From assembly GCF_019175385.1 (NCBI RefSeq), contig NC_083343.1:54830457-54894456 (forward strand): DNA of 64,000 nucleotides, in the 5' to 3' direction. The translations under genes and the position numbers were made by a program. Positions 1 to 64,000 of the stretch are shown one piece after another. The stretch is from Lycium barbarum (Eukaryota; Streptophyta; Magnoliopsida; Solanales; Solanaceae). Numbering within the stretch: the stretch's first letter is position 1; each line of letters begins with the position of its first letter. The notes below the pieces were generated by a model, which made no database searches, was not told the origin of the DNA, and saw nothing but the letters and a program-made list of their open reading frames with translations.

Positions 1-404
1 GTAAGGTGTTCGTTTCCATCTTTCTTTGGCATGAATCCAACTAGAATATGAACATGAGCGTTCCATAGCAAATTCGCTCCACTCCTATACTTTGTATTTC
101 CAAATCTTAATGTCTTAGTTATTTGATTGATTCTTGGTATATTATTATGTTCATCATCGTTAAGTTATTTCTTTGGATTCGACACGAATTCCATAATATA
201 AATCGGAGGTTACCGACCTTACGTCACTCCGATAAAGTTCTAGATTTCATATGACCTCTCATGCATGCTATTTACATTATGTATAGCTAACATATTATAT
301 TTATGGATCAGGTCGTACGTTCCTCGGCACTAACATATTATATTTATGGATCGGGTCGTACGTTCCTCGGCACTAACATATCATATTTATGGATCGGGCC
401 GTAC
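1..404 (+). mobile_element. Element A: LTR fragment, part before the insertion of B
   Basis: This is the left part of an LTR that starts outside the window and resumes at 9724 after element B. The plus orientation is inferred because the LTR 3' half (three-hairpin module at 9976, end near 10464) lies to the right. It contains the block found near 22150 in solo LTR F (atcggaggYtaccgaccttacgtcactccgata), which supports one LTR superfamily. There is no coding capacity; the short ORFs here lie in a tandem repeat. Confidence 0.75.
302..404 (+). repeat. 44-bp tandem subrepeats in the LTR of A
   Basis: Units of about 44 bp contain GGATCGGG, GTACGTTCCTCGGCAC and an AT-rich spacer. Starts are spaced 44 bp (about 314, 358, 402), and the array continues at 9724-9815 beyond element B. 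Each unit can fold on GCCG/CGGC arms. Element B landed inside a unit, duplicating CGTAC. B's own LTRs carry the same unit in reverse complement on this strand. Confidence 0.85.
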
Positions 405-791
405 TGTCACGACCCGGCTAGGGGCCGCGACGGGTACCCGGGACAAACCACCGAGCACCGCTCGTACTATCATTTACCTAAATCATTTAACAATCATTCA
501 TCTATTTCCGGTTAACTTTAAAAAGAGGATTTGCTTTTCATTACAAAAATATAACGCGTTGATACAAAAACATAACGCGTTGATACAAAAACATATTTTC
601 AATATACTTATACACATGCGTACCACCCACGTTGTGGAACCACACAACCCACATCGAGCATCTATGAGCCTCTATTGAGTGGCATACAAAATATATACAC
701 AAAAGGAACAACCAATCAGCACCTCCGGAAGATGGAGTGCTCTTCAGCTCGGCTAGTGACTCCTATCATTCTGGATCGCTTTCCCGTCTAC

Positions 792-847
792 CTGTGGGCA
801 TGAACACAGCATCCAAAGAAAAGGATGTCAGTACGAGCATTGTACTG
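792..847 (-). promoter_or_regulatory. Three-hairpin LTR module, B 3' LTR copy
   Basis: Plus-strand arms in order: CTGTG (792-796)/CACAG (805-809), CATCC (810-814)/GGATG (823-827), CAGTAC (829-834)/GTACTG (842-847). All three helices are perfect. The arms differ from those in F and I but still pair, so the pairing is conserved rather than the bases. Function unknown; it could act as RNA in the LTR transcript or as DNA (other copies contain TGACG). Confidence 0.75.
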
Positions 848-976
848 AGTACGTAAGGCATACATCAAGAAATAAAGTAATAATAAGAAAGTAAAGTAAG
901 TACATGGGGATAATCGATAACTGCTTGCCACTTAAGGCAGATCCATGCATGCATACTCATAAAGCATCATATAGTA

Positions 977-1130
977 AATTGCTGCGGAACGCGCAGCCCG
1001 ATCCATATGTCATCATATGTTACTGCCGAGGAACGTACGGCCCGATCCATAAATATAATAAGTTAGTGCCGAGGAACGTACGGCCCGATCCATAACCCAT
1101 ATATCCCGTGTCCGGGCATCCCGCGTCCAG
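977..1130 (-). repeat. Hairpin subrepeat array in B 3' LTR
   Basis: Three units of the CCTCGGCAC/CGTACGG/GGATCGGG type (reverse complement of the A array), followed by two CCCGYGTCC units. Each contains a small inverted repeat, for example CTGCG/CGCAG and CCGAGG-type arms. The equivalent array in the right LTR is at about 7395-7550. Confidence 0.75.
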
Positions 1131-1216
1131 GATGAAATCATGATATGCCAGCTGACCAGGTGGCTATGCGTCTATAGAGCCTCACCTTTCCCCATTTCCC
1201 CTGAAAACATTTTCAT

Positions 1217-1218
<2 letters not shown>

Positions 1219-1286
<68 letters not shown>
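1219..1286. repeat. (TA)n microsatellite
   Basis: Uninterrupted TA dinucleotides for more than 60 bp. The same site in the other LTR (about 7636-7661) is much shorter, so the length changed after integration. Confidence 0.95.
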
Positions 1287-1290
<4 letters not shown>

Positions 1291-3120
1291 ATATACATAG
1301 CATGCTTGAGAGCCCAAGGAAAAGCTGTAAGTACGTCGGAGTGACGTAAGGTCGAAAGCCTCCGATTATGTTATGGGGTAATCATCGTCGCTTTGTCTCA
1401 CCTTGAAGGAACAATTATTATAAGGCGAGACTATCAATGAAGAATAGCATTAATAGAAAGCATAGAATAAAATCATGAACTTCATAAGGCATCCATTCAT
1501 ATACTTTGGAAGATTTAGAAATAAGTCACCATCCATGAATAAATTGAGAAATCAGTAAATAGCTCGATGTTCTCATATAGTCGTTGAAATCGTAAACTTG
1601 AAACTTTTAAACATAAGATCATTCTCATCATAGTCATCATAATGATATTCTCACTTTTGACATCATCTTTGTCATTGAAAAAAAAATATCCTTCCTCGTT
1701 ATCATAAGAACTCACATAATCACAACCTTTGGTTTTGGAAAATAGGAGTACTTGGAAAACATTTATGGAATATCAAGAAGGAAATCATGCTTCGGAATCT
1801 TAGACTTTTTAACCTTTGATAGCAAGGAAAAGATGGGAGCATTTATGAAATCGTAAGCTAGGGATCATGCCTTCGAAAGAAAGGGAATAACCTCACATAC
1901 CTTCGACGTTTACAATTCTTATTGCTTGCTCTCTCTCCCTTAATACACTCGTATATACCTTCAAGAGAATTCATGTCGTCGTTAGCTAAGTAATTATAAG
2001 AACGAACTACTATTTCTAAGGAAAATTGGATAGCACTTCCTTCATTTCTAATACTTTTCCCATGTTTCATTTCAACTCTCATACATTCGTAACGACACTC
2101 ACAATATTACTTTCAACAATCATCACTTATACACTTTGAGAAAAATCTACCATTTTCCTCCAATTTCTCCACATCCATGGTTATAGCTCGTTATCACGTT
2201 TTCTCGTATATAATACTTATTTCATGGTCTAGACGTTATTTATAACATATTCACAACCGTAGCTTATCAACATTCATGACTCCATTCAACTACTATTCAA
2301 TTGTGCCACTATTCACCCGTGCAAGGCCCATTTTCTATGTTCTTAGACATTTCAAGTATCTAAGCCTTCCAATACCTTGAAACATATGGTATAGTCATGA
2401 AACATACCTTGGATGATGGTGGAACAAGCCTTGAGCAACAATACTCTTTTTATACCAAAACCCTATTTCAACCCTTTTGAGATTTCTTGAAGAAGATGAC
2501 TTCCAATAGAGCCTCATGCACTTGCTTTCATGAATTAGATTTTGATGATCTTGGTTTCCCTTGATCTCTTGAATTTTGTAGATGAATATTTGGAGAGCTT
2601 CTAGAGTGTTCTTGAAGGTTGTATGGATGAAAAATGAAATAAAATGAGGCTTTGGTCCCTTTTAATAACTCAAAGTTGATCTTTAATGAATTCCAGTCGG
2701 GGTGAACAGTGGTCGTAAACCACAGTTTACGAGCCGTAAACTGGTTTACCAGCCGTATTATGTGGTCGTCTTTAAGCATGTCCAAAACAGAGAAGCTGGC
2801 TGAAGAACATGGCAGTTTACGATCGAGGTTTACGGTCCGTAAACCAGTTTACGGGCCGTATTCCAAGTCATATTTAAGCATTTTACCACTTAACAGAAAG
2901 TTGAAATTTGAAAGGCTGGAGGACGATGGTGGTTTACGGTCCGTAAATCACTTTATGGGCCGTAAATCACTATACGACCACTGGGCTGCATGAAATTCTA
3001 CAACTTTTCCATTTCCAAAAATTCACGAATCATCACCCCTTGCTTAGCAAAACACCCCACACTCATACACTTGACGTTCTATTCCTTGTACATGTACGGG
3101 GACTTTTCCGAGGTGTAACA

Positions 3121-3157
3121 TTCTTCCCCCCTTTTGGAACATTCGTCCTCGAATGTT
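3121..3157 (-). promoter_or_regulatory. Element B polypurine tract and adjoining palindrome
   Basis: Immediately inside the 3' LTR the minus strand reads a purine run (AAAAGGGGGGAAGAA, 3121-3135), the expected plus-strand primer site. Next to it, 3138-3157 is a perfect palindrome with arms AACATTCG/CGAATGTT around AGGA. Read as protein on the minus strand it encodes FEDEC, the usual end of pol in this lineage, here left behind without the rest of pol. Confidence 0.85.
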
Positions 3158-5828
3158 AAATCAGCGGGGATTCTAAGAAAATTTGCCGGAGTTTCTTTTG
3201 TAATTTGGACACTATCTTTCCATTACCACAACCCACAATATCTTCGCCTCACAGGGCCCTATCACAAAATTAACACATTTATGGCCACACACGACCAAAA
3301 ACATAAAATTAAAACATACATACCATCATGAACTTCTCCTAGAGATTCGACTAGGTGCGACTACTTGGCTTCCGCATTCACTCTGGCTTCCCTAGTATTT
3401 CTTCCCGAGTATCGCTTTTGCCACCAAACTCTGATTTAAGCCACCTCCTTATTTCGAAGTCCTCGCACTTACCTATCTAATGTGGCAAAGGGTACTTTCT
3501 CATACATCAACTTTCTTGTCATTTGAGCATCATTTTATCGACATGCTCCTAGTGGGAGTTCTAACATATTTATAAGCTACCTTGCTTGTTGCATACGATC
3601 TTATAGGATCTAATGCCTCGGAACCTAACTCCCCCTTTATTCCGTGATTCTATCGCTCTCGTAGGTTGTCATATCCTCGGGCTTCTATAGTGAGTATGTA
3701 ACCTGTACTTATACTATGCCCCAAGCAATTATTCCATTTGTCTCTCACAACAATTCCAACTCGACATTTCAGTTTCGTTTACCATATACCCTTCTTCCAC
3801 TCACCCCGGGCATCATGACTCTCTCACCCTTACTTTACCTCCTACTCCTCTCCTAAGTGTTCACTTGGTCTCATTGGCGACGCGTAGACATCTACGAATT
3901 ACATACTCTTTTTGCGCGATTCGCATTCGTATCCATCCATCCGTATACCTATATCCATTTCTGTCTTCGCATCCATAGTCATATTCATCGGTATGCCGTA
4001 TCCATGGTCATATTCATCTAAGTGTCAATATCCTTCTCAATGACCTTTTCGCTAATGCCCTTACCTCGAGAACGGGGTAACTTTACAATAAGACCCATGT
4101 TAATATCATGAATTATTATGTGTCTCAGGCCTGCATGCCTTCTTCTTGGGGCTACCGTCACCCACTATATTCACAACATTCTCCGGGGTTATATTTTCGT
4201 TTGGGCTAAAAGAGTATTCAATCCCGGAAGTCATTAAATCTATATAAGGGCAGAGAAACGAGATTTTCCATTCTACTGGAAGAGTAATAGTAACTAATCA
4301 GTACTCCCTAAACTGATTCCAACTCTCCTCCAACCATGTCACGCAACCAGAGTTTCGCAATTTTATTCCTCGTTTTGCGCCACTTGGGACCTTAGGGGAC
4401 ACAACTTCTCACATATCGGCCTTATACTTCGCTACAAATTCATCTGAGATTTATAATTTAGAGGGACGATGAGGTGGTATAATCTTAGAGAATTGTGGGT
4501 CCACCTCTGCCCGTCACCAATGTTTTACTATCTTTGCCGACTCACGGCTCTTCTTCTTCCCCCTTCTTCTTGCCTTTGCGTGACCTTATTCTGCCGCTTT
4601 TAGTCAATACACTCCCGTAGGGTTCATCATTCGAACCCTCACACTGGCGTCCTCTCTATTTGCTTCCCCCCTTTTAAGGGTTTTACTCGTACCTTTAAAT
4701 CTCAAATCCACGTACTCCTGGCTACACTACGCCTCACTTATTCCGTCCCCTACAGTCTATGGCTATAACAATTCATACGTCGAGTCATGGAGTCTTAGCG
4801 TACTCGCCTTACAGTCTTATAACCAAGAAATGCACCCGATATAACACTCCGAGCAAAAACGTACGTTACTTAGCTCATCCAGTAGTTATGTGTCTGTATC
4901 TGAATCTGCTCCGATTAACAACTTCCTACCCCATAGGGATGCTTACATTAATAGTGGGTCTAGCTATCCATTCCACCCATCTAATGTCACTCGCCCTCTT
5001 CTTCGGCGTTCAAAATTGCTTGTAACGCCACCTTCGTTTCCCTAGGGCTTAGGTCTCTCTTACGCCGCTAATGCGCCCCATGCCTCCTTATTCTCTTACT
5101 CTTGTTTGCCCTTGGAACCGATTCATATCTGCATTGTACCACTATCATTATTAGTTATAACTCTACTTCATCGCTTCATCGTCGTACAGTAGATCCATAA
5201 CTCATGATCATCTTTTCCTCTTCAACTCTTTACCTCATTCACTTCACTCGTTCTAACTTGGTATGGGATATTTGTAGGAGATATGTTCTCCTTTAACTAC
5301 CACGCCACTATTCTTTAGGCACTCGTACTTCGTACATTTCCTCTTTGCTATCTTATCTCCTCCCACTTAATAGTCGATCCTTGACTCTTCGCATGAGGAA
5401 CCATATTCTTAACTTAGTACCGCTTTGTTCTTTTGGATATACCACCTGTGTCAATCCGTCCATTGCTACCTAAAACTAATTCTATCTGTCCTGATCATCC
5501 CCCATCTCGCTCCTATCGCGTTGACCTTCCTCCTACTAATTATTCTACTTTCATTTTTTATCTTTACCGTAGTCTCGGCCTTATATGCCCAACTAAAGAT
5601 ATCATCTATGCCCTTAGGCGTCTTCTCGCTATACTTTACACAACAATTCTTGTTACGGCTCATTGTACCCAGATCATAATCCACCCTATAGAGTGACACT
5701 TCTTGATCTCGTTTGCAAACCTGCTCGTAACATAGGGTAGCCTCATGAAGCAGGCATACTCAACCTGTTATCCTTTTTAGTCAGTTACATTACATTTACC
5801 ATATGGCTTATTTGCACACGTATTCGCA
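3158..5828 (-). other. Element B internal region without recognisable genes
   Basis: About 2.7 kb between the pol-end remnant and gag. Stops are frequent in all frames and I find no YxDD, DTG, HHCC or other pol motif on either strand. The plus strand is pyrimidine-rich. The longest ORFs (for example 4759-5025, 5425-5696) show no family resemblance. It may be pol decayed past recognition or the unrelated filler typical of LARD elements. Confidence 0.6.
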
Positions 5829-6617
5829 TTATGGTGTTAGCAATATACCTGGAGTAATATCAGTGGAAGACTCAGGATCCCGTCGTTCAGCTAACGCCTG
5901 GGTATGATGCTGGGATCCGCTTGGACTAGGCGTTCTTCGGTCCCTACCACTGCTTACTAGCCCCTGTGGCCCTGACCTTGGAGGGTGTGTCGATGATGAA
6001 GAGCCCGTTACCATTCCCGTAGTCCGAACCTCACTTTTACCATGTAGCGATGGACAATTTCGCTTTAAATGGCCTGGCCTAGCACAGGCATAACAAACAT
6101 CCGAGTCCCGACGACACGGTCCCCAATGTAACCTGCGACACTGAATACATCGTGGTACTGGTGACCTCTTCTGACCGGAATCACTCTGAACCCGAGAACG
6201 AGAAACTCTGAGACTCGGGGATGACCTTAAATAAGCAGGTCCATCAAATCTGGGTCTGGGAAACTGTGGAGGTGCATCTCTAATCACACGGTCAGACCCA
6301 AAGGAATTAACTCCCTTTCTCCAACCCCTGCCATCGTGACTCGCATTCTGCCGCTGAGTCTGAGCGGCTACCAATTGAGTCAGTAAAAGAATGGCCTGTC
6401 TCATCTCTTGGCCCGCGGTATCTTGCGAAGGAACGGGGGGTACTGGAGCTAAGATCGAGGCTTCCCTCTGATCCTTAAAAGTGGGCGAGGTATGGGAAAA
6501 TCTAAGTGGGGCGTTATTCTGGGGTTCACCCTCCTCCATATCCGTAGACGGCTCCCGATCAAGCCCTTCTTCAACCACCATCTTGCCCTTCTGGGCCGTC
6601 GTAGATTTTCCCTTCAT
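5829..6617 (-). CDS. gag: Element B Gag-like protein lacking the capsid core
   Basis: 262-codon intact ORF just downstream of the primer site, in the gag position. Its first ~90 residues (MKGKSTTAQKGK..., then a stretch rich in Q, T and A ending QLVAAQTQRQ) match the N-terminal region of chromovirus Gag. Residues ~155-195 hold two zinc-binding stretches: CIQC...H...C and a standard knuckle CYACARPGHLKRNC (C-X2-C-X4-H-X4-C). The retrotransposon-gag capsid domain usually lying between them, which is still present in element C, is missing. The tail is Ser/Thr/Pro/Arg rich. The reading frame survived the deletion. It would bind RNA if made, but particle assembly is doubtful without the capsid core. 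A real start at the first Met is likely. Confidence 0.82.
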   Translation of the reverse strand: MKGKSTTAQKGKMVVEEGLDREPSTDMEEGEPQNNAPLRFSHTSPTFKDQREASILAPVPPVPSQDTAGQEMRQAILLLTQLVAAQTQRQNASHDGRGWRKGVNSFGSDRVIRDAPPQFPRPRFDGPAYLRSSPSLRVSRSRVQSDSGQKRSPVPRCIQCRRLHWGPCRRDSDVCYACARPGHLKRNCPSLHGKSEVRTTGMVTGSSSSTHPPRSGPQGLVSSGRDRRTPSPSGSQHHTQALAERRDPESSTDITPGILLTP

Positions 6618-6816
6618 TGGTTTTGCTGAAATGACAACGCACCGTTAGGGAAGAGATAGTCTTATAACACAGCTCTATCGCACGATCTATTAAGAAGAAA
6701 GATGGTCATGTTTCCTAAATGCCCGGTAGCCTCCTGTTTATAGATGTGGTGCACAACACACCGATAAACAAGACTCTACTAGACACGGCTCGTAGACACT
6801 TCCTAGGACGAACTGG

Positions 6817-6826
6817 TCTGATACCA
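6817..6826 (-). promoter_or_regulatory. Element B primer binding site (tRNA-iMet)
   Basis: The minus strand reads TGGTATCAGA four bases inside the 5' LTR, complementary to the 3' end of initiator methionine tRNA. It starts minus-strand DNA synthesis and fixes the element's orientation. Confidence 0.92.
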
Positions 6827-7206
6827 CTTCTGTCACGACCCGGCTAGGGGCCGCGACGGGTACCCGGGACTAACCACCGAGCACCGCTCGTACTATCATT
6901 TACCTAACCCATTTAACAATCATTCATCTATTTCCGGTTAACTTTAAAAAGAGGATTTGCTTTTCATTACAAAAATATAATGCGTTGATACAAAAACATA
7001 TTTTCCATATACTTATACACATGCGTACTACCCACGTTGTGGAACCACACAACCCACATCGAGCATCTATGAGCCTCTATGAGCCTCTATTGAGTGGCAT
7101 ACAAAATATATACACAAAAGGAACAACCAATTAGCACCTCCGAAAGATGGAGTGCTCTTCAGCTCGGCTAGTGACTCCTATCAGTCTGGACCGCTTTCCC
7201 GTCTAC

Positions 7207-7262
7207 CTGTGGGCATGAACACAACATCCAAAGAAAAGGATGTCAGTACGAGCATTGTACTG
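7207..7262 (-). promoter_or_regulatory. Three-hairpin LTR module, B 5' LTR copy
   Basis: Same layout as 792-847. One base change leaves the first helix as CTGTG/CACAA (one mismatch); CATCC/GGATG and CAGTAC/GTACTG are intact. Confidence 0.72.
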
Positions 7263-9284
7263 AGTACGTAAGGCATACATCAAGAAATAAAGTAAGAATA
7301 AGAAAGTAAAGTAAGTACAAGGGGATAATCGATAACTGCTTGCCTCTTAAGGCGGATCCATGCATGCATACTCATAAAGTATCATATAGTAAATTGCTGA
7401 GAAACGCGCAGCCCGATCCATATGTCATCATATGTTAGTGCCGAGGAACGTACGACCCGATCCATAAATATAATAAGTTAGTGCCGAGGAACGTACGGCC
7501 CGATCCATAACCCATATATCCCGCGTCCGGGCATCCCGCGTCCAGGATGAAATCATGATATGCCAGCTGACTAGGTGGCTATGCGTCTATAGCGCCTCAC
7601 CTTTCCCCATTTCCCCTGAAAACATTTTCATATCATATATATATATATATATATATATACATAATATACATATCATGCTTGAGAGCCCAAGGAAAAGCTG
7701 TAAGTACGTCGGAGTGACGTAAGGTCGAAAGCCTCCTATTATGTTATGGGGTAATCATCGTCGCTTTGTCTCACCTTGAAGGAACAATTATTATAAGGCG
7801 AGACTATCAATGAAGAATAGCATTAAAAGAAAGCATAGAATAAAATCATGAACTTCATAAGGCATCCATTCATATACTTTGGAAGATTTAGAAATAAGTC
7901 ACCATCCATGAATAAATTGAGAAATCAGTAAATAGCTCGACGTTCTCATATAGTCGTTGAAATCGTAAACTTGAAACTTTTAAACATAAGATCGTTCTAA
8001 TCATAGTCATCATAATGATATTCTCACTTTTGACATCATCGTTGTCATTGAAAAAAAAATATCCTTCGTCGTTATCGTAAGAACTCACATAATCACAACC
8101 TTTGGTTTTGGAAAATAGGAATACTTGGAAAACATTTATGGAATATCAAGAAGGAAATCATGCTTCGGAATATTAGACTTTTTAACCTTTGATAGCAAGG
8201 AAAAGATGGGAGCATTTATGAAATCGTAAGCTAGGGATCATGCCTTTGAAAAAAAGGGAATAGCCTCACCTACCTTTGACGTTTACAATTCTTATTGCTT
8301 GCTCTCTCTCCCTTAATGCACTCGTATATACCTTCAAGAGAATTCATGTCGTCGTTAGCTAAGTAATTATAAGAACGGACTAGTATTTCTAAGGAAAATT
8401 GGATAGCACTTCCTTCATTTCTAATACTTTTCCCATGTTTCATTTCAACTCTCATACATTCGTAACGACACTCACAATATTACTTTTAACAATCATCACT
8501 TATACACTTTGAGAAAAATCTACCATTTTCCTCCAATTTCTCCACATCCATGGTTATAGCTCGTTATCACGTTTTCTCGTATATAATACTTATTTCATGG
8601 TCTAGACATTATTTATAACATATTCACAACCGTAGCTTATCAACATTCATGACTCCATTCAACTACTATTCAATTGTGCCACTATTCACCCGTGCAAGGC
8701 CCATTTTCTATGTTCTTACACATTTCAAGTATCTAAGCCTTCCAATACCTTGAAACATATGGTATAGTCATGAAACATACCCTGGATGATGGTGGAACAA
8801 GACCTGAGCAACAATACTCTTTTTATACCAAAACCCGATTTCAAACCTTTTGAGATTTCTTGAAGAAGATGACTTCCAATAGAGCCTCATGCACTTGCTT
8901 TCAGGAATTAGATGTTGATGATCTTGGTTTCCCTTGATCTCTTGAATTTTGTAGATGAATATTTGGAGAGCTTCTAGAGTGTTCTTGATGGTTGTATGGA
9001 TGAAAAATGAAATAAAATGAGGCTTTGGTCCCTTTTAATAACTGAAAGTTGATCTTTAATGAATTCCAGTCGGGGTGAACAGTGGTCGTAAACCACAGTT
9101 TACGAACCATAAACTGATTTACGTGCCGTATTATGTGGTCGTCTTTAAGCATGTCCAAAACAGAGAAGCTGGTTGAAGAACATGGCAGTTTACGATCGAG
9201 GTTTACGGTCCGTAAACCAGTTTACGGGCCGTATTCCAAGTCGTATTTAAGCATTTCACCACTTAACAGAAAGTTGAAATTTGA

Positions 9285-9513
9285 GAAATCAGTGGTGCTC
9301 GATCTAGTGGTATTTTTATGGGGATTCTATTTATCGATGTAGGATCCCTATTCAAGATCACTGTAGTTCCTTTTCGGGCGGCTCTAGGACGGCCGCCTAT
9401 AGGTGGTAGGGTAGGGTGGGTGGTACCGCTCTGCGGCCAATCTTCCTAACCGCGCGCGGGCTGGGCTTAGTGCGCGTGAAACTCATCACTACCTCGTAAG
9501 GGCGTTGAGACCA
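9285..9513. other. 229-bp GC-rich insertion in one LTR only
   Basis: The left LTR runs TTTGA straight into AAGGCTGG (about 2910), whereas the right LTR has 229 bp between the same words. The inserted piece contains GC-rich stretches such as GGACGGCCGCC and CCGCGCGCGGG, unlike its AT-rich surroundings. It has no terminal repeats or target duplication. It most resembles filler DNA captured during break repair; organellar origin is possible but untested. Confidence 0.7.
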
Positions 9514-9723
9514 TAAGGCTGGAGGACGATGGTGGTTTACGGTCCGTAAATCACTTTACGGGCCGTAAATCACTATACGACCACTGGGCTGCATGAAATT
9601 CTACAACTTTTCCATTTCCAAAAATTCACGAATCATCACCCCTTGCTTAGCAAAACACCCCACACTCATACCCTTGACGTTCTATTCCTTGTACATGTAC
9701 GTGGACTTTTCCGAGGTGTAACA

Positions 9724-10464
9724 CGTACGTTCCTCGGCACTAACATATTATATTTATGGATCGGGCTGTATGTTCCTCGGCACTAACATATATGGATCGG
9801 GCTGCACATTCCGCAACACTAATACTTATATGATATACATATACACATATGTGCTTACTTATATATGATTTTTAAGATTCATGCACGACATATTATATGT
9901 TCTCAGCTGACAGGTTACCTTTACTCTATTTATATTTCCGTCCCACTTATGTTATTGCTTCCAGCCTTACATACTCAGTACTTTTATCTTTACTGACGTC
10001 CCATTGCACGAGACGCTGCATTTCGTGCTGCAGGCTCTGACAGGGTTATTGAGGAGCGACTGCAGTAGGATTTTCCAGCTCAGCGGTGTCAGCAAGTGCC
10101 ACTACTCCGGACTTGCTACTTTTGGTACTTTTTCGCTTATGTAATATATGTTCATATGTACACTCTTAAAGGCTCATAGAGATAGTGGGGTATGTACATA
10201 TTATGTATGGCCCTGTCGGCCTTGTTTTGGGTTCTTGATATATTTCTGATAGCTTTGCCGGCTTTATAATACTAATGAGGTTGTAGCGACCTTGTCGGTT
10301 CGCATTTGTACATATATGTTAGATTATTAGACATTTCTATGTTGGGCCTTTTCTGTGTGTAGGTGTTCTTTGAGTTACGGTATATGATGTTTAGAGTAAC
10401 CGCTAAGTCAGATGGTTCCCGGCCTATGGGTGGAGCCCGTCATACACCTCGTTGGGGTGTGATA
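9724..10464 (+). mobile_element. Element A: LTR 3' half after the insertion of B
   Basis: Resumes the 44-bp array exactly where B interrupted it (CGTAC duplicated), then runs through the three-hairpin module to a terminus reading GGGGTGTGATA, a probable mutated ...GTGACA end. Element C sequence follows directly. No coding sequence. Confidence 0.75.
9976..10033 (+). promoter_or_regulatory. Three-hairpin LTR module, A copy
   Basis: Arms: CAGTA (9976-9980)/TACTG (9991-9995); CGTC (9997-10000)/GACG (10012-10015); CTGCA (10016-10020)/TGCAG (10029-10033). The third helix replaces the common G-C pair by A-T on both sides, a compensatory difference. It lies about 430 bp from the LTR end. Confidence 0.72.
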
Positions 10465-10757
10465 GACTAATGATCTAATACACTAGCAACTAGACTCATA
10501 GACCTTTGATTTGTGGGTGGATCACCCCGTAACTCCAAGTATAATGGGAGAAAAGCTCAGTGGAATTTGACCCAAATATTAATGAACTTGTGAGCGTAAC
10601 ATGCGACAACCTTTGTCGACTTTCATTTTACAACTTGCTAGACTCTAAAACTTATTGTATGACTATTAAACACTTCAAATACCTTACGACACGACCTTCT
10701 TATCATGTTGCATACTTCTAGTCTAACCCCAAAAGTAAGGGTTATAACGTTAACCCT
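10465..10757 (-). repeat. Element C 3' LTR, truncated
   Basis: Matches the end of C's other LTR near 29024-29250 (shared words: actagactc, gacccaaatattaatgaacttgtg, tttcattttacaacttgct). Its outer part is cut off by A at 10464. It abuts the poly-C tract that is C's purine tract on the minus strand. Confidence 0.72.
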
Positions 10758-10804
10758 CCCCCCCCCCCCCCCCCCCCCCCTAACAGAATCATTCGTCCTC
10801 GAAT
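10758..10804 (-). promoter_or_regulatory. Element C polypurine tract (23-C run) and pol-end palindrome
   Basis: A run of 23 C (10758-10780) lies where the minus-strand polypurine tract belongs. Next to it ATTCG/CGAAT arms around AGGA (10791-10804) correspond to the FEDEC codons seen in B and H. The homopolymer is far longer than needed and its length may be a sequencing estimate. Confidence 0.72.
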
Positions 10805-11027
10805 AAGGAGTGATACTCGAAAAAGATTAACTCTGAAAGTTTTGAAAATTTTGGCAAAGTATCCTTTGGTAATAAGACTATCCAAAATCCTGTCAGCCAA
10901 CCAGAAACACAATAACTTGCCTCATTGGGCAACACAACACGCAACATGAACAAAATGAATAATAGCAACGTTGGGCCTCTCTTGGCCCTCCAAAAAGTAA
11001 CTATTATCATTTTGATCATAACTTCTT

Positions 11028-12380
11028 TTACATACCTCGTGTCTCTGGCAGTTTCTGAAAACCATGACCTATGGGACGTACTATTGATGATGATGTTGCA
11101 GCTGACCCTGTAGGCTGAGCCATATCGCCTTCACACCTCTGCCTAAGTTGAGGATAAAATCTCTGATGATAGCTAGAAAGACCACACTCACAACACCCTT
11201 CAGATCCTGCACGACACACCCGTGTGTGTGGTCTCCCGCAATGACTACAAGGAGGAATAGGTGGCCTTCGTCATTCCCTACTACTCTGAGTCGGTAGGCC
11301 TGACACCGTAGAGCTCTGACCTTGATCATAATTGGGCCTCTTGGACTGTGATGTGCACTAGCTACAGAATAGGCTATAGCTCGTGAAGGCCTGGCTAGTC
11401 ATCTAGAAGATTGTGGCTCATTATCACTTTGAGGTTCCCCATACTCGCCAGCTGATCTGTCTCGTTTGCTCTACACCCTGTCTTTATCCCGATTGACCCG
11501 AAGCTGATGCTTATGGTCCTCTAGCTTCTGGGCAAATGCTTGATCCTGTAGATATCCATGTCTTGATTCAAGGACGCAATAGTACAATCTCCAATCAAAT
11601 GCGACTCAAGACCACCCACAAACCGTTGAACCCTGTCTCACATTGTGGATACTATCATAGGAGCATATCTCGTTAATGAGTCAAACCTGAGTCTGTATCC
11701 CTATACATTCATGTCTATCTGCCTAAGGGATATAACTGATCAACCTTGGATTCTCGAATATCTAAAGACAAGTAATGATCCAAAAAGGCCTCCGCAAAAT
11801 CCTCCCACATAGCTAGGGGTGCATCTGGTCCCCAGTACCGGTCCCAAGCCTTGTACCATAAGACTGCTACATCTTTAAACTTGTATGAAGCCAGTTTTAT
11901 TGCCTTAGTCTCTGAAGCATGCATAACTCGAAGCGTCCTTTGGAGCTCATCAATAAAATTATGCGGGTCCTCATTCGGATTAGACCCTATGAACTCAGGA
12001 CGGTTCATATTAATGAAATTCTAAACCCTTAAATCGGTAGGCCCTTCATAAGGCTTCTCACTCAAAGATGCTCTAATTTGTTGTTGTTCCTGAGTAGCTA
12101 CTATCTGCGTCAATGGCTGAACTGCATTTCTCGGGTCCTGATCAGAAGAACGCAATGGTGGTATTGAAGGACTGGAACTCCCCAAGGATCCTATGGTCCC
12201 TGTGTTGTGCTGGGGATATCTGGGTAGGTGATTCGCTCTAGGCCTTAACCTGGCACATATTGGAAGGTGGTGACCTACTGGTATCTGTCTCTGTTGCTGC
12301 ATTAGTTCCCCGGCTAGCCGCAAACTTTCTAGCCATAGACATCTCTGTAAAGCACATAACAAAGTACGAGTTATAATCAA
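11028..12380 (-). pseudogene. gag: Element C gag pseudogene
   Basis: Decayed Ty3/gypsy gag read right to left. 12380-12021 gives the Q-rich N-terminal region, and a basic start (MARKFAA...) lies in another frame. After one in-frame stop the same frame continues at 12008-11715 with the capsid core (EFIGSNPNEDPHNFIDE, LQRTLRVMHASETKAIKLAS, VAVLWYKAW, FAEAFLDHYL). Downstream the frame breaks repeatedly; pieces of the zinc-knuckle region survive near 11200 (CECG...). Only about 370 bp separate gag from the purine tract, so pol is absent. In structure C is a gag-only derivative like B, but it still has the capsid core that B lost. Confidence 0.85.
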
Positions 12381-12538
12381 ATTCTTATGACTCAGCTCTA
12401 GTGCACGATCTGGAATATCAAGAAGGGCAACAATTTATAAATTCCCTGTAGCCTCCTAATTATAAATGTGGTGCATAATCTACTCATAAGTAGGACTCTA
12501 CTAGCCACAGCTTTATAGACTCCTTAGGACACAAACCT

Positions 12539-12550
12539 GCTTTGATACCA
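12539..12550 (-). promoter_or_regulatory. Element C primer binding site (tRNA-iMet)
   Basis: The minus strand reads TGGTATCAAAGC, one base off the standard initiator-Met match, four bases inside the LTR that starts at 12555. Confidence 0.88.
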
Positions 12551-12554
12551 AGTT

Positions 12555-12717
12555 TGTCACACCCCAAACCTAGGGAAGCGGACCCACACTCGATGCCGCA
12601 CCTGAGAGAGTGAAAAAACCTACAAGACTCATGAACCTAACACATACAAAAGCACCATATATATAAACACCTGCCAACACGAGAAACATGGCAACCACAG
12701 GTAACTAGCAATCTAAA

Positions 12718-12759
<42 letters not shown>

Positions 12760-13261
12760 CCACTTGGCCGTAGCACCAATTGATAATCCGACTCCTGAAA
12801 ACTAACATAACAACTGAATATAATGGACAACATACACATCATAAGTCTACAAAACATCTAGACTATCTAATATCTGTAATACTATTGGGATAGGGTCTCG
12901 ACTTAGCCATAACATCTATATACAACAAACCTGCTAGACTCCGCCCTAGGAAGTAAGTGGGGCTCACCGAATATGGCGAGATGGTAGCAATTTCCTACTG
13001 AGGAGCTCTACTACTCTGCGCATCTAAACCTGCGTCGAATAAAAGCACAACACCGCCGGTAAAAGGGACGTGAGTACAGAAAGAATTACACTCGTACATA
13101 AGGAAGACATGATAGCATATGCAAATACCGAAGCTCAACAAGAGATTAATGAAATTCAATCAAATGAATGTGTCGAGAGGCTAGGAAACAACTTATAGGA
13201 TCAGATGCTAAGGCTTATTGTACCTTAAGTCATTCTAGACTTATATCTCAATCCTTCATAG
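12555..13261 (-). repeat. Element C 5' LTR, part 1
   Basis: Begins TGTCACACCCCAAACC right after the primer site and is interrupted at 13262 by D. It contains a (TA)n stretch (about 12719-12757) and, around 13029-13105, a decayed copy of the three-hairpin module (GGGACGTGAGTAC ... CTCGTACATAAGG), with little pairing left. Confidence 0.8.
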
Positions 13262-14917
13262 TGTTACGGTTCGCTTTTACGCGGGTTAAGGCATAAAATT
13301 AATCCGAGATTGTTGGTGATCTAATTGGATTTTATATTTGTTAGAGTCGCCACCTAATTTATTCAAAAGGGAAATTAGGAAAAATTGGGTTTAAAAAAAT
13401 TTTCAGACCGAGAAAATTTTTTTGGACCAGAGTTCGAGGTAAGGGTTCTGGTAATCCCCCAGGGAAGGTTTTAGGCACCCTGGTATTAAGGATCCCTAGA
13501 ATACAGTTGACCTACGAGCTTCACTGTAAGGTTTATTTATTTGCTTATGTGTTAAAGTTTTCCGCAAAATATATATTTCTTTATGTTTACATCATCATCT
13601 CCCTTAAAAAATCCGGCAAAAATTCCCCTAATAAATAAGGGGTTTTGGTTTAGAAAAATCCACGTAAGTGTTCAACCCACTTCATTTCCAGACTAGGACA
13701 CACCCGGGATAGCTCTCGGGTAGAGTCGCTACTATTCTAGTCCTAACGAAATGTGTTTAGTACCTACGGGTTTTATACTTATATGAAAAATATGGGATAT
13801 ATTCCCGTTTTGGTGTGTATATATATATATATATATATATCCCTTTTTAGTGAAGCCCAATATGTCCAATCCATATTCCACATAACCAGATTCGTCCATC
13901 CTCAAACCAGGCCCAAAGTCCATTTTTTAGTCTGAGCAACTTGGTACGCCAAAATGTCACAATATGTTTAGCCCAAGAGGCTGGCTTTCAAAAAAAGTCA
14001 TTTTTATGTAAAGCCCATTTTCCAACTTCAGTCCAAAGTAAAATCCCATTTCTTTTAGCCCAAGTTGATCAGGTCTAACAGATCCAAAATGTGTCCAATT
14101 TTCTCAAAGAAATGCAGTCCATAGCGTTTTTCTTCAAATGGTTTTGGTCCAAATTTTGGCGGACTTCCAATATTTATAATAACATTGTATCAAAGGACTA
14201 TTACTTGGTTGGAGAAATTATTTAGATTCAAAGCCATCAACCAATTTACCTTCATTTCATGAAATCAGTTTGAAAATGCCTTTCTATTGCTAATTAAAAA
14301 GAAATCCATTTATCCCAGTTTTAGGACCACATTTTGGCAGTTCTTCAACATTTTTATCCCAAAATAGTTTGAAAACCAAGCAAGAAAAATGTTTTCCCTT
14401 TTTCCATAAGCGGAGATTTCATAAAAAAAAGAAAAAGATTTATGCCCGTTTAAAATAATTACTTACTAAGTTAAGTGTTAATCCTAATTCTATGTTCATA
14501 AGGGTTCCACTAATAGTAAAGGTTTAATTTTACAAAACCATACATCAAATGATCAAGCAAGAAAATAAAGAATTTTAGTTAATGGCTGCCCACACCCATT
14601 AACACTATTCTCACCCATAGTTGGGACTTTACTATGCTCGCCCATGTTGGGCCTTCGCAAAAAATATAGCTTCCCTTGCAAACAGCGAAAATCAAGCTCG
14701 GGCAGAAGCAGGATTGGGCCTCAGCCCAATCCTTGTATTTGCAGAGACATGACCCAGAAATACGAAGAAGAGATTCCCAAATGAAAAGATAAAGGATCAA
14801 TATCATATATACACACTTAGACCAATACTTAAACAGACCATTAAATTCAAATAGAAAGAGCTCCCAAAACAGTGCAAAATTTAGGCAACTTCAACCTTTA
14901 AACCAAAACAGAGATGA

Positions 14918-14955
<38 letters not shown>

Positions 14956-17900
14956 ATCCATGGTATACATGATCACACACATCCATACAGATATTTGAAT
15001 GGTCAATTATAAGAAACCTCTTACCCCCATTATTCCCGATGCCGCACAAGATCCAAGGGGTTTCTTTGAACCCCAGGCATGGCAAACACCGGGGAGGGCT
15101 TAAGCTTGATCCATAATGACCACTTAAACCTCCCTATTAATGTATTAGATAAGAGTATACTATATGATATACATATATACAAGCCAATTGCCTTGGTTAA
15201 ATTCCAGAAAAAAAAAAGGACACTTAAACTTGTAATGCAAAACAGTAGATAGAGGTCAAGTAATGCATATGGGACTAAAACATAGATAGCTTAGCACCAT
15301 GATATATCATTATCTCACAGAAACTTAAACAGGGGACAAATATGACCCTTCAATGAGTTGCTACAAAACAGTGTAGGAAAGGAATACAAGTTATGTTGCA
15401 TAAATGTAGGCATGGTTTTAACAAAGAGGAAGACAACAATCAAACAACTAGTATGATGTTTAAACATGATGAAGCTACATTCCCTATACTAGAATCCACA
15501 TCATTTAAAGACTAAGGCATAAGTTCCAACTTAACACAGGTTAATAACATTTGCAGAATTAGCCAAAACCAAACTTTGCATTAATCAAGCTTAGTTGCAA
15601 ATAGGATCTAACTATGCCACCTTTATATTACCCTTTAAGGTTTGAACAATAGCACACAATGACCAGCTGACTGTACTCAAAATAAATGACATCTAGATAT
15701 CACCTCCCAAAGCATATTCAACACATAATAATCTTTTTTAAGTTGGTTTCCCTATTAACACCTGAGACAAATTCTCCTTAAGTCCCCTATATCACTTGTG
15801 GTTCAAGATTAATGTAACAGGACAGATTTGCGGTCATATTACCAGAACAACAGTAAACAAATGACAAACACCCTTTTCTATACTTAAGTTAAAGTGTCTA
15901 ACTTATCTTTGATAAGCATCCCACAAGAAAGCAAGGTTAAGCCTCTCTATTCAAAATATAGATTAAATTAATAGGCATATCTTTTTTTTTTCTTTTTTTT
16001 TTTAAATAAATAAAAAAAATAAAAAAAATGTCATTTTTAATGTCAAGAAAAGAAAAGAAAACATGTCAACATCAAATTAGATATGCAAGAGCGATGCAGC
16101 TGATTTTTAATGTCATTTTGAACAAATGTCTCATAAACTAAGGTGCCGTTTGACCATAAAAATTATTCACTTTTTTCCGGAATCAGCGTTTGGCCATGAA
16201 AATTCCGAATACAACTTGAAGTTGTATTCCAGAACACCAAAAACTCAAAAAAACTTGTTTTTCAAAAAAACAAAATTCACTTTTTTCACTTCTTTACAAC
16301 TACATTTCACCAAAAACTACAAATTCAAAAACTATGGCCAAACACAGCTCCAACTCTAAAATTCTAAAAAAAAGTGAATTTGTTTTGGTATCTATGGAAA
16401 AACGGGGCCTTAGTCAACAATACATGATGTGCCCATTATGGATCAACTGGACCAACACAAGAACTATACTAACATGATTCACGTTTTAGACTGATCATGA
16501 GACTAACAACATACCATAATCAACTAAAAGTGTACTAAAAAAACTCAATCATCCAGCAGACCAAAGCAAAACGACATTAACAAGATAGAACATCCTAATC
16601 ACTCACACAAACAATAAATTACAACATTAAGCTATCATAAAGAACACATAGCACACACAATATAAAGAGAACAAGAGAAAGTGGAAATTACCTTTCTAAG
16701 GCACAACCTTGAAGAGATTGAACCCGGAATCGACTCCAAACACTCCAAGCTAACAAGAACACCCAAGAAAAGATTTAAAAGAAACTTTAAACTCACTGAA
16801 AATTTTAAAGGTTTCAAGCAGAAGATAAAAACCATAGATATTCTCAGTGTTTTTGCAAGCTAAAATTATAGATTGCCCCCCTCTATTCTGAAAAAAAATA
16901 AAATAAGACCCTATTTATAGAATCTTCTAAACCCTTAAAATCTCAAATCACCCGATGAAGGACAATCCTCCAAGTTGGGGATTTTCCTCACACTTTGGTG
17001 TTGGAGGGTCAAGATTGGGTCAACTATACATCAAGGGTTAAGATTGGACTAACTAAACCCAGATCTGAAAAGTTCATCGCAAACCAATAAGATTTCAAAA
17101 TTCAAAATCGCAAACAAACAAGAACCATTAAAGGATTGCAGTGTTAGACCATTGAACAAATAATAATAATACCAAAAAATCAAGTAAATAAGCTCGTTAG
17201 CACCCCATTTGGTCGATTCGTGGTGGTAACGGGTGAAAGCATTGAATGCTTTGCCCCTTGAGGCCATGCAAAACTGTAAAAGTAAAAGGGCTTCTGCTAC
17301 TTTGCCAAAAATGGCTTCGATGACGATGAGAGAGAAGAGACCCATAGAGGTGGCTAGGGTTTCAAAGGGGAAAGGGGAGGGGACGAGCATAAGGCTCGTT
17401 TGGCAGTTGAATAATATGAATAGGGCCTTAGCCCCTTCATTTACTTCGCGAATTGGGCCGGGTCTATGTTGGGCTGGACTCGACCCCTCTGAAGAGGGCA
17501 GCCCCCCCCCCCCCCCACACATATATATATATAATGCAGCAAAAAAGAAAAAGGAAAAGAATTAATTGGTTAAAAAAAAAGACAATTTAAGAGATTGATT
17601 TACTACTAAATTGAAATTAATCAACCAATTAATTTAAAAACACGACTAATCTTCATAAAAATAATAAATTTAAGGGATGGCCTTAATTGAGTTGAAGCAT
17701 GAATTTGCTATTTTCAATTGTGGCCCCATTTTGGCTAATTAATTGATTATTTCAATTGTAGCCATAATTAACACATCATAAGAAATTTACAAATATAACC
17801 ATAATTAGTTACCCAAATCAATTATGATTAATTTAAAAAATTATCAATATGACTTGATTATGCAGAAATTAAAATTTGAGGGGCAAAAGATAATTTATTT

Positions 17901-18217
17901 TAATTAATCAAAATCCTTTAAAATAGAGTGAAATTATTAACAATTTGATAATTTGACAATTTGAACAATTAAGTAAATAATTGTTGTAAATTATTTTCTT
18001 TTGGTTAATTTAGCAAAACATCATAATTGTAAAATACTTGATCAATTTAAACTATTATAGAAATTACTTTATCAAGCAAAAAATTGGTAAAATATTATCT
18101 AAATAATTTTATAAAAATTATTTTGACTTTTAAAAATACAGATTTCACTCTGTTTGATATTCAAGGACTCTGGGTAATCAAAACAAATTATGGGAGGTCA
18201 AAAATTAGGTGTCAACA
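13262..18217. mobile_element. Element D: probable solo LTR, about 5 kb, Ogre/Tat-like
   Basis: Starts TGTTACGG and ends GGTGTCAACA. The flanks CATAG (13257-13261) and CTTAG (18218-18222) differ by one base, consistent with an aged 5-bp duplication. The first 250 bp contain AGAGTCGCCACCTAATTTATTC and a 'lead-in' like that of K at 47963 (AGAGTCGCCACTTGG). No primer site, purine tract, second LTR or coding region is visible inside, so recombination to a solo LTR is the simplest reading. A very long LTR fits Ogre/Tat elements; the family name is inference. It contains a 270-bp inverted-repeat element (16141-16410), (TA)n/(GT)n runs (13817-13840, 14918-14956) and a short C run near 17505. Confidence 0.68.
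16141..16410. mobile_element. MITE-like inverted-repeat element
   Basis: 270 bp with terminal inverted repeats AGGTGCCGTTT / AAACGGGGCCT, flanked on both sides by TA (16139-16140, 16411-16412). Inner words pair too (TTTGGCCAT near 16190 with ATGGCCAAAC near 16333). No coding capacity. A TA duplication suggests Tc1/mariner-type mobilisation, but the termini are not classic Stowaway, so the superfamily is uncertain. Confidence 0.65.
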
Positions 18218-18504
18218 CTTAGTATCCGAGCCATCTTAGACATATAACATATAAGATAACACTCGAAACCGTCGTACCTCAAATTCCCTCTTCCTCTTTT
18301 TGATACTATCACGTATCATTAACCTTTAAACCCTTTTACTATAATCTACTAGTTTGCTAAGTGCGGTCTGCGGCATAACATCGTATGCTATAACATAGTA
18401 TGCCAAGTATGGCTTGTGCCGCGTACGACCTGTGGCGTATCACCGTACGCAATCATAGTATGCCAAGCGTAGCCTATGCCGAGTACGGCCTGTGGCATAA
18501 CATC
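18218..18504 (-). repeat. Element C 5' LTR, part 2, with ~64-bp subrepeats
   Basis: Continues C's LTR between D and E. 18380-18504 holds two units of about 62-64 bp (GTATGCCAAG, GCCTATGCCGAG and GTACGGCCTGTGGC words). A third unit starts at 27257 beyond E, so E inserted inside this array. Units contain small inverted repeats such as GCCA/TGGC. Confidence 0.65.
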
Positions 18505-20090
18505 TGTCACGGGCCAACTCCTCCTAAGCGACAGCGGCACACAAATAGCCCGTGCGGCGCTCGTAGTCCCACCTGACTACAAGCCAGCCTTTCCTTGTCC
18601 CAGGTTTTCTCGGCACGACCCCATGCCTATGGTGAAAGCTTGCCTTAGAGGCTTAGCTTTCCTTGTGCCGCCCGTTTGATGTCAAGGCCTCAGCCTTGTC
18701 TTGCTATCATACTCTTGTGGCGCATTTCATATGCTGGGTCTCGTCTATGCGCACCCCTTGGGTTGGCTACGAACATGCCTGTCCCTCGCCTGGCACTGAG
18801 CGTCGCTCCAGCGCGCACAGTCCTATCCTCAAGCTTGACACTTGCCTTGTGTCGTGCCCGAGTAGGGCAACTCCCAATCCTTGGCCTTTGTTAGGTGCGG
18901 TCCTCTTTCATGTGCCTATGGTTGTCCCATGGCATTGGCAAACATAGCCCTCGCAACTTACTTCCATCCCTCGTGGTGCAGCGTCACCCCACGACTGCAC
19001 GTCTAGGCTAACGGACCCTTGCTTGCAAGGCTGAACCCAAGCCAAGCTCACTAGTCAATACACGAGGCTCTTGAGTGGTGCCTCGAGTACTCAATCATCA
19101 CGGAGGTCTTTAACATCCATAAAGGTAGCCCGCGGGGCATAATCAGTTCCTACGTCAAGCCTCCGGCACATGTTGTGCGCCCAACGCGGCCCGCAGGCAC
19201 GACGCCGTCCATAGAGTCCCCTAACTCGTATGGATACCTAGGACACTCCTATGAGATGCCTAGGCAGGCCCCTGAGGTCCTCCCTCAAGGTTGCTCACTT
19301 GGTGCGACTGGCCAACAGCACGCACGGGGGAGGCTGGCTAAGCTGTGACACCTCTGCCCCCCTTATATATGCTTTAAAAAGAAAAACCCAAGTTCTAGCA
19401 CTGGACATCATTTTGCCAGAGAATCACAATGGGCCTTTCTCACTTTTCCAAACTCCAAATGAGGCGCCGTCTGCTCCTAACTCTTTATCTTGACTTCCTT
19501 CACTCCTCCATGATGTTTCGTCTCATCCCCATACTCGTGGAACGAGATATAGCCTTCGGGAGCTTTATCACCGACACTGCTCCTTGGCTAAGTCAAGCCT
19601 TTAGGTGAATGATCTTCAAATGACGCCAAACTTGGTAAGCACATTCCATAACATCCTAGGAAGGGTCCCCTCACCCTAAATCCCAAGATTCCATCCATAG
19701 CTCGGAAACGCACGGGACTGACACTCAGGCTCGCGCATGGCCTCGTCCGCCGACGGCCCATGGGCTCATCCCAGATCCTTGCTAAACTTCCTTGGCACTC
19801 TTATAATATGCCATAGAGCATATCTAGATGATTATTGACTCTCATTCGTCGGAGCCCCTCTTCAATGCACGTCGCCCGCGCACGGCTGACACTACCTGCG
19901 CGGCCGACCCTGCCTGCGCGAGCGGCTGACACTGCCTGCGCGGCCGACCCTACCTGCCCGCACGTCCGACACTGCCTGCGCGTAGCTGACACTCATCTGC
20001 GCACCTCTCCTGCACGACTGACACTCGCTTGGCCCTCCTGGGCGCGCAGGGGTTATGAGCGCCAAGGCACAACGAAGGCAGCCCATAACA
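18505..20090 (-). repeat. Element E 3' LTR
   Basis: 1586 bp, starting TGTCACGGGCCAACTCC on the plus strand and ending CCCATAACA. Close match to 25742-27256. ORFs found at equal places in both copies (e.g. 18663-18947 and 25900-26184) are explained by the duplication and have no family match. Compared with the other LTR it has a longer GC-rich array near 19880-19990. Confidence 0.92.
19874..19995. repeat. GC-rich CGCGGCTGACACTGCCTG array
   Basis: Tandem alternation of CTGACACTGCCTGCGCGG and CCGACCCTGCCTGCGCG units. The equivalent place in the right LTR (about 27105-27165) has roughly half as many, so the array expanded or contracted after integration. CpG-dense island in AT-rich surroundings. 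Confidence 0.75.
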
Positions 20091-20099
20091 TTCTCCCCC

Positions 20100-23068
20100 T
20101 GTTATATCCCGCATTTTGTGCAATCGGATAATTCAAGACAATTGCGGGAAGACAACAAGCAAGGCCATATTTTATTTTGTTAAGCATATGAATGGCTTAT
20201 GAAGAATTTAGAAGTGGAATTATTAAGAAAGGTCGAGGACATAAAAGGAAATTTGCAATATGACTCGTGGATATACGGAGGAAGACGAAGGGTAAATTTG
20301 AAATTTGGAAAAAAATAAATTTTCATGAAGTGCAAAACACAAAAAAAATGGGCTTGGCTAATTGGGCCATGTTTGGCCATCCACCTAGTAGTGGGCTTAA
20401 GCCCACATGGGGCTTTAATGAACAAATTTAAAAGATGACTAAGTCATCTTTATTTGTCATAATTCTCTAGAAATTTCAAGAGTCTTGAAGAATAAGAGAA
20501 AGGGAGAAACACTTCAAAGGCCATTTCGGCCATAACAAGAGCAACAAGAACTTTGGGAATTGTTCATCAAAAATCTACCTCTTCTAGCTAAAGAATTCCT
20601 TGAAGGGTTCTTAACATAGTGAAGAGTTCTTTGGAGCAAGGAAAATACAAAGCTTGACAAGTCTTCAATAGTAATCCAAGTGAATGTTCAAAGTAAAAAG
20701 GTGAGGTTTGAACTTTTTCTTATGTGTTGTGTTATGTTGTGTGTTGGTTATTGTTGTAAAGTGTAGAAAATATAGAAATTCATGAAAATATGTATATGGG
20801 GTGTGTTGGCCGAATGGTGTGGGTTATGGAAAGGTGTGGTGAATTAATTTTACTTAGTATTGTAGTTGTTGTTATGGTAAATTCCATGATGTAAAATAAG
20901 GATTTAATGGTTAAGGAGTGAAATTGTGTTGATTGTGGATTCTAGATTGCTAATGAAAAGCTTAATGATCTTAGAGAAATCATGGTAGTTGGAGACTTGC
21001 TTTAGAGATTATGTAAATTGAAAATAATGGTCTTGAATGTATGGAAGATAATGTTGTTAGTGTGGTGTTGTTGGTATATGAATTATAATGTTGTTAATGT
21101 TCTTATTGGAGTTGGAAGGTTTTGAAGGAAGTAGTATATTGATTGTGTTGTTACAATGTAACTTGGAATGAATATGGAAATCTTTAGTCTGGTCGTTGAT
21201 ATTGTGTTGTTAGTTTGGCCGGGTCGAATTCCCGGATTGTTGTTGATTGAAATTGGCCAAGTTGAACTTGGTGGGATGGAGTAGTTTACAGGGGAAGTGC
21301 TGCCGAAATTTCGGTAGCCAAGTATCATTTAAGAATTCAATTCTAAAGGCACTAATCATGTTTGGTAAACTTGACCAATTTGTAGATTTTGGCGGATTTG
21401 TGAGTTGAATTCGGGATAGCCAAAGGAGCGGAAAGAGGTATGTAAGGTCTCACTTTCCTTCTTCGGCATGTCTTAGACATAATAGGGTTGAATACAAACT
21501 TCGGGGATGATCCTATTCCTAGAAACCCGAGATTGAAATTAACCCTTTTTCATTCAATAGAATTGGCTTAAATTTTTCATATCTTGTTGAAACAATGGCC
21601 CCTACTTCTATAACTTGCCAAATGAAGCCGGATTTTGACAAAACCTTCATAAGTGACTCCATGAAACTTATTATATGCAATTTGGGTACGCCACCCCGGT
21701 CGACCCGAGGTGGGCCCACTATTCCCAAATTCCCTCCTATTGTTCCATTTAGCTTATTTCCGTACTATAATTAAGGGAAACTTTTAGTTACTATTCCGAC
21801 TACTAAACAATAGTTGTTTAACTAATCTATTGATCCTAAGGTATGATCTTCTCCCCAATAGCTCGTAAATGTTTTCCAAACGCCCGCATTTTCCCAAAAC
21901 AAAGGTTATGGCAAAGTAAATTTTTTTGTCAATGACGATGAGTATGTTCTACAATGACATGGATGATGTCAGGAAAGAAAATTTTTACATGATGAATATG
22001 ACAATGATGATTCCATGATTAAAGATTCCATAGTACATGAAACGATACCTTATGATCCTGTTCTATGTTCTCTCATGATGTTATCCTTTATGGATAGTCT
22101 CGCCTTATAATTGTTGTTCCCTCAAGGTGAGACCTGACGACCATGACGATTTCATAATGTAATCGGAGGCTACCGACCTTACGTCACTCCGATAACGTTA
22201 TAGCTTCTTTTTGGGCTCGCTTGCATGCTATGGTATATATGTATATATGTATATGTACACGGGGAAGAAGGGAGCAGGGCAGAGCGCTATAGACGCGGGG
22301 TTACACACGGTACATGTAGCCGTATTTGACTTGATATCATCCCGGACGCGGGATGCCCGGACGCGGGATATTTACACACATTCATGGTTAAATGGATCGG
22401 CTGCCGACGCCTCGGCAATATATATTATGTTTTATTTTCATATATGAACACGAAATGTTTTTTTTAAAGAAAGCTTAGCATGCATGGCATCTGCCCTGGG
22501 TGGCACATACATGTACAAGTTACTCTATTATCGCTCTATATGTCCTATGATTTCATTATGTATTGGTTGCAATTTATATTCCTCTCTTTACTATTTTCAT
22601 GCCTTACATACTCGGTACACTATTCGTACTGACGTCCCTTCTTGTGGACGCTGCGTTTCATGCCGCGCAGGTAAGCAGGTAGACGGATCCGGTTCTTAGA
22701 AGCTCCACCAGCGGTTCATAGAGAGTGCTCCAGTTGTTCCGGAGCCACTGTTTATTGGTACTATTTTGTGTATATATATATATATATTCGGGTGTGACAG
22801 TGCTCGGCCCTTCTTGTGTATATGTGTATTATGTCTAGAAGCTCGTAGACAGATGTGTACAGTTAAATGTTTTGTACTTTTAGAAGTCCTAGTCGATGTA
22901 TAATGTGTTAGTAAAGGTTGTTCGCCTAGGTTCATAATTATGCTACTAATGTTAATGTTAAGTAACAAAAAAAATACGGCCCACTTAGTAATAAGGATAT
23001 GAGACAAGATAAGGGGTGCTCGGTACAAGTACCGGGTACTCGTCACGGCCCCTAGTCGGGTCGTGACA
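20100..23068 (+). mobile_element. Element F: solo LTR
   Basis: 2969 bp beginning TGTTATATCCCGCATTTTG and ending CTAGTCGGGTCGTGACA, flanked by CCCCC on both sides (20095-20099, 23069-23073). Related end to end with I and N (same TGTTATA start and GTCGTGACA end) and shares inner blocks with A and B. No primer site or coding region inside. It carries two CCCGGACGCGGG units and one GCCG/CGGC unit at 22341-22422, then the three-hairpin module. It sits in E's polypurine tract. Confidence 0.9.
22613..22670 (+). promoter_or_regulatory. Three-hairpin LTR module, F copy
   Basis: Arms: CGGTAC (22613-22618)/GTACTG (22626-22631, one G-U pair), CGTCC (22633-22637)/GGACG (22646-22650), CTGCG (22651-22655)/CGCAG (22666-22670). 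Preceded by the conserved lead CTTACATACT. About 400 bp from the LTR end. Confidence 0.77.
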
Positions 23069-23073
23069 CCCCC

Positions 23074-25727
23074 ACTCAAGCTCGTCATCGTCCTCGATGA
23101 CATTTACACATCCACGCCAACCCGGAGTTTGCCCCCTCGGGGTCTCACATCTCCTTCCCTAGTCCTTTGGGTCTAAAACCCATCTCATCTCCTCTTAAAA
23201 ATGGAGTCGTGCCCCATGCACTTCTCCTCCCTAGTTTCTCCCAAGTGTGCCTCTGCACCCCGCTTGGAAAGTGCCTCCGCACTTGCACCCTCTGGTGGCT
23301 AACTTTGTGGTGACCGCCTGTCATCCACACCATGTTCCTCACGGCCTTCATCAGATCAGGAACCTTTGTCTCCCATCTTGGTAATTTCACCATAGCACCC
23401 ATTGGTGCGACTTCCATAGTCTCTCTGCGACCTTTGCAGTTCCTTCTTACCGTTTAATTCGGAAGACAATCGTCCTTCAATTTTCACATGGCCCAACGCC
23501 TCTTCATAGGCGAATACTCCCCACTAAAAGTGGAAGACACTTTTCCTTATTTTTCAACGTAGGCATCCCTCGATGTGGCAACCTTTGCCAACCATTTCCT
23601 CATGGTCCTTTGTTCGTTTTCCTCGGCAAGATCCCGTTATACCAGCTGTATAAACAAATCAAGGCTCGACCCCATAAATCGAAGTTAACTTGCCCACACA
23701 CTGACACTAGCGGCTTTTCAAATCCAATCTTGTCCCCTTTGACGTCTAACACGGCCCCTACAGGACCCACGCTCCACAGTGGTGTCTTTGGCACTTACAT
23801 ACTTTGCACCCTCTTGGCACTTGTCAAGTTCATGGGACGTACTCGTGGTGAGTACTTCATTTCCTCAAAGTGGTAGCTTCGCCCATTCTGAACAACATCT
23901 TGGTTCTTACATTGTCACTCCCTCGACAGATCCCTTACGCTCTCGGTGCACCCCAATACTTGGTTCCATATTTATGGTTCCCCGATTGCTTGGTGTACCC
24001 TAGTACTCTCTGCTCTGGAAAGACTACATTCTCACACTTGGAAACCCATCCAATTGGAAGCTTAGCTAACCCCACTTTACCTTGGCCTCCTCACATCCGT
24101 GATTCAGCCCATTGCCTCCTCGACTAACTCTTGTATCTCCCCACTCTGGTGGTTCGACACATCTGCCTCCCCACGCTAAGTGCTTCGGCTCGCATTCAGC
24201 ATCACCGCCCTGCCCTCGCAGTTTGGCCTAGTTCCATCTTTTCCTCCCTACAAAGTGGTCCATCATCCTTCAAGGATCTCCCAGCTTCACGTGGTTCGAC
24301 TCCGTCCTCTTCCCGCTCCACGCAATTCCACATTCTAACCAACAATGCCTCTCCGTCTAGCGGTTCAGCTTGGTTTTTGTCCATGCGTCCCTACCTTTGT
24401 AGTGGCTCCCTTCTGATTTTGCCTCCCCATTAAAATGGTTTGGCCTTCCATTTGACAAACATGGTGGCTGCGTCCACCTCATTGTGACATTCAATCATTA
24501 CACAAGGAATCCTGCTCTCACTGGCATGCCTCACTGAATCCTGCAAGCCAAGCTTGCTCCATGTTGTAGGCACCAAGCCCACTTGTCCGACATGGTTTTT
24601 GAGGGTCTCACCTTCCATTCATTGCAACCCTTAAGATGGCTAGGCGTCTGTCAACTTCCCCATAACGTCCAACCCTCGAAGGACGCTTTCCAATGCCCTC
24701 AGGCAATACTCAAGTCTATCCATCCTGGAAAGACACTCAACTGATGCGTCCGTCGCATCCACTGTAGGATCTCCACGATCAAACCCAAAGTTAATAGTCC
24801 ATGGCTCGTAGCTCTCCACAACATGGTTGCTCGACCTGGAAAACATGGCCTTTTTCCTGACCACCCGACTCATCGGCATGTCCCTCTCCTCAACGGGAGC
24901 CCAGACTGTTTGAAAGAAAAAAATTATTTCCTATTTCCCCTTTTCAAAATGGCCAACAACTCCGACTCGTTGCATCACACGACCAGACATTTTGAACCGA
25001 CAAGTTTCTGATGCAAGTGAACCACCTGGAACGCTCGCTACCTTCACTTGACATTCTAGCCAAGTCCATGCCTTGCTCAGCAAAGCTGCTAGCCCACTAC
25101 TAACAGAGTTTCTAACTAACTGATGGATCATCACAATCAAGAACATTTGAGCTTCAGCTATCCGTTTGTCCCATCTTGCGATAAAATCCCAACAGAATAG
25201 CACGCTGGTGCACTAAGATGACCATCCTCCGATGGCGCAAAAGCCAACCAAACATGCCTCAATGGAATCCCTCTGAAAACAGCATCCACTGCACGGAAGA
25301 CATCCCCTGAAGATACTTCAATCAAACTAGGATGCCCCAAAATCAACTCCCAAAACACAGCCGATGGCGGAAACAACGGCTGTGAAATGTCCTGATCCTG
25401 AAAGTCGTAGTTCATGGCTGACAAAGCAAATTTTAGCCATAATACGCGCAACCAATCCCTTGTAACCAGTAGTATCGGGTTCACCCATTCGACTGGCACG
25501 AAGAATATCATTCCTGCTTTGATGTGATCTCTGCACTGACATTCAACTAATGCTCTTAAAAAAATTTAGCTCATGGGAGCTGTGAACATAACCGTGGCTT
25601 CACTCGTCTTTCTGACCCTGGCCAGATCAACCTTCGCCAATGGCTTCACTTCAAACCGCACTGCAATCCACTATTGCCAATATCAATCACACGTGATATC
25701 AACTCAGCATCACAATGCTCACCCTTC
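23074..25727 (-). other. Element E internal region, no recognised product
   Basis: About 2.65 kb between the remaining purine tract and the primer site. Next to the tract a palindrome GTCATCG/CGATGAC around AGGA (23084-23101) replaces the ATTCG/CGAAT version of B, C and H. Minus-strand ORFs at 25158-25511 (117 codons), 24640-24879 (79 codons, with an Arg/Leu/Glu-rich possible helix MDRLEYCLRALESVLRGLD) and 23145-23417 are not recognised. The second could be a remnant of a Gag N-terminal coiled coil, but this is a guess. No capsid, zinc-knuckle or pol motif. Confidence 0.55.
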
Positions 25728-25739
25728 GCTCTGATACCA
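25728..25739 (-). promoter_or_regulatory. Element E primer binding site (tRNA-iMet)
   Basis: The minus strand reads TGGTATCAGAGC, a full match to the usual initiator-Met primer site, two bases inside the 5' LTR. It shows the element runs right to left. Confidence 0.93.
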
Positions 25740-25741
25740 AC

Positions 25742-27256
25742 TGTCACGGGCCAACTCCTCCTAAGCGGCAGCGGCACACAAATAGCCCGTGCGGCGCTCG
25801 TAGTCCCACCTGACTACAAGCCAGCCTTTCCTTGTCCCAGATTTTCTCGGCACGACCCCATGCCTATGGTGAAAGCTTGCCTTAGAGGCTTAGCTTTCCT
25901 TGTGCCGCCCGTTTGATGTCAAGGCTTCAGCCTTGTCTTGCTATCATACTATTATGGCGCATTTCATATGCTGGGTCTCGTCTATGCGCACCCCTTGGGT
26001 TGGCTACGAACATGCCTGTCTCTCGCCTGGCACTGAGCGTCACTCCTGCGCGCACAATCCTATCCTCAAGCTTGACACTTGCCTTGTGTTGTGCCCGAGT
26101 AGGGCAACTCCCAATCCTTGGCCTTTGTTAGGTGCGGTCCTATTTCATGGGCCTATGGTTGTTCCATGGCATTGGCAAACATAGCCATCGCAACTTACTT
26201 CCATCCCTCGTGGTGCAGCGTCACCCCACGACTGCACGACTAGGCCAACGGACCCTTGCTTGCAAGGCTAAACCCAAGCCAAGCTCACAAGTCAATACAC
26301 AAGGCTCTTGAGTGGTGCCTCGAGTACTCAATCATCACGGGAGGTCTTTAACATCCATAAAGTTAGCCCGCGGGGCATAATCACTTCCTACGTCAAGCCT
26401 CCGGCATCCATATGCGGCCCGCAGGCACGACGTCGTCCATATAGTCCCCTAACTCGTATGGATACTTAGGACACTCCTATGAGATGCCTAGGCAGGCCCT
26501 TGAGGTCCTCCCTCAAGGATGCTCACTTGGTGCGACTGGCCGACAGCACGCACGGGGGAGGCTGGCTGAGCTGTGACACCTCTGCCCCCCTTATAATTGC
26601 TTTAAAAAGAAAAACCCAAGTTCTAGCACTGGACATCATTTTGCCAGAGAATCACAATGGGGCTTTCTCACTCTTCCGAACTCCAAATGAGGCTCCGTCT
26701 GTTCCTAACTCTTTCTCTTGACTTCCTTCACTCCTCCATGAAGTTTCGTCTCATCCCCATACTCGTGGAACGAGATATAGCCTTCGGGAGCTTTATCACC
26801 GACACTGCTCCTTGGCTAAGTCAAGCCCTTAGGTGAACGATCTTCAAATAACGCCAAACTTGGTAAGCACATTCCATAACATCCTAGGAAGGGTCCCCTC
26901 ACCCTAAATCCCAAGATTCCATCCATAGCTCGGAAACGCACGGGACTGACACTCAGGCTCGCGTGTGGCCTCGTCCGCCGACGGCCTATGGGCTCATCCC
27001 AGATCCTTGCTAAACTTCCTTGGCACTCTTATAATATGCCATAGAGCATCTCTAGATGCTTATTGACTCTCGTCCGTCGGAGCCCCTCTTCAATGCACGT
27101 CGCCCACGCATGGCTGACACTGCCTGCGCGGCCGACCCTGCCTGCGCGCGGCTGACACTCATCTGCGCACCTCTCCTGCACGACTGACACTCGCTTTGCC
27201 CTCCTAAGCGCGCAGGGGTTATGGGCGCCAAGGCACAACGAAGGAAGCCCGTAACA
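25742..27256 (-). repeat. Element E 5' LTR
   Basis: 1515 bp partner of 18505-20090, from TGTCACGGGCC to CCCGTAACA. Shorter mainly because of fewer GC-rich units around 27105-27165 and a small deletion near 26405. Confidence 0.92.
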
Positions 27257-29250
27257 TTATATGCTATCATATAATATGCCAAGTATGGCTTGTCGTGCAT
27301 ACCACATATAGTTAATCACAGAGAGCAACTACGTATAGCCACTAGAGCAACAACTACTATACGATATAGAACTACTCATTACTCTTCTGAGTATATTACA
27401 CATGCCTTGTCAAAGTCATTAACTTGTAACCATGTTCTCCTTAACGCATAAGATCTGGGTTTCCTATGAACACGAAGCTAACTTTCTTCAGACTTATGAG
27501 GAACTATATAACACCCTATAGGAGCTCGATACGATATAAACAACTTCACATGACCAGAACAAATGATCGTTACCCTATGGTGGTAGGATTGACTTATACA
27601 CACAAACTTGAAGCGACTCAACCTAAGATACTATGGTTCACCTTTGGGAACATATGGACTCAATGACAACTGAACCTAGAACCTCCATGTGAGCTCATTA
27701 ACCAATGAAGTTCACTAACTTTTGAAGTCTCTTCAATAACCAAAATCTGATGCTCATAAGGATACTTGACTACCTAGTCATGATACATAAGAAAACTCGA
27801 TGACGATAAGAGTAGAACCATCCTTTATGCGAATAGAGGATGTATGACATTTCTCATTATTACTCGATTGATCTTATTATCATGAAAGACTTTAAACGAC
27901 TATTCCGATATAATTCTCCTTGATTGAAGTACTATGGCCCAATGATGATAAATCTAGAAACTCAATATGATTCTTCTTAAACTAGAACTATAACCCATCA
28001 ACGATCATCTAAGGCTATTGATATGATTCATCTTACAAGAGGAACTATAACACCATAATCGCACTCTGGAAGCTCGATCCTATGAGTGGGACAACTAAAT
28101 GGAGTATCGAGTCATGTACTCGTGACATCTCATTCAACTTATGAAACTAGCAACATGGAATCAAAATACTTCCGTGAACCTTAGACTTCATAGCTCATAT
28201 AGAGAAATAATAAATCGAAATTCATGCCATAACGGCGAAAGAAAAAATAGCCTTACATAGAAAACATAGCCTTACATACCTTGGTTCTCGAACCTTCGAC
28301 AATTATGACGCACCGATCACCTCTTCTACCCAAGTTCAATATACAAGATGCAATAATCATACTAATATCAACCAACATGAGGCACAACGACTATACAATA
28401 GGCAGGAAGCTCGCTATACTACGACTATGTGACGTTTCTCCACGTCTCTCTCCTTCCAGACTCCATAATGACAACAACACAACTAGAAAGCCCAATAATC
28501 AACTTAAAACATCAACAATAAACTAAATAACTCGGACTCATGGCTTCCGATCACCGTCCTGTGAGTTATACACAAGAAACATACCAATACGATTCTTACG
28601 ATCTTCTCCATGGAGCTAAGAATAAGTTGCATACCTTTAGCAAGGAGGAAACCTGGCCTTCTACCCAAAATTATAAGAACCGAGCACTACTACAATCACA
28701 AGAGAGAACACGATAAGAGCTCGTGAAATTGGAAGAGCATCGAAGAGAAATATTGATTTCGACTCACCTTGGAGACTCTTCGATGTTCGTAAAACTCTAG
28801 AGAGAGTTTTGGTCTAATTTCGTTCTGGAAAATGTGAGATATGAATTGAAAAATCTGATTATTATCTTATATACCTTCCACCGACTCAAAACCCTTATTG
28901 AGCGATCCTCGTGGCCAGCAACATGCTTGCTTTGGAGCTCTCTTGGAGAGACCCTTTGCCGCCTTCCCTGCAGTCTGCGCAGTCTGGCTAAAATGCGAAT
29001 ATCTCCCTACCTCGACATCATATCGACGAACGGTTTAATATGCTAGAAACTAGACTCGTAGAACTTTGATTTGGTGGGTGTATCACCCTGTAAATCCAAG
29101 TATATTGGGACAAAAGCTAAATGGAACCTGACCCAAATATTAATGAACTTGTGTGTATAACTTGCGACGATATTTGCCGACTTTCATTTTACAACTTGCT
29201 TGACTCTAAAACTTATTGTCTGACTATTAAAAAATTAGAATACCTTATTT
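27257..29250 (-). repeat. Element C 5' LTR, part 3
   Basis: Starts with the third subrepeat unit (ATATGCTATCATATAATATGCC...) that E separated from the first two. The stretch 29024-29250 matches C's other LTR at 10465-10690. Similarity stops near 29250 before any CA terminus, so the LTR end is deleted or overwritten. No coding sequence. Confidence 0.62.
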
Positions 29251-30275
29251 CTGTATCAATCTGGCTTAATAGCCCCCATATTTCTTTATGAATCTGGACT
29301 CTCACGATTATCAATATATCGACATTAGACTCATACGGTTCTCAGCACTGTGTCGACATCGGATTCACACAGTCCTCAATACTCACATCTTAGTATCAAA
29401 TATACCGATATGACATCACATGTAAGGAGCATATCTACTACCTACAAAAAAGCTATAATTAGCTATGAACTTCGTCGCTAGATTGTTCGTACTAACATTT
29501 TTTTTTTTGATAATTCGTTGCTAATCTGTCGCTAAATAGGATTAGCGAATGATTTTTCTTTTTAACTATAGAATTTGTCTGTCGTTAATTCCTTTTTAAT
29601 TGTATGAAGAACTCAAACAATATAAGGCATATAAATGCTCAAATATGGTTGTAAAAGATACAAAGATAAAATATGCCTTTCTAACATATAACAAGTCCAA
29701 ATTCATCAATAAGGCATAAATATCATGCTCAACTCATTTTATACGGATTTATAAAATAAAGCTATAATCTAGCATTTCAAGCATTTCCCTTTTCATACCC
29801 GATAGTCGTATATACGCTCGTTACGCCATGTAGATGTTATCCCCTACACATCAAGTCACATACAACACATAAGTTGGGAAAAAATTTCTTATTGAAGTCA
29901 ACATCTTAACTTACCTCGATTAAAGTGAGCTTTTAATCTTTTTTGACCGCCTTTCCACAGCAAGCACATCCAAACCGCTCAACTCTAGCCAAAATAAATT
30001 TCGCTAATTAAATGAAGTTAAAGAATCAATTCCTATAATTTAATACGCGATCTATGTCAAAGTCAACAAAAGGTCAAATCCGAGCCCACGGGTTACCCAT
30101 AACCTAATGATTCAAATCTATACTTAAATTTTCAATCCGACACTAAAACGACTCCCAAATCCTTAATATAAAAATTCTATCACCTAGATTTTTTTTTCCA
30201 ATATTACACTTCAAAATCATGGATTAAAGGCCCAAACCTCACGGGTGGTCATAAATATAATCAAAACTAAGTTTT
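29251..30275. other. Old repeat-derived sequence flanking the LINE target site
   Basis: About 1 kb without genes. 29425-29605 may be a decayed transposon end (separate entry). 29600-30275 is AT-rich and looks like an old LTR fragment, but no partner is visible. It was contiguous with 45996 onward before the LINE inserted, as shown by the shared 17-bp duplication. Confidence 0.5.
29425..29605. mobile_element. Possible CACTA-like terminal remnant
   Basis: Reads CTACTACCTACAAAAAAGC followed by TAATTAGC, TTCGTCGCTAG, TTCGTTGCTAATC and GTCGCTAAATAGG words. This resembles the CACTACAAAAA... terminus plus GTCGCTA subterminal repeats of plant CACTA elements. The CACTA start is mutated and no second terminus is found, so this is weak. 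Confidence 0.3.
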
Positions 30276-30292
30276 AAGAGACTTACCCCAAC

Positions 30293-30373
30293 TTTTTTTT
30301 CTTCAATCAACCCTCTCCTCGAGGGCTCTATTTTATTCATATTCTCAAAAATACATCACAGAGGAGAGCTATC
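30293..30373 (-). other. LINE G 3' untranslated end with poly(A)
   Basis: 81-bp tail of G cut off from the body by H (CTATC at 30369-30373 is H's target duplication). On the minus strand it ends GATTGAAGAAAAAAAA, then the target duplication. Confidence 0.85.
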
Positions 30374-30779
30374 TGTCATACCCCAACCCTAGTAAGGCGT
30401 GACTGGCACCCGACATCTTACGGAAAGCGAGCGAACCAACTTATAACTCGCATCTTCTATGTCTCAAACGGCAAAATAAGACCAAGGGGCTAAATACAAA
30501 CATAATAGCATGCATAAGTGTATATGTATACCATGGGCCCACAAATCCGATATAACGACTGGCAAGACATAACTAAGCGGTATACAAGACACCGTCTGCA
30601 AAGCCTCTATGAACCTGACTGAAGTATACAAGTTGGGACAAGGCCCCCGACATACCCTTAACACAAACTACATATACGACCCAGACTCGGCAATGCTCCA
30701 GGAAAAGGTGGAACCCACCAATCAAAACTGGTACCTGAAATCAGCCTACTGGGGAAGATCCTCGTCCCATCTATCTACA

Positions 30780-30836
30780 CATGAGGGCATGAACGCAGGG
30801 TCCATAAGAAAGGACGTCAGTACGAATAATGTACCG
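30780..30836 (-). promoter_or_regulatory. Three-hairpin LTR module, H 3' LTR copy
   Basis: The middle helix GTCC (30800-30803)/GGAC (30812-30815) and the CAGTAC (30818-30823)/GTACCG (30831-30836) helix are kept (a G-U pair in the LTR-sense RNA). The CTGCG/CGCAG helix has lost one arm here (CATGA), though it is kept in the partner LTR. Confidence 0.65.
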
Positions 30837-31030
30837 AGTATGTAAGGCGAAAATGTAATATAATAAATATATATATGTTGCAGGAAGGAAAGATAAGCAT
30901 CAACTTTGCACTTCTGACTTACTAATGAGAAACTTGTACGCATGTCCCTTTATACTCTCATATATTTATCTACATCTATATATAATACTGTGATCCTGAA
31001 CTATGCATCATATATCATCCTGGTGCTATC

Positions 31031-31278
31031 TGCCCAACTGCTCAGTGGTAACTGCCCGACCCACCGTAGCACGGTGGTAACTGCCCGTTCGATTATTGCC
31101 CGACGGTAGAGCGCAACTGCCCGACTGATCAGTGGTAACTGCCCAACCGGCCGTAGCTCGGTGGTAATAACTGCCCAACCAGCCATAGCATGGTGGTAAA
31201 TACATAACTGCCCAACTGGTCGTAGACCAGTGGTAAATACATATTTGCTCAACTGGTCGTAGACTAGTTGTAATTATA
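31031..31278 (-). repeat. Tandem hairpin array in H 3' LTR
   Basis: Seven or so units of roughly 30-45 bp, each framed by ACTGCCCRAC and GTGGTAA. The centre of each is an inverted repeat with different bases: CCACCG/CGGTGG, CTGATCAG, CCAT/ATGG, CTGGTC/GACCAG. The matching array in the right LTR is at 34264-34508. Confidence 0.8.
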
Positions 31279-33284
31279 ACCACCATCATGACCTTGTCTC
31301 CCTGAGTAATCTCTATGTACTTCTCATGGCCATCACTTGTCCGTTATAGCATACACGATCGCATAAGGCTTATAAGCACAGTTCGGGGCCATAAGGACCT
31401 CTTACCGCTTAACTGAACATTAACTAGACTCTGAGATCAATCATAAGCATCTCTTCCAGCATCAAATACCTTATTGGGGATCCTCTTCTAGTACTCTATT
31501 TATGTCCCACAAGACAATACCTAAGTACACATTTCTAAACGCCTTGGAGTGACATAAGGTCGGTAAACCTCCAATTAAGATTATGGAACTATCATCATGA
31601 ACATATCTCACCTTGAAGGAACAAGATCATAAGATGAGATCAACAATAACGAATGACATCTACAGTTATGAAACGAGCTCAATGATATCATAAGAACATC
31701 GAGAACTATAAGCTTTGATACTTTTAGAAACAAGGTTATCGAAGATATCATGTATAGGTTCACAACAAAGGAATCATGCCTTAAGAAAGAAAGGGTTTAG
31801 CCTTAACATACCTAAAAAATCACTTCTCGACTTTCCAACCTACCTCCCATCTTGCAATCTATTTACGATCGTTCGTAGTCTCGTAATCTACATATAAAAC
31901 CATTCATACTATTGTTAGACTCACCATCATACACTTGTCTCAAGTCCTTAATTAAAATCCTTTTAGAATCTGCCGAAATTCGGGCAGCATCTCCCCTGTT
32001 TATGTACCTAGCCCAAAATCACAATACCAACAAAACAACAACAATAGCAATACTAATATCAACAACATCATCATAAATACCAAAATATTCCATAAAACAT
32101 CCCACACGATGTTTTTCAACATACAACAACAGTATACACTTCCTTTCTTCCCTATCAAGGAGCGTAATCTCACCAACACACAAACAACATTAGATACCAT
32201 CCATATACATGTAAATCATCCCAACAACATGGCCACAACATGCTCAAAACAGTCCATAACACAACAACTACAGCACACCACTCTATGACCTTTCCTCTAT
32301 AACTATTTTCACTTTTAAGACTTGCTAATCCTTCAAATCAACTCAACATAAGGGATAGGATGAAGAACATACCTTATAATTGAAGAACTCTAGCCACACC
32401 AACTTTCATCAAGACCAAACTCACCACAACATCAAGTAGAAGCAAGAACAATCACCTTTCATAGACTAGTTTGGTGTAATCTTGTTAAATTCTTGATTTA
32501 ATGGGCTATAAATGTTTGGGGGATGTGTTGGGAGATTTGTAAAACTCATGAGAGTTTAGAATGATGAAAAAAATGGGGTTGATGGGTTTTTATACCCCTT
32601 CTAAGTCGATTGCACCGACTTTCCCAAGTGGGACCTGCAGAAATCATTTGGCAGCTTGGAGTCTTTAACTTAAAATGCCCATAACTCCCTACTCCGATGT
32701 CGTTTTGACGAGCGATTTGGTGCGTTGAAAACTAGACTCGACAAAATTCATTTTAGGCTGTTGAAACATCTTAAAACTCCTGATATACCTGGAGATATAC
32801 CCCTCCAAATTTGACCTAAAATTCTGTCCAAAATTCTGCCAACCTTTTTCCAAATTTTCGACAAACCTATTTTCTTCTATTTGCCTGGTCCCGTAATCTT
32901 CCAAAACTCTCCATACATGATATTTATCATTAATCATACTTGAAAATGGTCATGTCCTTTGGTTCCAAGGTTGTTCTTCCCGGTTACGACTTAAGAGATC
33001 GTAATTCATCCTTTACTTCATTGATATATACTTTCGATGGTTGTACCTTTCAAAATTTCACATATACTAAAAGATATTCTTTCTCCAAGTTGGGCCAAAA
33101 TTGCCCGTCCTATTTTCTCCAAAGTTCCGACAAACTTAATTTCCTCAAATTACTTGTCCTCCAATCCTTCCATAAGTTATTGTATGAACTTAAACCCTCA
33201 TAACCATAAGATAAACACATATAATTTCACATACTTCCTGAAAGGTAGCTCGAATCTCAACATACGAAACTATGGGGTGTAACA

Positions 33285-33321
33285 TCCTTCTCCCCTTTAA
33301 AAACATTCGTCCTCGAATGTT
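33285..33321 (-). promoter_or_regulatory. Element H polypurine tract and pol-end palindrome
   Basis: The minus strand reads TTAAAGGGGAGAAGGA against the 3' LTR, preceded by arms AACATTCG/CGAATGTT (33302-33321). Nearly the same arrangement as in B. Confidence 0.83.
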
Positions 33322-33401
33322 AAAGTCTCAGGGACCTTAGTCCTCCTTCCGGCCACTGCCTTGCCCTTCTGGGCTGCCGTTGCTTTTCTCTTCCTAGGCA
33401 T
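33297..33401 (-). CDS. 34-codon Gag-start / Pol-end fusion ORF of element H
   Basis: Starts at the gag ATG position (MPRKRKATAAQKGK..., basic, like the N-terminus of B's Gag: MKGKSTTAQKGK) and ends TFEDECF-stop, the typical last residues of pol in this lineage. The junction, around residues 21-28, keeps the frame. So the whole capsid, nucleocapsid and pol region is gone and a tiny ORF is left. It cannot supply any retrotransposon function; whether it is translated is unknown. It may simply be the by-product of a deletion with the gag leader and purine-tract region kept. Confidence 0.7.
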   Translation of the reverse strand: MPRKRKATAAQKGKAVAGRRTKVPETLTFEDECF

Positions 33402-33591
33402 TGCTGAAATCACAACATATGGTCAGGAGAAATAGAATCCTTATAACACGGGCCTATCACACAATCTAAGATAAGAAACAAAGGAAATCTTCCTAAATGC
33501 CTTGCAGCCTCCTGTTTATAAGTGTGGCGCACTGCACACCATAAAAAAGACTCTGCTAGACACGGCGGGCAGACAACCCTAGGAAGGACCT

Positions 33592-33603
33592 GCTCTGATA
33601 CTA
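33592..33603 (-). promoter_or_regulatory. Element H primer binding site, mutated
   Basis: The minus strand reads TAGTATCAGAGC; the second base of the usual TGGTATCAGAGC is changed. It lies three bases inside the 5' LTR. Confidence 0.85.
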
Positions 33604-34013
33604 ATTTGTAACACCCCAACACTGGTAAGGCGTGACTGGCACCCGGCATCTTACGGAAACCGAGAGAACCAACTTATAACTCGCATCCTCTATGTCTCAA
33701 ACGACAAAATATGACCAAGGGGCTAAATACAAACATAATATCATGCATAAGTGTAAATATATACCATGGGCCCACGAATCCGATATTACGACTGGCAAGA
33801 CATAACTAAGCGGTATACAAGACACCGTCTGCAAAGCCTTTATGAACCTGATTGAAGTATACAAGTTGGGACAGGGCCCCCGACATACCCTTAACACAAA
33901 GTACCTATACGACCCAGACTCAGCAATGCTCCAGGAAGAAGTGGAGCCTACCAATCAAAACTGGTACCAGAAAACAACTTATTGGGGAAGATCCTCGTCC
34001 CGTCTATCAACAC

Positions 34014-34069
34014 CTGCGGGCATAAACGCAACGTCCACAAGAAAGGACGTCAGTACGAATAATGTACTG
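34014..34069 (-). promoter_or_regulatory. Three-hairpin LTR module, H 5' LTR copy
   Basis: TGCG (34015-34018)/CGCA (34027-34030), ACGTCC (34031-34036)/GGACGT (34045-34050), CAGTAC (34051-34056)/GTACTG (34064-34069). One of the best-paired copies; the middle helix has six pairs. Confidence 0.77.
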
Positions 34070-34263
34070 AGTATGTAAGGCGAAAATGTAATATAATAAA
34101 TATATATATACCGCAGGAAGGAAAGATAAGCATCAACTTTGCACTTCTGACTTACTAATGAAAGCTTGTACGCATGTCCCTTTATACTCTCATATCTTTA
34201 TCTACATCTATATATAAAACTGTGATCCAGAACTACGTATCATATATCATCTTGGTGCTATCT

Positions 34264-34508
34264 ACCCAACTAATCAGTGGTAACTGCCCGACCGGCCGTA
34301 GCATGGTGGTAACCGCTCGTCCGATTATTGCCCGATGGTAGAGCACAACTGCCCAACTGATCAGTGGTAACTGCCCAATCGGCCGTAGCTCGGTGGTAAT
34401 AACTGTCCAACCAGCCATAACATGGTGGAAAATACATAACTGCCCAACTGGTCATAGACCAGTGGTAAATACATATCTGCCCAACTGGTCGTAGACCAGC
34501 GGTAATTA
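34264..34508 (-). repeat. Tandem hairpin array in H 5' LTR
   Basis: Counterpart of 31031-31278, with the same unit order and scattered base changes. The CTGGTC/GACCAG units at 34447-34500 remain perfectly paired. Confidence 0.78.
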
Positions 34509-36647
34509 TAACCACCATTATGACCTTGTCTCCCTGAGTAATTTCTATATACTTCTCATGGCCATCACTTGTCCGTTATAGCATACACGATCGCATAAGT
34601 CTTATAAACACAGTTCGGGGCCATAAGGACCTCTTACCGCTTAACTGAACATTAACCAGACTCTGAGATCAATCATAAGCATCTCTTCTAGCATCAAATA
34701 CCTTATTGGGGATCCTCTGCTAGTACTCTATTTATGTCCCACAAGACATTACCTAAGTACACATTTCTAAACGCCTTGGAGTGACATAAGGTCGGTAAAC
34801 CTTCGATTAACATTGTGAAACTATCATCATAAAAATATCTCACCTTGGAGGAACAAGATCATAAGATGAGATCAACAATAATGAATAACATCTATAGTCA
34901 TGAAACGAGCTCAATGATATCATAAGAACATCGGGAACTATAAGCTTTGGTACTTTTAGAAACAAGGTTATTGAAGATATATGTGTGTAGGTTCACAACA
35001 AAGGAATCATGCCTTAAGAAAGAAAGGGTTTAACCTTAACATACCTGGAAACTCACTTATCAACTTTCCAACCTACCTCCCGTCTTGCAATCCATGTATG
35101 ATCGTTCGTAGTCTCGTAATCTACATATAAAACCATTCATATTATTGTTAGACTCACCATCATACACTTGTCTCAAGCCCTTATTTAAAATCGTTTTAGA
35201 ATCTACCGAAATTCGGGCAACATCTTCCCTGTTTATGTACCTAGCCCAAAATCGCAATACCAACAAAACAACAACAATATCAATACTAATATCAACAACA
35301 TCATCATCATTACCAAAATATTCCATAAAACATCCCACACGATGTTTTTCAACATACAACAACAATATACACGTCCTTTCTTCCCAATCAAGGAGCGTAA
35401 TCTCACCAACACACCAACAACATTAGATGCCATTCATATACATGTAAATCAGCCCAACCACACGGCCACAACATGCTCAAAACAGTCCATAACACAACTA
35501 CAGCACAACACTTTATGACCTTTCCTCCATAACTATTTTCACTTTAAAGACTTGCTAATATTTCAAATCAACTCAACATAAGAGATAGGATGAAGAACAT
35601 GCCTTATACTTGACGAACTCTAGCCACACCAACTTTCTTCAAGACCAAACTCACCACAACATCAAGTAGAAGCAATAACAATCACCTTTCATGGATTAGT
35701 TTGGTGTAATTTTGTTAAATTCTTGATTTAATGGGCTATAAATGTTTTGGGACGTGTTGGGAGATTTCTAGAACTCAGGAGAGTTTAGACTGATGAAAGA
35801 AATGGGGTTGATGGGGGGGGGGGGGGTTTATACCCCTTCTAAGTCAGTTCCACCGACTTTCCCAAGTGGGACCCGCGGAAGCCATTTGGCAGCTTGGAGT
35901 CTTTATCTTAAAATGCCCATAACTCCCTACTCCGATGTCGTTTTGACGAGTGATTTGTTGCGTTGAAAACTAGACTCGACAAAATTCATTTTAGGCTTTT
36001 GAAACATCTTAAAACTCCTGATATACCTAGAGCTATACCCCTCCAAATTTGACCTAAAATTCTGTCCAAAATTCTGCCAACCTTTTTCCAAATTTTCGAC
36101 AAACCTATTTTCTTCTATTTGCCTGGTCCCGGAATCTACTGAAACTCTCCATACATGATATTTATCATTAATCATAATTGAAAATGGTCATGTCCTTTAG
36201 TTTCAAGGTTGTCCTTCCCGGTTATGACTTAAGATCATAATTCATCCCTTACTTCATTGCTATGTACTTCCCATGGTTGTACCTTTCAAAACTTCACATA
36301 TACTAAAAGATATTCTTTCTCCAAGTTGGGCCAAAATTGCCATTCCTATTTTCTTCAAAGTTCCGACAAACTTAATTTCTTTAAATCACTTGTCCTCCAA
36401 TCCTTCCATAGGTTATTGTATGAACTTAATCCCTCATAACCATAAGATAAACACATATAATTTCACATACTTCCTGAAAGGTATCTCTAATCTCAACATA
36501 CGAAACTACAGGGTGTAACACTATCTCCCTGCACTTATCATTGTATGGACAGTCCCTATACTAGGCTTGATAGGATTTCCTTTAAGCTTACAAAAAACAT
36601 TGGTACAATGGAAGAGTGACTACTCTTCTTCTATACAAAAATATGAG

Positions 36648-37448
36648 TCAAGGTACGTCAAACGTATATATCCTATACATCTTGTTTTGATAATCCTTTG
36701 TATTCTTGACTGGACAAATCCTAAAAGTGGGCATTTTCATTCTATCCATGTTGATCTCCCCTTTAACTATCTTAGGCAGCTGTTGGAAATTTTTAATCCA
36801 AGTTGTTTCTTTGCATTCCAAACCCCAGTTGGAAAAGGTGTCTGCTGCTCTATTACCTTCCCTGTAACAGTGCTCCATCTTCCAACTATCTACACTTTCC
36901 AGAAGTGATCTAATATTCATGATAGTATCCATTATGGACCATGGAGGATCACTGTGATGCAATATCCATTCTACAAGCAGCTTAGAATCACTTTCCAATT
37001 CTAACTTCATGAATCCCTTTTTCACACACCACTCTATTCTTATTTCCATAGCTTGTGCCTCAGCTAAGTTGTTAGTCGAGATGCCAAAATTCACTCCAAA
37101 AACAGCTATCAGTGCACCTCTACTATCTCTGATGATTCCACCACCTCCACTGATGCTAGGATTTCCTTTAGAGCAGCCATCAGTGTTCAGTTTCACATAG
37201 TTGTTAGTAGGAAAAGCCCATTTCACAGCTACAGATTTAAATTTTAGTTTGGCTTGATCCATGACATGTATGAACTGCCTCCAATGTAAAAAAGGATCAA
37301 TATGCGGGAATTGCCTGTGTATGATCATGATGAGTTGCTGCCAGCTCCTCTGAATTATCCCTTGTACAGACATATCCCTTCCTTCAAATTTAGCTTTGCA
37401 TCTGTCCTTCCATATCTGCCACATAATGATACTGGGAAGAATCTGCAA
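36648..37448 (-). pseudogene. LINE G ORF2 C-terminus: RNase H domain
   Basis: 266-codon open stretch covering the end of ORF2. RNase H signature residues are visible: KLNTDGCSKGNP (first Asp), NNLAEAQAMEI (Glu), LELESDSKLLVEW (Asp) and CYREGNRAAD (last Asp). It would degrade the RNA strand during reverse transcription in plant L1 elements of this type. This stretch is intact, but upstream ORF2 is broken, so it is not expressed as a complete enzyme. The stop at 36648 is probably the natural end of ORF2. Confidence 0.9.
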
Positions 37449-37721
37449 TGCTATTTTCTAGATAGGAGTCTTCCCTTTGACAAGCCACCATGTAATAACC
37501 TGTTGTCTTATGTTTTTTATAATCTGATAGATTCCAAAGCTTTGATTGAAATGCATCCAAACCTTTTTGCTCATCCTGCTCCTCACTAGTAAATGCTCCA
37601 GGATTTCCTGTTCATGTTCAACATAACAAGAACATCTAGAAGGTACGTTAACATTAAATCTATTTAGTTTTAGATCAACAAATACCTTGTTTTTCAGAGT
37701 TTGCTACAGAAAGAAGGAAAC

Positions 37722-38105
37722 TTAGAAAGGAGCTTTTTTATGCCACATCATCTTGTTGACAAATGTAGCATTTTGGGACTTTTTCAAAAAAATCCATGCA
37801 TATTTACAACTAAATTTCCCATATGTGGTAATTGTCCATATTGGTTTATCATTAAGATGTGGAAATTTAATAGTAATTCCTTGGATGTGGTTAACCACCT
37901 GATCTGGAAGCTTTATTCTCAGCTTATTCATATTCCAACTGCCATCCTCAACGTACTCAGCTACAGCACCCCTACCAGAAGTGTTAGCCTCTCCAAATTT
38001 AGTCAAATCACCTAGTCCTGACCAGTTGTCCCACAAAAATCTAGCCTTTCCATTATTAAGCTTCCAAAGAATAAGGTGATCAACTCTTCCTTTGATCTTC
38101 ATCAT
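37722..38105 (-). pseudogene. LINE G ORF2: zf-RVT region
   Basis: 127 codons between reverse transcriptase and RNase H. Contains WKLNNGKARFLWDNWSG, a WxxGDGxxxxxWxDxW-like block, and WTITTYGKFSCKYAW, typical of the zinc-binding region (zf-RVT) of plant LINE ORF2. The Cys/His cluster proper lies in the next ~250 bp, where the frame is broken. Confidence 0.8.
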
Positions 38106-38351
38106 TCTCCTCTAGTTATGGGACTGAGAGTAGTTCCATTTCCTGGCTATAGGATGGATTCTTCTGGAGTACTTTGCCTTCAGGAAACTGGCCCATATAG
38201 ATTCTTTAGCCCTGAATTGCCACCACAACTTAGCAGTAAAACATTCAGAAATATCCTGTAAAGCTCTAATCCCTATTCCTCCCTCCTCTGTTAGTTGGCA
38301 AAGATTAGACCATTTTGCACAGTGATACTTGTTTTTGTCCTCATTACTGCC

Positions 38352-40177
38352 CTAAAAGAAATTAGCAAAAAAAAATTCCAATTGCTTGAAGATAGTTTTT
38401 GGAGGCTGACATTTAGCAAGAAGATGCACAGACATAGCAGACAAAGCATGTTTAATCAAAATCACTTTGCCTCCTGCTGACAGTCTACCATAGTTCCAAG
38501 AACTTATCTTCTTGAGAATCTTAGTAGCCATTTCAGCAAAATAACTAATAAGCTTCCTGCCCTGAAACAATGGACATCCCAAGTAGTTTATTGGGAATTC
38601 TTGTCTATGTACTTGTAAGATGTTAGAAACTATCCTGCTTCTTTTTTCAGAGGTTTTCTTATCTATCAAAAAGCAGCTTTTGTTCCTGTTTATCATTTGA
38701 CCTGAGTTGATTGAGTAATCCTCAAGAACTTTCATCACACTCTTTAGGGAATCTGTTTTTCTCCACAAAAGATAATCAAGTCATCAGCATAAGCAAGATG
38801 ATTAATTTTAGGTCCTTCTTTTTGCATAGTGAAACTGATAAACTTAGGGTCATTATACAAATTGTTCAGGATGCAAAAAAGAGTTTCAGCAGCAATAATA
38901 AACAGAGCAGGAGATATAGGATCTCCCTGCTTAACCCCTCTTTGAGATTTAAAAAATCCATGTCTTTTGCCATTAATGACAATAATATACCAATTGTTAG
39001 AAAGAACATTCCATATGATAAAAATCCATTTTCATCAAATCCCATTTTCCTCATAACAGCACATAAAATATACTAGGATAGTCTATCCTATGCTTTGTTC
39101 ATATCATTCTTGAAGACAACATTTCCACCTTTGTTCTCTTGTTTTAAATCATGAATGATTTCTTGAGCAAATAGGACATTCTCCCCTATGGATCTACCTT
39201 TAATAAAGCCACTTTGGTTTGCAGAAATTATTTTCGGGAGAACATTAGCTAATCTATCAGACAAGACTTTAAAAATAATTTTTTGAGTCACATTACTGAG
39301 GCTTATAGGCCTAAATTCAGAAAAAGTTTGAGGAGAATCCACTTTAGGAAGCAAAATCAAGCAAGTATTAGTGAAAAATCTTGGAATTTGTTTCCCCTCA
39401 AAAACAGTTTGTACTAATTTAATAATGTTAGGACCAACAACATCCCATGATTTTTGAAAAAACATTCCATTGTAACCATCAGGTCCAGCAACACTGTTTG
39501 GATTAATATCAGACACTATTTTTTTTTTACTTCATCCTCAGAGGGAATTTTTGAAAGATTTTCATTATCAAAAGAGTCAATGCAGTTAGGAACATGATCA
39601 GGGATACTGAGATCAATATTTGTATCCTGATGTGTGAATAAGTTCTGATAAAACTGTGCTGCAGCATTTCCAATTTCCTCTTCTGCTTCTATCTATGCTC
39701 CATTCTCACAAATTCTTCTGATTTGAAGATACTTCCTTCTGCCTTTAACCACTAAAAGGAAGAATTTGGTGTTTTCCTATCCTTCCAAGTTCCATTTAAG
39801 ATTAGCTTTTTGTCTCCAAAAATTATCTACATGCTTATGGTGCCTAATCAGCTCAGCTTTTCCCTTGTTCATCTGCATTCTGTCAACTTCATCCATCAAT
39901 AGCATATACTTTTCTTTTTTTGTTTTCACTTCATCTTCAAGTTGCTGCATATTGTCAAAGATGTTTCCAATCTTGGTTCTGGACCAGTCTCCTAAAGCTT
40001 TGCTGGTATTCTTAAGTTTCTGCTGGACCTCCTAAAATATATTACCTCTTGTATGTGTGATCCAGTTAGCTTTCACAAGATCCTGATACCCTTCAATGTC
40101 TGTCCGTAAATTCAAGAATCTGAAGTACTTAACATATGACTGCTGATTGTTCTTACAGGTGATCAGGAGAGGACAAT
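38352..40177 (-). pseudogene. LINE G ORF2: reverse transcriptase, broken
   Basis: 39516-39088 carries the RT start (AGPDGYNGMFFQKSW, then FRPISLSNVTQKIIFKVLSDRLA and QSGFIKGRSI). The catalytic YADD (LAYADDLIIFCG) is at 38780-38791 in another frame, and 38768-38352 has the downstream NYLGCPLFQGRK block. Between 39516 and 40177 lies the linker from the endonuclease, with stops. At least two frameshifts and several stops are needed to join the parts. RT primes on nicked target DNA in active L1 elements. Confidence 0.88.
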
Positions 40178-42180
40178 TGTTATACCCCATATTTTCATAC
40201 TTTGGGACGTTTTAAATTAAACGCGACAAGTTAAAGACAAGACTATTTTAAGATACGAAGTAGAGACTTTAACTTCCTGTTTCGTTTCAAGTCATAAGTC
40301 ACCTACAAATTTCGTTTGGTATAGAAGCATTAATGGATAATTGGGATTTAACTTACCATGATTAGATTATTAAGTGGGATTGGAAAACTAAATCAGTCCA
40401 TTAAAAATAGCCATAGTTGGCCGTGTAGTTTAGTGGGATGGTCAAAGAATATTTGACCCAAATATTGAGTGGGACACTTGTCCAACCCTTGCAACTCATA
40501 TATAAGGCAAAATGCTGATTCACTATCAACTAACTACATCATTTCAACATTTCAAAGTGTAGAAAATATAGTGATAGAGAGAGAGGCTCTCGGCTACAAG
40601 CTGGCCGAGAACACCATCCTCTAAATTGCTCCAAAAAAATCAGTTTCTTGGACAATTTAACTCCCCTAAAGGTGTATTAACGTGTAGCATTCATTGGAAT
40701 AGCAAGAGCAGGTGTTAAAATTCAAGAAGTGAAAGTGAAGGGCTAGCCGATTGAAGTGTTTAGTTACAAGGTAAGAATGATCATTTTTCTTGTGTTGTAT
40801 GATGATTTGAAGCCATGTTGGTCTCATTTTGCATGTATTGTTGATGGGTTGAACGTGTGTCAACATATGTAAATGAACAAAGATTGTAGAAGTATGTTTG
40901 TGATGTTGCATGTTGGTATTGGACTGTTTTTCTTGAAGTTGAAGTGGACCGTGTGTTGTAGACTTAAATGGAATCATGCTCAATCTTCTTGTACATGTAT
41001 TGGGAATGAATTGAATGTGTTGTAGTGTGGATAAATGGATGAAAATCATGAAGTTGTTGTAGTTCTGTTGAAGCCGTGTAGGGGGTTGTTTTAGAGGAAT
41101 TTATGGACTGTTTTGTGTCATGTTTTGATTGTTGTTGTTATGGACATTGTGGTGTATTGTATGCATTATGAATATATGAATTGAGGTGTTAAAGAAATGA
41201 ATCATGTTTAAGGGGGAAAACAGTCCAAACCGTGGACTGTTTTAATGTTAGGAGTGAATTAGTGTATGTTGAATGTTGGTTATTGTTATGAACGTATAGT
41301 GAAAGTGAAGTTTAATGATTCAAGTTAAAATTGAAATGGTTTGTGGGCTGTTGTAAGAGTTAATATGATGCTAAAACAGTTCCAATAATCGTATAAGTAA
41401 TGTTGTAAACGTGTTGTTGTCGTTGTAGTTGAAGCTGGAAAATTGCGAAGCGAAAATGGTAATGTTGTGTGTGCTGTTTGGCCGTGGATAAGGGTCTGTT
41501 TTAAATGATGTACGGACTGTCCAAAGTTCCCTTAAGTCATGTTTAAACAAGTTCGGATTGATACATGAAAGAATGACTAACAATATTAGCTTGTAGTACT
41601 AGTTGGTTTGAATGCGAACGAAACGAAAGGGATTGTTAACGTTAATATACATATTGAATTCCCTCGTAGACTAATCGTAGCTCTTGATATTTTGATATAG
41701 GATAAGTACTATTGGGCAGCAAGTACAAGTTATAATACGACTAAACGCTAAAGGTATGTAAAGCCTATTCCTTCTTTCTTTTGGCATGTCCTAGACGTAA
41801 GTAAGAAATGATATGAACCTTGGGGTAAATTCTACTCTCTAGTTCCAAGCATGACTTATGATTCTATTCATTCCGTAATGTTATGGTCACGAGCCTACTA
41901 TATGATTGACTAATGAATGATGTATAGAAGTTCCTACTTTTAAAGAATTGCATAATTAAAGGCATACTTTACTATCAAAAGTTACACCATGTCAAATTGA
42001 TATATGTACATGAAATCTGAAACGTTCCTTGCTATAACTTCTAATGAGATTTAAAAAGAACTGAATATGATTATTATCCTGACACTTTAGAGCTGGTTAG
42101 TTACTTATCTATTGAGTCTCAAAAGATGAATTGCATATATGTGGTTGCTTATTATTCTGCTCGTGCCTACCGCTATATCC

Positions 42181-42476
42181 TTCACTGAGTCCCGGGCCAG
42201 GACACGTTTTCGTGCGCATATTTACTATATTACTCACCGAGCCCCTCACTAGAGGGTCGGGACACGTTATATATATTTGATGATATGATGATATGATGAT
42301 GATATGATGATATGATGACATGATGATATGGAGATGGCGGCCAGGAGGGCATATATTCCTTATTACTGAGTCCCTCACTAGAGGGCCGGGACACGTATAT
42401 GTTTATGTTATGATGCTATGATTATAATTACCAAGTCCCTCACTAAAGGGCCGGGACACGTTATATATGTTATATA
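42181..42476 (+). repeat. Tandem hairpin array in I, with (GATGATAT)n
   Basis: Four units reading roughly GAGTCCCTCACTAGAGGGCCGGGACACG, starting near 42187, 42238, 42366 and 42434. Each has an inner stem CCCTC/GAGGG and an outer stem GTCC/GGAC. A GATGATATGAT-type simple repeat (42278-42333) sits between units 2 and 3. Confidence 0.8.
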
Positions 42477-42646
42477 CAGAATGATTATTCAGCCTTGGTT
42501 ACAAAACTCTATATTGATATTGATATGAGAATGATACAAATGAAATATGTTCAAAGGCAAGTTTTATGAAATTCTGTTTGTTGCATTGGGTCCTACACAC
42601 CTTGTCTCAGTATGAGTCTATTACTATATTTCATGCTTTACATGCT

Positions 42647-42703
42647 CAGTACATATTCCGTACTGACCCTCTTTTCTTCGGGGGGCTGCGTTCATGCCCG
42701 CAG
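42647..42703 (+). promoter_or_regulatory. Three-hairpin LTR module, I copy
   Basis: CAGTAC (42647-42652)/GTACTG (42660-42665); CCCTC (42667-42671) with five of the six Gs at 42680-42685; CTGCG (42686-42690)/CGCAG (42699-42703). The middle helix has entirely different bases from F but still pairs. Confidence 0.77.
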
Positions 42704-43251
42704 GTACAGACGCTCGTTTCGGAAATCCGCCAGCCTAAGATATCTATTCAGCTACTTTGAAATGCTCCTTTGTTCCGGAGCCTAGCTTGTGGTATAACTC
42801 CCTTTTGTTGTATATGTATGTGTTTATTTGGGGTACGGCGGGGCCCTGTCCCATCATATGATACTGTCAGTACTCTTAGAGGTCTGTGGACACATGTGTG
42901 GGTCTGTATATAGTTGTTGTTGCGTTGTATGAATATGACTTATGTTTAGGGCGTACCCATTCGTAATGGCAGCCTTGTCGGCTTGCATATATATACATGT
43001 TTGGGATGTTGCGTGTAGTGGCAGCCTTGTCGGCTTGCGTAGATATATATATATATTGTTGTTGAAGATCGTAACTCCTCAGGAGACAGGTGCTTACGAC
43101 ACACAGAATTTGTGACAGCTTTAGAATAACGTCCTGTTTGTTTTTATACAAATAAGTTCATAATATGCTGGTTATAAAAGATTATAGTTAACAGGTGATA
43201 TGAGTGTCCAATTCGGACACAAGTCACGGCCTACGGGGTTGGGTCGTGACA

Positions 43252-43917
43252 ACAATGATCAGAGTTGATTCTAGTAAGATGGATATTATCAGTAATGTTA
43301 AAAGCCTCATTCCATTTCTCATTGCAAAGAGTCCTATCCAGCCTTTTCCAAATCACATCCTCCGTTTTCCTTTCATTTGACCAGGTAACGATATTCCCTG
43401 AAAAGCCAATATCTTTAACACCACAATCCTGGATACATTCAATGAAAGGCAAAATTTTCTTGAAACTGTATGGCTTGCCTCCTTTATTTTCATCCATAGA
43501 AAATATGCAGTTGAAGTCACCACATATCATCCATGGATCATTAATAGTGGAGGCAAACACTCTCATATATCTCCATAGATCCTCCCTACTTGCTGATCTT
43601 GACTTAGCATAAACCACAGAGATATAAACTTGTTGATTAGATTAAGTCTTGATTCTGCAAGTAACCATTTGGTCTTCTGAACAAAAGACAGAGCACTCCA
43701 GATCATTCCCCCAAAAGATCTAAATTTTGTTGTTCACATTAGCATAGGCACCTTGCATTCCAAGAGTTAATTTGTAGGAGTCTAATTTTGATTCATTGAT
43801 AAATGGTTCCTGAAGAGTCATAAAAGAGATTTTGTGTTCTTTCATCAAATATCTCAGCCTTTCTATGGCAGCCTGAGATTTCATCCCCCTAATATTCCAA
43901 TTGAGACACTTAATCAT
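43252..43917 (-). pseudogene. LINE G ORF2 start: AP-type endonuclease, interrupted
   Basis: Starts MIKCLNWNIRGMKS (the WNIRG motif that opens the endonuclease), then LQEPFINE (the Glu motif). After two in-frame stops (near 43720 and 43648) the same frame resumes with PWMICGDFNCIF (GDFN motif) and DRTLCNEKW, ending at INSDHC, where solo LTR I cuts in. This domain nicks target DNA to prime reverse transcription. The ~60-bp gap to ORF1 is normal for plant L1. Confidence 0.9.
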
Positions 43918-43979
43918 TAGTAGGGGTTACAACAGATTTTGTGTATTCTTCTTTTGGTTCCTTGTGATAGGTGTTATTC

Positions 43980-44914
43980 TCACTTGTCTTTCCACTTTCT
44001 CTTTTTTCTTTCTCTTGTTCTCTGCCCCTTCTGGTTCTTCCTTTTCATTGCTAGCTTTCTCCTTATTAGTGTCCTTAATATTCTTCTCGTTTTGTTCTCC
44101 TCCTCATCTTCAGATTCCTCTGAAGCATTGTCTTCTCCATTCTCTGAGAAGCTGTTTTCTTCATCTTCTTCTTTCTCAGATGTATTTTCTTCTTCAGTAG
44201 AAGACGTCTCTGCCCATTCATCTACTTTCTCCCGACCTTTCATGTTTTCCTCATTGTGTTGATCTCTTTTTGAATCCTCAGCAATATTATCAACATTTAG
44301 ATTCACATTGTCTTCTTCTTGCAACAGTTCATCAAAGCTGTTTTGTGTAATAATCATCTCCTGTTTCTTCCCCTTTTGCTCACTTGGTTGTCTTTTTTTC
44401 TTTGGATTTATTACTTTTGCTCCTTTGTTTCTTTTTGCTAACTGCAGCTTCCCAGCCTCCTTCAAATAGGACCACTTCTAATTCTTTTTCATCATTGATC
44501 ATGAAAGTTTGTGTTTCCTGAGGGCTGTATATCTCATCATTAGACCCTTTCCCTTTGGCCTTTTTCTTTTGCATCAGCTGATCCTCTTTGAGCCAATTTC
44601 TAGAATCTTTTGACATATCATCCCCATTCCTTTCCTGCTGTTGATCATCATTTTTTTTCCAGGTCCATATTTTCCTTTTTTGGTGTGCCAACAACATCCT
44701 TTTTTTCATTTCCTTCCACATCTATGCTTTGTTCTTTGTTTCCCTCTTCATCTTGGACTCCTTTCTTATTTTGCCTTTCTGATACTGGCATAGATTTATC
44801 AATTCCAAAAATAGCACAAGTTGGTAATTCCAAAAATAGCACCAGTTGGTTTAAACATTTTGGAAGGCTCACTTCTACCTCTATTTCTTGTTTTCCCTTG
44901 TCCCCTTTGCTCAT
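43980..44914 (-). pseudogene. LINE G ORF1 C-terminal, acidic/lysine-rich part
   Basis: Open pieces in three frames (44914-44648, 44721-44380, 44465-43980) together encode a low-complexity tail rich in K, E, S and Q (e.g. EEENTSEKEEDEENSFSENG). Such charged tails follow the zinc knuckle in plant LINE ORF1 proteins. Frameshifts between the pieces mean it is not one protein now. Confidence 0.65.
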
Positions 44915-44921
44915 TCACCTT

Positions 44922-45839
44922 TCAACCCCTATCTTGAGTTTCTTTTTTGTTATTTGTGTCATCTTTTTTCCCAGGCTTCTTTGCGATTTGGCTTTCATTA
45001 TGTTGCCTGACTCTCTCAGCTTCTTTTTGTTCACTCTCTCTTATCTTAACCATGACACGACACTCACTTAGAGAATGGCCCAACTTCTTGCAATGTTTAC
45101 AATATTTAGGTATATTCTCATATTCCACTTTTTGTACATACCCTTTTAGCGGATCATTTTCATCCTCTGTCCTTATCCAAACATTATGAATAAGAGGTTT
45201 CATCAAGTCAATTTCGACCCTTATTTTAGCCATACTAGGTCTGTTAATCGTTTTAGTAGCAGCATCAAGCTCAATAGGCGTACCTTGTACATATGCAATC
45301 TGTTTGGCATAATCCCAATTGTGCATATGAAAAGGCAAACCTGGTAGTAGTACCCAAACCGGAACAATTGGAATATCTTCCTCCGGCTTAAAACTTGGAG
45401 TCCATTTTTGTAACCAAATTTGGTAACCTTCTATTTCAATAACTCTCTTGTATAATATAACAGTGTAATCCTCATCGTTATTGAAAATTTTGACCCTACC
45501 TTTTATAGAAAATTTCTCATCAAACTTCGATCGTATCGTGTCATTTTGAGGTCTGGATTTTAGAAATCTCCCCACTATCGTGCGTCTGCAAGGATTCACC
45601 ATGACTCCATAGTATCCCTTAGTTTTAAAAACCAGAGCAGGGAAACCATTATGCACTGTTCTTCTACCTTTTTGAATTTGATTGTTTGTTGTGGTAGATT
45701 GGCTTCTTGTGGTAGGATTCGAAGTCGTTGAGAGAGTGTTAGCGTAAGAGCTACCTTCTCCGACCACTGTAGACGGAGACGGTTCTGAAATTGGGTTATC
45801 GAAAGTATTTCCCGATAGGTTACTGACCGGCGGCCCCAT
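44922..45839 (-). pseudogene. LINE G ORF1: RNA-binding protein with CCHC knuckle
   Basis: 305 codons open, starting at an ATG 139 bp inside the 5' end of the element. After a Ser/Thr/Asn-rich N-terminus (1-60) comes a DUF4283-like domain (about 75-230: GRFLKSRP, FNNDEDYTVILYKR, VPVWVLLPGLPFHMHN). Then a knuckle KYCKHCKKLGHSLSECR (C-X2-C-X4-H-X4-C) near residue 255. Plant L1 ORF1 proteins bind element RNA in the particle. The stop at 44922 is probably premature since the charged tail continues in other frames. Confidence 0.88.
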
Positions 45840-45995
45840 CGGGATGAGAGAGAAAGACGGGTGTTCAGTGATGTAATGGTATGCAACAGCTAGTAACGGT
45901 AAAATAAATTCTAGAGAGAAGGCAAATCTTCTCTTTCTAAAATAAGTTTATAGCTTCGGGATTTCTATCAAAGCAGATAAGAGGCTTACCCCAAC

Positions 45996-46913
45996 TCAGA
46001 TGATATTTACTCTCTAAAAATATGGCAAAGCTGAGATCAAAACCCCCAAAAATATCTTGTAATGAAATAAAATCCGATTATTTGAGCTTTTTATACCTGA
46101 GACACTACTTAATCTGATTGCGTCAAAGTCGCACAGGATCGAGATGAGCGACCAGGCGTGGAACCTACACGATCGTGGTCCAGGTCTCGCTACCGCGCTG
46201 AACAAAATTTTCCTTCTGTGCGATCACGATCCCGCCTTACCGAATAAGAAGGCTTGCATCAACACCAAAAAGAAAAAAACTACAATGTTTGGTTTGCATT
46301 TTTTTATTCTAAAACTCATCTGAACCCCTCAAAAAAGACCAAATGATTATTTTTACCTATACAAAGTCCCAGATCCTAAAATTGGGCATTAAAATTTAAA
46401 ACTTAAAGTCAAGTAGCTATAGATAATCGGAACACAAACACCAATCTTCAGAAGGTTAATAGGTTGATGAAGCTAATGACATTGTGAACATTCGAGTCAA
46501 TGTCTAACCTATCAATATCAATCTCTTGGAAGGATTTGAAACTATTCATTGGCACGTAATTGCAAGTTGATAATTATGGGAGGATTCTCCAAAACTAGAT
46601 CTCCTAAAGAGGATAATAAGAAGATTTTTCGTAAAGGAACGATGAATATTGCATACAGAGACTTCATGCATGCCAACTTTGATTCTACCAGTGAGGTGGA
46701 TTTTAATAATACCTACTTCAAACTATTTGTTGATGTTAGGAAATACTCTAAGATGTGAGATGGCCTTTAGATTACAACCCTGAAGAAGAGACCCCTGCAT
46801 GTTTGGACTTTGAATCATGAATTACCGTGACATTTGTGTTGGTGGGACATTGTGTCAAGGATGGTGAAGTTCATAAATAATGTTATTATTCTGGATCAAG
46901 CTACATATTTTGT
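45996..46913. other. Unassigned sequence right of the LINE
   Basis: About 0.9 kb, originally joined to the region left of 30276. No confident gene. A 69-codon plus-strand ORF at 46549-46758 (MARNCKLIIMGGFSKTRSP...) is not recognised. 46100-46250 has CGATCG/CGATCA-rich words resembling LTR subrepeats. I see no termini. Confidence 0.45.
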
Positions 46914-47908
46914 TGTTGAATAAATGTTGGCTCAATGATCATGGGTTTAGTACTTAAGTTTTGATGATTTGTCAAACAATGTACCCGAGACAATCAAAGG
47001 GAGATATAAGGAGGAATTCATTTGAAGAACCAGAACAGATGTCCAAAGGACTCAGTGAAATAGGCACAATATTAAGAGGAACTTATCAAAGGAACCGATC
47101 TTTACGCAATTGAAGACTGAAAGTTGTTTCATGCCAACGTTAGAGAAAAAAGAATATTGACTGATTCCTATTCGATGAATAATTGGACTTCAAGTTATGA
47201 TAATGTTCTACAAATACCATAAGTTGATTAACATGGAAATTAGCATTGTAGTAGGACAAGGAAGCTGACCCGCATACAAGGAAAAAAAGGAAGTTCCAAG
47301 TCAAATAAGGTTTGGTTTTTGGGAACAATTAATGAAACCAAAACCTCCTTGATTCAATCATTGAAGGAGGACACTACCAGTATATATACACAGCACGAAC
47401 AAGCTTTGGAGATTGAACCATAACCACAAATATTTTAATGAGAGATAAGAGTGAGCGTAGTCAACACCTTCGTCTCAAGAAGAGCCAATTGTCCAAAAAA
47501 CTAAAAACCCGAGCTTATCAAGATTTATCCATCTAGTTCTTTAGTTGTATTAGTTAGGTTCTTTTGTGGTTCCGCCTATTTACCTTTGCAAGTATTGTGC
47601 AATAGGTGTTTCGTTGGTTAGTTACGAGATCTCAGCAAAACAACAAGGTTGTTTAGGCGGACTATTTATGAAACATGTCCTTTAGGTGTTTGTTACAAGG
47701 AATTTAAACCTTTGAACTGCTCAGATTTTAGTGAAGACTTTTGGTAAATCCTATAAGAAGATAGACAGTGGGTTTTTAACACCCTCGAGCAAGGAATTTT
47801 CCACGTGAGAATACTTCTGTTGATTTACATTATGTTGCGTTACCTTTTTTTGCAAACTGTTCTAACAATTTGATTCTTGGAACGCATATGAGTAGCCCGA
47901 TCCTAACA
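46914..47908 (+). mobile_element. Element J: copia-type 5' LTR
   Basis: About 995 bp, from TGTTGAATAAATG to CCCGATCCTAACA, followed by a Met-tRNA primer site. Contains AAGTTTTGATGATTTGTCAAAC, common in SIRE/Maximus-type copia LTRs, and a TATATATACA box at 47381-47390. The body of the element is not here: K begins 55 bp downstream. The start could be at 46911 or 46914. Family assignment is moderate. Confidence 0.7.
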
Positions 47909-47910
47909 AG

Positions 47911-47962
47911 TGGTATCAGATGTAGACCTTTCTACAAAGGCTAGTACCTTGAAAGATGACGG
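47911..47962 (+). promoter_or_regulatory. Element J primer binding site and leader
   Basis: TGGTATCAGA (47911-47920), complementary to initiator Met tRNA, two bases after the LTR. The following 42 bp run to GAAAGATGACGG, possibly the gag start, before K interrupts. Confidence 0.8.
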
Positions 47963-49659
47963 TGTCACACCCCTTTTTTCCGCCCCGCGCGATAGTCGTG
48001 CAAAGGTTTTTAATTATTAAAGGGTTTTTCCAATTGAAATGACGTTTTGAAAAGGGATTATTTATTTTATAGAGTCGCCACTTGGAATTGAGTTTTGGTG
48101 TTCCAAGTCACCTTACGAATCCCTAATCAAAAGGAAATGACTCTTTTATTACTGGTCAGCGAAAAATGAAGACCGGGTAAGGAATTCCGTTGGCCGGGGA
48201 GAAGGTGTTTGGCATTCCCCGAGTCCCGTGGTTCTAGCACGATCGTTTTCTCGACTTATACTTAGCTCAAACTAATTTTGGATAAATTATGTTCCCGAGC
48301 CTTGGTTTGCTCGTACTTTTTATTGTTGAACTTTTATTAGACATAACCTGGATGCGTAACCCCATTCCGGACCTTTTAAGCGCCTCAAAATAATTAAGAT
48401 GCGTAACCGCATTCCTAATCGAAACAAGATTAATTACTAAAACGAGTTTGGCCATGGTACGTAACCGCATCCTTGAGTTGTTTAAAGCATCTCGAAATAA
48501 GATGTGTAACCGCATTCTTAATCGAAATAAACGTCTTGAAACATGCCTAAAGCTCGTCTAGCGTTAAGAAGCAATTACTTGTCTCTAAAATCCGAGACTA
48601 TTTTTATTTGGGTAAACTTTCAGTCTTTTGACAACAAGTTTTGAAACGTGTTCACAACCCATCTCGCTCCCTCACAATTGGTTTTACCACTCTTTTCTTT
48701 TATACTTGGCAACGGGGTTTGAAATAGGTTCACACCCCATCTCGCTCATCTCACACTTAGCTAATTAAATAGGATTTAAACGTTGATGCATGCCCAAAAT
48801 TAGTATTTTTTTATAAACGAAGAATCAATGTGACATTTGTAATCAAAAAATTCAAAATAACCAAATTAACAACAACAACAACAACAACAACAAAAGTCCA
48901 AATCAGTGTAAAAGCCCCATGAATACCAAAGGAACTGGAAGCGTGCCTTTACCAAATAGAAGCAATTTAACATGAAAGCAGTCTACCATATATATACAAT
49001 TTGCTCACTAATATGAAAATTAAACTTTCGAATTCCAACAAATAAAATACTGAAGAGGTTATTTTTTTCAAAAAAATAAATATATATTTATAAAATGCAC
49101 AATGATACTTTTAAACATTTATAGTCATTACCGAAAAAGTAAGCTCCTGTTTTGGCCATAGTTTAATAAAACTACTCCCTTAGCCTAACTAACAGTGAAG
49201 AAACGATGCATGAACATACATATTTCATGTAAATATCTTTATGCACGTGAGATCCATTTATAATTACTTTTAATTAGAGTTACCTTATTCTCCTTCAAAT
49301 AATTAACAACTCAATGAGCTACTACTGACAAAACATGGATATGCAGCCCCAAAATTATACCTCACCCACCATTTCAGCTTCCCTTTAAATTTGTAAGAAA
49401 AAAATAGATTCAAAACAGATCTATCACTTAACAAATAAATCAGCAAGCACATCAAACTAATACATGTGAGGTTAACCAAGATTAACAAAGACAATAGTAT
49501 TTCAATGAAACAGTAACATGATATTTCATGGTGTTTGAGATTTTGTTTTCAGATGGGTTTTTATGGAGTTTGTGGCTATGGAGAAAGAAACAAAAAGATC
49601 TCACCTAAAGAATAAAAAGTTGTGAATGGTGGCTATGGAGCCGTGAAAGTGAAGTTAAT
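47963..49659. mobile_element. Element K: long LTR, Ogre/Tat-like, left part
   Basis: Begins TGTCACACCCCTTTTTTCC, with AGAGTCGCCACTTGG and a GGCATTCCCCGAGTCCCGTGG block about 100-270 bp in, as in D (AGAGTCGCCACCTA..., TTTTAGGCACCC). 48345-48535 has four spaced copies of GATGYGTAACCGCATTC. 48863-48893 is (CAA)n. It is cut at 49659 by L and resumes at 55301. No coding sequence. Confidence 0.65.
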
Positions 49660-50240
49660 TGTGCCGCCCCGCCCTTTTCCGCGCCTGTCAGCCCGCAACT
49701 AGCGCCAGGCGCTAGTCAAAGTCAGCCTGCCGAAGGGCCCACCAGAGTGGGACGCCCACTCACAAGACAAGAGTGGGAGACCAGCCGCCCACTTACAATA
49801 ATGGGACGCCCATTTACAGGACAAGAGTGGCAGACCAGCCACCCACCTTTCTGCTCGTGGGCCACTGGCCAACTAAACCAAGCACTCAACCTGCCAGCTT
49901 GTGGTCCATAACAGCAAGTTGTTCAGCACAGCCACATACTTAGAGGCCCACTGTATAGCATAGGGCAGATTTTCCATCTATAAAACATGTAAGCCTTGAG
50001 GCCAGAGTTATTCACTTACTTCATCTTTTGTATTCTTGTAAAGATACATTTATAGCATATATCAGAAAAGGGCACTTGCCTCCCAAAACCTGTGTTCATC
50101 TTCCTTAGCTTCTTGTGTGTGCTTTGCCTGAGAGTTATTCACAGTCTTCCGCCAGTGACAGAGAGTTGGGCTGAAGCATTGAGCGGTAGTTAAGACCATC
50201 AACGCTGCCCCACGCCGCCTTAGATTTTAGGCCCGTGACA
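49660..50240 (+). repeat. Element L 5' LTR
   Basis: TGTGCCGCCCCGCCC...GGCCCGTGACA. TATAAAA at 49979-49985 is a plausible promoter box. Internal GGGACGCCCA...ACAAGAGTGG words repeat twice (about 49750 and 49803). ORFs here are not genes. Confidence 0.95.
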
Positions 50241-50242
50241 AG

Positions 50243-50253
50243 TGGTATCAGAG
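50243..50253 (+). promoter_or_regulatory. Element L primer binding site (tRNA-iMet)
   Basis: TGGTATCAGAG two bases after the LTR, complementary to initiator Met tRNA. Confidence 0.94.
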
Positions 50254-50265
50254 TGAGTTACAATC

Positions 50266-52190
50266 ATGGCCAACACCAACGAAGAAGCTGTCTACGACGA
50301 GCACCACGGTGGAGACAAGTCCCCTACTAAGAGGACGACCAAACAGAAGAAACAACGGGACAAAAGCCAAGTTAGAGGGCTACCCGCTGTTACTTCCGAA
50401 GGGCTGACCTTTCAGCCACAGTCCTTAGGTGAAGCGAGCGACAGTTCGGTGTCGAACACGCTGGTGGAGAAAATCATCCACGCAGAGGCTGGACTATTCG
50501 CCTTGAACCAGCGGTTTGACACCTTACAAGGGAACTTAAATTCTCTTGAGTCAATATCTCTTGATGGACTAGAGCAAGTCCAAAACGAGCATAAAATAGA
50601 GAGCGACGAGCACAAGGAGGAGCTGACCGGCCTTGAGTTCAGGCTCATGGAGGCGCTGGCCGGTTTGCAAGCAAAGGTGGAGACCTTGGAAACACAACTG
50701 GAAGCGTCCCAGCTCAGAAACGGTGCTGGTCCAGTCCACATTCGGGAAACTCGAATAGAGGTCCCTAAACCCAGAAACTTCAAGGGTGAAAGGAACGCTT
50801 AGGAGGTGGAAGACTTCATTTGGCAAATGGATGCGTACTTTGAGCACGTCAACATAAATGACGAAGCTATTCGCATCCGGACAGCAGCCATGTACTTGAG
50901 CGACACCGCCGCACTGTGGTGGCGGAGAAAGAAGGCGGACATGGAAAAAGGAACGTGTTCCATCGAGGATTGGGAACAGTTCAAGAGGGAGTTAAAGCGG
51001 CAGTTTTACCCCCTAAATGTTGTTCACGAGGCCCGTCGAAAGTTGAGGGAGCTCAAGCAAACATCCTCCATCCGCGAGTACGTGAAAGAGTTCACAAAGC
51101 TCACTCTTCAAATCCCAAGCATGAACAACGAGGATTTGTTGTTCTACTTCTTGGATGGCCTTCAAAACAGGGCCAAACAAGAATTACAAAGGCGTCAAGT
51201 TGAAGATCTTGACGAAGCCATTGTGGTGGCGGAGTCTTTGAATGATTTTCGCACCGAAAATAACAAGGAAAAGGATAACTGCGGGAAGCAAGTAGCTGCC
51301 AAGGTTGATCAAGGCACCGGGGACAAAAACAAATTTGTTCCCCACAAGGGTCGTGATTTCAGAGGAGATCGGGACCGCAACCGAGGTTCCAAATCTAATT
51401 TTCGTAAAAACTACGAAGAAAAGAAGAAGAACTCCACACCAAACGATGGCTGTTATTTGTGTGGACAATCAGGCCATCTTTACAGAAATTTCCCTTCATT
51501 AGGCAAGCTGGGCGCAATGCCTGCTGCCAATAAACAATCATGTGCGCAAACCGGGGCTCAGACCGGTGAACAAGGTGAACAGACGGAGGCTGCAGAGCAA
51601 GCTAAGGCTAAAGTGGCAGGCTTGTTCAATCATATGACACTTGCTGCCATCACGGCTAAGCTGCCTCAAATCAGGCCGAGGGAGTCACTGTTGGTGGAAG
51701 TAACATTAAAAGGCAAACCAGTCCGCATCATGGTGGACACGGGTGCAACGCATAACTTCGTTACCGAGGCAAAGGCAAAAGAATTGGGCCTTTCTTATGT
51801 TTCTAGTGACTCACTGTTAAAAACAGTCAACTGCCTCCCCACGGACGTAAATGGATTTGCCCCAAAAGTCCATCTCATCTTAGCCACTTGGCAAGGGTTC
51901 ACCGATTTCACTGTTGCCCCGATGGATGTTTTTGACATCGTATTGGGTATAGACTTTTGGTATGAGATCAAAGCGTTCATTTCGCCGCGTCTCAACCAAC
52001 CTTTGATTAGAGATCCAAGTTGTTCTTGCGACGTGCCGTTAGTTCGTGTGCATCAAGCGGGCGTGCGCTTGTCAGCTATGCAGTTGGTGAAAGGGTTTAA
52101 GAAAGGGGAACCTACCTTTCTTGCAACTCTTGTGACAGCAGAAAATGAAGCAGTTCCAAGGAAGGGGAAGCAATATTCCTATGCGTGCAA
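50266..52190 (+). pseudogene. gag: Element L gag and protease, broken
   Basis: Starts at ATG 50266, 13 bp after the primer site. 178 codons (coiled-coil-like, residues ~70-150) end at an in-frame TAG (50800-50802). The same frame then runs on for 473 codons with the capsid domain (DFIWQMDAYFEH, AALWWRRKKADM, LRELKQTSSIREYVKEFTKL). The knuckle CYLCGQSGHLYRNF (51451-51492) has lost its last Cys (Phe instead). Protease follows, with active site MVDTGATHNFV (GAC ACG GGT GCA, 51736-51747) and the second motif IVLGIDFW. Near 52165-52190 the frame shifts into RT. The Cys loss and TAG predict no working Gag. Confidence 0.9.
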
Positions 52191-53588
52191 TGGGTCCTTG
52201 TGGAGACAGGGACGTGATGCCCGATGAGCTACCCAAGCGGTTACCCCCACGAAGGGAGGTTGACCACCAGATCGAGCTGGTTCCAGGAGCCAAGCCACCC
52301 GCCATGTCCCCTTATCGCATGGCACCACCAGAGCTAGAAGAGCTGAGAAAGCAGCTCAAAGAGTTGCTTGAAGCTGGGCACATCCGCCCATCTAAGGCAC
52401 CATTTGGAGCACTTGTGTTGTTCCAAAAGAAGAAAAAAGGAAAGTTGAGGCTATGCATTGAATATCGTGCCCTTAACAAGGTCACAGTTAAAAACAAGTA
52501 TCCCATTCCTTTAATTGCCGATTTGTTCGATCGGTTAGGGCAGGCCAAGGTCTTCACCAAGATGGATCTGAGGAAAGGATACTATCAAGTGTGTATTGCC
52601 GAGGGGGACGAGTCAAAGACGACTTGTGTGACCCGATATGGGGCCTTCGAGTGGCTAGTTATGCCATTCGGCCTAACCAATGCTCCTGCTACCTTCTGCA
52701 CACTGATGAACAAACTCTTCCACCCATTTTTAGACCAGTTTGTTGTGATCTACTTCGATGACATCGTAGTATACAACAACATCTTGGAAGAGCATCTGAA
52801 ACATCTCTGCACGGTCTTCCAAGTATGACCTGTGCGTCAAGCAGGAGAAATGCACTTTTGCCCAGCCACAAGTACAGTTCCTTGGCCACACAATCAGCCA
52901 AGGGGAAATCAGAATGGATAGCGACAAGGTTAGCGCTATTCAAGATTGTTAGGTCCCGACCAAAGTAACTGAACTTCGGTCCTTTCTTGGCCTTGCCAAG
53001 TACTACAGGCGGTTCATTCTTGGATACTCAGCTATCGCAGCACCACTGACCGACTTGTTAAAGAAGAGTCATGAGTGGAAATGGACCCCTTTGTGTCAAG
53101 AGGCATTTGACGGCCTCAAAGAAGCAATTGTGAGGGAGCCTGTCTTGGCTCTACCTGACTTTACTAAGGTGTTTGAAGTCCACACCGATGCATCAGATTT
53201 TGCCATTGGCGGTGTCCTTATGCAAGTGGGACACCCCATAGCCTTTGAAAGCCGGAAGTTGAACGAGACGGAGCGGAGATACACTGTCCAAGAAAAGGAG
53301 ATGACGGTCGTAGTCCACTGCCTAAGGACTTGGCGTCATTACTTGCTGGGGGCACACTTTACTGTCAAAACGGATAACGTGGCGACAAGTTATTTCCAGT
53401 CTCAGAAGAAGCTATCACCCAAGAAGGCTCGGTGGCAAGACTTTCTAGCCGAATTTGACTACACCCTAGAGTATAAGCCAGGAAAGGCCAATGTTGTGGC
53501 CGATGCGCTGAGTCGCAAAGCAGTGCTGGCAACTATGGTCAGGACAGCCAGCAGTGATATTATAGATGCAATCAAGCAGGGCATGTAA
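52190..53588 (+). pseudogene. pol: Element L reverse transcriptase and RNase H, broken
   Basis: The RT frame (52145-52828) shows [38 protein letters not shown] and the catalytic YFDDIVVY (codons at 52751-52762). A frameshift near 52815, then VKQEKCTFAQPQVQFLGH and a TAG near 52950 in the connection, break it. RNase H runs 53055-53588 with the Asp/Glu residues in [36 protein letters not shown] and VVADALSRK. These domains make cDNA and remove the RNA template in an intact element. Confidence 0.9.
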
Positions 53589-54715
53589 CACGACCCAGTG
53601 GCACAATAGATTCTTGTCTTAGCCAGTCAAGGCAAGACGAAGAAATTTTGGGCTGATGACGGTGTTCTCTACACCACAGGCAGGCGCATTTATGTGCCAA
53701 AATGGGGCAATCTGAGGCGTACCCTAATCAAGGAAGGGCATGACACAGCCTGGGCAGACCATCCAGGGCAGAAACGGACCATGGCATTGCTAGAGTCATC
53801 GTATTACTGGCCGCGCATGAGGGACGACATTGAAGTCTATGTCCGCACATGTCTTGTATGCCAACAAGACAAGGTAGATAACAAGGCACCTGGGGACCTA
53901 CTGGAACCGTTACCCGTAGCTGAGAGACCATGGGACAGCGTCACCATGGACTTCATCACATGCTTGCCCAATTATGAAGGCTTTGGCACAATTATGGTGG
54001 TGGTGGATCGTTTCTCAAAGTATGCAACATTCAGCCCCACCACGGCTAGTTGCCAAGCCAAAGAAGCTGCAAGGTTGTTTCTAAAGAACGTCGTCAAGCA
54101 TTGGGGCGTGCCGAGGCATATCATATGGCCAAGGCTTGGGAGGAGCAAATGGATTTGGCCATGTCATATCTTGACAAGGCTGCCCGCAAAATGAAGAAGT
54201 TTGCCGATCGAAAACGTCGCCCGACAAATTACAGAATTGGTGACAAAGTCATGGTCAAGCTCAATCCGAGGCAGTTCAACTCCATAAGGAGCCTGAATCA
54301 GAGTCTGATTCGACGATACGAGGGTCCCTTTGAAATCATTGCCAAGGTGGGCAAGATTTCTTACCGGTTGGACATGCCTCATCACCTGAGAATATACCCC
54401 GTCTTCCATGCGAGTCAATTAAAATCATACTTCGAAGACAAGGAAGACGAGGGTCGAGCACAAGCCAGCCGTGCTAGGATCTTTGAGACTCCTGCAGCAA
54501 AAGACAAAGAAATCGAAGCCATCATTGACCATCAGTTAGTCCGAAGCAAAGGTTGGGGCAACTCGAAGGCTCAATTTCTTGTCCATTGGAAGGGACAACC
54601 GCCCGAGGAGGCTACATGGAAATCATACGAGGACTTATGGCAATTCGAGGATAAGGTCCATGAATTCTTGCAGTTGTGTGGCGCCACGGTCGTCGCCAAA
54701 ACAGTTGAGGGAGAG
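53589..54715 (+). pseudogene. pol: Element L integrase (deleted core) and chromodomain
   Basis: Two stops follow RNase H, then the integrase HHCC finger (GHDTAWADHPG ... CLVCQ, about 53739-53862) and the first catalytic Asp (VTMDFITCLP). Around 54113 the sequence jumps from GVPRHI to an AYHMAKAWEEQMDLA stretch in another frame. The segment with the second Asp and the Glu is missing, roughly 110-120 codons by comparison with related elements. The C-terminal GPFEIIAKVGKISYRLDMP domain and a chromodomain (EAIIDHQLVRSKGWGNSKAQ to WQFEDKVHEFL, about 54509-54670) remain. A chromodomain would steer integration to marked chromatin. Confidence 0.88.
54707..54715 (+). promoter_or_regulatory. Element L polypurine tract
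   Basis: GAGGGAGAG directly before the 3' LTR. It lies inside the pol reading frame: the frame stays open across it and about 84 codons into the LTR (stop at 54965-54967). Confidence 0.8.
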
Positions 54716-55296
54716 TGTGCCGCCCTGCCCTTTTCCGCGCCTGTCAGTCCGCAACTAGCGCCAGGCGCTAGTCAAAGTCAGCCTGCCGAAGGGCCCACCA
54801 GAGTGGGACGTCCACTCACAAGACAAGAGTGGGAGACCAGCCGCCTATTTACAATAATGGGACGCCCACTTACAGGACAAGAGTGGCAGACCAGCCACCA
54901 ACCTTTCTGCTCGTGGGCCACTGGCCAGCTAAAGCAAGCACTCAACCTGCCAGCTTGTGGTCCATAACAGCAAGCTGTTCAGCACAGCCACATACTTAGA
55001 GGCCCACTGTATAGCATAGGGCAGATTTTCCATCTATAAAACATGTAAGCCTTGAGGGCAGAGTTATTCACTCACTTCATCTTTTGTATTCTTGTAAAGA
55101 TACATTTATAGCATATATCAGAAAAGGGCACTTGCCTCCCAAAACCTGTGTTCATCTTCCTTAGCTTCTTGTGTGTGCTTTGCCTGAGAGTTATTCACTG
55201 TCTTTCGCCAGTGACAGAGAGTTGGGCTGAAGCATTGAGTGGTAGTTAAGACCATCAACGCTGCCCCACGCCGCCTTAGATTTTAGGCCCGTGACA
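54716..55296 (+). repeat. Element L 3' LTR
   Basis: 581 bp, identical in length to the 5' LTR with about 15 substitutions, most of them C/T or A/G. TATAAAA at 55035-55041. Followed by TAAT. Confidence 0.95.
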
Positions 55297-55300
55297 TAAT

Positions 55301-55910
55301 GGCCTTTTTGGTCATGGTAGATGGTTGGGGGAGGAAGATGAAGGCTTTTTTGGGGGCTGTTAAGGTTCTCGGAAATGGTATCTCTTTTTTGTATGCGGCT
55401 GATTAGTAGTAGGTGTATTAGCTGCTAGGTGCAGCTAAGTATCAGTATATTGTATAGGTGTTGTTGAGTCTAGGTTAGGAAATTAGGGATTGGGCTCCTC
55501 TCTATTTCCTTTCTCTCTATTTTCTCCAAATTCTACCTTAGATTAGGGACACATGACATCAGTTAGAATTAATGGCTAAAATTGAATTGAATAAAACAAG
55601 ACTCTAATAATGATTTACATAATTAATAACTTAGCCATAAATATATTAAAATATTTTTTCTCTCTTCCTATATAACTTTTCCTACCCAGCAAAATATTTT
55701 TGCTCCTTATCAGTTTACCAGTGCTTTTCCGATAATATCATAATAAAATTATTCACCTCGCGTTTTCGAAGTTACTTGGTTTATTGTATCGGATTTTTCG
55801 GGAATAATTTTTTGGTTAGTGCAATCCATCTGATACAAATGGGTTGCTTGAGCAAGGTCTTAATCACCAGCCCTTCTATATAATCAAATGTTTTTCCTGC
55901 AGATATCAAA
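55301..55910. mobile_element. Element K LTR, right part, end not found
   Basis: Resumes after L (AAGTTAAT | GGCC across the excised element). AT-rich, with TTAGGGATTGGGCTCC, TTAATGGCTAAAATTGAATTG and ACTTAGCCATAAA words comparable to D's late part (GGCTAATTAATTG, GTAGCCATAATT). No GTCAACA-like end is seen before M begins, so K is probably truncated or its boundary with M is blurred. No gene. Confidence 0.45.
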
Positions 55911-56357
55911 TGATTGGTGTAGATGATGAAATTTTGTTCAGATTATATTCAAAATATATTAGTCCAAATAATTGGATTTTGGGCTAATATAATTGGGTTA
56001 GTTATTTAAGTCCAATAAATGTGGATTTAATTAGAGGAGTTCAAATGCATTGGGCTAGCCCATTAAATTAGACTACAAATGATGAGCCCACTTTGTCAAG
56101 CCCAAGATATCATCTTATCCATGAGGCCCAAATTGGTGCCACGTGTCAAATGACTTGGCACGGCAAGTCAAACGAAGGATCCAATAGGACCATGCCACAT
56201 TTCAAAATGATGCAGCATGCCTAGTCAAATCAAAGGCTAATGAAGATGCGCCACGTGTACAAGTGACATGTTCCAGCCAATCAAATATCGACATGTCAGC
56301 TTAAATCAGATTGGTCGAGAGAAGTCTGTCCTTATCACAACTCCTCCGTCCTACAAC

Positions 56358-56365
56358 TATAAATA
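56358..56365 (+). promoter_or_regulatory. Element M TATA box
   Basis: TATAAATA followed by GGGG, in the middle of the LTR where U3 ends; transcription would start about 30 bp downstream near 56390-56400. Confidence 0.7.
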
Positions 56366-56510
56366 GGGGTCTCATAATTCAGAAAACGGACATAAATTCT
56401 AACAAGAAGCTAGAGAAAGCTTGTGGATCAAACGCTGCAGATTTCTCTTCAAGCTAAAAGCATTCAAGCACTCAAGTATTTCTCTAGAAGTTCTAGAGAT
56501 CCAAACGAAT

Positions 56511-56665
56511 ATTCAAGATCAAGCTTCAAGCCCTTGAATCCAACAACAAGTTCAAGATCAAGACCACTAGATTCAAGATCAAGCTCAAAAGCCCTTGAAT
56601 TCAAGTACAAGTCAAGATCGAATCCATTAAGTTCAAGATCAAGCTCAAAAGCCCTGGAATTTACT
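56511..56665 (+). repeat. 60-bp tandem repeats in the M LTR
   Basis: ATTCAAGATCAAGCT(C/T)CAAAAGCCC starts at 56511, 56571 and 56631, exactly 60 bp apart, with a half-unit (TTCAAGATCAAG) at 56551. The period is a multiple of three, so a reading frame (56423-56872) stays open through it. It lies in the transcribed leader. Confidence 0.85.
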
Positions 56666-56797
56666 ATAGAAAAGGCGAATCAGAGGAATCATAGAGATTG
56701 TAACACTTATATTATGAAATTAAATACAAAGATTGTTACAATATTTTCCTGTCTTGATTATTATTTTCTCGACGCGAATTTTATTGTCTACAAATTC

Positions 56798-56815
56798 TGG
56801 CACGCCCAGTGGGAC
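56798..56815 (+). promoter_or_regulatory. Element M primer binding site
   Basis: TGGCACGCCCAGTGGGAC, six bases after the LTR end. It starts with the obligatory TGG but is not the Met type used by the other elements; the primer tRNA cannot be named with certainty. Confidence 0.72.
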
Positions 56816-56868
56816 AATCTCTACCTCTCATCTCAACTTTTCGACCATCGAAGCTCAAGAACATTGAA

Positions 56869-59119
56869 ATGACTTCGGAGAAGATCAACTCCAAGGTTGC
56901 TAACTCCAAGTTCTCTTCTGATGTGGAAAGCATCCTCGACATAACCTTTGGTACCATTGGACCAGTTACGAGGAGCAAAGCAAGCTTGTTGGGACAACAA
57001 GCACTCCAAGTGTCATCTGCAACAACTCTTGTTTTTAGATATTCATCCCTAAAAGGAGCAAGATCCTCTACCGATGCATCGGAGCAAGGAAGCAACATTG
57101 CTGAAAAGATTAAGAAGACTCTAGATCTACTTGATCTCTCTGGATCCAAGAAATCTGCTATGAAGGAAAATGATGATACTTCAAGTGACGGATCCTCTCC
57201 ACTCACACCACATGAAGTAGGCCAGTCAAAGATCAACTTATGCGATAATCCATGCTATTCTCCAACATCCCCAACAATCATGCAAGTAATGGTAACTAAC
57301 GCTTCATCCATGGAGGAGACACTAGCAAACTTGGCAAAGGTGATTGATGGCTTAGCCAAGCATGTGCAAAATCAAGACACTCGGATTGAGAAGTTGATAG
57401 ACAAGATGGATGGATTAATGAAAGGAGAATCCAGCCACGCACCTGGGAAGGGTCCAGAAGCACATGAGACTGAATCTCATGCAAAATAAGTACCGCCTAC
57501 CAAGGAAATTTCAGTTTCTTCTGAAGGGATGATTCCGCTCGACTGGCTAAAGGAGTTCATCGAAGGGACTATCAAGGATAAGTACGAAATTGCTGCCAAT
57601 TCTTCTTTTACTTACAGAAAGCCGTACACTACAAAAATTGATAGCTTCAAGATGCCCGCCGGTTATCAACCTCCCAAATTTCAACAATTTGAAGGCAAGG
57701 GAAATCCAAAGCAGCATGTTGCACACTTTGTTGAAACATGTAATAACGCTGGGACCTATGGAGACTATCTTGTCAAGCAGTTCGTCCGCTCTCTCAAGGT
57801 GAATGTCTTTGACTGGTACACTGATCTTGAGCCTAATTCTATCGATAGTTGGGAGCAACTAGAGCAGGAGTTCCTCAATCTCTTTTATAGCACAAGGCGT
57901 ACCGTGAGCATGGTTGAACTTACAAGCACTCGCCAGAGGAAGGGAGAACCAGTTATCGATTTCATTAATCGATGGAGAAATGCAAGTCTAAACTGCAAAG
58001 ATAGACTAAGCGAAGCTTCTGCGATAGAGATGTGTATCCAAGGAATGCATTTGGGGCTTCACTACATCTTGCAAGGAATTAAGCCAAGGTCTTTTGAAGA
58101 ACTAGCTACTCGTGCTCATGACATGGAGTTGAGCATGTCTTCTACTGGGAATGAAGTAATACCTATCTATGACCCTCGCAATGGAAAGGACAAGCAGGAA
58201 CCCAAGAAATGGAGCAAGTTCGTTCCCAAGAGTGACAACAAATAATCCATGAACGTCAATGTCTCGCCTATAAAGTTTACTACGAAGGTGAGCAAGAAGC
58301 AGAGTATGAAAGCAACTTCCTTCCAAGACAACAAAAGCCGAAAGTCGACCTTGAAGGAGATTCAAGAAAGAGAATACCCCTTCCTGGATTTTGATGTCCC
58401 TGAAATTTTTTATGAGCTACTTGAGCTGAAACTCATTGAGTTACCAGAGATGAAGCGGCCCAATGAAGCTGGAAGAACAAACGACCCGAACTATTGTAAG
58501 TATCATCAACTTGTGGGTCACCCTCTTGAGAAGTGCTTTGTCTTCAAGGACAAAGTCATGCAGTTGCCTAATGAAAATAAGATTCTGCTTGACGATGAGA
58601 AGGAGAGTTCGAATCAAGTCTCTATCACCTTTGATTATCTCAATCAGGTCCAGATATGCAGCTTTGAAGAGCATGAGAAAGGACCATTGGAGGAAGATAA
58701 AACCCAAGTTGATGTAGCCGATGATGAAGGTTGGATTCTGGTGAATAGGCGGAGACGCCGTAAAACAAGTCCACAAAAAGAATCATCTAAACAACCAACT
58801 AGGAAGAGGATGGTTAGAAGACCAATGAAGCAAGAATCGGTTGAGCATCCAAAGAAAGCAAAAGTGGAGCTGAACTACCACCAGGAACCACGACGTCCCG
58901 TGACTTTAGAGGAATTCCTACCAAGTTGGTTCCGCAATATGACTGCTCGAGATAACACAGAGGCATCATGCTTCAATACTGATAAAGAAGAAGCAAAGGA
59001 TGAAAGCCTGTCAACACTGTCTCTACCGTCTTCTGAAAAGTATGTTGAATCTTCTTCCCAAGAGATACACGCATGTGATACAAGAATCACATTCACGAAT
59101 GACAATCTTCTACTTGGTG
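56869..59119 (+). pseudogene. gag: Element M gag, one frame with two stops
   Basis: First ATG in frame is 56869 (MTSEKINSK...). The frame stays the same through 59119, broken only by TAA at 57487 and TAA at 58243. Residues: a variable N-terminus; a capsid domain at 57529-58150 (PAGYQPPKFQQFEGKGNPKQHVAHF, VFDWYTDLEP, EFLNLFYSTRR, PVIDFINRWRN); a nucleocapsid-like CKYHQLVGHPLEKC (C-X2-H-x4-H-x4-C order) near 58494. Then a Lys/Arg-rich part and the linker to protease, where N cuts in. The two stops prevent full-length Gag, but absence of frameshifts suggests recent death. Confidence 0.88.
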
Positions 59120-62100
59120 TGTCACGACCCAGCCCCGTGGGCCGCGACTGGTGCCCTATTTGGACACCCAAACAGACTTACGTACCAGATCGACATATCA
59201 AAATTCATTCAAACTTAACATACGTCATTTTAAGCAAATACTGAAAGCAAATATCATCTTAAGCGGTCGCCCGTACAGAAACATCATATCAAAATCCAAT
59301 AGATTGGCGGGATACACATCGCCAGATATATACACATATACAGACAAATGGGCCGTTTTGGCCATAATAGTAAACGGGGCAGCATTAAGACGCAGATCAT
59401 AATCACAAACGAACAAACATGACTCATGACCCACATAGATGACTACAGGCCTCTACCAAAACATAACAGAAACATATGACGGGACAGGGCCCCGCCGTAC
59501 CCCAAATAGTCATACATATATACAGAGACATATACCATGAAAGGTCTTTACCAAAAGTATGGGCTCCGAGTCAAAGGAGCACTCCAAAGTAGCAGAATGT
59601 ATCCTGGGTCACCAGAACAAACGTCTGTACATGCGGGCATGAAACGCATCCCCCGAAGAAAGGGGGTCAGTACGAAATATGTACTGAGTATGTAAAGCAT
59701 GAGGTACAGTAATCCAAATCAGAACTGAAATAAAGAGTATGGAAAGCGGTTACAGAACCAGTATATCAAACCTGTTATAAAACATAAGTAATGCAAATAA
59801 AAATCATGCATAAGGCTCAGGAACGTGGTCGCCACTCCGACACTAGCGCCACAACACATCATACTCCAGAAGGTTTCAAATCTCCGTACAATCCCCGAAC
59901 ATATCGTATCATCATATCACATCACAATACCAGAACATATCATATGTCATATCACATCATAACGCTATATATAAGCGGAACCCGACCCTATGGTGAGGCC
60001 TCGGGAACCGTAACACATCATACTCCCGAATATGACATAGTACGCACGATCACAAAGCCGGCCCGAGATCCGGCGAACGATATCATAGTAGTATGCACGA
60101 GCGGAGTAGTGAGGAAACCATATGCATATAAATACATAAACAAATTTCAAAACTCGATGGGCAAATATATTTATGACATCCGAAGGCTCAGAAATCAGTT
60201 TCGGGTCAATCGGAGTTAGTATGCGAAAGTTACAAACTTTTGAAGTACAGAAGTTTCTAAAGGCATTTCAGAAGCTCTTTTCGGAAATTCAAGTGACATT
60301 CATATTAGGGAAACTTTCAACCATTACTATAGAGCAAATCAGATGGAGCTTTTAAGATCATATGTATGTATCAAAATATATGTATCTAAAACTTTAGCCA
60401 TATCAAATCTTTTTGGACATCATTCGGAAGTATACCAACTAGAATCTTTCGAACCGAAAATTATTTCATAAGTCATACTTGGAAATTTAAGTATCATTCA
60501 TATTAGAAGACTTCCGAACATCATTATGGATCACATATTCATATTAGGAGACTTGCGGATAACATTATGGATCAAATCAAATGGGGACTTTAAGACCATA
60601 TTTTCATATCGAAATATTCATCAAAGGCTTTAGTCTTCTCGTTTTTCTTTCTTTCGAACAACATTCGGAACATAACGAATAGGATCTTTGAACATCATAA
60701 AATATGTATCCAGCCATATGGAATAGCTTATGGAGGTCAAAGATATTAGCCATCCTAGTGGCTCTAAGAATAGGATTTTTCTTTAGGAGCATACTTATAC
60801 GTTATTTGTTCATTCAAAGAAAAGGTCATGCCAAAAGAAAGAAAGGTAGGCTATACATACCTCAATCGCTCGCTAACCAAATCCCGACTCAAGTCTCGGG
60901 CTCTCCAATATCTACAATAATATTATCAATTACCAAATATTAGCTACAAGTACTTAGAAGTTTAATTCTAATTAGTACTTGTCTACAGAAATTTCGGCAG
61001 CATCTCCCCTGTAAATTCAACATCCCCGAGAATTAAACTCGGCCAAATTCATCAACAACCATTCCAACAATACCAACAACCAAACCAATAACATCAAAAA
61101 CCAATTTAAAATGTATTCCAACACTAGTAACCTTCCTTTCAACATAATTCACCGACATTCCATTCAACTACGGATTTTTCAAGCCAATATCGACGCCTAC
61201 ACATTCATTACCAATTCAAGACCATTCAAATGCAATGCAAATCATTTCATACCATTTTACAAAATATACAAAAAATCCACCAAGACTAGAATTCATCCGA
61301 AATCTCCAACCTTCGACACAACATTCACAACACATTTTTCATCTTCCCATTTCATCAACAACAACCACAATTTACACTTTAACAATTCCATTTCCATAAT
61401 TTCATAAATCTACAATAAAATCACCAAATTTCCTACAACAACTTAACCAAAATTTTCATGCCAACTTGAACTAGAATTCTTCCATTTGCATTAAAAGGCC
61501 ATTACAACACAATTAACATAATAAATAAAATTTGATCATTCCTCTCCATCAATACCCATTTTCGGCCACACACACACATACCCATGACACTAAATTTTCA
61601 TACTCTACATTCATTCCCACATACTACAACATATATAAAAAAATTCTTCCAAGCTAAAAAGAGTAGAATTCTTACCTTTTCCAAATTCTCCACTTTGTAA
61701 AAAAGGTACTTTCTTGCCTCAAAGTTTATACCACGTTGAAGAGGGTCTTGAGCTTAGTAGGAATACAAGAAAATTACAATTTTTGGACTCAAGATGATGG
61801 GATAAAAATTTTCTTTTCTTTTCTTTTCTTTGTGTTGGCCGAATGGCCCTTCAATTGGGTGCTCTCAAGTTGTTGTTCTTGAAACTTCTTGAAATGAAGA
61901 GTTGTGGCCTCTTTTTTTCTTTTTAATACATGGTCTAAATTTTACTTGGGCTTGGGCCTTTTTCCCATATCCATGGCCGGCCACCCCTTTTTATTTGGGC
62001 CTCTTGTTTTTTTTTTTCTCTTTTGAGCCCAATTAGTTATGGGTCTTGTTTTGTAATTCCCGAAACTAATTTCTAAAATTTTCCATTTTTCCCTTGACCT

Positions 62101-62233
62101 TCCTCCATGTTTCCACATCAACATTTCATGAACAACACCCATTTATTGAATAAAAATCAAATTATGGCCTTATTTCTTACAAGTCAAAATTATTTCGAAT
62201 TTTTCCGAACATGCAAAAATGCGGGATATAACA
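59120..62233 (-). mobile_element. Element N: solo LTR inside M
   Basis: 3114 bp flanked by TGGTG (59115-59119, 62234-62238). On the minus strand it runs TGTTATATCCCGCATTTTTG...GGGCTGGGTCGTGACA, the F/I family. No primer site, purine tract or gene. It has degenerate subrepeats sharing CACATCATACTCC (about 59855 and 60010) and CCCGA/TCGGG arms. Removing it with one duplication joins M's gag and protease in frame. Confidence 0.94.
59631..59686 (-). promoter_or_regulatory. Three-hairpin LTR module, N copy
   Basis: ATGCG (59631-59635)/CGCAT (59645-59649), CCCCC (59650-59654)/GGGGG (59662-59666), CAGTAC (59668-59673)/GTACTG (59681-59686). All helices are perfect. The first two have pairs not seen in the other copies (T-A for G-C at the end, all-G-C middle). 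Confidence 0.78.
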
Positions 62234-62238
62234 TGGTG

Positions 62239-62474
62239 AAACACTACACAATCGTCCTTTGTACATGGTGGGTTATGCCCTCGAGAAAAGGATAAACATA
62301 ATATTGATAGATGATGGATCTGGAGTTAACATTCTTCCTATTCGGACAATGAAGGAACTTGGCATCACAACTGAAGAACTTTCTGAAAGCCGCTTGATGA
62401 TACAGGGATTCAATCAAGGGGGGCAACGAGCCATAGGTGCTATCAAATTAGATATCACCATCGAAGATTTGTGA
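62239..62474 (+). pseudogene. Element M protease
   Basis: Continues the gag frame after N: RPLYMVGYALEKRINIILI, then the active-site motif IDDGSGVNILPIRTMKELGI (Asp-Gly-Ser type), then IQGFNQGGQRAIGAIKLDITIEDL and TGA at 62472. A retroviral-type aspartic protease that cuts Gag-Pol. The usual second half (ASYNxLLGRPWIH) follows after the stop as TKTSYNMLLDRPWIH, so the stop is premature. Confidence 0.85.
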
Positions 62475-63201
62475 TCAAGTGCATGGATGCATGTCATCGA
62501 CACAAAGACTTCGTACAATATGTTGCTTGACAGGCCATGGATACACGAGAACAAAGTTGTCCCATCCTCCTACTATTAATGTTTAAAGTATCTCGAAGGC
62601 AGCATAAAAAAAAAGATAGTTTCTGATGATAAACCATTTACTGAAGCAGAGTCACACTTCGTGGATGCGAAGTTCTACTTGAAGAACTACATTGTAAAAG
62701 AAGTAAAAGTAGATGACATCGCAACTACCAAGAGTGATAAGGTCGCAACTAAAAGAGCTGATGAGACTATTGAAAAAGCTGGACTTGATGCTGAGGTGCC
62801 GCACCCCAGTATGAATAAAGGGAATATTGTGTCTTTGAAGAAGAAGAAGAAGAAGAAGAAGAAGAAGAAGAAGAAGAAGAAGAAGAAGAAGAAGACAACT
62901 CTTGAGCTCTGCTATGTTCCAAAAATGAAGAAAGAGGAAGGTCAACTATCTGAAACTCAAGGAAGTGTGCTAGGGGGGATAACTTTTCCTATCATACGAA
63001 TTGACGTGATAAATTTGTCCTCAAAGCTACTTGGAGACTTCGTGGCTCAGAATCCGCCTCAAAATATGGCACTCCCTACAAAACGTACAAATGAAGGATT
63101 TGATCCAAATACTTACAAGTTATTTATCAAGGCTAGGTACAACCCCAACGAGCCGTCAAAGGTAGGGAAACTTCCATCAGGAGCTACCATGATGCAATCA
63201 C
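62475..63201 (+). pseudogene. Element M protease end and pol spacer
   Basis: After the stop come TKTSYNMLLDRPWIHENKVVP (protease end), a further stop near 62577, and a spacer with AESHFVDAKFYLKNYIV and LPTKRTNEGFDPNTYKLFIKA, conserved in Tat elements. 184 codons are open at 62661-63215. A poly-Lys run is encoded at 62838-62894. Near 63208 a one-base shift moves the frame into RT. Confidence 0.8.
62837..62895 (+). repeat. (GAA)n microsatellite coding poly-lysine
   Basis: About 19 AAG codons in a row between VSL and TTLELCYVP. Trinucleotide expansion keeps the frame. Confidence 0.95.
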
Positions 63202-64000
63202 GTGAAGACTTATGAATACAAACAACCTCCGCCAGTTCACATATCCATAAGAAGGGCAAGTATCAACTACATCATTGTGGAAGATGAGTCTGTTGCTTCC
63301 AACAAAAGGCTTTCAGTGTTTGATCGTCTTGGAAAGTCGACTGCAAAAGCTTCTGTGTTTGAGAGATTGGGGTCGTTGAAGATGAAGAAGAAGAAGAACA
63401 AGTTCCACAGAAATTATCAGAGCGTGAAAATGCTAGCTTTGCCTAGAACCCAGAAAGATATACAAAGTTTGATTCCTTCTAGAATGAGGCGACAAACAAA
63501 CCTTGTGGTTTCATATGGGGAGGTACTAAAAGCAAAGTCTCACACTGTGGTGTATACCAAGGAGCATGACAAAGTTGAGGAGAGTGTAGGTTCTTCATAT
63601 CATATTACTGCACAAAGTGATCAAAATACCTCATTTCAGATGGAGGTTGCCAAGAAATTAGAGGACATCTCCTCTTGTTACCACATATCTTTCAATGATG
63701 GTGATTCTCAAGAGCATGAAGATGCTAGAGATGCTCCTTCAGAACTTGAAGAAGGGGTGAAAACCACAGTAGACTCCTTGAAAGAAGTTAATCTTGGTAC
63801 TGATGAAGACCCAAGGCCCACCTACCTAAGTGCTTTTCTAACAGCTGATGAAGAATACACTTACATGGAAATACTCAAAGAATATAGGGATGTTTTTGCT
63901 TTGAGTTATAAAGAGATGCCTGGATTAGGTTCCAAAGTAGCAGTCTATCATCTGGCAGTCAAGAATGGTGCCCGTCCTGTTAAGCAGTCCCAAAGGCATT
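63202..64000 (+). pseudogene. pol: Element M pol: pre-RT region and start of reverse transcriptase, partial
   Basis: Open without stops to the window end in frame from 63202, although it has no ATG start. Reads YEYKQPPPVHISIRRAS, RLSVFDRLG, SVFERLGSLKMKKKK, PRPTYLSAFLTADEE, then EYRDVFALSYKEMPGLGSK, the lead into RT. The catalytic YxDD lies beyond the window. The rest of pol cannot be judged here. Confidence 0.85.

Follow-up and report, generated by a model that had tools for sequence, protein, structure and literature searches.

A 57-letter stretch that recurs in the LTRs of Lycium barbarum is, on good evidence, built of three back-to-back hairpins with spacers of 1 and 0 nt, and stems 2 and 3 stay paired where both partners of a pair have changed. 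This layout is not local to the 64,000-nucleotide stretch of DNA that we analyzed (the window) but is very common in the genome of the plant. We consider it probable that the module is a structure of the sense RNA under selection.

Fold of the module and its copies in the window

A preliminary description had placed eight copies of the module in the LTRs of elements A, B, F, H, I, and N, and all eight were recovered with the positions and orientations it gave (Table 1). The three-hairpin layout assigned to them was confirmed for six (both copies of A, the 5′ LTR copy of H, and those of F, I, and N), which on their own fold as RNA into three hairpins side by side (z -3.2 to -5.2; in some of them stems are one pair longer or shorter), but not for the B copy, which folds differently (z -1.3), or the 3′ LTR copy of H, in which stem 3 is lost (z -1.7). 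A ninth, decayed copy suggested in C is plausible but fell short of significance. DNA energy parameters yielded the same fold (z -3.7 to -5.4; four strands tried), and RNA and DNA folds, as well as both strands, were about equally stable against their own shuffles. In a scan of 33 copies over nine 75-nt bins spanning -240 to +425 (the last two bins with 32 copies), the folding excess was confined to the module bin, with mean z values of -2.24 (sense) and -2.15 (antisense), the remaining bins averaging -0.35 to +0.59; sense and antisense folding energies of the module could not be distinguished in these copies. Among 111 distinct copies, the arms of stem 1 are nearly invariant and its loop measures 7 nt in 106, whereas the loops of stems 2 and 3 range from 7 to 12 and from 7 to 11 nt, respectively, and their arms vary too. 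Loop 3 reads CATGCC in 86 of the 111.

Table 1. Copies of the module and associated features in the 64-kb window
Feature	Position	Strand	Remarks
Module, A 3′ LTR	792..847	-	16/16 pairs in hairpins 1-3; stem 2 CATCC/GGATG, stem 3 CTGTG/CACAG; covariance model 90.1 bits
Primer-binding site after A 5′ LTR	6815..6826	-	At most 2 mismatches to TGGTATCAGAGC; LTR ends GTGACA
Module, A 5′ LTR	7207..7262	-	Covariance model 88.4 bits
Module, B, diverged	9976..10033	+	Model 40 bits, E 2e-7; no three-hairpin fold alone
Possible decayed ninth copy, C	13028..13102	-	14.8 bits, E 0.42; not significant alone
Module, F	22613..22670	+	Model 81 bits; stem 1 CGGTAC/GTACTG with G·U pair; stem 3 one pair longer
Module, H 3′ LTR	30780..30836	-	Model 82.8 bits; stem 3 decayed; stem 1 G·U
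Primer-binding site after H 5′ LTR	33592..33603	-	One mismatch to TGGTATCAGAGC
Module, H 5′ LTR	34014..34069	-	Model 93.9 bits; z -5.2
Module, I	42647..42703	+	Model 84.2 bits; stem 2 type CCCTC/GGGGG
HP5 hairpin in I	42836..42856	+	GRYGGG-N7-CCCGYC type; ~200 nt downstream of module start
HP5 hairpin in N	59477..59497	-	GRYGGG-N7-CCCGYC type, as in I
Module, N	59631..59686	-	Model 76 bits; stem 2 CCCCC/GGGGG, stem 3 ATGCG/CGCAT

No Rfam covariance model, ribozymes included, matched the window above its gathering threshold, the best score around one module copy being 12.9 bits against a threshold of 94. A tRNA-like structure was set aside, ARAGORN having found none in the window, and the stem 2 pattern searched there with two mismatches occurred at chance level (6 found versus 5.7 expected).

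Abundance, carriers, and place in the LTR

The pattern CAGTAC-N7-GTACTG has 90,810 sites in the 1.67-Gb genome, versus 45 for the reversed pattern, and GCYTTACATACTN{52,74}AGGTA has 46,902 (22,964 + 23,938) genome-wide, versus 1 + 3 for the reversed control. Counts so far above the controls exclude chance; from sampled stretches we estimate ~190,000 module copies in the genome. As suggested in the preliminary description, a covariance model (R1) was built, from 15 copies of which 5 lie in the window. A search of 273 kb with it retrieved 34 copies (E<1e-4), among them all eight window copies, and 3 further copies came from three later stretches outside model building. Two further patterns tried on DNA of other species (viral contigs) had no match. 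A single match (L025) from the viral-contig scans was taken as chance; it lies inside a long ORF, on a contig without repeats and without likeness to the window. Sequence words from the module and the LTRs returned no match in the literature.

Calling the carrier LTRs unrelated-looking, as had been done, overstates their divergence, because they share more than the module, namely collinear motifs, and chromovirus domains lie behind one of them. The carriers appear to be diverged families, with collinear LTR ends, within a single Ty3/gypsy lineage that bears a chromodomain and that we take to be Del/Tekay-like. Behind the module-bearing 5′ LTR of element L010 follow, in order, gag, protease, RT, RNase H, integrase, and chromodomain; all five pieces in which this element was searched had matches, with the integrase core at 31.2 bits, just under the 32.6 cutoff. 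Element L016 has protease and RT matches, the one ORF of element L024 had no domain match, and H, with 2.9-kb LTRs and ~0.3 kb between them, is coding-poor.

A primer-binding site (TGGTATCAGAGC, with at most 2 mismatches), presumably of the tRNA-iMet type, adjoins the LTR end in 11 of the 33 copies. In these copies it begins 446-601 nt downstream of the CTTACATACT start, and the module ends ~375-530 nt before the LTR end, in support of the near-constant distance to the LTR 3′ end reported earlier; the other 22 copies are without an adjacent site, which would be normal for LTRs that are 3′, solo, or broken. Likeness between families starts abruptly just upstream of the module, 169 of 399 pairwise matches at <85% identity beginning at -10..-1, and ~332 of the 399 cover the module. 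Ungapped information content over -400..+440, a measure whose register is blurred downstream by indels, reaches 1.3-1.5 bits over 0..+40 and does not exceed 0.23 outside -20..+80.

Compensatory changes and strand asymmetry

Covariation was assessed on alignment A2 and the model alignment A3; A1 was left out, its GGGGG arm being out of register. In A3 (36 rows), 94.1% of 556 cells are paired, and covariation reaches 0.245 versus 0.143 after shuffling, with none of 500 shuffles as high, and at most 0.080 when pair partners were slid. The 111 distinct sequences provide 1,776 cells, of which 1,603 are Watson-Crick, 82 G·U, 52 A·C, and 39 other. Exchanges between Watson-Crick pairs are seen in this set at stem 2 pair 2 (C-G 52, G-C 42, A-U 4) and pair 3 (C-G 56, U-A 50) and at stem 3 pair 4 (C-G 71, U-A 24), and 9 of 13 double changes on the tree convert one Watson-Crick pair into another. 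Under a tree-based null, the first and third ranks among all column pairs go to pairs 2 and 3 of stem 2 (E 0.15 and 0.47), with values of 0.001 and 0.003 when restricted to the 16 module pairs. Stem 3 pair 4 falls short of significance when all pairs are considered (E 7.8), and one column pair outside the stems scores on a par with those inside (E 0.23), so contrasts between subfamilies feed the covariation signal. The earlier proposal of a selected structure with compensatory changes is supported by the 111 sequences, the A3 shuffles, and the double changes, and partially by the tree-based null. Covariation resides in stem 2 pairs 2 and 3 and stem 3 pair 4, but stem 1, its G·U apart, hardly covaries.

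At pair 2 of stem 1, which is a true palindrome, and with the same flanks demanded, G·U on the sense strand occurs 15,608 times genome-wide versus 347 for the mirror A·C, an excess that fits selection on the sense RNA and is hard to reconcile with a symmetric DNA palindrome. This G·U state was found on 10 loop-1 types among the first 50 rows listed, and it may trace back to few founders spread by copying and recombination. Stem 2 pair 2 leans the same way (G·U 1,439 versus A·C 1,048; p 5e-15, for copies that are not independent), with 75 A-U expected there if the two positions changed independently, and bias at the other pairs is weak or absent. Leaving out stem 1 pair 2, the 111 distinct sequences hold 62 G·U versus 52 A·C, and no bias is seen in stem 3 (22 and 19 overall; U·G 5 and C·A 8 at pair 4; G·U 2 and A·C 6 at pair 5). 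Changes away from Watson-Crick on the tree produced G·U 12 and A·C 8 times on internal branches and 41 versus 37 times on terminal ones. The HP5 hairpin has 16 well-paired candidates. Its pair 2 reads G-C 6, A-U 4, G·U 8, and A·C-type 1 times, and its pairs 1-6 hold G·U 12 and A·C 8 times.

Candidate role and competing explanations

The best account as a whole, to which we give an even chance, is that of a cis-acting element of the element's own sense RNA, most likely concerned with packaging or dimerization. The three hairpins, conserved across families, sit at a fixed place of the LTR in coding and coding-poor members of what looks like one chromovirus lineage. The module may belong to R, the portion of the LTR that is transcribed and repeated, or adjoin it, and would then lie close to one end of the genomic RNA or to both, where Gag/nucleocapsid or a host RNA-binding protein could read it through stem shape and loop 3. 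Packaging or dimerization of genomic RNA would be the likeliest task, although taken by itself this assignment is doubtful. With such a signal in common, coding-poor families like H could use the proteins of autonomous relatives. A broader version, which we entertain tentatively while leaning against it, sees in the ~190,000 copies a new structured RNA and a recognition signal shared by the whole chromovirus lineage, with autonomous proteins acting in trans and the module belonging to a longer array that has at least four hairpins and includes HP5 at ~+200.

Alternatively, the module could be a DNA element whose inverted repeats lie in U3, with a TATA box downstream at ~+160, and are recognized by dimeric transcription factors, a role proposed for Sirevirus palindromes; we regard this as rather unlikely. 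Stem 1, with its nearly invariant arms and nearly constant loop, and the similar folding of both strands would suit such sites. TATA-like sites, scored with a TATA matrix, peak at +150..+187 (41% of copies at +150 versus 6% shuffled), with TATAWA in one 20-nt bin in 11 of 33 copies, and also upstream at -150 (44% versus 17%); were the downstream site the promoter, the module would lie in U3. However, stems 2 and 3 change sequence yet stay paired while their loops vary by 4-5 nt, and such varying arms and loop lengths are unlike protein half-sites in DNA; a symmetric site also gives no reason for the G·U preference of stem 1. The downstream CTTTTGKGTA-like motif (mean best match 10.9/13 versus 9.6 shuffled) is moreover without TATA in many copies, and could just as well represent a poly(A) upstream signal. 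A TGACG-based promoter role, raised in the preliminary description, is unlikely, the motif not being conserved (CTGACG in 37 and CTGACC in 50 of 111 distinct copies). Sireviruses, which are Ty1/copia elements, are described as having dyad-symmetric LTR motifs upstream of the TATA box; among the tabulated elements that we compared, each carries between 8 and 32 copies of a single palindrome, nearly always with a CGG-CCG core (PMC2829016). Dyad symmetry in plant LTRs, upstream of a TATA box or, for the module, of a TATA-like site, is the likeness to this description; the module, in contrast, is one ordered set of three different hairpins in Ty3/gypsy elements, without that core. A repeated motif of the Sirevirus kind was thus rejected in favor of three single hairpins with stems CAGTAC, CGTCC/CCCCC, and CTGCG.

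That an old palindromic stretch was inherited neutrally, homogenized by copying and recombination and without function, is distinctly improbable: shared ancestry agrees with carriers that look like one lineage, and subfamily contrasts explain part of the covariation, but the module is the best-conserved part of -400..+440 and pairing is kept at 94-95% across families. Even less credence goes to a role in reverse transcription or integration for a fold of single-stranded cDNA or for a DNA cruciform. DNA parameters do return the same fold, but the sense-strand bias at stem 1 argues against it, as does the position of the module, far from integrase and primer sites. Least probable of all is a splicing element (mini-exon or donor), suggested by the T-rich tract (45-50% T over -60..0) and CAG at the start and by CAG|GT after stem 3, with GT at that point in 28 of the 30 copies placed by script out of 33; at either end, CAG is also dictated by pairing, and the length of the module varies with its loops.

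The cis-acting RNA signal that we favor has parallels in better-known systems. The HIV-1 leader contains the TAR, poly(A), DIS, SD, and psi hairpins, and resembles the module in having several short adjacent hairpins in LTR-encoded or adjacent sequence, conserved loops, and pairing kept over sequence. The module differs in having no palindromic 6-nt dimerization loop, loop 3 holding only CATG; the comparison is one of layout. BARE is a Ty1/copia element, and Del/Tekay elements are chromodomain Ty3/gypsy elements. Dimerization and packaging signals of BARE from barley are described as common to the element and to a parasitic one making no Gag (PMC3735527); the module likewise occurs in coding and coding-poor families. 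Del/Tekay LTRs are described as long, with a variable 5′ and a conserved 3′ part (PMC4029996), and in this and in their chromodomain these Ty3/gypsy elements resemble the carriers; in the main text of that paper, the words hairpin, palindrom-, and stem are absent, and no Solanaceae appear among the ten genomes named. Retrozymes, described as plant retroelements with hammerhead ribozymes (PMC4918200), likewise have a folded RNA, but the window has no above-threshold match to any Rfam family, those of ribozymes included. We found no covariation-supported RNA structure of plant Ty3/gypsy LTRs in print.

Chromoviruses make up a large share of many plant genomes, and we found little in the literature on their cis-acting RNA signals. 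Models of plant Metaviridae LTRs are described as impossible to build because length variation was too great (PMC3601003). As a short searchable anchor with tens of thousands of copies, the module offers a handle for LTR annotation, helps to group families that otherwise align poorly, and gives a means of testing trans mobilization of coding-poor families. If our reading is true, it would represent a covariation-supported RNA structure of plant Ty3/gypsy LTRs that is shared across the chromovirus lineage.

Module layout and abundance

All eight module copies that the preliminary description had claimed for the window were recovered at their positions. In LTR sense, CTTACATACT precedes hairpin 1 (CAGTAC-N7-GTACTG), which a single A separates from hairpin 2 (5-bp stem, loop of 7 to 12 nt); hairpin 3 (5-bp stem, loop of 7 to 11 nt) follows directly. 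As aligned, the spacers between hairpins measured 1 and 0 nt in all 111 distinct copies, of which 59 had all 16 pairs standard and 29 had 15. Stem 2 occurs as CGTCC/GGACG, CCCCC/GGGGG, CATCC/GGATG and other variants, stem 3 as CTGCG/CGCAG or CTGTG/CACAG, and loop 3 reads CATGCC in 86 of the 111 copies. Folding alone returned three adjacent hairpins for six of the eight window copies, and did not for 9976-10033 (element B) and 30780-30836 (3′ LTR of element H), each folded alone.

The 64-kb window is part of contig 7 in a 1.67-Gb genome, judged to be of plant origin from its elements and the genome itself. Genome-wide pattern searches, whose repeat counts are lower bounds, placed CAGTAC-N7-GTACTG at no fewer than 90,810 sites versus 45 for the reversed pattern; as reverse complementation leaves this pattern unchanged, the two strands gave identical sites. 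With the flanks fixed and the whole module left free, at least 46,902 matches were obtained versus 4 for the control. Twenty 10-kb stretches at round coordinates on contigs 1-7, which also supplied 9 of the 15 copies used to build a covariance model, contained 23 copies detected by that model at E<1e-4; three later stretches (contigs 8, 10 and 12) gave 3 more. These 26 copies in 230 kb extrapolate to ∼190,000 genome-wide. Runs of copies at near-regular spacing (five copies at ∼4.74 kb, three at 4.96 kb and six at ∼5.2 to 5.8 kb) were also noticed on contig 1, and resemble LTR elements arrayed in tandem with common LTRs.

Covariation and wobble pairs

The module is the best conserved part of the compared LTR region, as profiled from ungapped columns that lose register further downstream, and between -240 and +425 (relative to the module, LTR sense) excess folding was confined to the module bin. 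Covariation across 36 model-aligned copies, an alignment fitted to the structure, scored 0.245, compared with 0.143 after shuffling and no more than 0.080 when partners were slid. Under a tree-based null made for this analysis (111 sequences aligned blind to structure, a nonrandom sample in which 79 were matches of a single pattern on contig 1 and the remainder came from fetched loci), stem 2 pairs 2 and 3 ranked first and third among all column pairs, though only at E of 0.15 and 0.47, with an unpaired column pair between them (E, 0.23); stem 3 pair 4 reached E 7.8.

Because hairpin 1 is a palindrome, it allows RNA and DNA readings to be compared. A-to-G changes in its 5′ arm and the mirror T-to-C changes in its 3′ arm have identical close neighbours and are equivalent as DNA, whereas in sense RNA they yield G·U and A·C, respectively. 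Genome-wide, with the same flanks demanded, we counted at least 15,608 G·U forms versus 347 A·C forms. A few founders plus recombination could possibly have produced this excess; the G·U form is nonetheless not confined to one subfamily, because it occurs on ten loop-1 types in the 50 rows listed and accompanies either of the two main forms of stem 2. Pattern counts at stem 2 pair 2, again lower bounds, were 1,439 G·U, 1,048 A·C and 20,093 G-C, and stem 3 lacked a G·U versus A·C bias in the 111 sequences. One pair of a further hairpin ∼200 nt downstream of the module start (GRYGGG-N7-CCCGYC) was G-C in 6 LTRs, A-U in 4, G·U in 8 and A·C type in 1, and all its pairs together leaned little (12 G·U versus 8 A·C). 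Terminal branches carried nearly equal numbers (41 G·U versus 37 A·C), as expected of neutral decay after insertion. Selection on the sense RNA thus has moderate support, and the module probably acts as RNA.

Carrier elements and possible position in the transcript

Module-bearing LTRs are poorly alignable yet collinear. The module is followed by a CTTTTGKGTA-like word (∼+150 to +165, in many LTRs), the GRYGGG-N7-CCCGYC hairpin (in about half of the LTRs; 22 of 32 hold a candidate, and in 16 at least 5 of its 7 pairs form), a TAGAGGCTCGTAGACA-like word (∼+185 to +245, in most) and a common LTR end. A TGGTATCAGAGC-like primer site lay within a few bases after the LTR end in 11 of 33 copies, starting 446 to 601 nt downstream of the CTTACATACT start; in 9 of those copies, TGACA formed the LTR end. 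One module-bearing LTR (L010) precedes a gag-protease-RT-RNase H-integrase-chromodomain element, another (L016) protease and RT matches, and behind a third (L024) no coding-domain match was found. Because their LTRs are collinear with a common end, the carriers appear to be families of a single chromovirus lineage, presumably Del/Tekay. Element H, with only ∼0.3 kb between its 2.9-kb LTRs, is coding-poor and must depend on other elements. The window also holds a second kind of chromodomain Ty3/gypsy element, in which the covariance model search did not find the module. Several LTRs other than those of element A carry GC-rich hairpin-like subrepeats (GGATCGGGCTGCACGTTCCGCAGC, CCCGGACGCGGG) upstream of the module, and in several a CATGCATG motif, which we take to be RY-like, lies at ∼-105, downstream of a TATA-like run.

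Features of module-bearing LTRs and other elements
Feature	Location	Remarks
GRYGGG-N7-CCCGYC hairpin	window 42836-42856, 59477-59497	other LTRs at ∼+180 to +210
43-bp tandem repeats	window 287-404, 996-1095, 7412-7510	within and beside LTRs of A
H, two LTRs	window 30371-33294, 33604-36529	2.9 kb each, 93% alike, ∼0.3 kb between
Second chromodomain Ty3/gypsy element	window 49660-55296	gag, protease, RT, chromodomain matches; 0.58-kb end repeats, 97% alike
Runs of module copies	G000:C1:1774778-1793808, 11510795-11520779, 25236796-25264869	contig 1 of the same genome

TATA-like zones occur at -150 to -90 and, more sharply, at +150 to +187, and a T-rich stretch at -60 to 0. If transcription started near +190, the module would lie in U3 and be present only near the RNA 3′ end; if it started upstream, the module would be in R or the leader, at both RNA ends or near the RNA start. 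We lean toward an upstream start, because family-to-family likeness begins abruptly at -10 to -1 (169 of 399 pairwise match starts).

Candidate role

No such module was recognised among the open PMC papers that our searches returned. A study of Del LTRs uses none of the terms hairpin, palindrom- and stem in its main text (PMC4029996), and according to a survey of LTR structure, plant Metaviridae could not be modelled (PMC3601003). A packaging or dimerisation signal would be the best-fitting role, because the shape is common to coding and coding-poor families, loop 3 is conserved and the module would lie near an RNA end; effects on transcript stability, on export or on 3′ processing are also possible. 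Collectively, the module is real, very abundant and structure-conserved, and its carriers appear to form a single lineage of plant chromoviruses.
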